Positions 1 through 64,000 of a stretch of 64,000 nucleotides of DNA are shown here, in pieces. Positions within the stretch are counted from its first letter, which is position 1. Each line of letters begins with the position of its first letter. Origin of the DNA: Panorpa germanica (taxonomy: Eukaryota > Arthropoda > Insecta > Mecoptera > Panorpidae). Both the position numbers and the translations under genes were made by a program. Location: assembly GCA_963678705.1 (NCBI GenBank), contig OY783205.1, forward strand, positions 5,828,001 to 5,892,000. The letters run 5' to 3'. The notes under the pieces are model-generated. The model was not told the DNA's origin. It worked only from the letters and a program-made list of their open reading frames with translations, and searched no databases.

Positions 1-1787
1 GTCACCTGCAAAAGCTCTTCTTTGGTTTACGGCGTACACTGCTGCGTTACGTACTCAAATTGAGTCACTGCGTGGTTTACCAACATGTTGCATAGGAAAA
101 GAATTTCGTACTTCTTGTACTTGCGTCTAGGGCATATAAGCGTATTTAATAAATAACAATAAAACTTGGTACATACAGCCTTACATAATGTACTAACATT
201 TTAAACTATTTCAAAATTGGCTGAACATACATCACGGAAGAGTATAAATGTGAACAAACCAGATGTGTGTAACTAGGTGTGTTGTTCAATGGCGACACCG
301 AACTGTTACATGTATGTAACATTTATTTAACATACAAGATACATACATACATTTTATGTACATTTTCTATCTAATATATAATGTTTGATGTGATATATTG
401 ATTAAGTTATTGCTATTACAGTTATAAATTGACTTTTTTATCATAATAAAAAGTTTGAATTACAAAAAACCTTATTAGTGTTATAGATTCAAAAAGTACT
501 TGAATAATGTATACAAAGGTTGGACCATTTTAAATTAAATAGAAGTAGGTGTCGCCTATGTAAAATGATAGGTTTAGATTTGAAAATGTTTTATAATTTG
601 CTTTTTCTTTTATTTTCTATGGTTACTTTCTATCAGATTCTACTACCCCTAGCCCCAAACAGTTATTAAGTAAGTACGACTTCTTTGTTTTAATAATTGC
701 TTTAATAAGTGCAGGGTGTTGGTGTGAATCATATTTTGTAGACGAACAGGAACTGTATTTATTGAAGTACAGAAAACAAAAAGGAAATGAAGCAATAATT
801 AGAGATTGGTACGAAGTCAAGAGCCACGCGTTGGTGTTCTTGCTTTGATGTAACTTGACTGGTTGTAAATAAGTTTAAACCTAAAACAAACACAGAATTA
901 AATTTTAATATCTTTAATTCACTTGGTAATCTAATACAATCTTAATTTGAGTTAACTTTATTTCACTTGTTTTAACAAAGGCAATGATGCTCGTTGATAA
1001 CAGGAAAGAAAACGGGTTTGTGAATAATGGAAGGAATGTGGAATGTTTGAAGGCAGTTGGATAGATAGTGAAATGGTTTGTGAATAAGAATTGGATTTGG
1101 ATTGAATTGTTTGTTATGGTGCGATGTCTCCGCAGTGCAGAGAAGAATGACCGAGATTATGCTATCAAAACGTTTAGATAAAGGAGAATCAGAGTGTCTT
1201 AAGGTGTGGGCAAAAGGAAGGATATAACTCACACGTACATCCATAAATTCTAACATAAATTCCAAAACGAATGTTTTGGATCATAGATGGTGCTAGTGTT
1301 GGTTTTCGTCCAGAGATGATGCAATATGAAGGACTTGCAATATCCTTAGTTAAAATTAAACTATCCGTTTTAATTATTGCGGCACGTCTACGACTAGGCG
1401 TTTGTCTGACGGCGTCACACTAGGCATCATCAACCGCAATCGCATCGTAAATAATGTCACCATATAATATATGTACAGCACCGTAATAACAGTTATGGAA
1501 AACAGAGAGATAAAGCAATCATTTGTCTTTTGAGATTGAATATTTCCAAATTTTATAATTCTTAATTACATTCATTTTTAACTAAACTATAATTGTAAAC
1601 CAAATAAAACTTGCAACCAAACTCTTGTGTATTTTTAATAACAGGTGGAATCAAAAAATATTTTTTCATTTCTTTAACAAAATAAGGAATATTTTCAATT
1701 TTCAAAATTTATGCATTTTTTTAGTTTGTAAATTTTTTACCAATGTTAGCTTATGTACAAAATGTTATTTTTCTAGCACTCCCGTGC
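1..1787. other. AT-rich DNA without recognisable gene
   Basis: I see no supported coding region here. The short open frames are of the size expected by chance. One weak micro-exon-like site at 637-669 is listed separately. A stretch near 1277-1305 is similar to one near 54181-54210 (both contain ATCATAG, then TGGTGCTA), which suggests an old dispersed repeat fragment. Confidence 0.4.
637..669 (+). other. Weak candidate 33-nt micro-exon
   Basis: TTACTTTCTATCAG ends at 636 and a GTAAGT donor starts at 670, leaving 33 bases, a multiple of three. Read in phase 0 it ends in TAA; read with its first two bases completing a split codon it is open. A nearer AG at 661-662 would leave 7 bases. It lies 2 kb before the main array, so I treat it as doubtful. 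Confidence 0.15.
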
Positions 1788-2065
1788 CATATTTTGCCCC
1801 ATATATCAATTTTTGAAATTCTAAATTTCGAAACATTTTTCACATTGAAATCCCTGACCATATTTTGCCCTATATATAAATTTTGTAATATCTATATTTC
1901 GAAACATTGTTCACATTGAAATCTCGTACTATATTTCGCCCCATATATCAATTTTTGAATTTCTAAATTTTGAAACATTGTTCACATTGAAATCTCTTAA
2001 CATATTTTGCCCCATATACAAATTTTTGAATTTCTAAATTTTAAAAACTGTTCACATTCAAGAGC
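1788..2065. repeat. About 71-bp tandem repeat, four units
   Basis: Four diverged units each begin near CATATTTTGCCCC and contain TTTCGAAACATTGTTCACATTGAAATC-like text; unit starts are near 1788, 1859, 1929 and 2001. The units differ at several positions, so the array is not recent. It has no coding potential that I can see. Confidence 0.8.
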
Positions 2066-2709
2066 GTTGTACATATGCAAAAATTCAATTTTCTTTCTAT
2101 TACGAATTAAATGTTATACAGCAAAAGGTGTACCTTTTTTCAAAACTACAGGTTTCCTGGAAATTTGAGCAAACATCCGATGACACCAAAAATCTTAGGA
2201 TTTATTCATCTATTAATTAAGAGAATTTCAAAAAAATATACATGTTTTTTTAATTTTGTAATAATATGACACGTTACAATCTGTTACAATAAGTGTAAAC
2301 AATAAGTATCTATGCTAAAAATGAAAAATAAGCTACGTAAGAAATAGTGCTCCAGTGATGGGAATATCTATGAATGGCAAATAAAAACGGTCGTCTTCTA
2401 CCTTTTCTCACGTTCTCCTGCTTACCTCAGCCGCTGATTTCTATTAGTGGGTATATTCAATTGAATAGAAAAACGTAGCACTTGGTAACTATCTACTGTC
2501 TTACCGTAACATAAGAAATAAGAATTGGGATAACTATTGCAGACTTCAAATTGCCAATATTTGTCATTTGCTGAGATCTCTTGCTAACTATTTGTGCCAT
2601 TTCTCTTCTTCCTCTTCTACAAACTACATATAAAGGTAATCACTTAGCTTCGCTTAAGATAATTCTATTTCAAAATAATAACTTACATGGTTTGTTTCTT
2701 AATTTGCAG
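2066..2709. other. Unassigned AT-rich DNA
   Basis: No gene or repeat recognised. An AG|GTAATC juxtaposition at 2632-2638 follows a CT-rich run and could be a zero-length recursive splice point, but the donor is weak. Confidence 0.3.
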
Positions 2710-2727
2710 AAAAACGCCGAGACGAAG
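2710..2727 (+). other. Candidate 18-nt micro-exon (KNAETK in phase 0)
   Basis: Flanked by TTAATTTGCAG and GTAAGT. Eighteen bases, open in all phases. It is the first strong site of the array and the longest. Confidence 0.5.
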
Positions 2728-3443
2728 GTAAGTTTCAATGTCTTAAAGAAATTATTGTTCCATAAATAACGACATACAAGTATACCAGAGAACAAAACGA
2801 AGTACAGTCAATAATGGAAGTTATTGCATAAACGAAAGCAAAATGATGTAATTAGGCTTCGGCAGCCCTGGATCGTTTTAAATATTAATGACTAAACACG
2901 CATTGATATTTATCCTATGTTTGAGGCATCGTTTTGGTTACTCGTATAAATGCGTTCTGTTAGCCAGCAGCCTCGTCTTCAGTATGGGTTGGGTCTAACG
3001 CCAATCCGTGCATTGATGTTGATGCTTGTGTGAATGCTGATGTCGCTTGCCCTCTCTCTAACGCTTACATACATTAACAGAATGCGTTGACCTGTGGACA
3101 CTGTACATTATGCGTGCGTCAACGTCTGTGATGTTGTAAGAGAAGAGTTGGGGGGAGGTGGTGGAACGATTAAAATATTAGAGCAACGAATGCTTAATCT
3201 TAAAAAAATTATTAATTGCTAATAATAATTTTGATTGAAAAATGATTTATTGACAGTTTATTTAAATTTGTTGCATACAACATGTTTAATATTTACATTT
3301 AATTAGAAATTTCTACAATTCGAGTTGTGAACGTTTGAGGCACTCCTCGAATAGAGAGATAAGAGTCAGATAAAATATAGTGACAAAGAGAACCTTTATT
3401 TTATATATTTTGGACTAATTTATTTATCTTTTATCTTTTACAG

Positions 3444-3452
3444 AAATTAATC
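3444..3452 (+). other. Candidate 9-nt micro-exon AAATTAATC
   Basis: Acceptor TTATCTTTTACAG, donor GTAAGTAAAG. It reads Lys-Leu-Ile in phase 0. In the phase where one base completes a codon it contains TAA, which excludes that phase. Confidence 0.5.
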
Positions 3453-4180
3453 GTAAGTAAAGACGCTTCCTAAGATCGAGCTTAAAGTAAATATGAACGG
3501 AGGCGACTATGAAACTTCAAGAAGGAGTTCACAGGAACATTGTGGCATGAATACAATACCAGTGCAAGTCCTAGTCATCACAATATTCCATGTACCATCG
3601 ACCAATCTAACACATTTCCCATTGATTTATTGTTTTATGATTTGTTCTCTCTCGTGGTAATAATACAATTCACTAATTTAATTTATAAACCTTCATTACT
3701 CATACTTCGAGCTCTATAAAGTTGTAAAGATAACGCAAGAACAAGTTAAAAAACTTCAAAGAAATTGTTATAACAATTCAAGTAAGCCCACAATCAGTGG
3801 CTACTGTCGTTAGTGCCTGTGCAATATGAACCATTTAGCGAAACAGTTCGCTTCGTTGTCCTTCAAGTCTGCCGTTTTACAAGCTGGAACAATGTGACGT
3901 CGGTCATACTGATATAAATCGTATGGAGCGACGAACTCCGACTAGCCTTGCACTTCTTCTAATTCAGTAAACTGCATGTGGTTTATAGACTCATTTTGCT
4001 GACACTTACTGGTTTGCAGTCACAATCACAACTAAATCCATACTTAAACTGCAAAAACTTGCTTCCTTTATGAAAAACGCACAGGAAATGCTTGCATTTG
4101 TATTATATTTACTAACTTTACTCACAATTACGTAAATCCTATGTTTCTAACAAACTTTAATTAATATTTAATCGTTGTAG

Positions 4181-4183
4181 CTG
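4181..4183 (+). other. Candidate 3-nt micro-exon CTG
   Basis: Acceptor ATTTAATCGTTGTAG, donor GTAAGAAAC. This is the first three-base site, at the left edge of the densest cluster (4.2-7.2 kb). Confidence 0.45.
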
Positions 4184-4525
4184 GTAAGAAACTAACAATA
4201 AGTGATGCATGTTTAAAAGTAGTCTTAGGTTTGTTCGCGTTAAGTGCACGAGTAAAATGCTTTTTGTATTTGCTGTCGAGGAAAGGTAAAATGTTGATTG
4301 GAAGGAATTCAATTCGTAATGCGCCGTCTACACTACTGCGGTATCTAAATTTTAGAAGGTTCATAAATCTTTTCAGTCTGTTACGAAGAGTCACACAAAG
4401 CTTAATGCGATCCTGCATGGAAGTTGCCAACTTCCATCCAAAGCTAAAGATGTTTTGTTGTAATAGCTTGGAATGTCATTAATCGACTTGTGATTGTTTC
4501 TTTTCTTAACGCTGTCAATAAACAG

Positions 4526-4528
4526 AGC
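4526..4528 (+). other. Candidate 3-nt micro-exon AGC
   Basis: Acceptor GCTGTCAATAAACAG, donor GTAAGTAAAAG. The same triplet recurs at 6561-6563 in an unrelated context. Confidence 0.45.
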
Positions 4529-4622
4529 GTAAGTAAAAGATTCTACCGTGTCTTATCTCTTTAGCGCAGACTTAATTGCAATTATTCATGTCGATATATC
4601 GATTTAATTTGTCTGTGAACAG

Positions 4623-4625
4623 AAT
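4623..4625 (+). other. Candidate 3-nt micro-exon AAT
   Basis: Acceptor TTTAATTTGTCTGTGAACAG, donor GTAAGGAAC. It lies only 97 bases after the previous site, about the length of a short insect intron. Confidence 0.42.
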
Positions 4626-5494
4626 GTAAGGAACGGATTTATTTATATTATTAATCGTTACGTGCATCTTAATCGCGAAGTTCTATATTTCGATAAAGCA
4701 GTTAACTTTTGTAAAATAATTGTGTTTACATTTCCATGGGTTTTGATTTGTTACGGTGTAACCGTTCTAAAGTCACTTGATCATCCTGAATGTCGCTCTT
4801 CTATTTTTTTCATTCTTAGACATATTTTGCTTTTATCTCATTTACTTCCTACAATGTTCTGTCTAACTGGAACTAACGTTGGAGTTAACTAAGCGGTTAG
4901 TTCACTGCTTTGCCACGTCATCTGCTAATTCACTCGCAGACATTGCTTTACCATTGGAACGTATGTGCAAGATTCTTCTTTATTGGCTTTTCCAATCATT
5001 TGGTTTAGTACCCTTTCATTTTTTTGTTTGATCCACATTATTTCCTGTATCTTCCTTATAATGAAAGACAATAAAGACGTTCTTCACATTGCATTTTAGT
5101 TTTTCATATATTTAATTTAGCTCCACGTTCGACAACTCACACTAGACGTTGACACTGTTGGCGGTATTTATGCTGCCTGGCGGTATATACTCCGTTCTGG
5201 ATTTATGAGATGAGTAACAGAATGTTTACACCTGCATATTAATGAATTGTAGTCAGTTGTAGATTTGCAGCTATTATGTCATTGGGGGGTGCCCCGATTT
5301 TGCACTATAATTATTTGTAGTTTTCTTGGCTTTTAGAAAAAAAATTATTTGTTGAATGTACGGTATAGTTTGATTTATGTATATATTTTCCTAATTATGT
5401 TAAAATATGTTATTTAATTAAACTACTAATGATATTCTCCTTTTCTTTCAACAATTTTCATTACTTTCCATTACTGGCGACATTTTACTCGCAG

Positions 5495-5497
5495 GCA
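5495..5497 (+). other. Candidate 3-nt micro-exon GCA
   Basis: Acceptor GACATTTTACTCGCAG, donor GTAAGTAATCC. The triplet and donor match the site at 18949, but the flanks differ. Confidence 0.5.
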
Positions 5498-5581
5498 GTA
5501 AGTAATCCTACCAGATGAGGTTTTTTTTGTAAGCTTTGATAAGGTGAAATCTATAATTAAAAATTCTTTTTGTAACTGCAG

Positions 5582-5584
5582 CAG
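5582..5584 (+). other. Candidate 3-nt micro-exon CAG
   Basis: Acceptor ATTCTTTTTGTAACTGCAG, donor GTAACTTGC. The donor is weaker (GTAACT). CAG followed by CAG also makes a NAGNAG tandem acceptor possible. Confidence 0.35.
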
Positions 5585-5671
5585 GTAACTTGCATTGATT
5601 ATAGAATTGTTCATGTTAGACATGCACACACTGACTATCTGTCTAACTTATTTGTGTGCTCTGTTATTCAG

Positions 5672-5674
5672 CGG
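5672..5674 (+). other. Candidate 3-nt micro-exon CGG
   Basis: Acceptor TGTGCTCTGTTATTCAG, donor GTAAGTACTG. Both signals are strong, and the neighbouring sites lie about 90 bases away. Confidence 0.5.
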
Positions 5675-6178
5675 GTAAGTACTGTTGGGCCTTAATTCTA
5701 AATTCGACCGCAGCCCACATGTCAAGGACTGTACCATTAATGCTCTCATGATGACGAAGTGACGCGACGTTTCAATGCTTGAAGACAGTGCAACTGAATT
5801 GTAGTTATGACAACGTGTTATACCATTAATAACTATGATACTAGTCGTCTGCAGATTCTTACTTATCTCCATGAACCTTCATTGAACAATGTATGATTTT
5901 CCAAATTTGAATTCTTATTTACATTTATTTAATATTCAGAGAAGAAGAAGATTCTTCTGTATAACAAACTGCTCGACATGACACATACACCCCCGTTCAC
6001 AGTGCCTTCAGCCTATTTTCACCTTGTTAGCAACGAATACGATTTTATCCATTCACTTACACTTGTTGTCTTATTGATTCGGTGTGAATTACTGGTTAGG
6101 AGATTCCAGACCCTCCATCTATGTAAATATTCGCGTAATTGTTTATTGCTTACTGACTCCCTCTCTTTTATTTATCAG

Positions 6179-6181
6179 AGA
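6179..6181 (+). other. Candidate 3-nt micro-exon AGA
   Basis: Acceptor CTCCCTCTCTTTTATTTATCAG has one of the best pyrimidine tracts in the array; the donor is GTAAGTTATT. Confidence 0.55.
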
Positions 6182-6560
6182 GTAAGTTATTATCTGGCGA
6201 TATTATCAATGTTATTATTGGACTATTTTGCTGTTTGATCTACGGTTGAATTAATCGACATTATTGTCATCCATAGTGAAATAGGAAGTCTATGAACAAT
6301 GACGGATCATGTACTTGAAAGTCCCTTATTTTGAAATACTTTATTTTTAAACAGTGGGTGTAATGCGAATTCTTAGTGAATAATTTTAAATATAAATTCA
6401 CACAAGAGAAGAAACGCATAATTGGACACTTGAATGTAAGCCAGCTCACTCCGCAAATATGGCGGAGGGATCTCACAAACACCCCCATACATTATTAACC
6501 ATTCTTTTTGTTTATTTCTGTTTGGTTGCGTCTTCGCTTTATTCAATATATTAAAATCAG

Positions 6561-6563
6561 AGC
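6561..6563 (+). other. Candidate 3-nt micro-exon AGC
   Basis: Acceptor CAATATATTAAAATCAG, donor GTAAATTTATG. Both signals are weaker than at most sites. Confidence 0.35.
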
Positions 6564-6643
6564 GTAAATTTATGTTTTGTTGTATTTTAGAACAGTTGCA
6601 ATGAAATTAATTTGTAATGCTTTACGCACATTTCATTTAACAG

Positions 6644-6646
6644 CTT
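6644..6646 (+). other. Candidate 3-nt micro-exon CTT
   Basis: Acceptor CGCACATTTCATTTAACAG, donor GTAAGTTTGCG. It lies 83 bases after the previous site. Confidence 0.52.
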
Positions 6647-7187
6647 GTAAGTTTGCGTATTCAAAATGTCTAGAAAATTCAGATATTACAAAATATGCAA
6701 TGGTGTCCCAAATAAATAACATACAAATGATTACAAAAAATAGAAAGAAGTTAAATTACCGTTGAAATGTTTACTAGAATAGAATAGTTTTACTAATAAT
6801 GAAATGAATTTGAATCCGCGTCTATCAACAGCTCAACTCGCCCGCTCAACACAGAACATGAGCTGAGTAGTTTGGTTCTTTCACTTCACGAATTACTTTT
6901 ACCTAACATTGCGTTTTATTATTTAGCGAAGTCATTAAATAAATACAAAATATTTAAAATCTTTTACTAATATATTAATTAAAAAGTAACATGATAAATA
7001 ATCTTGCATTAAGAGTTTATTTACATCAGAAAACAGAAATTTATGCCAAGGACAATTCTTCTTATTTAATCCGACATTTTTTTGATCAATGTTTGTGGGT
7101 TAAGTGGGCATTTACAAGTGTAGGATCAATGGGACTTCATTTTCATTCTAATCATTTTGCAAATGTTAACCATACTTAATCACTCAG

Positions 7188-7190
7188 GGT
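7188..7190 (+). other. Candidate 3-nt micro-exon GGT
   Basis: Acceptor CATACTTAATCACTCAG, donor GTAAGTATATC. It is the last site before the Copia insertion at 7639. Confidence 0.5.
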
Positions 7191-7638
7191 GTAAGTATAT
7201 CATTTAATCAAATCTCTAAATAGTTAGAGCGAAACATTTTAGGTTAAATTACTTTTCTTGATTTACTGCGAATTTATAAGTCACAATTTCTCTCTCCAAT
7301 GTATTTATTCATTTGTATCTACTGACTATTATAATTCTCATTATTCGAGTGAATAATTTGTAACTATGAAAAGTATTGTCCTCATTGACAGTTTAGTGTC
7401 CCAGTTAAATGAACGCATCGTCCAACCCCGAGTTTCACACGGTTAACATCTGAGCCGACACTGGAGATATCTTACAATAATAATGACAATCTTCACTTTG
7501 AATTCCAATTCCATGTTTGTGGGCTGCAACTCTATCTCGTGACTTGTTTTTAGTTCTTTCAGTTTGAAATCATCTATTCAAAATTTCTTGTAGTGATTAT
7601 TTGGATATTGATAAGAACTGGATAATTTGCAATCCTTC

Positions 7639-7833
7639 TGTTGGATTTAAATTTAGCGCCCTCTAGGGTTTGACTATTCTACCTTTCTTTTTACACTCGG
7701 TATTACTGTACTCTGTAATACCGTCCTACTATGTAATTCTATACTCTGTGACTCCATAACGCATGTGTACATTTTAATTAAATAATAAACCTGATTAATA
7801 TAAATTAATAGTTTATCTCTGCTAAATATAACA
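7639..7833 (+). repeat. 5' LTR of Copia copy 1
   Basis: 195 bp, from TGTTGGATTTAAATTTAGCG to GCTAAATATAACA. It differs from the 3' LTR at one position by eye. The family's other copy, at 43.9-48.4 kb, has a related LTR of 209 bp. Confidence 0.95.
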
Positions 7834-7851
7834 GGTTATGGGCCCAGATAA
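7834..7851 (+). promoter_or_regulatory. Copia primer-binding site
   Basis: GGTTATGGGCCCAG directly abuts the 5' LTR. It resembles the site in Drosophila copia, which is primed by a half-molecule of initiator methionine tRNA (established for copia; inferred here). Confidence 0.7.
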
Positions 7852-7960
7852 ACTTAGAGACGTTTAATGTGTGTTTTTCGGAAAAGTGGATAAAGACTTT
7901 TAGTGTGGTGAACATAACCTTAAAAAAAAACGTGGCTGTTGAAACTGTTTCTGTTCTTTT

Positions 7961-10900
7961 TTGTGTTTAAAGTGTTCTCAACGAATAAAAATGGCATCGA
8001 ATAATTCACTGGCATTAATCGAGAAGTTAACCGGCCGTGAAAACTATTCGACTTGGCAATTCGCAGTGAAAACATACCTACAACACGAAGAACTATGGGA
8101 TTGTATTGAAATTAACCCGGCGTCACCCGCAGATTCAAAACGTGATACAAAAGCGAAAACAAAGTTAATTCTTCTGGTTGATCCGATCAATTACGTTCAT
8201 ATCCAAGAGGAAAACACGGCCAAAGGAGTTTGGGACAAATTGGCCGCAGTGTTCGACGACTCAGGACTTACACGCCGAGTTGGTCTGCTACGTGATTTAT
8301 GTAACACATCGCTCAGTGGATGTCAAAGTATAGAAGAGTATGTGAGCAAAATTATGTCAACTGCTCACAAGCTGCGCAACATTGGCTTTAAAGTGGACGA
8401 CGAGTGGCTCGGGACATTGCTGCTCTCCGGTCTGCCCGAATCATATCAACCAATGATTATTGCGATCGAAAGCTCAGGCACAAAAATAACTGCAGACAGT
8501 GTTAAAGCAAAACTATTGCAAGATGTTAGAAATTCAGACAACAAAACAACGGCTTTTGCTGTCAACAAGAAGTTTCATAACAACTCTGTAAACAAGAAGT
8601 TCAAGGGTCCGAGATGTTATTCCTGCAATCAATATGGACATAAACGTTCTGAATGCAACAAATACAAAACCATGAACAAGACTCAGAAACCTAGCTCTTC
8701 TTATGCTGCTGTGTTTGTTACATCATCCCACTATGATGATGCTTGGTACATAGACTCCGGTGCTTCGGCACATATGACTAAGACCAAGAAAATAATTGTA
8801 AAGGAAACTACCCCTAAAACAAAGAACATTCGTGTTGCTGATAACAAAGTGTTATCTGTGCAAAGCTCAGGAGATGTCAGCTTAAATATTTATGACCAAA
8901 ACGGACAAGAGAATAAGATTCTGTTCACAAATGTCTTATATGTTCCTGAATTGGCAACTAATCTGATATCTGTAAGCCAAATTATTAAAAATGGAGGCCA
9001 AGTGAAATTTGATACCTCAGGCTGTGTGATCATGAACAGCAAGAATCAAATTATAGCAACTGCGAGCATTGTAAACAACATGTACCGACTGAACATGTCT
9101 GAAAGCCTAGCGCACATGTCCAGTGTTGAACATGAACAAGATGCTTTTTGCTGGCACCAGAGGATATGACATCTTAATTTCCAAACTTTGAAAAAATTGT
9201 CTGATAACACAGAGCATTTAACTTTCTCAGGAAATACAGAAAATCTGAAATGCATAACTTGTAAGGAAGGAAAGCAGACACGGTTACCTTTTAAAAGTGA
9301 TGGATTAAGAGTCACTAAACCCCTAGAATTGGTTCATTCTGATGTATGTGGACCAATGGAAACCCAGTCTCTCGGTGGGAGCAGATATTTTTTAACCTTC
9401 CTAGATGAATATTCCAAGAAGATTTCAGTATACTTTCTTCACAACAAGTCTGAAGTGCTCAGTAAATTCAAAGAATTAAAGCAAGAAGTTGAAAATCAAT
9501 TGGATGCTCGTATAAAGGTTCTTCGTACAGACAACGGACTTGAATACGATAACAAAGCCTTCTCTGATTACCTGAAAGGTGCCGGAATCATCCATCAGAC
9601 CACCACACCATACACGCCTGAACAGAATAGGACTGCGGAACGCATGAATCGGACACTGGTTGAAAAAGCGAAGTGCATGCTACTCAACGCTGGTCTACCG
9701 AAGTTGTATTGGGCAGATGCAATACACACTGCTGCTTACATCATCAATCGTTCCCCAACCAAATCCTTAGCTTTCAAGACTCCTATGGAAATCTGGTCTG
9801 GACGCAAACCAAATGTTAATCATATGCGTATATTTGGCTGTGAGGCAATGGTTCATCTACCTAAAGAAAAACGCAGAAAATGGGATCCAAAGGCTCAAAG
9901 AATGATCTTCATCGGATACTGCGACCATACAAAAGGATACAGATTCACATTACCAAATACTAGAAAGGTAATAAAGAGCAGAGATGCTACATTTCTTGAA
10001 TCCTCAGTGAAAAGAGATTTTGTTTCGGTAGAATTGAATGAGACAGAAACTGAAAATGACAAAACAAATACAAGAAAAGAAGATGTAAGAGAAAATGCAA
10101 AAACGGAAGAGGACAGCTTGATTGACAACGACACAAATTCAGAAAATTCATATGAGACAGAAAAAGGAAACAGGTCAACATCCGACAGTGAATACTTACC
10201 TAACACCAGAATTGATTCTCCTCCTGTCAGTAATGTGACATTGAGACCAAGAAATAAAACAAAAAATAAGAATTTCAACTGTCCATGTACTGAAGGACAT
10301 ACTCATCTGTGTTTATTCTCATCCTGTGTTCCTGAAACATATGAAGAAGCAGTACATTCAACAAATAAAAATGAATGGATAAAGTCAATCAATGAAGAAC
10401 TTGATGCACATAAGAAAAATGAAACCTGGACATTGATAGAAAAACCTCCAAATGCCAAAGTGATCGGTAGTAAATGGGTGTTCCGAATAAAAGAAGAGTC
10501 AACGGGTCCACGGTTCAAATCGAGACTTTGTGCTAAGGGATATGCACAAACCGCAGGTATTGACTACACAGAAACCTTCACTCCGACGGTAAGGTATGAT
10601 TCAATACGTTTATTACTTTCCATGGCTGTTCAAAATAAACTTAAAATCTTACAACTTGATGTAAAAACTGCATTTTTATATGGTGAACTTGAAGAGACTA
10701 TATTTATGACTCCGCCTGAAGGTCTATCCTGTGAAAACAACATGGTATGCAAGCTCAACAAGTCGCTGTATGGTTTCAAGCAAGCCCCCAGAAGCTGGAA
10801 TAAGAAATTTGACTCAATATTAAAGAAATTTGGCTTCATCAACAGCAAAGCTGATCAATGTGTGTATGTTGGTCATGTCAATAATGAGAAATGTTATCTT

Positions 10901-11877
10901 TGTCTGTATGTGGATGATGGCCTACTATTTTCTAAAACTGAATCCACTCTGAAAGAAATAACCAAAGAACTACAATCTGTACTGGAAGTAAAAATATTGA
11001 ACACACCAAGTAATTTTGTGGGCATGCAAATTGAGATATTTAGCAACGGTATTTTTATACATCAGACCAAGTATGTGGAACAACTGTTAGAGAAGTTTAA
11101 CATGACTGATGCTAACCCGAACACTGTTAATAGTCAAGCTACAAAAGGAAGATGGAGAACCAGAGAAAAACTATCCTTATAGAGAAGTTGTAGGTTCTCT
11201 TATGCATCTGGCTACAGTCAGTCGACCAGAAATTATGTTTGCCGTAAGCCTGGTGAGTCGATTTTTAAGTTGCTATATCAAATCACACTGGAATGCTGTT
11301 ATGAAGATCTTCAAGTACCTGAAGGATACTAAAGATTATGGCCTGAACTACTCATCAACATCAGAGCCACCAGCTGTTACTGGTTATAGTGATGCTGATT
11401 ATGCAAACGATATTGATACAAGACGCTCAGTTACTGGCTACGTCTTCATAAAGAATGGTGCTGCTGTAACATGGTCAAGCCAACGCCAACAGACGGTTGC
11501 TCTGTCAACAACAGAAGCTGAATTTATGGCCGCCTCTGCTGCAACAAAAGAAGCTATGTGGATAAAGCAAGTGTTAAGTGATATTGGTGAATATAAACAA
11601 GACACTATGTGTTTACATTTGGACAATCAAAGTGCCATCAGTGTAATTAAGAACATAAATTTTCATAAAAGATGTAAACATAATATAAAAATATAAACTT
11701 AATATCATTAAGTATCACTTCATAAAAGAAAAATATTCTCAAAAGATTATAGATCTTAAATCTGTAAGCACTGCTGATCAATATGCAGATATATTAACTA
11801 AAGCATTGTCAAAAGATAAATTCCAATTCTTAAGATCTAAACTTGGTATGGTTAACTACAACTCTTTTGTTAAGTGA
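7961..11877 (+). pseudogene. Copia gag-pol fossil, copy 1
   Basis: Recognisable parts in order: the Copia gag domain with TGRENYSTWQF near 8020-8060; a CCHC zinc knuckle CYSCNQYGHKRSEC near 8615-8656; a protease motif DSGAS near 8755; the integrase core near 9330-9800; reverse transcriptase with YVDDG near 10905; and RNase H with GYSDADYAND near 11380. The order gag-protease-integrase-RT-RNase H is that of Ty1/Copia. The reading frame is interrupted in about three places, so I call it a fossil, though close relatives may be active given the LTR similarity. Confidence 0.9.
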
Positions 11878-11978
11878 TATGTTAGAATATCTTGTACTAT
11901 AACTTGATTAATATTTTCATGTTTTTTGACACTCAATTAATCATAATTTGTTGTTAGAATGTCTAAATTTAGAGGGAG

Positions 11979-12173
11979 TGTTGGATTTAAATTTAGCGCC
12001 CTCTAGGGTTTGACTATTCTACCTTTCTTTTTACACTCGGTATTACTGAACTCTGTAATACCGTCCTACTATGTAATTCTATACTCTGTGACTCCATAAC
12101 GCATGTGTACATTTTAATTAAATAATAAACCTGATTAATATAAATTAATAGTTTATCTCTGCTAAATATAACA
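11979..12173 (+). repeat. 3' LTR of Copia copy 1
   Basis: 195 bp, same ends as the 5' LTR, preceded by the purine tract AGAGGGAG and followed by the CCTTC target duplication. Confidence 0.95.
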
Positions 12174-12365
12174 CCTTCAATGCTCCAATTTGGTAGATAC
12201 CAATCAAAAATTGAAATACTTGCAAAGTATAAAAGTTGTAGCCGTCGAACTAAGCATTACGCATTCTGAGAACAAGTAGCAAATTTTCAGGGTTTCAGTT
12301 TTGACAATATTTTAGGTTTATGAAATATTTCTGGCTGTAATGTAACTGTAACAAATATTTAAAAG

Positions 12366-12368
12366 GCT
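12366..12368 (+). other. Candidate 3-nt micro-exon GCT
   Basis: Acceptor TAACAAATATTTAAAAG, donor GTGAGTACTT. The tract is A-rich rather than pyrimidine-rich, so this is a moderate call. Confidence 0.35.
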
Positions 12369-12584
12369 GTGAGTACTTAATAAGGTGGATTTAATTTCTA
12401 GCATTAGCCAACGTGTGCATCAACAAAGTGCAGATCCATCTTGCACTGCATTTTGGACTATTTTCAACTGAGTTTCTGTCAATATTTTAATTTACTTTTT
12501 AATGCTTACAATTTAACGGTACTTAACAAATCTCTGTTTTTCATTGGTTGAATTCTTTGCTAAACCATTACTATGGCTAAGCAG

Positions 12585-12587
12585 CTT
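12585..12587 (+). other. Candidate 3-nt micro-exon CTT
   Basis: Acceptor CCATTACTATGGCTAAGCAG, donor GTAAGTGTC. The branch-point-like GCTAAC resembles consensus text upstream. Confidence 0.42.
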
Positions 12588-13139
12588 GTAAGTGTCTTAT
12601 AACAAAACATTAATTTGTTGTTTATTATTGTTCTCTTTGCATTGCAAGAACAATTTCCGACTAACATGACTTCCGAATTACCAAAACTTAACAAATACAT
12701 ATTATAAATTTGAATTGTGTTTTACTTTGTAATATTCTTGTTGTTGCCCTAGTAGTTTATAGTGTCAGGACCTCGTATGAATATTATAAACATTTTTCGT
12801 TTTTTATCACGACATGTTGGAAAATTTTGGGTCGATGTAACAGCTGCCATAGCTTTAAATCTGTAATGCTTAATACTGCATCTCTTTTGCTCTTTTCTTG
12901 TTTAAAAGTGATTGTTAAGGTGAATAAATGGAATAGGCGAAGAAGGTAAGGAAGCAACGACATCGTGAACTCAGTCATTTTTGTAAATTTGTACTCTTGT
13001 ATTATTATTATTTTATTTTAATATTTTTACAACTAGGCACTACATTCTTCTGTCTTAAAAAATTAAATGACATATTATTGTGATTAATTAGATTTGATTT
13101 GTGTTCCTTATTCTATCTACCTATTCTCACTGCTTCAAC

Positions 13140-13970
13140 AAAAAAAAAAAAAAAATTAATAAATTTAAACCACTGCTGCTTCTCTCTTTCTCTCTCTGCC
13201 ATTCCTTCCCTTTCTCGCTTCTTCTCTCTTTATCCGCCATCCACGTCTTCCCTTCACTGCTTGTTTTTAATAACTGCACAATCTTCTTTCACTTTTTACT
13301 CCTCTCTCACATTGATACTTACTATGCTCTAGCGTCTCTATATCTTTTCAGCACACCTTGCACAACCTTTGCTCTCTATTTCCCCATTATATGCTACCTA
13401 TCTCTTCATTTCCTAATCCTAATCTTAGTCTATGTTCCTAGTTTCTTTTTCTCGTATGTATTACAGTATTTGTCTCCCAAATCCTATTGTATTTTTAATA
13501 CATTTGCTATTATGAATTTTTTCCATTCTTTCCTGCTGCTGTATCTTTGCCTCTGTCCTTTAGCTTCTCTAGACACATTTCTGTCTTCTATCGTTCCTTT
13601 TAAAATACTCCTTTCTCTTTTTCGTTCCTCATCTTCTACCCTCCTTTCTACTCTACTCTCTTATTTTACTTATGATCTCGTCTTCAGCATTTCTCATTTT
13701 CTCAACGAATCTAATCACCCTCCTTTCTGCTTTGATTCTTATTTTGTTCCTCTTCACCTTCTTCATTACCATAAATCATCGGAATGCATCTATCCAGCCC
13801 TAATACCTATTTAAAGACAGAACAAAGCGAAGAAGAAGGATTTTGCGTTAAAAAGGGTATAGGGGAGTAGGGGAAAAGCTGTTTGGTGCAGGTATACAAA
13901 AGAGACTCTGGATGTTTGATAGGATCATAACGAGCATCATGCTGTACGAATCTAGAACTATATTATATTT
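13140..13970 (-). pseudogene. LINE 3'-end fragment with inverted 5' part
   Basis: The pyrimidine-rich + strand of 13150-13812 reads, on the minus strand, as a LINE C-terminal region. Its stretch with KRNKIRIKAERR aligns with KRDKIQIKTGER of the LINE at 63.7 kb. The adjoining 13815-13970 reads on the + strand as the segment that should come just before it (a VGEKLFGAG-like stretch matching VWGLGEKVF at 63.57 kb). The two parts are therefore in opposite orientation, as twin priming is known to produce. An A-run at 13139-13155 flanks the piece. The open frame of 237 residues on the + strand here is a low-complexity shadow. Confidence 0.55.
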
Positions 13971-13975
13971 ATATA

Positions 13976-14296
13976 CTAGCTGTCCCTGCCACGCGTTGCT
14001 GTGACTAACGTTTTTGTCATTACATTACATAGCGCCATCTATTGAATATTTACTCAATCTACTACTACACTATATTCTCTATTTATTACTCAATGTAGTC
14101 AACAGATGTCGCCATCTGTTAAAATCAGATAATTAATAATAAATCATAATAATTAATAATAAATTGAGATGTAAGGTATCCTATCTTTCAAGCTGGGTCA
14201 AACTGCACACGGTGTACAAATTTCATTAAAATCGGTGAAGTAGTTTAGGAGTCCATCGAGGACAACACAGTGACACGTAATTTATATATATTAAGA
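13976..14296 (-). mobile_element. Helitron-like short interspersed repeat, copy A
   Basis: On the minus strand it starts TCTTAATATATATAAATTACG and ends GGACAGCTAG followed by T, the TC...CTAG(T) ends expected of Helitrons. A second copy with the same ends lies at 55709-56038. It has no coding capacity, and I see no clear terminal hairpin, so the class is uncertain although the repeat itself is clear. Confidence 0.55.
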
Positions 14297-16367
14297 TAGT
14301 ATATTTCTTTATTATTAAAGTGAGGGAAATTACTATTTCAATCGTTAATAAGTTCTGTAATATTGCGAATTGATCAAAAATAGTTGTAAATTTATGTTTT
14401 GATAGCCAACTCTATCAATATTTAGTGCAGTTTTATTAAATTTAGTTATGGTTCACAACCCAATTGGCATCATTAATTATCACACGCAGATAAATAATAA
14501 AATATGGCGTGATTTTTGTCACACTTCATTAGTATCCGTATCTAATCGATATACTCATATATTCCCTATGTAGCATGTGAGTATCACTTGCTGTTTAATA
14601 TTGATATTTATTTTCACTATAAAAGCTAAATTTACATTCAAGTAGTTAGTACACAAATGAGCTTTCGTCATGTTAAATAAACCATTTTACACAAAATCAG
14701 CATTAGAACTTTAAAAACGGTTCATTATTTCACGAACAGGGGGTGAGAACATTTTATTAATAATCCTAATACGTACAAAACCATTAGAGTGAACTTAGCA
14801 ACGTTACTACGATTAGAGCTTGATCAAAAGATTTAAAATTACTAATATTTCAACCTTCATAAAATGGGGGTTATTCCGATTTGCAATTTGCTGTGATCTT
14901 ATAAATGATCGTACCTTCTAAATTAAAAATTAAACATTATGTATATCTGTCATAAGGCTCATTCATATAACATCGTTTGGAAATATTAGGCGATCAATAA
15001 ATATTTTCAAAATAGGGACTAATGCAAGTTCACACAGTATCGGACTTCATAATGAATTCCCTGAGTCTCTAAGAAAAAGACGGCAATCAAATGACAAGGT
15101 TTTGCAGCAAAACTAAATGGTGTACAGTATTTAGCCTACCTCTACGTGTCGAATGTAATGGGCCATCCAGACCAGCGCGACCTCAACATTTTTTGCAAGA
15201 GGTTGTACAACACGTCCAAATCGATGTTACATGTAACTTATACATCGACACCCATCGTACGTATTCATTCAACCAGTATTGTATGTTTAGGAAAAAAATA
15301 ACAAAAGTGGGGGTTTGTTCCTAGGTTTCATGTATTCTGTACTAAATAGTGTGTGTAGTGGGTTTTAGTCTACAAAGGATTTAGCATTTACTGACACGGT
15401 GTCGGTACAACAAAAATACTTGAATGCGTCATAGAGTTTTAAAGATCAATGCCGTATAGTGTGCTGAGATCAGCCCTTTTAGAGATCTAGCACCTTTTTC
15501 AATTTCAAACAAAAGGTGGTTTGTGACCTGTTGTCGGTAACAGGCGTCTCCCAGAGAAAATAACTTCTAATGTCTGCAATAGCTCAAATACTCGCACCAA
15601 TGTTATGTGTGAAAGACACGTTAATTAATGATGCATTTAACTATTTTTCATTATGTTTTATCAAGTAATTACCCAGAAAAACATACACTGATGTGAAACT
15701 CATTTATTACACATAGAAATTATACATTGACTGGTTTAAAATAGAAATACATGACCGTTCATTTCGGAGTTCAAAAGAATAAGAAGGAATCAGACGCTCT
15801 CCAACCGTTAAGCGGTAGAAGGGGTAAAAGTAGTTCCAGCATAGCGGGATGATACATACCATATATGCCAGATGGATATGATATAAATGAATCTATGTTT
15901 AATTCATAGATGTCACTATGAATGTTACAGTAATACAACTTAAAACTAATGAAGTTATATAACACAAAGACTTAATATTAGACATACAGGAATATAATAA
16001 ACTCAGAAATAACGTGAAATATTAATTTAATAAAATGTATTGTAACTAAAATATCAAAAGAACGTGAACTATGAATGAAAATATATGAATGTTGAATGTC
16101 GCATGTTGGAGTCGCACCGGTGTGGAAGACGCATAACGTTGATCACTAGATAGATAAATTCCAATAGGCTCACCATTGCTTGAAATCAATAGTTACTTAT
16201 CGAACAGTGGCCAAGCAGCACCAAGGCTCTTACAAAGGGACACGAAGCTCTGGCGCTATTGTCCTTAATACAAGGTTTTAATGCTATAAACTGCAAAAAA
16301 TAGCTGGTGGAAACACATTTTACTTGCGTGTTTTTATTTCGCAATTTAATTTATTGAATTATTAAAG
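14297..16367. other. Unassigned AT-rich DNA with one micro-exon candidate
   Basis: No gene or repeat recognised apart from the site at 14740. The 15040-15330 stretch is somewhat richer in G+C and carries a short open frame (77 residues) that I do not recognise. Confidence 0.3.
14740..14742 (+). other. Candidate 3-nt micro-exon GGG
   Basis: Acceptor TTCATTATTTCACGAACAG, donor GTGAGAAC. Confidence 0.4.
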
Positions 16368-16370
16368 CTC
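16368..16370 (+). other. Candidate 3-nt micro-exon CTC
   Basis: Acceptor TTATTGAATTATTAAAG, donor GTAAGTGTTAT. It is the first of three sites within 245 bases. Confidence 0.42.
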
Positions 16371-16454
16371 GTAAGTGTTATAGGGCAAACGCATCGTATG
16401 TTGAAATATTATGTTTTAATATTATTTAAATAAGTTCTATACGTATTTAATCAG

Positions 16455-16457
16455 CTG
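16455..16457 (+). other. Candidate 3-nt micro-exon CTG
   Basis: Acceptor ATACGTATTTAATCAG, donor GTAAATAAATAC (weaker donor). It is 84 bases after the previous site. Confidence 0.35.
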
Positions 16458-16607
16458 GTAAATAAATACTTAACAATCACGCAAGCAATGAAATTGTACT
16501 GCCATCAAAACATAAATCTAAACGCAAACTAATTATAATATTTTGATTGGTTTGTGCAATGCGATGTGAGTTTTACGATTTTTTTATTTTTGTTTCTTCC
16601 TGTAAAG

Positions 16608-16610
16608 TGT
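16608..16610 (+). other. Candidate 3-nt micro-exon TGT
   Basis: Acceptor TTATTTTTGTTTCTTCCTGTAAAG has a strong pyrimidine tract; the donor is GTAAGTCATTT. Confidence 0.5.
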
Positions 16611-17039
16611 GTAAGTCATTTACTAATGCATTTATTGGTATCTTTGTTCATCAGTTACAAATTGGTTGAACATTTTATGAATGGATAATATCCTGGAAAA
16701 GTAGAATTACATATTTAAATGAGGCATGAATGTTTATTTAGTAAAAGAACGATATTTCGTCAAATTTGAAAAGAACAGTATTTAGTAAAAGAAGAAATCT
16801 TATATCACTATTTGAAACATGTCAATGCATGATTACCTTATATCTTCCTCAAATTTAGTTTATTACATAAATTCTTTGTTATAATTTAAATAAAACTTTT
16901 AAAAAATGCAATTAGAGTTGTTACCTAAATTTGTGGATTGCTAATTAATACATAAAAAGCTGTGTTTTATTAATCTACTTAAAATATGGCGTTGTGTCAA
17001 ATTCTATCTCATCAAACACATTAAACGTTCTAAACGAAG

Positions 17040-18174
17040 TAATATTAGTTTAATAGAAAAGGAACTAAGTCAAAGGTTTATTCACCTAAAAGCAGCATTT
17101 GTCATGGAGAATAGGGAAAAGTGGTGAGAAATGATGGAAATAAGAACAGAAGAGGAAACGAATAAAAACGGCTTAAGAGAAACTTGGACCAGAAAAACGA
17201 AAATAATATTATTTTATAAAGCAGGAGGAAAAAGAAACAAGAGGACGTGGCAGTTTAAAAGAGAGGAGATCAGAAAAGAAAGCGCGACTTACTGGAAAAA
17301 ATACAAGGAAGATATGGGTAATGCGGACAGACAAGACAACTTGAGCATATTAAGAATTTGTGTAGGAGAAAGTTAAAAGTGAAATCTACGTGATGGAAAT
17401 ATTAAAAGTAAGGGAGAATGGAATCAAATGGATGAAAATGGTATTGATACTAGGTATTCGTTAGGTATTAAAAGTGGAAAGTCAAAAGCCAGGAGGAGAT
17501 ATTGCAAAGAAAGATGGAATAGAATGGAGAGCAGAAGAAAGGAGAAAGAGAAGAGAGTAAGAAGAGAAACGAAAACAAGATGAATATTAATTTTTGACAA
17601 CCGACGAATGGGAGTTGAGAAGAATAGCATGTGAAATTTTGTATTGTCCTTTAAACATTCATATTAGTAAGTATGCAACAAATAACTGCAATGAAAGAAT
17701 GTCGATTAGGTCTAACGGCAAGAAACATTAAATAAATACATACATAGCGGTAATATTAATATTATAAAATATTAATTGAAGAGAAGAAAAAAGCAGTAAG
17801 ATTTGAAGCTAAATGAGCAATGCAGATAATGAAATCTTGAGGTAGATACGCGAAGAGGTTAAAACATAATGTGAAAAAGAAGAAGCAGAAGGACAGAGAA
17901 CTATGATAGGAATGTAATGGCGGCAGAAGATGCAGAGAACGGGGAAGTGAGGGGGAGGAGTTATGAGACAGGGGCAGGAGATACAAGATGACGGAAGTTG
18001 ATCAACGTAACTGTAAACAGCAGGTAAGGAAAGTAGGTGGTGCATTGCGGAAGTACAGACAAGAGGGAAGGAAGCAGAGGAAAAGAGAGAGTAACAGAGA
18101 AAAGAGCAGTTGATGTGCTCTAACTTACAGCGGTGCAGATCAGAATTGATCGGAAAAGATAGAAACAAACCAAC
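17040..18174 (+). other. Purine-rich stretch, possibly LINE-derived
   Basis: Dense AGA/GAA text resembles the coding strand of the purine-rich LINE at 63.4-64.0 kb. An open frame at 17131-17376 (81 residues) is Lys/Arg/Glu-rich and shows no motif that I recognise. I suspect a decayed LINE but cannot align it convincingly by eye. Confidence 0.3.
18021..18023 (+). other. Doubtful 3-nt micro-exon CAG
   Basis: Acceptor CAACGTAACTGTAAACAG, donor GTAAGGAAAG. It fits the spacing rule but lies in the purine-rich, possibly LINE-derived stretch, so chance is more likely here. Confidence 0.2.
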
Positions 18175-18176
18175 TA

Positions 18177-18561
18177 AAGCCTGCTGCATATGTAGCGTGT
18201 TTTAACCCAGACGGAACGTGTTTTCACCCGGACGGAACGGGACGACAATATCGTTTCATATAAAATGTATAGGAAAGTGCATACATAACGGGTGCACGGA
18301 CGGGACGGGGACGTGGCGTTGAAGGAACGGGAAAAAATATTGTCGACGATGATGTTTAGCACGTCCCGTTCCGCGCGAGCCCCGTTCCGTACGTGGTTCC
18401 GCTGCGTATGCATAGCCTTCTGCACACGGGACGTGTTTTAAGTAGTGATGTGTGTTGCGTATTTATCAATTGGACATCCCGTGTTTACCTAATACCACTT
18501 TCTGTCTCCGTCCCGTCCACGTCCCGTCCGGGTTAAAACACGCTACGTGTGCAGCAGGCTT
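18177..18561. mobile_element. MITE with 33-bp-class terminal inverted repeats
   Basis: The ends AAGCCTGCTGCATATGTAGC and its near-complement GCTACGTGTGCAGCAGGCTT are inverted, flanked by TA on both sides (18175-18176 and 18562-18563). The inside is rich in CGGGACG/CCCGTCC motifs, far more G+C-rich than the surroundings. It is non-coding. The TA duplication would fit a Tc1/mariner-like source, but I do not recognise the family. Confidence 0.65.
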
Positions 18562-18948
18562 TAGTAGAAGTATGGGTAGCAGAACAAAAGTAATAGAAAT
18601 AGGAAAGGTTCAGAAAAGGAGAATGGAACAGAGAAAAATAATCAGCGGAAAATATTTAATAAATCAAACAAAAAATTGTCAATAAACGTATTTGTAATCC
18701 GAGGAAACAGAATTAGGAACAGAATAAACAATAAGCAGAAAGAGCTTCGTTTGGTTTAGAATTAGGTTACAGTTATTAATATAATATTACTCTTTTATTG
18801 ATTATTCTTTTTAATTGAAGTTGTGGTACAATGGAATGAATTATAGAAGGAGACGGGTATAATGCCGAAAGGCACATCAATAATTAAAAAATAAAATAGT
18901 TTTATTATTAAACTTAAACATTGAATTAATTAAAATTGTTAATTACAG

Positions 18949-18951
18949 GCA
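18949..18951 (+). other. Candidate 3-nt micro-exon GCA
   Basis: Acceptor TTAAAATTGTTAATTACAG, donor GTAAGTATCAATAGG. Confidence 0.5.
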
Positions 18952-19440
18952 GTAAGTATCAATAGGTCAAAGAAGAAACGTCAGACGGTGCTTTACTAAG
19001 TCATCGATATCATTTTATCATCATATCTGTACAGTATACTATTTTTATTATATATATATATACTATTATTACCGCTGCATGTAAAATCATTGTTGAATTG
19101 CGAATTGATGATAGAATAGAATTATAAATAGACATTCAATAAAAGGATATTTATCAGTGTAAATGTTTCTATTAGTAAGGAATTGCTGCTGCATACTTAC
19201 AAAAAGATTAAAGAATTTATTACTTTCTACATTCGTGTGTTCTTCTGAACTGTAGAACAATGCTATTCTTACTACAATGGACAAACCAGCAATGCTGTTT
19301 GTGATTGAGTTGAATTTAGGAATTTTGTGCACGGCAGATTTACAGTTTGTACTACATACAATACGAGTGTAGCAACATAAAAACACAGAAAAAATAAATA
19401 TAATCTTGTAAACAGTTTTTTTGTTATCTGCCTTGATATA

Positions 19441-20184
19441 TTAGACCAGGGTAGAAGCCGTCAAAAATAATTAAAAACATAAAAAAATTAAAGTAGAATG
19501 AAACCTATTGAAAATGGAAGGGAATACTACTAAAATGAAAGGAAAAATAAATTACGGTCGATCTGAGGTTGGGAAGGGGTAGGGGGTGAGGTTTTAAGGG
19601 TAAAAATCGGTAAATCTCGATTTCCGGCAAAACTACAAGTCCTATCGAAAAAAGTTAAATGGCAAAGTTATAGATAATAAAAAGATCTACAACTTTTATA
19701 TCTACACTTTTTCTCCATAAAAACCACATTTTTGATTTTTTATTTATATCTTTTACAAAAAAATTTTTTTTTTCATGATATTTGGTGAAAACTTACCTCT
19801 TTATGTCCCAAACACACTGGAATTTTGAAGATTTAAAATATTAATTTTTTCACCCTATTTTGACTCGATATCGAAAAAAAAACCCTAATTTTCAATCGAA
19901 AATTCTCACGTCAAAATATCTGATTTTTCAAAAAAGTCGGTGGGCTTTTTGTTCGTTGAAATCTCTATTTTCTGATGGTGTAAAAAAAAAATACATTACT
20001 ATGAAAAAATTTTTCAGAAAATGCAAAAAAACGAAAAATACTAAAATTCGAAATTTTTTTTTTAATCTTTATGTACAATTTTGAGGTATTCATTAAAATT
20101 TTTACTTTAATTACTCGAAAAACGTTAGGTTCCATGTTAGATTAATAAACAAAAAAAATTACAAACCAATTAAACATAAATATC
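19441..20184 (+). repeat. Left terminal inverted repeat (744 bp)
   Basis: It matches the reverse complement of 21989-22757 along its whole length, from the TTAGACCAGGG tip to the inner ACATAAATATC. It contains a G-rich block GGGGTAGGGGGTGAGG near 19574 and several runs of A and T. Confidence 0.9.
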
Positions 20185-20451
20185 GCAAAAAACATAGTTG
20201 TTGTAAATATTAAAAATACGATTTAAAGGGGATTTTATTAAAAAAATGTGACTACTGCTATTTTTTTCAGTAATAAAAGTTGATTTATTAAATTTTCATT
20301 ACATTTATGTATTAGAAAATCTCATTAGATAGAAATATACACGTAAATCGTACTATTGAGTAGAGATTTTTTTTAATGATTACACTATACATTATATTAT
20401 TTCTAAAAGCATTAATCTTTGTATTTATCAAAACATAGTATTCAATTCGAA

Positions 20452-21951
20452 TCACTTATTCATCAGTTTCTGTCTTTTTGATGGTATTTCTTGATCATTA
20501 GATTCGACAGGCCATTCTGATTCTAGTAGATCTTCGACATCTTCAAGACCATCACCGTCTTCGTGTCTAACATTATTTTCGGTCTGCATTGGTTCTTCAT
20601 CCGCAATTTCATCTGAATCATTAACTTCCTCGTAGATTTTTTTCTCCACATTGGCGCATTGTTCAGAACCATCACAATTTGAGCATAAATTTGTGCATTT
20701 TAAACCATGTTTTCGGCAGCCACATTTTAAATTATTACATCCAGTTTCACAGCTGCAGCAAATAGTTTTCAGCAATTTTTCCGGAATTAATTCCATTTCT
20801 GTAAATTTGGGCATAATTCCATGTTGATGTTGCTTCCAGCCCCAATCTGTTGCTGTCAATTCATTACCCAGCCACGTTTGAAGCTGATAATATGCCCTGT
20901 AACAATGTTGTTCTGCTGCATCTTCTGTGGGTGGGAGATTTGCCAATATGAAAGATGATTTAATTTTTGCCAATTGATATTTTTGAAATCTTAATTGATT
21001 CAGTGATATATTATCCTTTTTACATTTATAAATAGATTTAATTAATTTCAATCTATTTTTTTTTATATCTTCTTTGTTTACATCTTTTTTAAAAAAAATA
21101 TTAGCCAAATTTGACAAATTTTGATTGTCTAATAATGAATTTACGATAGTTTTCTTTCCTTTTTCGGCAAATCCAGATGTTGTGTCGCAACCGGAAAAAC
21201 AATGCAGAAATGCAACGATGTTTTTGACGGATTCACATTTGAAACTATTAGACGTGTAAAAAAGATCTTTTATATTTTCAGAACCGGGCTTGAGAAAATA
21301 AATTTTATGATTATTAGAATTTAATTGATTCAAAAGGACCAAAAGATCAATATGTTGTCGTACAACAATGACAGTTTTATTAGTATCTTTGGCAATTTCT
21401 ATCGAGGTCTTAATAATGTCAGCATCAGCATCTTCTTTAGCTTGTTTACAGAAAAATCCTTTTGACTGTAATACTTGCATTAACGATTTTATTATTTTGT
21501 CTTTGTTTTTCTCATTAGATAAAAATTTTTCTTGCAAAAATGGTATTTTTGTATGGTTTTGATAATTGAACTCTGGAATATTGTCTGACGTCTTTCTACG
21601 ACTACGTTCTCCTTTTTTAGTTGAATGAACTGCTGGTACTGTTGACACAGTAATTGATTTTTCAATTTCAGGGTACCCATCAAAAACTATACAGCTGTCT
21701 GCTGCGTAATGTTTTTCTACATAGCGTAAATATATATTCATGATCTCTTCCACCGTTTCATTTTTCTGCCAAATTACTTTGTGTAGTAAAAATCCACCGT
21801 CGACGACATGCACAATGCCGTCAAAATGCGTTGGTCTATTCGTACTTACAAATAATTCGTAGAGCTGAGATTTAACGTTTTTTCTGAGGCCATTTTCGGT
21901 AAAAAGAGATAATGGAAAAGGTGCAAGCTCGTATTGTAAATAAGATTCCAT
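20452..21951 (-). CDS. PIN-like nuclease with CXC zinc-binding domain (transposon gene)
   Basis: A single uninterrupted frame of 499 residues. The N-terminal 270 residues carry the spaced acidic residues of a PIN/FEN-like fold: D51 in VVDGGF, D91 in VFDGYPE, EDADAD at 173-178, HIDLLVLL at 200-207 and FSGCDTTSGF at 252-261. Residues 398-432 form a Tesmin/TSO1-like CXC cluster (CCSCETGCNNLKCGC...), a DNA-binding fold. An acidic stretch (441-485) and a basic end (KRQK) follow. I know this architecture from many-copy uncharacterised proteins of invertebrates and fish, where the fourth motif is usually D-x-D-LL; here it is H-I-D, so one acidic ligand is replaced and activity is uncertain. The start at 21951 lies just inside the right inverted repeat, which would supply the promoter. 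A role in transposition is inferred, not known. Confidence 0.8.
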   Translation of the reverse strand: MESYLQYELAPFPLSLFTENGLRKNVKSQLYELFVSTNRPTHFDGIVHVVDGGFLLHKVIWQKNETVEEIMNIYLRYVEKHYAADSCIVFDGYPEIEKSITVSTVPAVHSTKKGERSRRKTSDNIPEFNYQNHTKIPFLQEKFLSNEKNKDKIIKSLMQVLQSKGFFCKQAKEDADADIIKTSIEIAKDTNKTVIVVRQHIDLLVLLNQLNSNNHKIYFLKPGSENIKDLFYTSNSFKCESVKNIVAFLHCFSGCDTTSGFAEKGKKTIVNSLLDNQNLSNLANIFFKKDVNKEDIKKNRLKLIKSIYKCKKDNISLNQLRFQKYQLAKIKSSFILANLPPTEDAAEQHCYRAYYQLQTWLGNELTATDWGWKQHQHGIMPKFTEMELIPEKLLKTICCSCETGCNNLKCGCRKHGLKCTNLCSNCDGSEQCANVEKKIYEEVNDSDEIADEEPMQTENNVRHEDGDGLEDVEDLLESEWPVESNDQEIPSKRQKLMNK

Positions 21952-21988
21952 ATCTTTTTTACTGTCGATCGTTAGAGATATTCTCTTG

Positions 21989-22757
21989 GATATTTATGTT
22001 TAATTGGTTTGTAATTTTTTTGTTTATTAATCTAACATGGAACCTAACGTTTTTCGAGTAATTAAAGTAAAAATTTTAATGAATACCTCAAAATTGTACA
22101 TAAAGTAAATACAATTAAAAAAAAAATTTCGAATTTTAGTATTTTTCGTTTTTTTGCATTTTCTGAAAATTTTTTCCATAGTAATGTATATTTTTTTTTA
22201 CACCATCAGAAAATAGAGATTTCAACGAACAAAAAGCCCACCGACTTTTTTGAAAAATCAGATATTTTGACGTGAGAATTTTCGATTGAAAATTAGGGTT
22301 TTTTTTTCGATATCGAGTCAAAATAGGGTGAAAAAATTAATATTTTAAATCTTCAAAATTCCAGTGTGTTTGGGACATAAAGAGGTAAGTTTTCACCAAA
22401 TATCATGAAAAAAAAAATTTTTTTGTAAAAGATATAAATAAAAAACCAAAAATGTGGTTTTTTGGATTTTTTACATGAATTTTGAGGTTATGGAGTAAAA
22501 GTGTAGATACAAAAGTTGTAGATCTTTTTATTATCTACAACTTTGCCATTTAACTTTTTTCGATAGGACTTGTAGTTTTGCCGGAAATCGAGATTTACCG
22601 ATTTTTACCCTTAAAACCTCACCCCCTACCCCTTCCCAACCTCAGATCGACCGTAATTTATTTTTCCTTTCATTTTAGTAGTATTCCCTTCCATTTTCAA
22701 TAGGTTTCATTCTACTTTAATTTTTTTATGTTTCTAAAATTATCTACCCTGGTCTAA
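21989..22757 (-). repeat. Right terminal inverted repeat (769 bp)
   Basis: Inverted partner of 19441-20184. It lies directly upstream of the gene, so it probably holds the promoter. It carries about 25 bp near 22470-22500 that the left copy lacks. Confidence 0.9.
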
Positions 22758-22919
22758 TAATTTGATTACTAATTTAAATTTATAGTTGCAACACACCAAT
22801 TGTAAGAAAAGAAATAATGCTTAAATCCGGTACACGTTTTACTATCTGCAAACTTCTGGGTAATAAAATATTAGTTTGGTGTCAGATTAATTGAATTTAT
22901 TAATTATTTCTTTCAACAG

Positions 22920-22922
22920 AAG
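22920..22922 (+). other. Candidate 3-nt micro-exon AAG
   Basis: Acceptor TTAATTATTTCTTTCAACAG, donor GTAAGTCGAC. Both signals are strong. It is the first site after the inverted-repeat transposon. Confidence 0.55.
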
Positions 22923-23305
22923 GTAAGTCGACTACTGTATAGGGATGAACATCTCTTAATTTATAGAACTCTGAGCACAGGCTTAACATCTACATTCGCA
23001 CTCACTTCCATTTTACTTTAAATGCATATCAATGGTAATTTATAATTTTAAGACTTTATTCGGACAAAGCGTTTCCATTCAGAAATATTCCTTGTTAATG
23101 ATAATTTCCATAGGTACATAGCATTCAAATATACTTATACTCTCGACACTGATGTCAATTTGTTATCGCCGGTGTTATCGATTTAACAGTTGTCTGTGTA
23201 ACGACAGAACTACAACTATAAATACTTTGTAAACATTTGCTAAAGTTTGTTTATTTCCTATTTCCTTCCTGCGATTACCATTTCCACTACTTCTTCAATG
23301 CACAG

Positions 23306-23308
23306 ATG
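23306..23308 (+). other. Candidate 3-nt micro-exon ATG
   Basis: Acceptor CCACTACTTCTTCAATGCACAG, donor GTGAGAAACTT. Confidence 0.45.
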
Positions 23309-23799
23309 GTGAGAAACTTTCAAAACTACAATTTTCATAGACTATTTGTTATTTCAGTGCCAAACTCTGGACTTGAGTTGAGCTATGTTCGACAGTTCGA
23401 CGTCTGGTGACTCCTTGTAGCTACATTCTTGTAGTATTATTATATAGCTATGATTATAAACAAGACCATTGTCTTGGTTCTGTAACTCTAGAAACTGCCA
23501 CGTCATTTGGAATTGATATCTGGATACTATTTATTATAGTACCTTTGTCGGAAGATGTTATGTTACTATTGAACCCATAATTGAGCACCTAATAGATTTA
23601 GGTACTGATAGTACTCTACTCACAATCAGTTTTAGACCATGTGTCCCATAACCGTCTAGGATACCAAAAAATGACGGAATCGCAACAAGTCAGTGCCAGT
23701 AATTACATCAGTTTAGAAAAACGTTCCGAAGAAGATCACCATTGGTATTATTGGGACGTAAACATCACCACGTAACATAAAATATAATTCATTTCAAAG

Positions 23800-23802
23800 C
23801 CG
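23800..23802 (+). other. Candidate 3-nt micro-exon CCG
   Basis: Acceptor TATAATTCATTTCAAAG, donor GTAAGTTGAC. The same triplet and donor recur in the 204-bp repeats at 37.9 and 38.1 kb. Confidence 0.45.
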
Positions 23803-23887
23803 GTAAGTTGACACCTCAAGGTCACTGACCCACGTGGCAGTTGTCTTGTAGATTAAAATCTTTAATATGAAACGTTATGTTTTACAG

Positions 23888-23890
23888 AGA
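23888..23890 (+). other. Candidate 3-nt micro-exon AGA
   Basis: Acceptor AACGTTATGTTTTACAG, donor GTAAGAATTC, 88 bases after the previous site. Confidence 0.5.
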
Positions 23891-23896
23891 GTAAGA

Positions 23897-24699
23897 ATTC
23901 TTTATTTTACAAATTGGTTTATTGTATTGTTTATTGCAGAAATGTTTATAGTCTTGAAGTGCACTGTTGAAGTTCATTCTATGGCAATGAAGAAAAGACA
24001 ACAAGCAAATCACAAATCAAATTCTATAGATTGATTTCTAAAAGATTTGCAATAATTTAAGTATAATTGTCTTGTAGATAGGGTATGTGTAGACCTTATG
24101 CTATATGGTAGAAATGCATGTTCGAACGTACTAAGCCAATACATTTTGCTTGTGAAGCTTGTACAGGGCGACACTTTGATCTATACACGGATGAACTTTA
24201 TGATTATTTCGCTATAGTGGTATATAGTATTAATAAATAACACTTCATCTGATGCTTCATCACCGCTTGACAAGAAAAGACGTGATCTTACTATTGTGTT
24301 AAATTTATTAAATTTTAAATATTATTTGAAATAAAATGCAATTTTGATTTAATTTAGTTTAATGTTTATATTCAATATATTCAAGTATTAGCAAAATATA
24401 AAGTTAGTTACATAAAGTTGTTATATAAACAACAATTACCTTCGACATGGTTTAAAAAAAAACAATCTAAGGTGAAAACGCATGGTGACCTCAAGTTATA
24501 ATAACTGAGTCGGAACAATTGAAGAGAATTATGCGAGAACACAATGAACAACTCTTGAATAACTAACAAAGAAAAACTGAAAAATCAAGGAGCATATTAG
24601 AATTCAGAGGATATTATTATTAATTTATAGGAAAACACTCAAATAGGCCATAATAAAGATAATATTCCATAGTATAAATACCATACTGCATAATATAAC
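23897..24699. other. Unassigned AT-rich DNA
   Basis: I see no gene, repeat end or splice-like pair here. Confidence 0.3.
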
Positions 24700-26480
24700 T
24701 GCAATTTCTTGTCCACCAATCATATTTAAAAACAACGGTTTATCAAATTCTTAAGGAATCAAAGTATAAGATTCGTTATATGTGATGATTTTAATGCTAA
24801 AAATACGCATCGGGGTCACGACTAATAACTCCAAAGAGAAAAGAACTTGTAGCGGCAGTCAAAGAGCTGGTTGCGAAAACCGACATACTAGCCAACAGAT
24901 TTAAATAAAAACCCAGATTTAACATACTTCTTTATCATAAAGAACATTACCGCCAATTTATACTGATAGAAGGGGAGTGGGACATGAATTCAGATCACTC
25001 ACCAATAGTACTAACCATTAGTAAAAATATTGTAAAGAAAGAGTATAACCCCACCCTAGTGAATAAAATAACTGATGGGGAAGGTATCCAACTGAACCTT
25101 GTAAAGATCCAATAAAAACAGAGCAGTATGAATTTTAAAACAATTTTCAACAGATAGCATGGAAAAATACAGAGGAGCTTAAACAAAAGCAAACAAGATA
25201 GAACTATCTAAAAGAAGAGAGATTTAATAAAGAAAATTAAGACGGAAAGGACAACCAACTAGAGCTTTACAAAATAAGACAAAACTAAATAACGCCAGTT
25301 ATCGTTTAAAAAGAAATATACAATTAATACAACTAATACAATGTGCCTTTATGTGAGAAACTTAACTGAGGATAGTACAATGTGTTTAGAAATGGAATAA
25401 TTCATAAACGTGTGATCCTAATTTACTATTGTTAGTTTAAGATATTATGAATGTTATTGTTACTTTAAGATTTCATGAACATTATTGCTAGTCGAAAGAA
25501 TAATTTGGTTGGTAATATGAACAAGTGACGCTCAAATACAGAATAAATGTTAAGATGCGCAGGCATGTATCCCCACTACAAGTCAGGTTGTATACCAGCA
25601 ACCTTGGCGTCAAAACGTAACAGCGCGGCAAATATTATTTATTATTTGATTAAAAAGCACGATCCGTGACCCTCATTCGGGCGATGTAATATAATTAAAT
25701 TATTTTAAATTTAGAAAAAACACAGTAGCGAAAGACATAATAGGCACTGAGTAATGTAATTAAATAAGTTTTGTTAATTAATAGATGTATTAAAGATAAA
25801 TCAACAAGAGTTATTATTGCTACGTTCGCTAGTCGTAATAGAAAGACTCTAAGCACATAGAAAACTCTATATGCATCTATCAAGTGCAGTGAAAATCAGT
25901 CTACCAGGAGCAAGTTCTAGCTAGACACTTTACGCATAAAGAATCTGGATTTACAACCTAGATTAGATCTAACTGCACAGCACACTGACTATTCTCTAGA
26001 GAAGAGCATTAAGAAACTTAAGATCATTAAGATAAAGAAAGAAAAAATGACCTCAAAACTGAAAGATTTCCAAAACACCTCGAGAAAACATTTCAAGCAA
26101 ATGAAGTAGAAAAATGAGTGATGAATGAGAATCATACTGCAACTAATAAGTAAGAGACGATACCAACTTTAACATCAATCAATTAATTCAGAAGTCTTAA
26201 TACAACATCTGAGAAATGATATAATAAAATTACCAAAATTAATAATTGCGGCATTAATACTCAAATGTGTTGTATGTAGGCTTTGGATAGTTCTTAAGGT
26301 AATTATGATACCATAACCAGGGAAACCACCTCATGGAAAGAAACATCGTGAAAGCATGTCGGCGAGGCTCGAAGATGGAAACTGTGGGAATGCTAACAAT
26401 ATAATTTGCCTGGAGTTACTAGGAAAAACTAATAACTAGGAATATGTTGATGTCGATGTTATACCTTCTTACTAGATGGG
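24700..26480 (+). pseudogene. Decayed Jockey-like LINE
   Basis: Scattered pieces of a non-LTR retrotransposon ORF2 can be read on the + strand with many stops and shifts. An endonuclease stretch resembling CGDFNAKN...H lies near 24785-24820, SDHSPIVLT near 24990, and a reverse-transcriptase entry region resembling VIMIPKPGKPP near 26300-26335. This order and these motifs fit the Jockey/CR1 group. No ends are recognisable and the copy is old. Confidence 0.6.
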
Positions 26481-26880
26481 GTACAACGATGGAGCGAAAA
26501 ACTACATATTGCGTGTAGTTAAATGTTTACAAGAAATATCATAAAATATATAATTGATACAATAATTAATAATGTACAGAATAATGTATGTAATAATTGA
26601 CACTAAATTATAAACGTTATAAAAATAAAATAAAACTTATGATAAAGGTTACTAATGCGAAACAACTCGTATACACCCTATTAAAATTAAGATGTAGCAA
26701 TTAGTCGATACGAGTGTGAGAGACTTTCTTTATAATAAGAATATGCATGCTATTTAATTAGCATGCTTTGATACATACAAATAGCATATATTCATATTTG
26801 TTTTAACTTTACATTTATATTTATATTTAGCATGCTATTCACGTTCAGACATGCTAATAGCTCTTTCAATTGTTGTTCAG

Positions 26881-26883
26881 TGG
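26881..26883 (+). other. Candidate 3-nt micro-exon TGG
   Basis: Acceptor AGCTCTTTCAATTGTTGTTCAG, donor GTAAGATGTAG. The pyrimidine tract is strong. Confidence 0.5.
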
Positions 26884-26968
26884 GTAAGATGTAGCTCTGA
26901 CTAGTAGTGTCAATATCGAAATAATTAACTTTTATATTTCTCATTAAATCCTTAAATTTTGACAACAG

Positions 26969-26977
26969 CTGCATTAT
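26969..26977 (+). other. Candidate 9-nt micro-exon CTGCATTAT
   Basis: Acceptor TTAAATTTTGACAACAG, donor GTAAGTAACTG, 86 bases after the previous site. It reads Leu-His-Tyr in phase 0 and is open in all phases. Confidence 0.42.
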
Positions 26978-27094
26978 GTAAGTAACTGTTTTCACGAGAT
27001 TTATTTCATTTGAGAGTACAATCAGTTTAAAGAAGCGTTTCTGTAATATTCAATATACAACTACAATTTATAAAAACCGAAATGCTGCGTTTAA

Positions 27095-27798
27095 TGGCGG
27101 GTTCAGACTTGCGTGTTTGGGTTCAAACATATGAAGCATCTAGAAGCTAAGGGATGTAAGTGACAAATTTTGAAAATTTAAGATAATAAACGCAAGCGAT
27201 AGAAGATGTACTAAACTATTTAGTGACACATAGATATAAGCAAAGACTTGGGCAGATTTTACCATATACCGTGAATTCTAAAACTTACTGAACGAAAACG
27301 CCGAGAAATACGATCTTAACTTTAAACTCGTTTTCTGAAGAATTTTACTTTTGTCACTTGCATCCCTTTGCTTCTATACGTCTCATTTGTGGACAGATAG
27401 TTCGTGCTCAGTTGGCAAACATTTGGAATTCGTACACAAAGATTATATATAATATATATCAAAATATTATTACTAATAAAATATATTTACATATTATATT
27501 ATTATTTAATGATAACATATAAAATCAAGCCATATCAACTTGTACACTTTTTTTTTATCTATACTTAAATTTGTTTTTGAATATGAAATTATTTATGTCA
27601 CCCAATTTGACACTTGTTAAACAAACAAACGAAAGATGGGATGAATGTTTTGGTATTTGAATATTTATCTTTTTTTAAAAATAAGTTTTTTAATAAAAAT
27701 AATAACAGATGTGTCGGCAAATAATCGTGTATGTTTACTTGACCTCACATAATTGGCAAACAGCATAAATAATTCAACACGTAAGTGTGAACCCACCA
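27095..27798. mobile_element. PIF/Harbinger-like MITE
   Basis: A 704-bp non-coding element with imperfect inverted ends TGGCGGGTTCAGACTTGCGT and ACGTAAGTGTGAACCCACCA, flanked by TAA at 27092-27094 and 27799-27801. A 3-bp TWA duplication and GGC/GGG-rich tips are typical of PIF/Harbinger. Further internal inverted similarity (AAGCTAAGGGATGTAAGTGAC against 27350-27375) makes it foldable. Its GTAAGT sequences belong to the element and are not counted as splice sites. Confidence 0.75.
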
Positions 27799-27956
27799 TA
27801 AAACAGTGTAAATTTTTTACAAATAACGTCTCATAAAAGTAAAGTTCATTAATGTACCATTCTTGCTCCTGTTCGCCAGCTTACGTTCAATATCACCAAT
27901 AACATTAATTTGTTTGTTTGTTTTGCGTTACTATCAATGTATCTGAATGTACACAG

Positions 27957-27968
27957 ATAAGCCTGAAG
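27957..27968 (+). other. Candidate 12-nt micro-exon ATAAGCCTGAAG
   Basis: Acceptor TGTATCTGAATGTACACAG, donor GTAAGTCAGCAG. It reads Ile-Ser-Leu-Lys in phase 0. The exon and about 60 bases of flank are duplicated at 30480-30570, where the middle is 6 bases long. Confidence 0.5.
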
Positions 27969-28381
27969 GTAAGTCAGCAGTGAATAATCTTTAAATAAAT
28001 ATTCCTTAAACTAAACTGCTGATTATTAAATTGATTTGGCTAATGATGTATTAAATAACTAAAAATACTTTCTTCTTCCTACTTTTATTGTTGCACCAAA
28101 TAAAATAAAATATGATTCCATAAAAAGCAAAAAAGAATTCTTTAAGAATAAAATGATTATGAATTAATTAGAATGATAAATGGCTTGCACTAATTTTGTG
28201 GTATGTGATTAAGAGCTCTTGTGCTAAACAAATTCAATTGTGCTTCTGTCTTGAACTTGATATTAATATTATTTTCCTGTGATCCGTACTAACGACATGT
28301 TGTTTATAAGGAAACTAAAAAGTAACTCAATTATTATTTTCTTTTACTAATACACCAAAATGTGTGTAGAAGGCACAACAG

Positions 28382-28390
28382 AAAATGGAG
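28382..28390 (+). other. Candidate 9-nt micro-exon AAAATGGAG
   Basis: Acceptor GTAGAAGGCACAACAG, with a strong pyrimidine run 40 bases upstream (ATTATTTTCTTTTAC); donor GTAAGTTAAC. It reads Lys-Met-Glu in phase 0. Confidence 0.42.
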
Positions 28391-28396
28391 GTAAGT

Positions 28397-29429
28397 TAAC
28401 ATTATTATATTAGTCAATGGCATTTGTAATGTTGATTGACGTTTTAAAAGAATAAGGATATTTATTGAATGTTTGGAGAGTTGTGATCTTAATAGCCAGT
28501 TAAACTTAATCGCCTTTAGGTAAACCAATCCCGGTGTATTCCGAACATTTTAAATTATGTATACTGAGAATGAGAGAGATAACATCTGACTTGTTTACCG
28601 TTGCTGAAAAGAGATAGTATTATGTATATCAGCAGTATCAAACAAGCGGCACAGTTGAAATTTTGTTGCGGCCTTTATGAAATGTTAGGCCTTAGTTTGA
28701 AATATTCTAGAAACGTTTAAATAAAAGACATTGTGGCAAAAAGTCACAAATGACTATGCACCGATTAAGACAATGAGCGAGTGAATCATCCGGACGCGGT
28801 AGGATCCCAATATAAGCAAATTGATGAACTAATACTTGCAATATAAATACCGAGCATTAAAATATACATTTGAAAAAGCATTGTGAAAAAAGACAATTTA
28901 AATTCAAGGACACCAAAGGATACAAATTATATACTGAAAATATTACTGTGCAAAATCTTGAAAACACATTTTAGATGTATGCAAGTCAAATAAAAGAAAA
29001 TCTTTAACATTGACCAAACAATAATGGAAAATTTATGAAAAGCATAACAGCATAAGAACTGTTACACAAAATTTAAAAAAAAGTCTTCATAAAGAAAAGT
29101 CATGAGCTATGATATCATTATCGAAAGAGTTCTAAAGAAATTACCAAGTAAAAACTTAATCAAACAGTGTCAGCGATAGAGCTGGAACAACTTAATTCCA
29201 AAACTCTAATTTGGACCAAGAAATAAACATTCGACCATTGAAATCAAGTACATCGTATTACTATTGCCAAAGAAAAGTTCAGGAACAAAATATATGTCTT
29301 ACTGTGTTCCTTAATCCATCACAATAGTCTGACAACAAAGGATGGTGTCACATATCAAATCCGGGTGTCTTCGATTAGTGTCATCTTCTAACGACTGTCG
29401 AAATGTCAGATAAATTTATTCTGCAGTTG
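28397..29429. other. Unassigned DNA
   Basis: No gene recognised. At 28511-28525 CGCCTTTAG abuts GTAAACC directly, a possible zero-length recursive splice point. The 28850-29330 part has scattered short frames that I cannot place. Confidence 0.3.
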
Positions 29430-30115
29430 TTGGAAGTGAGCGAATGAAAGTAAAGTGACTATGGTAAAAGTGCAGTACCGATCTGTAATACCGAGAAAAC
29501 GTGTGCGGAAAGAATATAAAAGTTTAAAAAAATTTGTAGGGACATTTCACCTTCGATGATCACCATCAGATATTGGTGTGGTAATAAAATGTATGACCGA
29601 CGAGTGGAGCTCGAAGAGTAGGTTTAGATCGTCAGAATCTCGTTTGAGCGTTTGCAGAATATACTACCTGTACATTTGAGCATTTTAAAGATATTGGCAA
29701 GATGATGTCGAAGCAGTGGCTACCGTTTTCTGTGATTCAAAGGGCAAACGATTCTTCATCAACTATTTGGAAAAGGGGAGAACGATCACAGGGCAGTATT
29801 CAATTATTGGGTAGAGTTAACGAGACGAAAGACTACCACCATAGCAATGCGCATGGTACTCTTTCTCGTCGACGTGTTGGAACACGTGGAATTAGGCTAC
29901 GAATTGCTGCCGCATCCGTCGTATTCTTCAGATATTGCTAACTGCGACTTCTACCTATTTCCAAGCGAAGAAATCTGAAGAACGAAGTCCGAAGCTGAAA
30001 CCTAGTTTGCAGAATTTTACAATACTTACTTTTTGCATCTGTTTTGTTTTGAAACCCTATTGCAGGTATGAATAACGTGAGGTCCGACTTACTTTTTCGT
30101 GAGGCCTTTTAATCT
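29430..30115 (+). pseudogene. Decayed mariner transposase
   Basis: Several + strand frames carry pieces of a mariner transposase: FINYLEKGRTITGQY near 29750-29800, then ELGYELLPHPSYSPDLANCDFYLF-like text near 29890-29960. The last motif holds the third catalytic aspartate of the D34D triad in known mariners. Frames shift and stops occur between the pieces, so the copy is dead. I could not define its terminal repeats. Confidence 0.7.
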
Positions 30116-30529
30116 TAAATTTTTTTAATATTTTTAATATACATTTCTGTGTTAAATCACGAAAAAGCAATTAGATTGATTTTGCCGTTCATTTATAGCC
30201 ATTTATGCCATTCAATTTTATTTGTGTTTTTATAGTTTTTTCAAGTGTTCATATTTTAATACTTTCCTTATAAGTTGCCCAAACAAAAAATTTAAATTTG
30301 TGCTTAGACAATTTTCAAAAAGGTTACTCATACTTGCCTATAGGATTCTTACTAAAGACATGGTGAATGTTCTGCACTTAATTATAAAAGATGTCAACTC
30401 TGGAAAATTTAGTCTTATATCAACAAGAAAAAACATAGTATACTCGTAATTCGTAATTAATACTTATTTACGTCCAATTCATTTATTTGCTTACTTTGCG
30501 TTACTATTAATATATGCGAATGCACACAG

Positions 30530-30535
30530 ATAACG
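30530..30535 (+). other. Candidate 6-nt micro-exon ATAACG
   Basis: Acceptor TATGCGAATGCACACAG, donor GTAGGTCAAC. This is a diverged duplicate of the site at 27957-27968: both share TTGCGTTACTAT, then GAATG, ACACAGATAA, GTCA-CA and a following TAAATAAATAT. The middle is 6 bases shorter and the donor is weaker, so it may be dying. Confidence 0.35.
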
Positions 30536-30762
30536 GTAGGTCAACAACAATCGTTCTATAAATAAATATCACACTCATTTATTGATGTATTTGTTATTTT
30601 TTTCATTAGAAATTGACCAAATCTGGATTTAACTTTTAGATTTCGTGGTAGAAGCTACCCTCTTGGCCCACCTCTTGAAAATAAGAGCAAAATAAGATAC
30701 ATTTTGTGATTCAGAATATTGTTTTTTTTATATAATATTACATAATAATCATTTATAACAAA

Positions 30763-31289
30763 TCTATATAAATAAAAATGAAATGCTGTTCATTGGTAAG
30801 CGCATCGCTTGAGAACGACTTCACCGATTTGGCTAATTTCTTTATAAATATTCGTAATAGCCCAATAGACGTATTGGACCATAACATTCGTAATGCAATT
30901 CGCAATCAGTATTACAACAGAAAACTTTTTAATATGCATTGTACGTATTATAATAAATAAACACAAAGCAAAAAAATACTTCGAATAAATTTAGAGTTGA
31001 TCACGTTTTAAATTATTATTAAATTTCTTATTGTAAAATTCAAATGAAGGAAATGAAAGTGACAATATCTCCTGCATTTTCGAAATAGTGATTTTTAATC
31101 AAAAACCAAGAGAAAGTTCTCTGAAAGTGTTTTTCTTTCTGTATTGATTTTTGCTACTATTTGCGCAAATGTCGTTTGATAGTTTATTATCAAATTGTGA
31201 ATCAAGCTAATATTGAAGAAAAAATGCTCAGTTGAATTGCGAATTTTTTTTTTTAATTTTAACAGAGCATCATCTGTCGGGTCAGCTAG
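30763..31289 (+). mobile_element. Helitron-like short repeat (527 bp)
   Basis: It starts A|TCTATATAAATAAAAATGAA and ends GTCGGGTCAGCTAG|T, matching the A^T insertion and TC...CTAG ends of Helitrons. The CGAGAACG-like and ACCGATTTGGCTAAT stretch near 30810-30840 is common in arthropod interspersed repeats. An open frame of 60 residues inside is not a gene. Confidence 0.5.
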
Positions 31290-32458
31290 TTAATAATAAT
31301 AACTCTTTATGAGAATTTTTGGCTAATTTTTTAATTTTTAAATTTAAAATTAAAAGTACATCAAAGCAATAGTGTTTCCAACAATTATATTCCTAAATAA
31401 GAAGAACGTGAAAAAATGATGATTTGAACCTTTAAAAAATGTTTATAAATACTTCATTTTAATTTTTTAACCACATTTAATAAATTTCACCTGGAACGCA
31501 AAAAAAGGATGGATTTTTAGGTAAAACGCTGAATTTAAATAAAAATTTCAGTAATACAACCCCTTTATTATACATCCACATTTACTATATTTTGCGTAAA
31601 ACTTTTTAATATGAAAGTTACAATGAAAAATAGTTAAGAAAAGTTATGTAGATAATAACATTATCTAAATAATTGCGGTAGAAATTACAGTTTCCAAAAT
31701 AAAAAAGATGGTGGTAAAATATGGCCCTCGCTTCAAACACTTTTAATCACGCACCACATTTGACCCTTGTACGTGATGATAGTAAAGATGGCTGCATACC
31801 CAAAATGCATTGTACAACCACCTACTACCACGCACATTCAGAGCGGGGAAACAAGTGCTTTGGGCTTCGCAAATATAGACGGCCTCCAACTCAGTAAGAC
31901 TGTCCTGTCTTGACTATCTAACTTGTTTTAAATCCAAAAAAATAAATCATTAATTTGTATTTATTGTTTTTTTTTTTTTTTAATAATACTTCACGGACTT
32001 CTTTATTCGACGGGTTTTCACAGTATTTACATTTTGAATAAATTTTTTTTACGGAAAAATGTCAGCAAAATATCAAAGAGGATGGTGTAAATAAAATATT
32101 TAATCTACCATAGCTCCTACGTTTTGCTAAATTGAGCTGCCATTTCCGTTTTTATCACTATTCTTCAATTTTTATTCAATTCAAAGTAACTGTTTTATTA
32201 TCTCACCCCACAAGTTATGTTTATTTCTAAAATCTCTTAGTTCTGTACCACCCCTCTTGGTGGGGGCTCTTAATTCTACTATAAAATTTTATTTATTTAT
32301 TCATGTCCAACTAACCGAACTATTGTGCTATCGCGAACTTTATTTTACTTTATTTATTACTTATACAATTTTAAAACGTTATTACGCAGCGCCGCCTAAT
32401 TTAAATTTAAGCTGAAAATTAAAAAATCAGCTAATAAAATACTAACATTAACAATGAA

Positions 32459-32524
<66 letters not shown>

Positions 32525-33122
32525 GGATCATAAAAATAAATCAAGCAAACAAAGAACTTATAACTATGATACCCGGTCTAGGAAAGTCATAAAGAATGTG
32601 ATTAATGAGGGTATATTTTAAATAGAAACCAAGTGAAAGGTCGAAGCAATTATATTGTGTGAAACTCTAAACCACTGACTGAATATGTAAGGGGACGCTT
32701 ACGGAAATTAAAAAAACGTGTTCTTAGAAGTAATAAATAAACCTATTAAGTCTAGCTGAAAACTAATGTAGGACTGAGTATATAAAAACTAGAATTTAAG
32801 ATGGTGGGTGCATTCATTGTTCTGTATTTGTAAAGTAAACACCAACGTTTATATTGTAACCTTATTGTATTATTATCATTATTATTTCATCGTTATTATT
32901 TTATTCAATAAATGTATTAAACCAATTATGTGATTCTTTATCATCCTGACAAACAAACTAAGATATTACATAGTTGAATATTAATTGAATTGACATTTGC
33001 CCTAAATTAAATAAGAGTACCTTGATTCCACATCAGATTAGCGGATTGGTTATTGTTTTCCACATAAGAAGTTGGATAGTTCTCGTTTTCCACATCAAGA
33101 TTGGGTTGGTACTCTCGTTTTC

Positions 33123-33124
<2 letters not shown>
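31290..33124. other. Unassigned DNA with a G+C-richer island
   Basis: Mostly AT-rich. 31690-31930 is a richer island with two AAGATGG motifs (31705 and 31794) like Pho/YY1 sites, but there is no supported open frame. 32385-32460 matches 61020-61095 (TAATTTAAATTTAAGCTG then AATCAGCTAAT), part of a dispersed repeat. A (TA)n run lies at 32463-32521. Confidence 0.35.
32463..32521. repeat. (TA)n microsatellite
   Basis: About 59 bp of uninterrupted AT dinucleotide. Confidence 0.95.

Positions 33125-33195
<71 letters not shown>
33125..33195. repeat. (TA)n microsatellite flanking the Gypsy element
   Basis: About 70 bp of AT dinucleotide immediately before the 5' LTR. Its partner is at 36509-36560. 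Open frames reading IYIYIY across it are artefacts. Confidence 0.95.
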
Positions 33196-33199
<4 letters not shown>

Positions 33200-33556
33200 A
33201 CGAATTTACGGGCGTAGGAACATATAAAAATCATAGTTATGAAATATTAACCAGAAATAGCAAAATATGTTGCACATCCCGGATAGATCATTGCATCACA
33301 TACCCATCACGGCGACACAAACAAAAAGCATGTTTATTTCGATTGTTTTAGTTGTAATTGTTTTGGTGAATAAAAGAGGTCTATGAAAAGTGTGAATCCT
33401 TCGGATTATTTTAATTGTGGCTATTCATTAATTTAAAAGTTTCAACGCGACTTAATAGTAAAAAATAATTACTCCGCTCGGTAATTAGACAGAATTCCAG
33501 TCGCAGGCGTATTACGGCACATAAATAGAAGGCTAAGATTAAGAAAAATTGTAACA
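33196..33556 (+). repeat. 5' LTR of the Gypsy-type element
   Basis: It starts TATTACGAATTT at the edge of the microsatellite and ends ATTGTAACA. It shares long stretches with 36112-36500, for example GTGAATCCTTCGGATTATTT. Confidence 0.8.
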
Positions 33557-33879
33557 TTTGGTGTCAGATGTGGGGTAGCTACAGTTGAGACCGCTGCAGA
33601 GAGAATTCCAATGAAAAAAACGGTAAAATTGATTTCAGAGAAATATCTAGAAAATTACAGAAAATTACAGAAAATTACAGAGAATTCCAGAACCTTCCAG
33701 AAACTTCTAGAAAATAGTTTCAAAACCAATTGCAACGCAGCACACAATAAAAATGGAGGAACTATTAAAAGAAATTAGAGAGATGAAAATAGTAATTAAA
33801 TAATAGACAGAAAAGTCTAAAGAAGAAATCTTCAAAAAGTTCAAAATTACAAAAACAGAATTTAGCGTTCCAAGTACAG

Positions 33880-34836
33880 TTGCAAGCTGTAGAAGATGCT
33901 TGCAGAGGATCTGAAAAGGAATTAGAAAGGCGCATAGACAAAATAGAAGATAATGTGGCGCAAAGCCTTCAATCAGTAACTATACGTAAAGTGCTGACAG
34001 AGACTAACATTCAAGAAATAGAAGAACGCATTGAAAACGTCTAAAAAAGTGGGAAGCAACTAGCAGGAGTGCAGTTAACACAACTTGCCGATAGAGTGCA
34101 AGTTCTAGAAAACTCACAAAGTACTAGGATTGCGAAAACCAGCACTATCAAGCCAGCCCATTACGATGGATTAATCTCTTGGCAAGAATATGAGGTCCAA
34201 TTCGCAGCCATAGCGAAATTCAATGGTTGGAGTGACAAGGATTGTGCAGGCCAGTTAGCAGCCATATTACGGGTCTCGGCCCTAATCGCATTTCAAAACA
34301 TAAATTCGGACGAACGGCGCAGCTACTCTGCTTTGGAAACAGTTTTAGAAAGACGTTTTGGCGAAGAGAATTTCTCTGCTCTATATTGGACGCAACTTGT
34401 AAACAGAAAGCAAGCTCCAGGAGAAAGGTTAGCAGACCAGGCGACTGACATTGGACGTGTACTGAACCTTGCTGTAGGCAGAGCACCCAGAGATACACTA
34501 GGAACCTGGGAAGTACAATATTTCGCTAACGCTGTAAAGGAGCGAAAAAGAAGAGAGGCCATATTATTAACGAACCCGAAGAGCATGAACGAAGCTTTAG
34601 CGACCGCGCTTCAGATGGAAGCAATAACACACGTTACTAAAGTGTGCTGCACATGGAGCGCTTTCACTGCATTGTCTGCTCCTCAAGCTACTCCTGCCAT
34701 GGGCGAAGAACAGGATCTGAATCAAGCAAATCGAAACAGAAGCTGTGGTAATTCAAGAAGAAGAGGATTTCAATGGCCTTACGGCAGGGGAAGAAATTCT
34801 ACTGCGAATGGCGCAACTTCCCTCAACACTAACTAA
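33880..34836 (+). pseudogene. Gypsy gag-like fossil
   Basis: The 255-residue frame from 34069 reads as a retrotransposon gag: a coiled-coil-like start (LADRVQVLENSQS), then a capsid-like region with YDGLISWQEYEVQF and RKQAPGERLADQA, and a basic Arg/Gly/Asn-rich end. Helical text upstream on the same strand probably belongs to it too. Part of a broken element. Confidence 0.65.
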
Positions 34837-34849
34837 CAATAGAAGGGAA

Positions 34850-35025
34850 TGGGTCCAAACAGGTGAAGACTGAAAAACCTCCCTAGCGGGTCCAAACAGG
34901 TGAAGACCGAAAAACCTCCCTAGCGGGTCCAAGCAGGTGAAGACCGAAAAAGCTCATTTGTGGGTTCAATCAGATGAAGACTAAAAAAGCTCTCTCGTGG
35001 ATTCAATCAGGTGAAAACTAATGAA
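34850..35025 (+). repeat. About 37-bp tandem repeat inside the Gypsy element
   Basis: Four to five diverged units of GGGTCCAAACAGGTGAAGAC followed by AAAAACCTCCCTAGC lie between the gag-like and integrase regions. Confidence 0.7.
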
Positions 35026-35089
35026 CATATGCAACCCTGCAGAAGGTACGGCAGAAGTTGTACTGACCCCGGTTTAAAAGATAATATCA

Positions 35090-36041
35090 GTGGAACGACC
35101 GTGTCGAAATTGTGACGCTTGTACGGCCAGTAAAGGACCCCAACAGAGAAATCGAGGACCGATGCATACCTACACCGTGGAAGCACCGTTCGAAAGAGTT
35201 GGAATGGACATTTTAGAACCACTGCCACGGAGCCGAACCGGCAATAAGTACGTGTTGATCGTGGTGGATTATTTTACCAAATGGTCTGAAATACTTCCTA
35301 TCCCGAATCAAGAAGCAATTACTGTTGCAAAAGTCTTTGTGAAAGAAGTAGCATCCCGTTATGGAGTTCCCCTAGATATACATTCGGATCAAGGAAGAAA
35401 TTTTAAAGCCGCCGTATTCCAGCAGATTTCGTAACTTCTGGGAATGCATAAAACCCGAACTACACCATTACATCCGCAGTCGAACGGCATGGTTGAGAGA
35501 CTAAATCGTACAATAGAAAAATAACTGGTGAAATGTGTCAATGCTAATCAAGACAATTGGGACGAGATGATACCTCCTTTTCTACTAGCGTATCGGTCTG
35601 CGGTGCATGAAGCAACGCGGCAGACTCCAGCCGCTATGCTAATGGGACATGAACTCAGGTTACCCTGTAACATAATGTCCTCCTCCCGAAAGAAGGTTTA
35701 TTGGCAACGAAGAATACTGCGAAACCCTAGTGCAAGAATTAGAAGAGATTTACAAATTTGCAAGAGAGCGCCTTCAGTTAGCGACGGATCGCTCGAAAAC
35801 GCGTTATGATTGTGGGAAACAAAGTCAGCGCTTTTGCAGAGGTGATGTGGTATGGCTTTACTATCCTAAGAAAAAGATAGGACGAAGCCCTAAGCTACAA
35901 GCTAAATGGGAAGGACCGTATTTAATATCGGCTGTCATTTCGGACGTGATCTACAAGGTACAGAGGTCATCCCGAGAAAAATGTATGATTGTTCACCGAG
36001 ACCGGCTCGCAAAGTACGACAGTGAAAAAGCTCCGGAATGA
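35090..36041 (+). pseudogene. Gypsy integrase fossil
   Basis: It contains the tail of an HHCC finger (CRNCDACTASKG), the integrase core (GMDILEPLPRS, VVDYFTKW, HSDQGRNF), a VERLNRT-type motif and a C-terminal chromo-like GPYLI region near 35900. These match Ty3/Gypsy integrase. The region is broken. Confidence 0.75.
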
Positions 36042-36111
36042 AAATTAACTGAATCATCCGCCCGATAAAAATTATAAGCTCTCGGGACGAGCGCTTTAAA
36101 GAGGGGGAAAG

Positions 36112-36500
36112 TGTTGCGAATTTAGGGGCGTAGGAACATATAAAATACATAGTTATGAAATATTAACCAGAAATAGCAAAAAAGGTTGCACACCTCTGGA
36201 TAGATCATCGCATCACATACCCATCACGGCCACATAAACAAAAAGCATGTTTATTTCGATTGTTTTAATGGTAATTGTTTTGTGAATAAAAGAGGTCTAT
36301 GAAAAGTGTGAATCCTTCGGATTATTTTAATTGTGGCTATTCATTAATTTTAAAAGTTAGAACGCGACTTAATAAAAAAATTAAAAAAATAATTACTCCG
36401 CTCGGTAATTAGAAAGAACCCCAGTCGCAGGCGTATTACGGCACATAAATAGAAGGCTAGCTGCTACGAACACAAGCCGTCGTCTAGTAAAATTGTAAAT
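36112..36500 (+). repeat. 3' LTR of the Gypsy-type element
   Basis: It starts TGTTGCGAATTTAGGGGC after the purine tract and runs into the second (TA)n block. It is about 28 bp longer near its end than the 5' LTR. Confidence 0.75.
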
Positions 36501-36504
36501 ATAT

Positions 36505-36508
<4 letters not shown>

Positions 36509-36560
<52 letters not shown>
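36509..36560. repeat. (TA)n microsatellite
   Basis: AT dinucleotide run after the 3' LTR, probably the other half of the block at 33125-33195. Confidence 0.95.
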
Positions 36561-36561
<1 letters not shown>

Positions 36562-37480
36562 CCTATCCCTCTTAAAATCATCATAGTTCTTTTAAGGATG
36601 TTAAAACCTTCAATATCTTTAATTCCTTTTTGAATACTATTACTCGTACAATTATACAGTTGCCCCTTTTCTAATTTACAGCACTTAGTTAAAAGAATCT
36701 GTGTGAGTGTCGTTATGCCACTTTTAGACGATGCTCTCCCACGATGTGCTTCGGATAAGGTTTCTTGAAATAATATTAAATTACTCTTTGGAACATCTAG
36801 ATCTAGTGATCGCGCCATTGTAGCCACTGCTAAACAAGTACTAGATTGGTTACACTGTGTCTTTGGATCCGATTCCCGGACCCGACCATATTTTACGAGG
36901 ACGATAAGTTAACAATGGATTTAACTGTTCAATTGGACTAGGTTGCTTAGTATCTTGCTGCGTCGTCTTCTTAATTCTCTGATTTTAAAGTAGTTTACTA
37001 AATTTAGTACAAACGTTGCATACGCAATATACACGGAAGAATTTCACTTTTCTCGGAGACTGTACCCAATATAAGTAAGCTTACTTAATATAAATGTTAT
37101 TTATACACAAATGTTTAGTGTTTTAAGAAAATATTAATCATATTAATTAATCTTTGTACCTTTATTATTAACTGGACAAAAAATGTAAAAAAGATCAAAA
37201 CTTCATATTTGTTCTTTCACTAAACATGAGTTTTTTTAATATGTAGAACCGTTCTCGAGATATACGTTAAAATGATAACTTTTGTATACATTGTAGACCT
37301 CCTCCAATGTGACCTGCCTTAAAGTATTGTTGCTATACTCGTGTTTATAAATGAAATATTCTTTGCAAAGGGAAAACAAAATGTAATTTATCCGCTGCAT
37401 GGAGTCGGAGTTTGTACATTGCTCTAGACTCCATCTCCTGCTCCACTGCTCCGACATTTACACGACTGACACTCCTAAAA
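36561..37480. repeat. Dispersed repeat shared with 61.5-63.0 kb
   Basis: Three blocks recur in the same order and orientation. CCCCTATCCCTC...ATCATCATAG at 36560 pairs with 61499; TTTTAAAGTAGTTTACTAAATT at 36985 pairs with 61847; CTGCCTTAAAGTATTGTT at 37313 pairs with 62851, and it continues to the CTGCTCCGACATTTACACGAC block. I see no coding motif and no ends, so the class is unknown. Confidence 0.7.
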
Positions 37481-37915
37481 AATGTGCTACGATATTTACG
37501 CTTCATCAACCATTAAATAATTTTAATATCAATTTTTCTTTCGCAAGTTCATTTTAATATTCTAAACAAATTATTTTGACTAATTTTAGTGCGCAAATTC
37601 CGAATATTTTACTTTCTGGAAATTTGATAATTTAGACCTCCATCTTGCAACAATTTTAAGGTAACGAAACAAAACGGTTTTATTGACATACCTCCTTAGT
37701 TATTGCATCTACATATACAGTTACAGCTTAAAATATATATAAATTTAATTTCTATCAACAATGTCACTAACTAAACACCTTTCTTTTATTACCCGATGGC
37801 TAACGTGTTAAGTCAAAGTTCCTGGCGTTTACTGCGAAGCTATCCGTTTGATATCATTACCTCACATTAACACAACGCTTTGTTTTTCTATTCTATCAAC
37901 AAATTACGCGAGTAG

Positions 37916-37918
37916 CCG
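37916..37918 (+). other. Candidate 3-nt micro-exon CCG (204-bp unit 1)
   Basis: Acceptor AAATTACGCGAGTAG, donor GTAAGTAAACC. The pyrimidine-rich TTTGTTTTTCTATTCTATC lies about 20 bases upstream. An earlier AG would give a 6-base exon. Confidence 0.42.
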
Positions 37919-38119
37919 GTAAGTAAACCAAAAAAACAATTTACTGTCGTTTTACTTTATTAATCCTACAGTTAAATTCCTGTTTTATTAACTGATGGCC
38001 AACATGTTATGTCTGAGCAATGTCTTTAGCGTTGACGGAAAAGCTATCCATTCAATATCATTACCTCACATTAACACAACGCTTTGTTTTTCTATTCCAT
38101 CAACAAATTACGCGAGTAG

Positions 38120-38122
38120 CCG
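38120..38122 (+). other. Candidate 3-nt micro-exon CCG (204-bp unit 2)
   Basis: Identical splice signals and triplet to unit 1. Confidence 0.42.
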
Positions 38123-38323
38123 GTAAGTAAACCAAAACGTTAATTTACTGTCGTTTTACTTTATTAGTTGTACAGTCAATGTCCTTTATTATCAACTGAT
38201 GGCTAACATGTTACGTCAAGTCAATGTTCTTGGCGTTGCTGGCGAAGCTATCCATTTGATATCATTACCTCACATTAACACAACGCTTTGTTTTTCTATT
38301 CTATCAAAAAATTACGAGAGTAG

Positions 38324-38326
38324 AGA
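38324..38326 (+). other. Candidate 3-nt micro-exon AGA (204-bp unit 3)
   Basis: Acceptor AATTACGAGAGTAG, donor GTAAGTAAACC. The triplet has changed from CCG to AGA while the donor is unchanged. It is the last site of the array seen in this window. Confidence 0.42.
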
Positions 38327-38440
38327 GTAAGTAAACCAAAAAGTCAATTTACTGTCGTTTTACTTTAAAAATCGTACAGTCACTTTATTTTTCTATTAAG
38401 TAATAACTAACATGTTATGTCAAGTCAATGTTTATGGGGT

Positions 38441-38870
38441 TTGAACCCATTTAAATAATATATGATTTGGCTTGAAGCTAATTGCTGCCTTCGGATTCGA
38501 TATCCTAGCCAGGGTTATACTTTCTGGGCTTGGTTGCAATCAAGTTAGGTACATATATAATCATACACCTATCAGGCAGCAGTGTAGTTTACATATATAA
38601 GCAAACGATACCACAAAAACTTTTAAAATAGAAAATGGTCTTCGGTGACATGACTCAGTATTAGAAATCAGCCTACGTTAAATAAATACGAGTGTATATT
38701 GTATTGCTTTTAAGGATTATGGGCAAAATTGGAAGATAAGCCTTTACAGCGGTATAAATCTATCAGTTATATAAAAAAGTGATGTAGGTAATTGAGTCAA
38801 TTGATATGCTAATTGCATCTTCGGACGTATTGAACAAAATATTCGGAATTGCCATTTTCAATATACAAGA
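38441..38870. other. Unassigned AT-rich DNA
   Basis: No gene or repeat recognised between the 204-bp repeats and the foldback transposon. Confidence 0.3.
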
Positions 38871-39229
38871 AAGTTTATTACGTCGGTGAAGTAAGCAGCG
38901 CGGTATAGCAGCGCGATGGAAACTAGTGGTGTGAATAACATAGCTGTCTACAGTCTCATAGAGAATATTCTAAATTGCTATTATACAGTTCAAATGCAAA
39001 CTAAGCCGTCATTATTGTTACTATTGACATAAATACAAAATGTAATAATAGAAAATAAACATTTGCAATCATATATTAGACTAAGGAATAATAAACGTCT
39101 ATACAAAAATAGAATTATTTTAACGAATATGCAAACATTAGAATAAGTAACTTCTCATCTTTATTTTTATAAAACACGTTAAGAGTGTTTACTTTAAATA
39201 ACTATATTTTGAATTCAAAACAATATAAT

Positions 39230-41265
39230 AAATTCGGAATTACAGGTATTTGAATAGTGTTGTATTTCATACGCACATGTAAACATGCTGATATAAAAAC
39301 TGAAAGAAAAGAAATTATACATCTTTATTTTTTAATAAAATTAAACGTGTGTATAGTATACACTATACATAACAATAATTTAAATTCAAAACCTTGAGAA
39401 AATAAATAAGATTCGGAAGTACAGGTTTTTGAAAAGTGTTATATTTCATACACTCAGATAAACATGGTGATATAAAAACTCAAAAAAAAGAAATTATACA
39501 TCTTTATTTTTTAATAAAATTAAACGTGTGTATAGTATACACTATACATAACAATAATTTAAATTCAAAACCTTGAGAAAATAAATTAGATTCGGAAGTA
39601 CAGGTCTTTGAAAAGTGTTATATTTCATACACTCAGATAAACATGGTGATATAAAAACTCAAAAAAAAGAAATTATACATCTTTATTTTTTAATAAAATT
39701 AAATGTGTGTATAGTATATACATAACTATAATTTAAATTCAAAACCTGAGAAAATAAATTAAATTCGGAAGTACAGGTCTTTGAAAAGTGTTATATTTCA
39801 TACGCACAGATAAACATGGTGATATAAAAACTCAAAAAAAAAAAATTATACATCTTTATTTTTTAATAAAATTAAACGTGTGTATAGTATACACTATACA
39901 TAACAATAATTTAAATTCAAAACCTTGAGAAAATAAATTAGATTCGGAAGTACAGGTCTTTGAAAAGTGTTATATTTCATACACTCAGATAAACATGGTG
40001 ATATAAAAACTCAAAAAAAAGAAATTATACATCTTTATTTTTTAATAAAATTAAACGTGTGTATAGTATACACTATACATAACTATAATTTAAATTCAAA
40101 ACCTGAGAAAATAAATTAGATTCGGAGGTACAGGTCTTTGAAAAGTGTTATATTTCATACACTCAGATAAACATGGTGATATAAAAACTCAAAGAAAAAG
40201 AAATTTTACATCTTTATTTTTTAATAAAATTAAACGTGTGTATAGTATACACTATACATAACTATAATTTAAATTTAAAACTTGAAAAAATAAATTAGAT
40301 TCGGAGGTACAGGTCTTTGAAAAGTGTTATATTTCATACACTCAGATGAACATGGTGATATAAAAACTCAAAAAAAAGAAATTATACATCTTTATTTTTT
40401 AATAAAATTAAACGTGTGTATAGTATACACTATACATAACTATAATTTAAATTCAAAACATTAAGATAATAAATTAGATTCGGAAGTACAGGTATTTGAA
40501 AAGTGTTATATTTCATACACTCAGATAAACATGGTGATATAAAAACTCAAAAAAAAGAAATTATACATCCTTATTTTTTAATAAAATTAAACGTGTGTAT
40601 AGTATACACTATACATAACAATAATTTAAATTCAAAACCTTGAGAAAATAATTTAGATTCGGAAGTACAGGTCTTTGAAAAGTGTTATATTTCATACACT
40701 CAGATAAACATGATGATATAAAAACTGAAAAAAAAAAAATTATACATCTTTATTTTTTAATAAAATTAAACGTGTGTATAGTATACACTATACATAACAC
40801 TAATTTAAATTCAAAACCTTGAGAAAATAAATTAGATTTGGAAGTACAGGTCTTTGAAAAGTGTTATATTTCATACACTCAGATAAACATGGTGATATAA
40901 AGCGCATGTAATCAAAGATAGCAGCGCGAAGATAAACTCAAAAAAAAGGAATTATACATCTTTATTTTTTAATAAAATTAAACGGTGTATAGTATACACT
41001 ATACATAACAATAATTTAAATTCAAAACCTTGAGAAAATAAATTAGATTCGGAAGTACAGGTCTTTGAAATGTGTTATATTTCATACACTCAGATAAACA
41101 TGGTGATATAAAAACTCAAAAAAAAGAAATTATACATCTTTATTTTTTAATAATATTTAACATGTGTATTATCCATTACTATATTTTTAATTCAAAACAA
41201 TTTAAAAATATTATAGATTCGGTAGTACATGTTAATGTAAAAAGAAATAGTTTATTTTATTGTGA
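39230..41265 (+). repeat. About 180-bp tandem array, left arm (about 11 units)
   Basis: Units contain TTCGGAAGTACAGGTCTTTG, CACTCAGATAAACATGGTGA and TATAGTATACACTATACAT, the last a near-palindrome with one mismatch. Units differ by single bases and small indels. The unit near 40900 carries an extra insertion of about 35 bp including AGCAGCGCG, like text at the element tip. Open frames here are meaningless. Confidence 0.9.
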
Positions 41266-41543
41266 ATAATTTTTAATATGCTGGTAACATCTAGTATTTT
41301 AAATTATGTCACAATAATGCTCACAGATGACACTGTTAGAGAAGATATTTTTCTGTATAATAAGAGAAATACGTTCATGAATTTGGGGATTTCCTGTTCA
41401 TATTGCCGCCAAGCTGTCTGTCATAATTTGTCATTAACGCTTAATATTACTGTGTAAATTAAATTATTGGGTGATTTGTGCTGAAGCACTTTGAAACTGT
41501 AAGTATTTTTATTTCGTTATACTAACTGTTGTTATATGTATAC

Positions 41544-41549
<6 letters not shown>

Positions 41550-41600
<51 letters not shown>
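41550..41600. repeat. (TA)n microsatellite in the foldback core
   Basis: About 50 bp of AT dinucleotide. The right arm has no counterpart at the mirror position. Confidence 0.9.
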
Positions 41601-41603
<3 letters not shown>

Positions 41604-42114
41604 TTTTATTTTTATTAACATGATATCGAAATAATCTTTTCTTTTAATTACTTCTAATAATATTATATTCTATAACAGTAAAATTCTATTATTACATCTA
41701 TTTATTAAAGAACAATGATTAATCAACAACATAATGAATCAAGAAATTACTAACATCAATCCATTAACTATTGCCAATTTTTGGGCTGCGCTGATTATTA
41801 CTATAGAAATTATAAAAATTTTAGAAACGATATTTATGTTTGATGAAATATTGTTTATTAATACTTATTACTATGTTTATTATTACACTACTGTTATAAT
41901 ATAATACATACATTTCTTGAGAAGACGTTTTCAAATAGATTTTCTAAGGAGTAAACTACAACTATGATATTATTTATTTCAGTCACTTCAATTAGATCAG
42001 CAATAAGTAGTGTAGCAGAACACAATAAAATAAAACGTAATACAACTTACAATACAAGTAATACAAGTAAATGAAATAAACAATGCATAGTATTGAAAAT
42101 AATTTTATTTAATT

Positions 42115-42357
42115 ATAGAAGAACATATAACAGTATTAGACATACGTAACGTATTTAAAGAAAACAGTGGACAATTAAAGGAAACATTATCTGAAAGGTA
42201 AATATTATAAAGTTATATCTTACTGAAACCTAACTGAAATTTTAATAATATTTTTATTCTAAATTGAAGGTATTACCATGATGGCAGGACGGATCGGCTA
42301 CATTGGAACTTAAGAGGGATTAATGCAGTAGAAGCATTAGTTAAAGCAAAGCTATAA
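42115..42357 (+). pseudogene. Two-exon protein remnant in the foldback core
   Basis: A + strand frame from about 42118 (EEHITVLDIRNVFKENSG...) reaches CTGAAAG followed by GTAAAT at 42199. A second piece after TTCTAAATTGAAG at about 42269 continues in frame (YYHDGRTDRLHWNLRG... to a TAA at 42355). The join gives a continuous C-terminus of about 60 residues, so this looks like a spliced end of a gene whose start is missing. I do not recognise the family; a lost transposase or captured host gene are both possible. Confidence 0.4.
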
Positions 42358-43075
42358 TCATCTTTTCTTACTTCAATTTGTATAAAACGTATAATAATCC
42401 TTTCCTTTTGGCTGACTTTTGTTAATGAAATTTTTGTTTATCATATTAAAGTTTAGTTTTTTCTTTATACTAAAAATTTCATATGTAAGTAATTTCACTT
42501 TCATTTAAATTTCCAAATTTATAAATTCCTTTGCTAATTTATCTGCAATTTAGTTTCCTCTTATTGTGTATCTTAATACACAATGTCTTTATATCCACAT
42601 TTATTTTATGGTATAATTTTTGTAAATTAAATTGAAATAAAACTTAATTCAACATGTCAATATATTATTATTTCACTTGTGGTCATTGGAATATTTTGTA
42701 AAACACATAAAGAATCTGTTATTATTATAATTTCATTTGTATTTAATTATCTTTCCAATGCATTTAATATTGCTAATTTTTTACCAGTATAGGAACATAC
42801 CTTGATATTTAATTTAAATTTAGCATACAAATAATTTATTTGACCTTATATATAGCTTATTTTGCTTTAGTTTTTTTCTAAATCAATGGCAAAAAAGTAC
42901 AGCTTGAGATTTTTCTACTGAAATTGAACTTTATATGAAAAATTATTTGTTGTTATATGTAATATTATTATACGAGTTAAATATTTCAATTTAAAAATGG
43001 AATTAAAATTTGAAATGAAATTCATTTTATACAAAAAAGACTGTGGTCGTTTGCGACGGAGGTCAGTGCTAGTAC

Positions 43076-43215
43076 TATTTAAAACAATACAGATAACAAT
43101 AAGAGATATCACAATCGACAGCTTGATTTTGATCCTCTCTTCCCTTTTGCTTCTGGTGATACTGATTCATGCAGTGGATCTGTGTAGAAAAGGTTCCAGC
43201 AACTGGTACTGCATT
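43076..43215 (-). pseudogene. Unknown protein fragment, foldback core copy
   Basis: The minus strand reads FYTDPLHESVSPEAKGKRG. The same peptide with two changes is encoded on the + strand at 50636-50760, and DNA similarity extends about 130 bp. Conservation of the protein frame suggests a once-coding sequence of the transposon. Family not recognised. Confidence 0.5.
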
Positions 43216-43278
43216 CCTCTTTTATTCTATACTGGTAGAATATTAAGTTGATCTATTTCTTCAGAATATTATTTGTTG

Positions 43279-43279
<1 letters not shown>

Positions 43280-43352
<73 letters not shown>
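43280..43352. repeat. (TA)n microsatellite
   Basis: About 72 bp of AT dinucleotide in the foldback core. It creates false IYIYIY frames on both strands. Confidence 0.95.
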
Positions 43353-43355
<3 letters not shown>

Positions 43356-43649
43356 CACCTTTTTGCAATAGCAGCATATATTAAATTTATATTACTAAGC
43401 AGTAAAGTTTTACAATTCTTTAATGTGTTCTGCAACTCTTTTGAACAATATCAGTTATTGTTGATCTAATTGAAGTGACTAAAATAAATAGTATCATAGT
43501 TGTAATTTACTCGTTAGTTAATCTATTTGTAAACGTCTTTTCAAGAAATGCATGTATTATATTATAACAGTAGTGTAATAAATAATAAACAATATTTCAT
43601 GATACATAAACAAATAAATGTTGCAGCTATACCAAGCGGGCAGGTGAGT

Positions 43650-43914
43650 TTTTATATCACCATGTTTATGTGTGCGTATGAAATATAACACTTTTCAAAG
43701 ACCTGTACTTCTGAATTTAATTTATTTTCTCAAGGTTTTGAATTTAAATTATAGTTATGTATAGTGTATACTATACACACGTTTAATTTTATTAAAAAAT
43801 AAAGATGTATAATTTCTTTTTTTTTGAGTTTTTATATCACCATCACATGTTTATCTGAGTGTATAAAATATAACACTTTTCAAAAACCTGTACTTCCGAA
43901 TCTAATTTATTTTC
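43650..43914 (-). repeat. About 180-bp tandem array, right arm, part left of Copia copy 2
   Basis: About one and a half units in reverse orientation to the left arm. The array is cut by the Copia insertion and resumes at 48354. Confidence 0.85.
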
Positions 43915-44123
43915 TGTTATATTTAGCAGAGATAAACTATTAATTTATATTAATCAGGTTTATTATATTTAATTAGATGTACACATGCGTTATGATGTCA
44001 CAGAGTATAGAATACATAGTAGGACGGTATTACAGAGTACAGTATTACCTACAGTATTACCGAGTGTAAAAAGAAAGATAGAATAGTGTCAAACCCTAGA
44101 GGGCGCTAAATTTAAATCCAACA
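43915..44123 (-). repeat. 3' LTR of Copia copy 2
   Basis: 209 bp, adjacent to the purine tract (read as CTCCCTCT on the + strand) at 44124-44131. Confidence 0.95.
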
Positions 44124-46999
44124 CTCCCTCTAAATTTAGACATTCTAACAACAAATTATAATTAATTGAGTGTCAAAAAAACATGAAAATATTAATCAAG
44201 TTATACTACAAGATATTCTAACATATCACTTAACAAAAGAGTTGTAGTTAAACATACCAAGTTTAGATCTTAAGAATTGGAATTTATCTTTTGACAATGC
44301 TTTAGTTAATATATCTGCATATTGATCAGCAGTGCTTACAGATTTAAGATCTATAATCTTTTGAGAATATTTTTCTTTTATGAAGTGATACTTGATATCA
44401 ATATGTTTACATCTTTTATGAAAATTTATATTCTTGATTACACTGATGGCACTTTGATTGTCCAAATGTAAACACATAGTTTCTTGTTTATATTCACCAA
44501 TATCACATAAAACTTGCTTTATCCACATAGCTTCTTTTGTTGCAGCACAGGCTGCCATAAATTCAGCTTCTGTTGTTGACAAAGCAACCGTCTGTTGGCG
44601 TTGGCTAGACGATGTCACAGCAGCACCATTCTTTATGAAGACGTAGCCAGTAACTGAGCGTCTTGTATCAATATCGTTTGCATAATCAGCATCACTATAA
44701 CCAGTAACAGCTGGTGGCTCTGATGTTGATGAGTAGTTCAGGCCATAATCTTTAGTATCCTTCAGGTACTTGAAGATCTTCGTGACAGCATTCCAGTGTG
44801 ATTTGTTATAGCAACTTAAAAATCGACTCACCAGACTTACGGCAAACATAATTTCTAGTCGACTGACTGTAGCCAGATGCATAAGAGAACCTACAGCTTC
44901 TCTATAAGGATAGTTTTTCTCTGGTTTTCCATCTTCCTTTTGCAGCTTGACATGGGGGTCCACTGGAACAGTGTTCGGGTTAGCATCAGTCATGTTAAAC
45001 TTCTCTAACAGTTGTTCAACATACTTGGTTTGATGTATAAAAATACCGTTGCTAAATATCTCAATTTGCATGCCCACAAAATTACTTGGTGTGTTCAATA
45101 TTTTTACTTGCAGCACAGATTGTAGTTCTTTGGTTATTTCTTTCAGAGTGGATTCAGTTTTAGAAAATAGTAGGCCATCATCCACATACAGACAAAGATA
45201 ACATTTCTCATTATTGACATGACCAACATACACACATTGATCAGCTTTGCTGTTGATGAAGCCAAATTTCTTTAATATTGAGTCAAATTTCTTATTCCAG
45301 CTTCTGGGGGCTTGCTTTAAACCATACAGCGACTTGTTGAGCTTGCATACCATGTTGTTTTCACAGGATAGACCTTCAGGCGGAGTCATAAATATAGTCT
45401 CTTCAAGATCACCATATAAAAATGCAGTTTTTACATCAAGTTGTACGATTTTAAGTTTATTTTGAACAACCATGGAAAGTAATAAACGTATTGAATCATA
45501 CCTTACCGTCGGAGCGAAGGTTTCTGTGTAGTCAATACCTGCGGTTTGTGCAAATCCCTTAGCATAAAGTCTCGATTTGAACCGTGGACCCGTTGACTCT
45601 TCTTTTATTCGGAACACCCATTTACTGCTGATCACTTTGGCATTTAAAGGTTTTTCTATCAATGTCCAGGTTTCATTTTTCTTATGAGCATCAAGTTTTT
45701 CATTGATTGACTTTATCCATTCATTTTTATTTGTTGAATGTACTGCTTCTTCATATGTTACAGGAACACAGGATGAGAATAAACACAGATGAGTATGTTC
45801 TTCAGTACATGGACAGTTGAAATTCTTATTTTTTGTTTTATTTCTTGGTCTCAATGTCACATTACTGACAGGAGGAGAATCAATACTGGTGTTAGGTAAG
45901 TATTCACTGTCGGACGTTGACCTGTTTCCTTTCTCTGTCTCATATGAACTTTCTGAACTTTGTGTCATTGTCAATCAAGCTGTCCTCTTTCGTTTTTGCT
46001 TTTTCTCTTACATCTTCTTTATTTGTATTTATTTTGTCATTTTCAGTGTCTGTCTCATACAATTCTACCGAAACAAAGTCTTTTTTCACTGAGGATTCAA
46101 GAAATGTAGCATCTCTGCTCTTTATTACCTTTTTAGTATTTGGTAATGTGAATCTGTATCCTTTTGTATGGTCGCAGTATCCGATGAAGATCATTATGTG
46201 AGCCTTTGGATCCCATTTTCTGCGTTTTTCTTTAGGTAGATGAACCATTGCCTCGCAGCCAAATATACGCATATGATTAACATTTGGTTTGCGTCCAGAC
46301 CACATTTCCATAGGAGTCTTGAAATCTGAGGATCTGGTTGGGGAACGATTGATTATGTAGGCAGCAGTGTGTATTGCATCTGCCCAATACAACTTCGGCA
46401 GACCAGCGTTGAGTAGCATGCACTTCGCTTTTTCAACCAGTGTCCGATTCATGCGTTCCGCAGTCCCATTCTGTTCAGGCGTGTATGGTGTGGTGGTTTG
46501 ATGGATGATTCCGGCACCTTTCAGGTAATCAGAGAAGGCTTTGTTATCGTATTCAAGTCCGTTGTCTGTACGAAGAACCATTATACGAGCATCCAATTGA
46601 TTTTCAACTTCTTGCTTTAATTCTTTGAATTTACTGAGCACTTCAGACTTGTTGTGAAGAAAGTATACTGAAATCTTCTTGGAATATTCATCTAGGAAGG
46701 TTAAAAAATATCTGCTCCCACCGAGAGACTGGGTTTCCATTGGTCCACATACGTCAGAATGAACCAGTTCTAGGTGTTTGGTGACTCTTAATCCATCACT
46801 TTTAAAAGGTAACCGTGTCTGCTTTCCTTCTTTACAGGTTATGCATTTCAGATTTTCTGTTTTTCCTGAGAAAGTTAAATGCTCTGTGTTATCAGACAAT
46901 TTTTTCAAAGTTTGGAAATTAAGATGTCCCATCCTCTGGTGCCAGCAAAAAGCATCTTTTTCATGTTCAACACTGGACATGTGCGCAAGGCTTTCAGAC

Positions 47000-47112
47000 C
47001 GTGTTCGAATCAACTACGCTCTGCTACCATTTTTGAGATCGGGTTCGAACACGATACCATGGGCGTTGTGGGCTACCTTGCTAGGCACTGCACCACCTCG
47101 GACGCTTCCAGG
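47000..47112 (-). mobile_element. tRNA-like SINE insertion in Copia copy 2 (first)
   Basis: About 113 bp absent from copy 1. On the minus strand it has GGTGGTGCAGTGCCTAGCA (A-box-like) and GTGTTCGAACCCGA (B-box-like), the layout of a tRNA-derived SINE head. Confidence 0.6.
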
Positions 47113-47212
47113 CATGTTCAGCCGGTACATGTTATTTACAATGCTTGTAGTTGTTATTATTTGATTCTTACTGTTTATGATCAAACAGCCTGAGACATCA
47201 AATTTCACTTGA

Positions 47213-47430
47213 TAACAACCAAATAAACCAGAAAATATATAACTCTGATCCGGAGATCGAACCTGAGGACATAGTATCAATACTCGGTGCCCCTATTGTG
47301 TCGTCCCAAATTATATATTTTTATTTATTTTACTTTTTACCAAACCCAGAAAATATATTTCTGGCCCGGGAATCGAACGCGGGACCACAGTAGTCCGAGT
47401 CAAGCATTATTGCTCTCGAACTATACTGTG
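47213..47430 (-). mobile_element. tRNA-like SINE insertion in Copia copy 2 (second)
   Basis: Sequence absent from copy 1. On the minus strand GGTCCCGCGTTCGATTCCCG (B-box-like) is followed by CAGAAATATATTTTCTGG, and a similar GATCTCCGGATCAGAG...TATATTTTCTGG block recurs, so it may be two related SINE heads in tandem. Confidence 0.5.
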
Positions 47431-48130
47431 TTGTTGTCTGAGTTTCTAACATATTGCAATAGTTTTGCTTTAACACTGTCTGCAGTTATTTTTGTGCCTG
47501 AGCTTTCGATCGCAATAATCATTGGTTGATATGATTCGGGCAGACCTGAGAGCAGCAACGTCCCGAGCCACTCGTCGTCAACTTTAAAGCCAATGTTGCG
47601 CAGCTTGTGAGCGGTTGACATAATTTTGCTCACATACTCTTCTATATTTTGACATCCACTGAGCGATGTGTTACATAAATCACGTAGCAGACCAACTCGG
47701 CGTGTAAGTCCTGAGTCGTCGAACGCTGCGGCCAATTTGTCCCAAACTCCTTTGGCCGTGTTTTCCTCTTGGATATGAACGTAATTGATCGGATCAACCA
47801 GAAGAATTAACTTTGTTTTCGCTTTTGTATCACGTTTTGAATCTGTGGGTGACGCCGGGTTAACCTCAATACAATCCCATAGTTCTTCGTGTTGTAGGTA
47901 TGTTTTCACTGCGAATTGCCAAGTCGAATAGTTTTCACGGCCGGTTAACTTCTCGATTAATGCCAGTGAATTATTCGATGCCATTTTTATTCGTTGAGAA
48001 CACTTTATACACAAAGAAGAACAGAAACAGTTTCAACAGCCACGTTTTTTTTTAAGGTTATGTTCACCACTAATAGTCTTTATTCACTTTTTTCTTTTCG
48101 AAAACACTCACTAAACGTCTCTAGGTTTAT

Positions 48131-48144
48131 CTGGGCCCATAACC
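48131..48144 (-). promoter_or_regulatory. Copia copy 2 primer-binding site
   Basis: The reverse complement reads GGTTATGGGCCCAG, adjacent to the 5' LTR, identical to copy 1. Confidence 0.7.
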
Positions 48145-48353
48145 TGTTATATTTAGCAGAGATAAATTATTAATTTATATTAATCAGGTTTATTATATTT
48201 AATTAGATGTACACATGCGTTATGATGTCACAGAGTATAGAATACATAGTAGGACGGTATTACAGAGTACAGTATTACCTACAGTATTACCGAGTGTAAA
48301 AAGAAAGATAGAATAGTGTCAAACCCTAGAGGGCGCTAAATTTAAATCCAACA
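48145..48353 (-). repeat. 5' LTR of Copia copy 2
   Basis: 209 bp, one base different from the 3' LTR by eye. Confidence 0.95.
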
Positions 48354-49065
48354 TTTTCTCAAGGTTTTGAATTTAAATTATTGTTATGTATAGTGTATAC
48401 TATACACACGTTTAATTTTATTAAAAAATAAAGATGTATAATTTCTTTTTTTTCAGTTTTTATATCATCATGTTTATCTGAGTGTATGAAATATAACACT
48501 TTTCAAAGACCTGTACTTCCGAATCTAATTTATTTTCTCAAGGTTTTGAATTTAAATTATAGTTATGTATAGTGTATACTATACACACGTTTAATTTTAA
48601 TAAAAAATAAAGATGTATAATTTCCTTTTTTTGAGTTTTTATATCACCATGTTTATCTAAGTGTATGAAATATAACACTTTTCAAAGACCTGTACCTCCG
48701 AATCTAATTTATTTTCTCAGGTTTTGAATTTAAATTATAGTTATGTATAGTGTATACTATACACACGTTTAATTTTATTAAAAAATAAAGATGTACAATT
48801 TCTTTTTTTTGAGTTTTTATATCACCATGTTTATCTGAGTGTATGAAATATAACACTTTTCAAAGACCTGTACTTCCGAATCTAATTTATTTTCTCAAGG
48901 TTTTGAATTTAAATTATTGTTATGTATAGTGTATACTATACACACGTTTATTTTTATTAAAAAATAAAGATGTATAATTTCTTTTTTTTGAGTTTTTATA
49001 TCAGCATTCAAATACCTGTAATTCCGAATTTATTATATTGTTTTGAATTCAAAATATAGTTATTT
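48354..49065 (-). repeat. About 180-bp tandem array, right arm, part right of Copia copy 2
   Basis: About four units in reverse orientation. The right arm has far fewer units in total than the left arm (about 5-6 against 11). Confidence 0.9.
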
Positions 49066-49387
49066 AAAGTAAACACTCTTAACGTGTTTTATAAAAATAA
49101 AGATGAGAAGTTACTTATTCTAATGTTTGCATATTCGTTAAAATAATTCTATTTTTGTATAGACGTTTATTATTCCTTAGTCTAATATATGATTGCAAAT
49201 GTTTATTTTCTATTATTACATTTTGTATTTATGTCAATAGTAACAATAATGACGGCTTAGTTTGCATTTGAACTGTATAATAGCAATTTAGAATATTCTC
49301 TATGAGACTGTAGACAGCTATGTTATTCACTCCAGTTTCCATCGCGCTGCTAGACCGCGCTGCTAACTTCACCGACGTAAGTTTATT

Positions 49388-50630
49388 TACCAGCTTTTAG
49401 AGACTAATTTTGAAATAACATCATCTCTTCTACCATTCTTTATAACAGATTGCGTAACTTAACCTACGATTCACCAAAGTTTAAAGAGGAATTTCGTTGT
49501 ACACTGGGCAACGAAGAGTTGGGCTTCCTAATGTACAGGGGTTAGGTAAAATAAATAAAATCTGTCGTATTGAAATCAATACATGTTTTACAATTCAACG
49601 AAGCCATTTCATGAAAAGAAACTCTGTGTAAAGTTTCAGGTCAATCGGATAAAGGCAAAGCATGCTCCAAGTACCTGGAAAATTAACAGGTTTCAGAAAA
49701 TATTCATTTTATTTGTTTGTCTTGCAGAATATTGATTTAATCCAAAAAAGTATTAAACAAAATTAAAATATTAATAGATATTAAAAAAGTATTTTATATT
49801 AAAAAAATAATAAAAAACATAAAGCAATATTAAAAAAGTATTAAACAAAAAATGTCTCGCACGACTAAGGATTTTCGGGAAATACGTGAAAAAACACGAT
49901 GGACGATATATTATCAAAACACAGCTTCTACCACATGACGTCGTCAATCAAATATTAGCGGTATCTATGAATTAAACTTATATATTACATAGATAATTAA
50001 AATAGTAGTTATTTCCTTATCAACATTATTCGAACTAGAAAATTTTCTTCACCTGAATTTTTCTAGCAGTTATTCTTCTTAAATATATTGTGTAGTAGAT
50101 GTTCGTTTATTTTTACTTCATCCTTACCTACAAACACAACCATAAACACTGTATCCTTACTCATAAATATTAAGAAAACAAAACATACATTTCTAGTGCT
50201 AGGATGCTATATCCAGTCAAGAAGAAATACCAGTCAAAACACAACATCTCTACTTGTTTCCGTTACAAATTTTATTTGCTTGAACAAAACTTGCATAATA
50301 TAACTGGAAGTAAATTGCCATGAAATAAACAAGTATTTAGTACGAGTATATTTTTTTACTATACGTGACAGTGCGCGAGTTCTGCAAGAAGTGATGACTT
50401 TTTTAAAATGTACGAATTCAAACTCTGGAGATGATATCGTATTGTATTCTAAAATATCAAACTATGTACCTAACAATGAATACACTGATGATAGTTTTGA
50501 CAGGATCCAAGTACGTTTTCAATTCGAGGAATTTCAAAGGGAAAGCAGAATATTAAACTAACAGAGTAAAGCAATCATGAAATAGAACAGATGAGTAATG
50601 TGATTTGATTGATGTCAACCTCAAGCACTT
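49388..50630. other. Unassigned AT-rich DNA
   Basis: No supported gene. A + strand stretch near 50390-50560 reads as an open peptide (LQEVMTFLKCTNSNSG...) that may be the upstream part of the unknown fragment that follows. Confidence 0.3.
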
Positions 50631-50635
50631 TTGAA

Positions 50636-51090
50636 TCAAATGAGAATGCAGTGCAGGTTGCCGTAACATTTTCAACACAGATCCACTGCATGAATCAGTA
50701 TCACCAGAAGCAATAGGGAAGCGAGGATAAAATCAAGCTATCGATTGTTATATCGCTTATGTGACTTCAATCATTGAAAGCAATCATTTAGGTAATTCTA
50801 TCTCTGAAATTATCGCATTAGTTTCCTTTGATCCAAATTTGCCATTTGAATCGATAATAAAAATGGTTAACCCTTAAAATTTGCAAAACATATTTATCAA
50901 TGAATTATCAGAATCCCAACAATTATTACTGACGAAACTAAACAATTCGTTTTTTCTAAAGATTTGACTCGGATGATGGATTTCTTATGGTAGAAGCGTC
51001 ACCGAGGAATAACAAAAATGTTTTAAAGATTCGGCTGAGAGAGTGACTAAAGGGGAAGATTATAATAAATTATTTACGAAAAGCGAACAG
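50636..51090 (+). pseudogene. Unknown protein fragment related to the foldback core
   Basis: It shares NTDPLHESVSPEA and flanking DNA with 43076-43215. The frame continues beyond the shared part (SIIESNHLGNSISEIIA..., FDPNLPFESIIKMVNP) with stops between pieces. It may be a relic of the foldback family's protein outside the element. Not recognised. Confidence 0.4.
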
Positions 51091-51098
51091 TACGTGTT

Positions 51099-53271
51099 TT
51101 AAATTAGCGTCAAGAGTTGTAATGAAAGGACGCGATCTTTAAATTTTTCTCGGAAGCCGCACGCCATACCTAAGAAAAGTGATTGATGATAATAGGTATA
51201 TGCACTTTTAATAAATCTACAACTTTTGCACAACACCTTTGTATATATATATATATATATATAAGATGATATCTCCAATTTTATTAGAAATTGTAATTTT
51301 TTAATCAAACTTATGCTACTTAACGAAATTGCCTCATTTAGCTTTAATCTAAAAAGATCCCAGTTAGTTTGATTATTGTGCAAGGATGGCCCAGTTTCTC
51401 TACTGCACATTTTCTCGTATACAGTAATAATCACCGGAGAGTGATCTGATGACAAATCCAAGCAGGATTCTGCTGTACACTTTTTCGGGTCAACACCTTT
51501 AGTGGAAAAATCGATCAAGTCCGGAATTTTTTTTGGTCAGAAGGCCAGTAAGTTGGTTCGTAAGTTGAAATTGATCTTAGATTTTTAGCACTCATTGCTT
51601 TTACTAGCTCTTTACCCTTGTTATTAGTTAATCTCTAGTTCCATGTTGGGTGCTTGGCGTTATAGTCACCCCCTGCCACAAATTTGTTACCCAGTGTTTC
51701 AAAAAAGGTCACGTAGTGTTCCTTTTTGTTGTTGTGTTTTGGTGGACAATAAATTGCTGAGATTGTTACTGGGCTAACTTCATTTTCAAAAGTAATACTG
51801 GTGGCCTGTAAATAATCCATTGCAAACTTCTCTCTTTCATGATGTGCAATACTATCTTTTATAATTATTGGAGTTCCAACATGTGCCTTACCATCCGGAT
51901 GTCTAGTGTGGTATATTTTTTATTTTGGAATACTAATGTAATGCCGTTCAGTGAAGTGGGTCTCTGATACCATCATGATATCTATGTCTTGGTCAATTAA
52001 AAAAGTTCTCAAGAGTATTGGTGTAAACCGTTTGCGTTCCAAATAGACAATTTATTCTTTTGTTGTTTATAGTTTTGTTGTTGTACTGTCATGAGGCCAA
52101 TTTACTAACTACGACAGTAAGTAGGTTGAGGATCGTCCCCATCTGTTCCATGAGTCTAGCAAGCAATTCTTCAAGCTTAACCATATTGCTGTCTGATTGG
52201 GTGCTTGTTGGTATTATTTGATCATTAAGAGCTCGGGCGTATGATACTCCAGTTTTTATTTGGCTTTCTAGGGTGAGTTGAGCTTCAGTTTGATTGTTCT
52301 TCTTTTCACGTAGTGTGGGCCATAATTTCTGTTGCAATTGCTTATGTACTTCACATCCTCTGTAGTCACCCTGCATTTCCTCCGCAATTAGCGCATTTAA
52401 CTTGGTTGTCTTTTATTATGCGAGAGCAATTTTTTGTCTCATGTTGCTCAGCACATTTTACGCATTTGTGTACTTTGCGACAGTATGCTTTAGTGAGCCC
52501 AAATGCCTGGCACATTGGAGAATTTGGTACGTGGTGGTTCGCATTTAACAATATTATAATCAAGTTTTTCTATATTGTAAACTTCTTTGTTGTTTACACT
52601 AGTTTTTAGGTCTACATAAAACATAGGTAGAGGTAATTTGGTGACACTGTGTTTTATGTTATGCTTGTTCACTGCCTCGTGACCAATACCCGTTGATTTT
52701 ATTGCATCCACCTCTGTTCCGTGATGTAGGCCTCTTAGTAAAAACCTAAATGTTTTTTCACATTTTGGTCTGAAGGTGTGGTATTGGGTGTTTTTATCAT
52801 CCAACTCCTTTATAAGTGTTTTAAAGTGTTCAGCCTCAAAAACTTGAACTTAGTGGATTTGACTGTATAATTACTCGTAATGTTTTGCATCAGTGTATGG
52901 ATGAGTTGAATCACTCCTACCTTATATATTGTTACAAGTGGAGGTTTGGGTATAATGGTTGTGTTGCTTGATTCATTGGTAACTCGCTCGTTTGTGGTTT
53001 CTATGTTTTCTCGTTCTTCTTCTGTCAGGCATTCAAAACTGTTATTGATTTCAATTGGTTTACGCAGCCAATAGTCGGCTAGTTTTGTTTGTTTCCTTGC
53101 AATCAGCACATTTGGACTTCTTAGTCTTTTATTGTGTTGGACGGTTGTCCAACGGTTGGATGGAGATTGCAAACATTGGGCTATAGTATCTAAAATGGTG
53201 TCCGTTTTATCAGAGATGTTTGTTTTATCGGTAACGAAAGCTGTAGTATTTTGCGGCGGACTTCTGATCAC
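51099..53271 (-). pseudogene. Jockey-like LINE, ORF1 and start of ORF2
   Basis: On the minus strand from 53271: an ORF1 region, then CCHC-type zinc knuckles near 52370-52470 (CRKVHKCVKCAEQHETKNC, then CANCGG), then an ORF2 endonuclease region with VAGGDYNAKHPTWN at about 51640-51680 and LSSDHSPVI at about 51430-51450. These are typical of Jockey LINEs. The copy has several frame breaks and lacks its reverse transcriptase. A short (TA)n run (51241-51262) interrupts it. Confidence 0.8.
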
Positions 53272-53289
53272 CTTCTTATTAATTATTGG

Positions 53290-55327
53290 CTCACAATTAA
53301 TTTAGGTTTGATTTTATTTTATTCTCAATACAATACACTATTATTATCAGAACAATAATTGTGCACTGCATTGTATATAAGAATTCACTTTTTTTCTATG
53401 TATTTAGTGTAAGGAGAAACCCACATGTTATGCCATATAGGTTATACACCATATAATCTAAGGTTTATATTCCACTTTAAATAGAGATTTAGATTATCTA
53501 CGATAATTTGTAAATGTTCAACGGATACTCGTTCAATTCGTTTTAAACACTTTTTTTGTTAATATAATAACAAACTAGTAGTTAAAAACAATTTTATTAA
53601 ATAATTTATAGAATATTTGAAGAACGTTAAATAAAGAACGTCCGCTCTGCTTACCAAGCGTTAATTAACTGATAATTTATTTCACATTTATTTCGCTTAA
53701 AATATTCGTTTCCGTTCGGCTACAAAATGTTGTAAAAGACAAAATTTACCTAGACATTAAGACATTTAACAGATGTTTGTTTACCAGATTTTATATTTCA
53801 TAAATTTACGATCTGACCTTTTTTGTAATAAAGAAAGTTTGAATAATTTTATTGCTGTTAGTTTATTTTTATCGCATTTTTTTTTAAATAACGTCGAGAC
53901 CAGAATCGAGACTCGGGTCTCGTCGGTTGTGGTCTCGGTACCGTCTCAATAGTTTTCAGATATGCCTCGTTTCGTCTCGTCACGCTTTTACGAGACGAGA
54001 CAAGTCTCGTGCTCGTGTGAAGCCATAAAAACAAAGTGAAAACAAATAATGAACGGGAAAATATGATAAACAAATTTAGGTAAACAAAAATCAGATGTCT
54101 TATGGTTACAGGAAGGATAATAAAATAATAGGCAGATCTATCATTTTAAATTAGAATTATTAGGGCAATTGTTCAGATACTTTTAGATCATAGGTGGTGC
54201 TAATGTTGGTAGGGTTTTAAGTTTATATTCAAAATATAATGTTTACTGATTAACACACTATGAAGTAACAAAAATGAAAAAAGTATTTTGTATTTTCCAA
54301 ATAGGAAATAGGTTTTTAAATGTTTTCAAAGAAAATATAAAATTCTATACTCTTAAAAGGTATTTAAGAACAAAATAGAAAATAGGTATTTACTATTTTG
54401 TATTTACATTTTGAGTATATGTATTTGAAAAACGCACATCCCTGATAATTACACTGTTTAACTTAATTCATGCTATCCTACCTGAAATCAAAGAAACGAT
54501 ATTTAAAGTATATTATTTAAATTGTCAATTCCTTTTTATCTAATTTTGTTATAATTATAATGTTCCAGCTGAAAGTTTATTTGTTTATATGTTTACGCGA
54601 TTCGTATAGTGGCTCGAAAACGGCTCCGCGCATTTCCTTGAAAATTGTCTATTTCGTAGAGAAAAAAATTCTAACACTTTTATCCTGAATTTCTTGAAAA
54701 CCCGTAATTTTGACAAATAAAAATTCTTCTATTTTGGTCTATAACTTTTAATTCATGACAGAAAATTTAAATTTTGAAACGTTACGTTTTTAATGTTAAC
54801 ATATTTAAAAATTAGAAATTAAAAAATTGGAAAAGGGTGCGTTGAGTGAATTAGGGGGCGCGGTAGGAAACTTTGGAGAAAACTCAAATTTTAAAATTCA
54901 AAAATTTTATTTGGGGACACGGGGGTGGTTCTTGCTGAGGGTAAAAATAGGGCTAGAAAGTTGAAATTTTATATATGGGCTAACTTTTCTACTTAATTTA
55001 CAAATCGAAAAAAAAATTATTTGTTAAAACATATGTAAAATAGATATGGATTTCATATATAAAATTTGAAATGAAATTCAATTCACACACAAAAGACACA
55101 AAGTCGCTTACGATAAAGCTAAACTCTAGCCTAATTTTATAACAACTTAACAATAGGCACAGTACGTTCTGTCAACTCCAAATATCAACTGTGCTGGCAT
55201 GAGTATATGGTCACTGTTTTATCGACAGACGAGCTTTGTACCAACTAAAGAAATATAATTTCATTACGTCTTTCTTCTCAATAAAGAAAATTTTCACCAA
55301 AATTGTCACTAATCTACAGCAAAGTAA
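53290..55327. other. Unassigned DNA with a GAGAC-rich segment
   Basis: No gene. At 53893-54028 the motif GTCTCG/CGAGAC recurs about eight times in both orientations, like the subterminal repeats of some hAT or MITE ends. 54570-55010 resembles non-coding DNA-transposon text with many A/T runs. Confidence 0.35.
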
Positions 55328-55708
55328 TTAAGGAGGTACAGGAGGTACCGTCAATATAAAAAGTTTATCTCTCGGTAATATGAAATACGAATTTCGGAGT
55401 ATGTGAGGGACGAGCAAATATTGGGACTGTACCTTTGAAAATGAATTTTTCAATTCCCTATTAAACTGCTTTTTGCCTGCTAAAATGATTTTTTTATGCA
55501 TATAATAGTTTAATAAATGAAAAATTACCTATAATTAATATCAAATTTATATTAATTCCATTTAAATTCAAATTAAATATTTTGAAAAATTAATAAAGAA
55601 TTTGGCAACGCTGTAAATTTTTCGTATGTTGACGCATGCGTGTTTTGTTTTTTTTTGACAGCCAAATTGTTATAATAATAATAATTTTATATAATATTTA
55701 TAGATATA

Positions 55709-56038
55709 CTAGCTGTCCCGGCCACGCGTTGCTGTGACTAACGTTTTTGTCATATTACATTACATAGCGCCATCTATTGAATATTTACTCAATCTATTTA
55801 CTCAATCTAGTCAACAGATGTCGCCATCTTTTAAAATCGTTTGGAGCTAACAGATAATTAATTAATTTGCAATAAGATAATATTGCAATCATAAATTGAG
55901 ATGTAAGCTATCCTATCTTTCCAGTTGGATCAAACTGCACCCGGTGTACAAATTTGATTAAAATCGGTTAAGTAGTTTAGGAGTCCATCGCGGACAAACT
56001 CGGACAAACATGTGACACGTAATTTATATATATTAAGA
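55709..56038 (-). mobile_element. Helitron-like short interspersed repeat, copy B
   Basis: Same family as 13976-14296: minus-strand start TCTTAATATATATAAATTACG, end CAGCTAG followed by T. It is inserted 80 bp before the transposase start codon and shares the CGCCATCTATTGAATATTTA block. Confidence 0.55.
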
Positions 56039-56117
56039 TTAAATATTATATTATATTATATACTGTGCAAATATTTAAAATATTATTTACAATAGTGTGC
56101 AATAGAGTGCAATAAAA

Positions 56118-58836
56118 ATGAGTGAAGAAATAAAACGTTATTATTGGCAAGGCAAAAGAGTTACTGAAAAGAATTTTAACCAACGAGTCGCTCAGAATAA
56201 ATCAGGACAAAAAAGAAAGATAATAGATAACCCAATATCTCCTATATGTAATGTCGTACAGGGAAGGAGAATAATAGAAATAGATCATTTGGCTAAACAC
56301 ATGAAATGTAATGGATTATTGGATTTAGAAAATATTACTTCAGAAGAACGGCAAGGCTTGGGTTCAATTTTTTACATTTTGTGCATTGTTTGTAATATAA
56401 ATAATCTTGTGCCAACTGACAAGCAGCATGAAGTGACTGATTCTACTACAAAAAGAAAACGCTTTGACGTCAATTCCAAAGTTGTCATTGGTAAATAAAT
56501 TAGACAATAGAAAATAATTATATATGTGTATTGTGTATGTAATATATATGAACTATTTTCCTAGGTGCGCTACATGCTGGGATGGGATCAACATATCTAA
56601 ACAAGCTTTTAGCGTCATTAAATATTCCATCACTTGATGGAAAAACTTTCAAAAATTATGAATATGAAATAGGAACAACTATTGAGGAGGTGGTGAAGGA
56701 TAGTTGTCGTGAATGGGCCAAAGTGGAACGAAAAATGACAATTCAAAATTCTGAGAAAATTCAACAACTGTTGTAAGCATTATAAATTAAATTATTTCAT
56801 CTTTAAAATTGGCAATCGATTGAAAATTAGTATTTAAATATTTTAGACTTATGAATATTTTCATTCTGCTTAATTGTTCATTTAAAAATATATGTTACAG
56901 ACCACAAAGTGCACCGTCCAATTTCATTCTGCCTGAATTAAATACAGGACTGACAGAGTATGAAATAAAAGCTGCCATGCACAACAATGAAGAAACCATG
57001 TCTATTTCGGTTGATGATGATACCTTTGTTGAGAAAAATAATTGTGAGGGGTTAATTGATGTTGAAAATTCGAAGGAAACATATGATGGTGTTGTACGTG
57101 TTGCTGCATCATATGATATGGGTTACAGTACCAAAGGAAGTGGACGGACATATGACAGCAAAAATGGTTACGGTGCATTTTTGGGCAGAGAAACTGGCAA
57201 AGCAATTGATGATTACACCACAAATCGCAGCTGTAGAAAATGTTCACTTGGTCATCCAAAATCAGATCATGACTGCAGACTTAATTTTATTGGGAGTGCG
57301 AAAGCTATGGAACCATTTGCTGCTGCTCGTATTATTTCAGAGAGTACAATATTAAAAGATTTAAATATGGAGTTAGGAATTTTAATTGGAGATGACGATA
57401 GCTCAACAATTGCTGCAGTTCGAGCAGCAAGTAGTACGTCTGTTATTAAGTTTTCGGATAAAAACCATACAAGTCGGGGTGTCACAAATACTTTGTACAA
57501 ATATGCTAAGGAACATAAGGAATTGAAAAGTGAAGCAATAGCTTATCTGCATCGGTGCTTTACTTATGCCATTTCTCAAAACGCAGGAAATTGCACAGCA
57601 ATAGCGGATACTTTGAGAAATATTCCAAATCACACTTTTAATCATCATGATAATTGTGGTGATTGGTGCAGGTTTGCAAAAAATCCAGGAACCTATGAAC
57701 ACCGGGTTATAAAAGGTGGTTTTCAAAGTCCAAAATTATTTGAAGACTTGAAATCCCTTTTTGATAAATTAGCTAACAATGTAGAACGATTTGCTGCTGG
57801 AGCATCCAGTCAAGCAAATGAAAGTCTAAATGCCACCATGACTAGTCATTACCCCAAATCTAGATGCTATTCTCAAACAGCTTCTGGAGATTTTAGATTT
57901 GGTTGTACTATTGCTGAAAAAAATCTTAGTGAGGGGTATATTCAGGCAGCTGCAAAAAAAATATCTTTGTCTCCAGGAGTACATACTACAAAGTATATCG
58001 ATAGAAGATCAAAAATTGCGCAACGGCGATATTTAAAGGCAAAGCGTCCAGAATTTAAACGTAGGCGACTATTTTTGAAAGAACAGCGAGGTAACCTACG
58101 GAAAAAAAAAGAGAATATGGAAGGGACCCAATACGAATGCAAAATGGGATTCCTTTCCACAAATGTAACACTTGATCCAATTTCTAATACCATTGGTGTA
58201 CATGAAGAGATCGTTCTAACAGATGATGAAATACCAGCTTCCAATTCTGTTGTGGTGTTTTTAGATTTGGAAACATCTGGTTTATCAAGAAATTCCGATA
58301 TTCTACAAATTGCAGCACAATGCAAGAACTCGACATTTTCTGATTACATTAATCCAATACAGAGAATATCACCCCAGGCTTCTGCATGTAACGGACTAAC
58401 CAATGAACAAGGTGAATTGTTGCTTAATGGCACCAGAGTACCATCGATCCCACTGAGATTTGCTTTGGATGCGTTTCGTAGCTTTCTAATCAAGCTAAAA
58501 CATTCCGTTGTTTTAGTTGCTCACAACTGTAAATTTGATGCACCAATTCTTATAACATCTATAAAAAAAATGTCTATGATTGATGATTTTGGGTCCGTTG
58601 TCATAGGTTTCGTAGATACTCTGCCTCTCATCAAATCAGTGACAGATCGTAAAGGAAAAGGAAAGTGCACTCTAATTGGTCTAGCTTCATGGCTTAATAT
58701 TCCTACTGACAGTGCTCATAATGCTGTGTATGATGTTATAATGTTAGCGAAAATCTGTGCAAATCTTAAAATATCTACTGATCAGATCATTAATCGTAAA
58801 ATTAATTGGAATGATTCCATTGTTAACATTCAATAA
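56118..58836 (+). CDS. Mutator-like DDE transposase fused to a DEDDh exonuclease
   Basis: Three exons: 56118-56490, 56565-56772 and 56901-58836, with GT/AG introns of 74 and 128 bp; splicing gives an open frame of 838 residues. The N-terminus has paired cysteines of the family's zinc-binding region. Residues about 124-190 (HAGMGSTYLNKLLASLNIP...) and YDMGY, HPKSDHDC, GSAKAMEP, IGDDDSST and NESLN match the Mutator-like transposase domain; likely catalytic residues are D266, one aspartate of 358-360, and E501. A basic linker leads to a DnaQ-like domain with DLET (D649, E651), AHNCKFD (D740) and HNAVYD (H800, D805), the full DEDDh set. Family knowledge: related proteins carry extra nuclease domains. 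Inference: the exonuclease trims ends during transposition. It looks intact except for its C-terminal tail. Confidence 0.85.
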
Positions 58837-58857
58837 AAACATTAATTCCATTACAAA

Positions 58858-59006
58858 ATTGTATGTCAGTAGGAATGAGAAGGAAGTTAGCAGAAGCTAA
58901 CATAACTTACAACAATTTACTGAAAACATTTCGAGAAGATGGAGACGCTGGTATAAGAAAATTATTAGGAAAAGATGAAAAGGGAAAAGTTCGAGTCTCG
59001 AAGTAA
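58858..59006 (+). pseudogene. Displaced C-terminal tail of the exonuclease
   Basis: Right after the stop codon the + strand reads NCMSVGMRRKLAEANITYNN... up to VRVSK and a stop. This helical segment resembles the C-terminus of DnaQ-like transposon exonucleases. It is not in frame with the 838-residue product, so either a shift has cut it off or it belongs to an alternative exon; no good acceptor is visible. Confidence 0.45.
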
Positions 59007-59236
59007 AAAAAAATTATCAGTAGCTTGTTGAATTATTTAAAAACATAAAATGGAATATAATAAACAATTCATTTTCATTTACATTTAATTGTATGAATTA
59101 TAGTGAAATATATATGTTATATGTTTAAAATATTTATTTACTACTATTTACTATTTTTCTTTAATATTGAACATATTTATGGTATATGTCTCTACGATTT
59201 TACAATCTTCTTACAAATATTCCCAATCCCATCATG

Positions 59237-60130
59237 TGTAACAGTCCCATATAGATTCATTAATTATTGATTAATATATTTTAACTAACTATTTAGGAAC
59301 CATTGGAAGGTTCACATACAAAGTATTTTTAATAGTTTAAGTCGCCTCACTGGCGGGAACTTTGTTTAAATTAAGTATAGTTTTATCAATAAGACCAAGA
59401 CTCATATTAGTATAATATTCAAAACTGCTGACATAGTATTTACAATAACGTTTTAAGAGAAATATTAACTAACTTCTTTTGTGCGTAAGGCACGTGTAGA
59501 TTTAAATAATGTTTATGTTGAAACCAAATTCAAAATCCAAGTAGTGATGACGAAATAACATTTGAGTTCAAACGAGTTCATATATTCAAACAAAGAGCTT
59601 TAAGCTATATAAGCCTAGAAATAGAGAGGAGAGGGGTCAGTCCATCTCGATCAATCAGTCTATACAGACCCCGTCAAATAAGGGAGTAGCGCCCCTTAGT
59701 CGGTGGTTCGGGTATTAGTCTGTCGCTTTGACATAAAGATTATTAAAGTTACTAAGATTTGTATTAAAGAATTGTTTGAATAATAAAGGAATTAAGTGTT
59801 AATGAATCCCTTGTTTTAATTGTAAAAGTATTTAGAATTAACGGTCGAGTCGCGTTAAATAAAGTGATTGTCCAAAGCAGAGGAAGCTGCCTGCAGAGAA
59901 AGTACAAAAAGTAAGTAAAACCTATTATATTTATGTAATATGAATAGATGAGGTAATAAGTCCTGAATGATAAAGAAGCCTCCACAATTAGCATTAGCTT
60001 AGGTCATCCGACTCAAGGAGAACCAGATCTCCATGAAAGAACCCCCGTTTGAGAAGATCGTATAATCGTTCTCATAAAATAAGTAACTACCACCATATAT
60101 AGATAGAAGATATAAGGGGGTAGGGTTACA
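59237..60130. repeat. Solo LTR (894 bp) with 4-bp target duplication
   Basis: It starts TGTAACAGTCCC and ends GTAGGGTTACA, with inverted TGTAAC/GTTACA tips, flanked by CATG on both sides (59233-59236 and 60131-60134). Inside are a TATA-like CTATATAAGC near 59606, an initiator-like TCAGTCC about 30 bases later, and several AATAAA-type signals, which suggests + orientation. No internal coding part remains. A Gypsy or BEL source is plausible from the duplication size. It is inserted in the TTAA transposon and is therefore younger than it. Confidence 0.7.
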
Positions 60131-60665
60131 CATGCTTCAAAAAGAAATGACAAACATTTATTGTGTTTAGTATTGGTTTTATTTCATTATTTTTGAAAAT
60201 AAGCATTTTTGTGATAAGATTTTTTTACATACAAGTAGTTTTTGAAACCCGTGTCACTATTTTTTTATATTTTGAATTTCCCGCTTGATTTGCCATTTGC
60301 AACGTTGCCGGCTCATAACCCACATGTACTGTTATTTAATGGTTTTCTTTAATTATTTTCGTATATAGGTATCCTTTTGATAATTTTCTTTTTGCAATAG
60401 TTTCAGAAAAGATTTTTCTATATACACCTAGTTTTTGAAAGCCGTGTTACCATTTTTTCATAGTTAAAAGTTATATTATGTGGTGAAATTGAGCTAAAAC
60501 TTATGATTTGTATGGAAAATGACTATTTTCAATCATGTATAAAAAGAAAACTATGCAACCTAGGTCTCTAAAATTTTGAGACAGTATGTGTTTCATCTAT
60601 TTTTATCGACCCTCCAAATTTCACGACGTTTTCATCATTTACGTTTAACTCCTGTACCTCCTTAA

Positions 60666-61498
60666 AACTAAATCTAAATTTTACAATATCATATTTAACT
60701 AAATTTTTTCTTTTTTAATATTTATTTTATTTTTTTTTTACACTAAATTTAATTTTGTTAAACATTTGTGAGAATTTGCAAATTTTGATCAAATATTTCT
60801 AAAACTGGTTGTGAACACAATAAGCTTTTTATGTTTTTAAAAGATTTACAACAATCTGCAGACCAAATAAATTTCTGATTTTTAATTGAAATTGTATAAT
60901 ATTTTTCTGGTATTGGTATTGAGAGTTTTTGGTATTGGGAAATCCTTTATTGAAACTAAATTATCTGTTACTGGACGTACTGTATTATTATGCAGTATAT
61001 GAATTAAGGAAAATATCTAGGAATGACGCTAGATACTAATTTAAATTTAAGCTGTAAATTAGGAAATCAGCTAATGAAATACTAACATTAATAACAAAAC
61101 AATTAAAAACAACTAACTATTCGTTCGCCATATGGTTCGCTTATCGGTTCGATCTAAGACAGTTTTGCGTTCAATACAAAGCGTACTACTGCCTCAACAA
61201 TAACAGTAATAATAATAATTTACCGGAATCTAACGTTACGCGGTACACATTGGAGGTGGGAAAATTAAGGTATCTTACTTATATGATAAAAACTAATATA
61301 TTTAAATAAATAACAAATAAAATATAATTTAAAAAATGAAAATTACAAATGATTGATTCGGCCTCTTGGAGAGAAAACCGAAGAAAATAATTGTACTTTG
61401 TTGACTATAGTTATTTTTAATCTACATTATTTGAGTTTTCAAAGTTTAAAATCGGACTGCTTTCCTTGTTGGGTTCAAACATGTGTATATAAGTATAT
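60666..61498. other. Unassigned AT-rich DNA
   Basis: No gene. 61020-61095 is related to 32385-32460. Confidence 0.3.
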
Positions 61499-63030
61499 AC
61501 CCCTAACCCTCCTTAGATCATCATCGTTATTTTAAGGGTGTTAAAGAAATTCCATTTCTGTGGTTCCTTTTTGGAATAGTTTTACTCGAACAACTACCAT
61601 CTGCTGTTTTGGGTCACATTCATGTCACAGCCAAAGCAATAAAGCCCTTCTTCTAATTTACACCACCAAAATACAAAATAAAATAAATCAAAATTTGTAC
61701 CAACAAAACCACAAACTGGTGTGGCTTTAGACCACATCGGCAGATTCTATTATGTCTAGTGTGAATATAAAATGTTGTACTTCTTAATAAGATTCCCAGG
61801 GATTTGTTCATTTTGCTGATAGAAAAATGAAGGTTAATGCTCTGGTTTTAAAGTAGTTTACTAAATTTCGGTCAATATAGGAACGTATTTCACTTTTCTC
61901 GGAGACTGTACGGAGACGGTATATGAGGGCTTACTAAACATAAATATTGTTTGTACACAAATGTTCAGTGTTTTAAGAAAATATTAATTAACTGTAAACG
62001 TTTGTAATTGGACAAAAAATGTAAAAAAAGATCAAAACCGTTCTCGAGATATACGTCCACAAGGTCTACAAGGTCTAGAAGGTCTTCCTCCTCTACGTTA
62101 AATAAGCACATTTTAATTATTAATATCTCGCTTCACAGCTGGTCAAAACATTGGAAATTTTTAATTTAAATTAACGACACTATCATATTTAAATTTTATC
62201 ATATTCTTAAATTAGAAAACACAATTTTATCCTATACTATCTATATGTAACTATCTAAATGGCGTGGAGATGTCATTTACAAATATGCTAGCATTTTAAA
62301 TGCTTCTTCTTTAAGAGCGTAACAACCTGTTACAGGTCTTAGCTGCCTCAACAGCACGCTTCTTCCAACTCAATCGGTCCAAAGCAACTCTTTGCCAGTT
62401 TTTTACTTTCAAAGTTTTGATGTCCTCTACTATGTCGTCCAGCCATCTTGTTGGTGGTCGTCCTCGGGTACGGGATCCTGTAGGGTTATTAAAAGTATAT
62501 AATCCAGTAACATTGTCTTCAGGGGATCTCCAGACGTGGCCGAGCCATCTCAGCCTGTTGCTTCAGATGACCTGTGTAACTTGAGGTTGATTATAAAGTC
62601 GGTATAATTCAAAATTATATCTCGTTCGAATATAGTTCTTAATACATTTCTTTCAAAAGTTTCCAGAGCTCGCTGGGTGCCTAGGTTTAATGTCCAGATT
62701 TCGCTAGCATACAGCAGCACAGGTAGTATAAGTGTCTTGTTTATTAAAGCATTTTAAAGGCATTGGTGTTATAAGCAGGACAGGCATCTTCCGTAAAACT
62801 ACGAAAACTACGACAGCCATCTTTCAAAGGTTGTCATGTCACCCCATGTGACAATGTGAACTGCCTTAAAGTATTGTTAGTATACTCGTGTTTATGAATG
62901 AAATATTCTTTGCAAAGGTAAAGCAAAATGTAATTTAGCCGCTGCATGGAGTCGAAGTTTGTACATTGTTCTAGACTCCATCTCCCGCTACACTGCTCCG
63001 ACATTTACACGACTAGCACTCTTGAGAAAT
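61499..63030. repeat. Dispersed repeat shared with 36.6-37.5 kb, interrupted by a LINE
   Basis: It carries the same three blocks as 36561-37480, but is longer because other sequence, including a LINE fragment at 62300-62760, lies between the second and third blocks. The third block ends at CACTCCGACATTTACACGAC-like text near 63015. Confidence 0.65.
62300..62760 (-). pseudogene. LINE 3' end, RTE/CR1-like
   Basis: The minus strand encodes the C-terminal end of a LINE ORF2: GHVWRSPEDN, then RGRPPTRWLDDIVEDI and NWQRVALDRLSWKKRAVEAA, a common layout at the ORF2 C-terminus. Upstream pieces (LDIWTLNLGTQRALETFE) are shifted in frame. It is a 5'-truncated, dead copy. Confidence 0.7.
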
Positions 63031-63039
63031 GTACGTGGA

Positions 63040-64000
63040 TATTTTACATTATAACACAAATTCAAAAACTCAAGGAAAAGAAAGCACCAGGTAGAGATGG
63101 ACTAAAGAACGAGGCGTGGAAAGCTGGGCAAGAAAGGATAGAGAAAGGATTACTGACAGCGATGAATAAGATATGGAATGGAGGAGACCTGCCAGACAGC
63201 TGGAGAGAAGGTGTAATAACTCCGATATATAAAAAGGTAAATAGGCATGAAGCCAAGAATTATAGGGGTATCACACTATTGAATACAGGGTACAGGATAT
63301 ATGCAGGGATAATGAGAGAAAAACTGTAAAAAGAGGTTAAAGTAAAAGAAATAATTCCCGAGACACAAGCAGGCTTTAGAAACGGACGAGGGTCAAGAGA
63401 CAATATATACGCATTGAACCATGTAATTGAAAAAGAGCTAAAGGAGGTCATTGAGGAAGTAGAAGAATTTAAATATCTGGGCTACACTTTTAAAAAGAAC
63501 AATGGAGAAGGGGCTCATATAAGGGAGGTAGCAAAGAAGGCGGAGCTAGCAATGCGACGGGTGTGGGGATTAGGAGAAAAGGTATTTAGGGGGGGACATA
63601 CAAAAGAGAGTATGGAGCAGAGGTTTGGGGGTGGAAGGAGCAAGAAAAGTTGGAAAGAATACAGGAGAGATATATTAAATGGTTACTAGGGCTGGACAGT
63701 TGCACGCCAGGTTACATGGTCATGGAGGAGCTAAAAAGGGATAAGATACAAATTAAAACAGGGGAAAGAGCAGTAAAATAAGAGGAGAAATTGACCAGGG
63801 CGGAAAGCAAAATTTTAAAGAAAGTAAGAGAGGATAGCATAAAGAATGGGGGGGGGAGGAGGTCCAAAAAAAAGAAAGGAGTACTTTGAAAGGAATGGAA
63901 TGGCGATCGAGGAGGCAGAGAGGAGAAGAGAAGGGGGTGCAAGTGTGGAAGAAGAGCTAATAACAAGGGATAGGGAGATACAACAACAGGAGAGAATGGG
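63040..64000 (+). pseudogene. LINE ORF2 fragment, reverse transcriptase and C-terminus
   Basis: The + strand reads KEKKAPGRDGLKNEAWK, then SWREGVITPIYKK and NYRGITLLNTGYRIYA, reverse-transcriptase motifs of non-LTR elements, followed by ETQAGFRNGRG. The sequence then skips to FKYLGYTFKKNNGEG and the purine-rich C-terminal part, so the catalytic YADD region is missing. It continues to the window edge. The same family supplies the fragment at 13.1-14.0 kb. Confidence 0.75.

Follow-up and report, generated by a model that had tools for sequence, protein, structure and literature searches.

The window, a stretch of 64,000 nucleotides on chromosome 2 of Panorpa germanica, lies inside a predicted gene that belongs to a duplicated family, whose first exon was found in about 15 copies, with the donor retained at 13 of 16 places. 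In the window gene this exon lies upstream of the window, at a distance of about 26 kb, and its last base fills codon position 1; MAIFKASLGCLIAVFVALFMASAFQT was recognized by eye as an N-terminal signal peptide, seen in the window family only. The upstream signal-peptide exon is followed by small predicted in-frame exons and then by serial predicted 3-nt exons (Table 1). The window copy may be broken: downstream of it lies, in inverted orientation, the 3ʹ half of another, related copy. Neither an Rfam scan nor a tRNA scan gave a match in the window.

Table 1. Predicted exons and other elements in the window
Feature	Position	Strand	Remarks
18-nt in-frame exon candidate	2710..2727	+	acceptor/donor score 6.9; open in phase 1: AA KRRDE G
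9-nt exon candidate	3444..3452	+	score 12.1
3-nt exon candidate CTG	4181..4183	+	donor gtaaga; score 5.0
3-nt exon AGC	4526..4528	+	copies AGC, AGA, AAA or ATC; AG and GTAAGT retained
3-nt exon AAT	4623..4625	+	donor gtaagg; identical in aligned copies; L056 has G before AG
3-nt exon GCA	5495..5497	+	exact-pattern site; identical in 3/3 aligned paralogs
3-nt exon candidate CAG	5582..5584	+	weak donor gtaact; gtagat in three paralogs (5-base indel)
3-nt exon CGG	5672..5674	+	exact-pattern site; AGG in 1/3 paralogs
3-nt exon AGA	6179..6181	+	exact-pattern site; AAA in 3/3 paralogs
3-nt exon CTT	6644..6646	+	also retained at four distant loci (C2:13.4, 15.2, 16.5, 17.4 Mb)
3-nt exon GGT	7188..7190	+	retained in L089, the one paralog read there
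Copia-like retrotransposon, intronic	7943..11696	+	ORFs; identity judged by eye
3-nt exon CTT	12585..12587	+	exact-pattern and scored site
3-nt exon candidate CAT	14574..14576	+	gtgagt; score 5.8
3-nt exon candidate GGG	14740..14742	+	gtgaga; score 6.3
3-nt exon CTC	16368..16370	+	exact-pattern and scored site
3-nt exon TGT	16608..16610	+	exact-pattern and scored site
3-nt exon GCA	18949..18951	+	exact-pattern and scored site
3-nt exon AAG	22920..22922	+	similar paralog site AGG, matched by eye without alignment
3-nt exon candidate ATG	23306..23308	+	gtgaga; score 7.6
3-nt exon CCG	23800..23802	+	exact-pattern and scored site
3-nt exon candidate AGA	23888..23890	+	gtaaga; score 3.8
204-bp tandem array	37806..38432	+	one 3-nt exon per unit
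3-nt exon CCG, array unit 1	37916..37918	+	repeat site 37914
3-nt exon CCG, array unit 2	38120..38122	+	repeat site 38118
3-nt exon AGA, array unit 3	38324..38326	+	repeat site 38322
Possible 30-nt exon	59881..59910	+	AG EAACRESTK A; score 9.2; open in phase 1; read in the window copy

Three-base spacing and paralog conservation in the window gene

The sequence-only reading had counted 15 exact AG-NNN-GTAAGT sites on one strand. A pattern count over the 64-kb window returned the same 15 on the plus strand, all 15 within the range that it had given, and none on the minus strand. Other spacings (0–2 and 4–15) gave 0–6 such matches each on the plus strand. Among 100 dinucleotide shuffles of the window, the count on both strands averaged 2.06 with a maximum of 6, and 15 was never reached. 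The genome-wide rate predicts 0.88 sites per strand per 64 kb, giving a Poisson P of 4.6e-14, or 1.3e-11 when the tandem array was counted once. When generic scores were applied to acceptors and donors, 10 pairs at spacing 3 stood on the plus strand against 0.4 expected and none on the minus strand, and every other spacing from 0 to 36 had at most two plus-strand pairs at the same threshold. The earlier estimate of about 26 sites was close: the scored list for the window gene holds 32 sites at a score of 3.5 or above, 22 of them within the window. The end of its range, 38326, was exact, whereas its start at 2710 opens the 18-nt exon candidate instead of a 3-nt one. The flanks do differ between sites as it had stated, except at three sites, which are copies of the 204-bp tandem repeat.

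In an alignment of seven sites in four sequences, the AG was invariant in 14 of 14 columns and donor positions +1 to +6 in 42 of 42 as aligned, or 36 of 36 once the CAG site is set aside, at which a donor change is masked by an indel. The triplets were ungapped and invariant in 17 of 21 columns; the figure for distant intron was 46%. The predicted splice sites are thus better conserved than other intron sequence among the paralogs, and in distant paralogs six of the seven matching blocks surround 3-nt exons. Across 11 array copies, the triplet was the most variable of 90 three-column windows (0.60 versus 0.154 for the left flank), and in seven copies its variability ranked 1 of 183. The array might represent gain of residues through tandem duplication of an intron-codon unit. 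Faster evolution of triplets than of flanks was not found outside the array in the paralog comparisons, and general hypervariability of the triplets is unsupported beyond it.

When the 32 sites of the window gene were read in order, there was one stop, and order shuffles gave a non-significant P of 0.21. That stop comes from the last two sites, 76888 and 76947; their distance of 59 bp is too short for an intron, so at most one of them can be real. The longer exon candidates had been chosen for being open in phase 1, and therefore provide no test of a start at codon position 2.

Serial sites on chromosome 1 and across the genome

Chromosome 1 holds a second locus, present in single copy, with about 70 candidate one-codon exon sites in 107 kb. 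Over 140 kb, exact spacing-3 sites numbered 46 on one strand and 2 on the other. Spacing 3 had 71 scored sites versus 0–1 at spacings 0, 1, 2, 4 and 5. The acceptor matrix had been trained on the chromosome 1 sites. The donor was a perfect GTAAGT in 43 of 67 cases, and spacing-3 donors were also enriched for GTGAGT, GTAAGC, GTAAGA and GTATGT, in line with 5ʹ splice sites. Position -1 was C or T in 42 of 45 sites, and G was absent there and at -3. The gaps between sites respect a minimum intron length: none of 73 was under 78 bp (3.7 expected) and 10 were of 78–130 bp (2.4 expected, P 0.0002), with limits chosen after the gaps were seen.

Taken in their order along the chromosome, each exon beginning at codon position 2, the chromosome 1 sites gave 66 codons with no stop and 9 Cys. 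Order shuffles, a post hoc test, gave P values of 0.005 for stops, 0.001 for Cys and 3e-5 jointly; with the order reversed, there were 6 stops and 3 Cys. The 52 sites that passed a stricter score gave one stop and 5 Cys, with a weaker joint P of 0.036. Stops were also below shuffles in a decoy of minus-strand sites (6 versus 9.4, P 0.07), and the spacing-2 decoy was a degenerate set. The order test favours a start at codon position 2; the top-scoring triplet is TAA, a stop if phase 0 were used. Since the open, Cys-rich reading beats shuffled orders, most of these exons appear to be joined together. No convincing first or last exon, including a signal peptide, was found for the chromosome 1 gene, and a search for an intronless copy of its protein gave one match only (E 0.44). 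A Pfam search with two predicted readings gave no match. Three weak matches in a PDB search, the best to C4b-binding protein (E 0.015), were taken as chance.

The sequence-only reading had proposed comparing spacing 3 with the minus strand and, genome-wide, with other spacings. The minus-strand comparison came out in its favour, whereas the raw genome count was flat, with 12434 matches at spacing 3 and 12410 at spacing 4, because the sites sit in few loci. The signal is therefore local, the plain pattern being no more frequent genome-wide than its spacing-4 counterpart. With acceptor context, TAACAG-N3-GTAAGT had 106 matches genome-wide. Of these, 79 were listed away from C1 and C2 (chromosomes 1 and 2), and they formed 22 neighbour pairs less than 100 kb apart where about 1.5 were expected, 20 of the pairs on the same strand. 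One pair on C14 carries the same triplet twice; the triplets within clusters otherwise mostly differ. Spacing 4 gave 53 matches and two close pairs, each with identical inserts, and spacing 0 (TAACAGGTAAGT) gave 75 matches and three close pairs. The same architecture is probably present at several further loci, judging from these site clusters, which include ones on C4, C5, C8, C13 and C14. No DNA similarity of the locus on chromosome 3 to C1 or C2 was found.

Spacing 6 had 129 matches, with at least 12 close pairs among the 100 matches listed, 7 of the 12 on the same strand. In the 74 listed rows that were readable, 37 share one hexamer and another 5 differ from it at a single base; the other 26 rows include four close together on C13. 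In seven of eight readable close pairs at least one member is the repeat hexamer or such a variant. Two-codon exons were rejected as a main class, the spacing-6 clusters being mixed in strand and, among the readable rows, mainly one repeat.

Interpretation of the one-codon sites

We consider it very probable that these loci contain serial one-codon exons in large micro-exon genes, more extreme than bicycle genes or schistosome micro-exon genes (MEGs). The clustering, strand, spacing and paralogy of the predicted sites point to this, and the serial arrangement suggested by the sequence-only reading was supported by the order-dependent, phase-consistent open reading and the site gaps on chromosome 1, by splice-site conservation among paralogs and by same-strand clusters elsewhere. 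The window would be part of one copy of a large secreted-protein gene, whose first exon would encode the signal peptide and whose later exons would be multiples of 3 beginning at codon position 2. The first of these would measure 21–39 nt and the next 18 and 9 nt, after which single 3-nt exons would follow one another in long runs; in that phase each 3-nt exon yields exactly one residue. The chromosome 1 gene would be single-copy and Cys-rich, with its one-codon exons all included.

Splicing would be stepwise and intron-defined, proceeding 5ʹ to 3ʹ. The first splice would set a triplet beside the growing exon together with the donor that follows it, most commonly a complete GTAAGT, and this donor would then be spliced to the next acceptor, repeatedly, as a ratchet leaving one codon per step. 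We infer this mechanism, which overlaps the earlier idea of a ratchet and keeps the triplet. The chances seem about even that such genes form a genome-wide scorpionfly class, with proteins made mostly of one residue per exon, tens in a row, growing by intron-codon tandem duplication in which the codon diversifies and the splice-bearing unit is preserved. Such a class might supply fast-evolving proteins of the saliva that males give as a nuptial gift, any role in saliva being a guess by analogy.

Real 3-nt exons could instead be optional, mostly alternative or mutually exclusive cassettes, so that many isoforms differ by single residues. Skipping an exon leaves the frame intact when all exons share one phase and have lengths divisible by 3, and MEGs are described as varying through splicing of their central exons (PMC10526429). 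We regard this as unlikely, however, given that serial inclusion in genomic order on chromosome 1 is open and Cys-rich beyond its shuffles and that the donors are mostly perfect. Much less probable still is that the sites are recursive-splicing ratchets or decoy exons in giant introns, with triplets absent from the mature mRNA as coding sequence. Fly ratchet points do look like an acceptor abutting a donor, long introns are common here, and a stepwise order is plausible for ratchets too. In Drosophila ratchet points, however, the exon is of zero nucleotides and the mRNA retains nothing, whereas three bases remain between the sites here. Zero-nt AG|GT sites were unenriched at the chromosome 1 locus (0 on the plus strand, 4 on the minus strand; exact AG|GTAAGT, 0 on the plus strand) and barely clustered genome-wide, and the order of the triplets reads as protein. 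Recursive splicing that discards the triplet, which the sequence-only reading had also raised, is disfavoured for these reasons.

Chance, composition or a single dispersed repeat family would account for the flat raw counts, the three window sites in one array, the identical triplets on C14 and the hexamer at spacing 6, which does reveal a dispersed repeat. We give this explanation almost no weight. Chance and composition were rejected on the spacing counts, the window shuffles and the Poisson test, and a single repeat family was rejected save for the three array sites. Strand bias at both main loci, the lack of DNA similarity between the chromosome 3 locus and C1 or C2, the mostly differing triplets within clusters and the mere two pairs at spacing 4 also tell against this explanation.

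Comparison with known systems and significance

The predicted genes resemble aphid bicycle and megacycle genes, described as having many tiny exons, internal ones nearly all starting from codon position 2, fast-evolving relatives and, in megacycle, a secretion signal and a gene of about 100 kb with 118 exons and 2092 aa (PMC9168663). Many unusually small internal exons are found here among the sequence-predicted exons, the start at codon position 2 in the chromosome 1 order test and at the end of the window gene's first exon, and the N-terminal signal peptide by eye in the window family. The exons of megacycle as described are, however, much longer (PMC9168663), while scorpionfly exons would be mostly one codon. 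The aphid genes belong to another insect order, and the likeness described here is one of architecture.

Schistosome MEGs are similarly described as secreted, with 10–20 short exons, mostly of 15 nt and mostly multiples of three, and introns of ~0.1–5 kb (PMC10526429). Multiples of three and the signal peptide fit that system, but most exons here are smaller than its range of 6–81 nt. For the minimum exon that account states 6 bp in its text but 3 bp in its abstract, and no long runs of 3-nt exons occur in MEGs as described there (PMC10526429). Drosophila ratchet points share an acceptor abutting a donor in long introns and stepwise removal (PMC6110457). Inclusion of exons as short as 1 to 3 nt has been reported (PMC4674806); the single 3-nt and 1-nt exons in that account are isolated, in contrast to the serial arrays here. 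Among the literature matches listed, mostly without subscription papers, there was no gene with runs of 3-nt exons and no report of scorpionfly microexons.

If transcribed as read, such a gene uses more than 100 kb and dozens of splicing events for fewer than 100 residues, most of them from their own exon. It would test spliceosome function where exon definition seems impossible, as U2AF and U1 could hardly bind together at an acceptor and donor three bases apart. It would also mean that insects other than aphids can build new secreted proteins exon by exon, in genes that would escape predictors unable to place 3-nt exons.

Spacing 3 in the window and across the genome

The sequence-only reading had reported 15 exact AG-NNN-GTAAGT sites (an acceptor AG, a 3-nt exon candidate and a donor) on one strand, and this count was reproduced: the pattern was found 15 times on the plus strand of the window and 0 times on the minus strand. 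Shuffled versions of the window averaged 2.06 matches over the two strands together, and 15 or more were reached in 0 of 100 shuffles. Other spacings from 0 to 15 between AG and the exact donor gave 0-6 matches on the plus strand. With generic splice-site scores, spacing 3 yielded 10 pairs on the plus strand of the window, against 0.4 expected, and 0 on the minus strand.

The genome searched comprised 464,208,970 bases in 249 contigs, and the window occupies 5,828,001-5,892,000 of chromosome 2. The German scorpionfly assembly is given as 464.2 Mb, 21 chromosomes, a mitochondrion of 16.39 kb and 254 scaffolds, with annotation announced for later (PMC11464959). Across the genome, the bare pattern occurred 12434 times at spacing 3 and 12410 times at spacing 4, so the excess in the window is local: 0.88 sites would be expected on each strand of 64 kb, and the plus strand had 15.

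TAACAG-N3-GTAAGT gave 106 hits genome-wide, 100 of them listed. Among the 79 listed hits outside chromosomes 1 and 2, 22 neighbour pairs lay within 100 kb (about 1.5 expected), 20 of the 22 on the same strand, and clusters were seen on chromosomes 4, 5, 8, 13 and 14, the chromosome 14 pair having identical triplets. The same pattern gave 53 hits at spacing 4, with two such pairs and identical inserts within each, and 75 hits with 3 pairs at spacing 0. At spacing 6 there were 129 hits; among the 100 listed, 12 pairs were found, 7 of them same-strand, and in 37 of 74 readable hits the insert was one hexamer, carried by a dispersed repeat. A locus on chromosome 3, read in part, showed exons CGC, CTT and GGT with introns of 87 and 144 nt between them; in an inverted copy, at a distance of about 237 kb, the exons were CGC, CGT and GGT. 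DNA similarity of this locus to the chromosome 1 and chromosome 2 stretches was absent.

A single-copy locus on chromosome 1

The genome-wide pattern listing contained a dense plus-strand run of sites at 1.22-1.33 Mb of chromosome 1, with 46 exact sites on the plus strand versus 2 on the minus strand in 140 kb. A 551-base piece of this locus had no second match in the genome. Position -1 was C or T in 42 of 45 sites, and G was absent at -1 and -3; these are the base preferences of splice sites. Donor variants at spacing 3 were enriched as well: GTGAGT (13 against 0.7), GTAAGC, GTAAGA and GTATGT. A splice-site matrix was trained on these sites, the 124-kb chromosome 2 region being outside the training set. 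At a score of at least 5, the chromosome 1 locus gave 71 sites at spacing 3; spacing 6 gave 6, and spacings 0, 1, 2, 4 and 5 gave 0-1. Applied to the chromosome 2 region, the trained matrix picked out 28 sites at spacing 3, compared with 1-3 at the other spacings within 0-6.

In a post hoc order test, 67 sites (1.220-1.328 Mb) were joined in genomic order with exons starting from codon position 2. The joined frame of 66 codons had 0 stops and 9 cysteines; among 100,000 order shuffles, as few stops occurred in 0.5%, as many cysteines in 0.12%, and both in 0.003%. Reversed order gave 6 stops and 3 cysteines, the other straddling frame 4 stops, and frame 0 1 stop. Decoys of spacing 4 gave 5 stops (shuffle mean 3.9), and minus-strand decoys 6 (shuffle mean 9.4, P 0.07). 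The joint P rose to 0.036 when a stricter score left 52 sites. For the chromosome 2 gene (32 sites) the test was non-significant, with 1 stop and P 0.21.

Between sites with a score of at least 4 (n=74), 3.7 gaps below 78 bp were expected and 0 occurred (P 0.017); 10 gaps fell within 78-130 bp, where 2.4 were expected (P 0.0002). Raising the score to at least 6 gave 6 gaps of 78-130 bp (1.5 expected, P 0.004). These limits were fixed after the site list had been inspected, and the sites were selected independently of spacing. A minimum intron length would produce such a pattern. The largest gap within the run was about 12 kb.

The chromosome 2 gene, its paralogs and the 204-bp array

The window gene, when joined, is predicted to encode a signal peptide followed by a Ser- and acid-rich sequence. 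Its longer exons were picked as open in the phase set by the first exon, which ends after codon position 1, and therefore do not test that phase. The first exon had 17 matches at 16 places including the window; chromosome 2 carries 14 of them and chromosome 15 the other 2. The donor was GGTGAG at 13 places and AATGAG at 2, and the exon was absent at 1. Among the 40 of 803 candidates that were scored, window 4400-7300 had at least 14 further long copies (chromosome 2, 12; chromosome 15, 2) and short matches at four distant chromosome 2 places, other rows being a dispersed repeat.

Positions of predicted exons and other elements (window-relative, except those prefixed C1 or C8)
Feature	Position	Remark
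First exon of window gene	-26229 to -26151, upstream of window	encodes MAIFKASLGCLIAVFVALFMASAFQT; ends after codon position 1; GTGAGT donor
Candidate exons after first exon		21, 39, 24, 39, 18 and 9 nt
3-nt exons	from 4179 on	
Inverted repeats, chromosome 2	75394-77215 and 84254-88589 vs 115228-122434, beyond window end	enclose the 3' half of another, related copy of the gene, on the minus strand
179-bp tandem repeats	39232-41112 and 48353-49007	flank a minus-strand copia-like element
Mutator-like transposase ORFs	56106-58836	C-terminal exonuclease (RNase T) domain
126-nt exon candidate	C1:1333163	phase-1-open, acidic; downstream of the run's last 3-nt sites
Dispersed repeat with TAACAGATCCTAGTAAGT, example	C8:4097283-4161180	

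The window and three copies were aligned over seven 3-nt sites. AG columns were invariant in 14 of 14 cases and donor columns, as aligned, in 42 of 42; the cleaner donor count is 36 of 36 without the CAG site, because a 5-base indel there conceals a change of donor (gtaact versus gtagat). Triplet columns were invariant in 17 of 21, with 0 gaps. In the 20 bases upstream, 86% of columns were invariant, compared with 82% immediately after the donor. Distant intron was 46% invariant, and gaps occurred in 34% of its columns. The distant chromosome 2 loci at 13.4, 15.2, 16.5 and 17.4 Mb had 7 matching blocks, of which 6 surrounded 3-nt exons. Triplets occasionally changed (the AGC site was AGC, AGA, AAA or ATC among copies), and in one paralog, L056, G preceded the AG of the AAT exon. 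Given the inverted repeats and the minus-strand 3' half between them, an inversion may have disrupted the window copy, or there may be a misjoin in the assembly at this point.

A 204-bp unit was present in eleven plus-strand copies, three in the window and the rest within 11 kb past it, one of those partial; four related copies lay on the minus strand. Copies on both strands carried one 3-nt exon per unit, so duplication of a unit would add one codon per step. Mean pairwise difference among plus-strand copies was 0.60 in the triplet; for the left flank, the donor and the right flank it was 0.154, 0.058 and 0.19, respectively. The codons have changed far more than the flanks that carry the splice sites. 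The triplet was the most variable of 90 three-column windows in these copies, and ranked first of 183 windows when seven copies were compared over 185 columns.

Splicing and comparison with known micro-exon genes

These genomic results are direct evidence for serial one-codon exons, as predicted features. Since a 3-nt exon is hardly recognisable as a unit, the splicing machinery would recognise introns rather than exons (intron definition), and splicing would proceed stepwise. The U1 consensus donor normally includes an exonic part. In the 67-site chromosome 1 set, 0 triplets ended in AG, so this usual part is missing; GTAAGT was the donor in 43 of 67, and its full intronic match to U1 may compensate.

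Single 3-nt and 1-nt exons are already known (PMC4674806). Bicycle genes have codon phase and small exons in common with the predicted scorpionfly genes, and megacycle genes also a secretion signal (PMC9168663); schistosome MEGs share small multiple-of-three exons and secretion (PMC10526429). Within the accessible portions of both sources, no description of 3-nt exon runs was found for any of these. On these shared features and the lack of described runs, we call the predicted scorpionfly genes a new form of micro-exon genes, membership in the bicycle or MEG family being unproven. Aphid salivary glands overexpress many bicycle genes (PMC9168663), and the nuptial gift of Panorpa males may consist of salivary secretion (PMC3783485); from this analogy a role in saliva might be guessed, with fairly low confidence.

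Outside the mitochondrial contig (16,386 bases), 19 COX1-like matches were found, which are probably nuclear mitochondrial copies.
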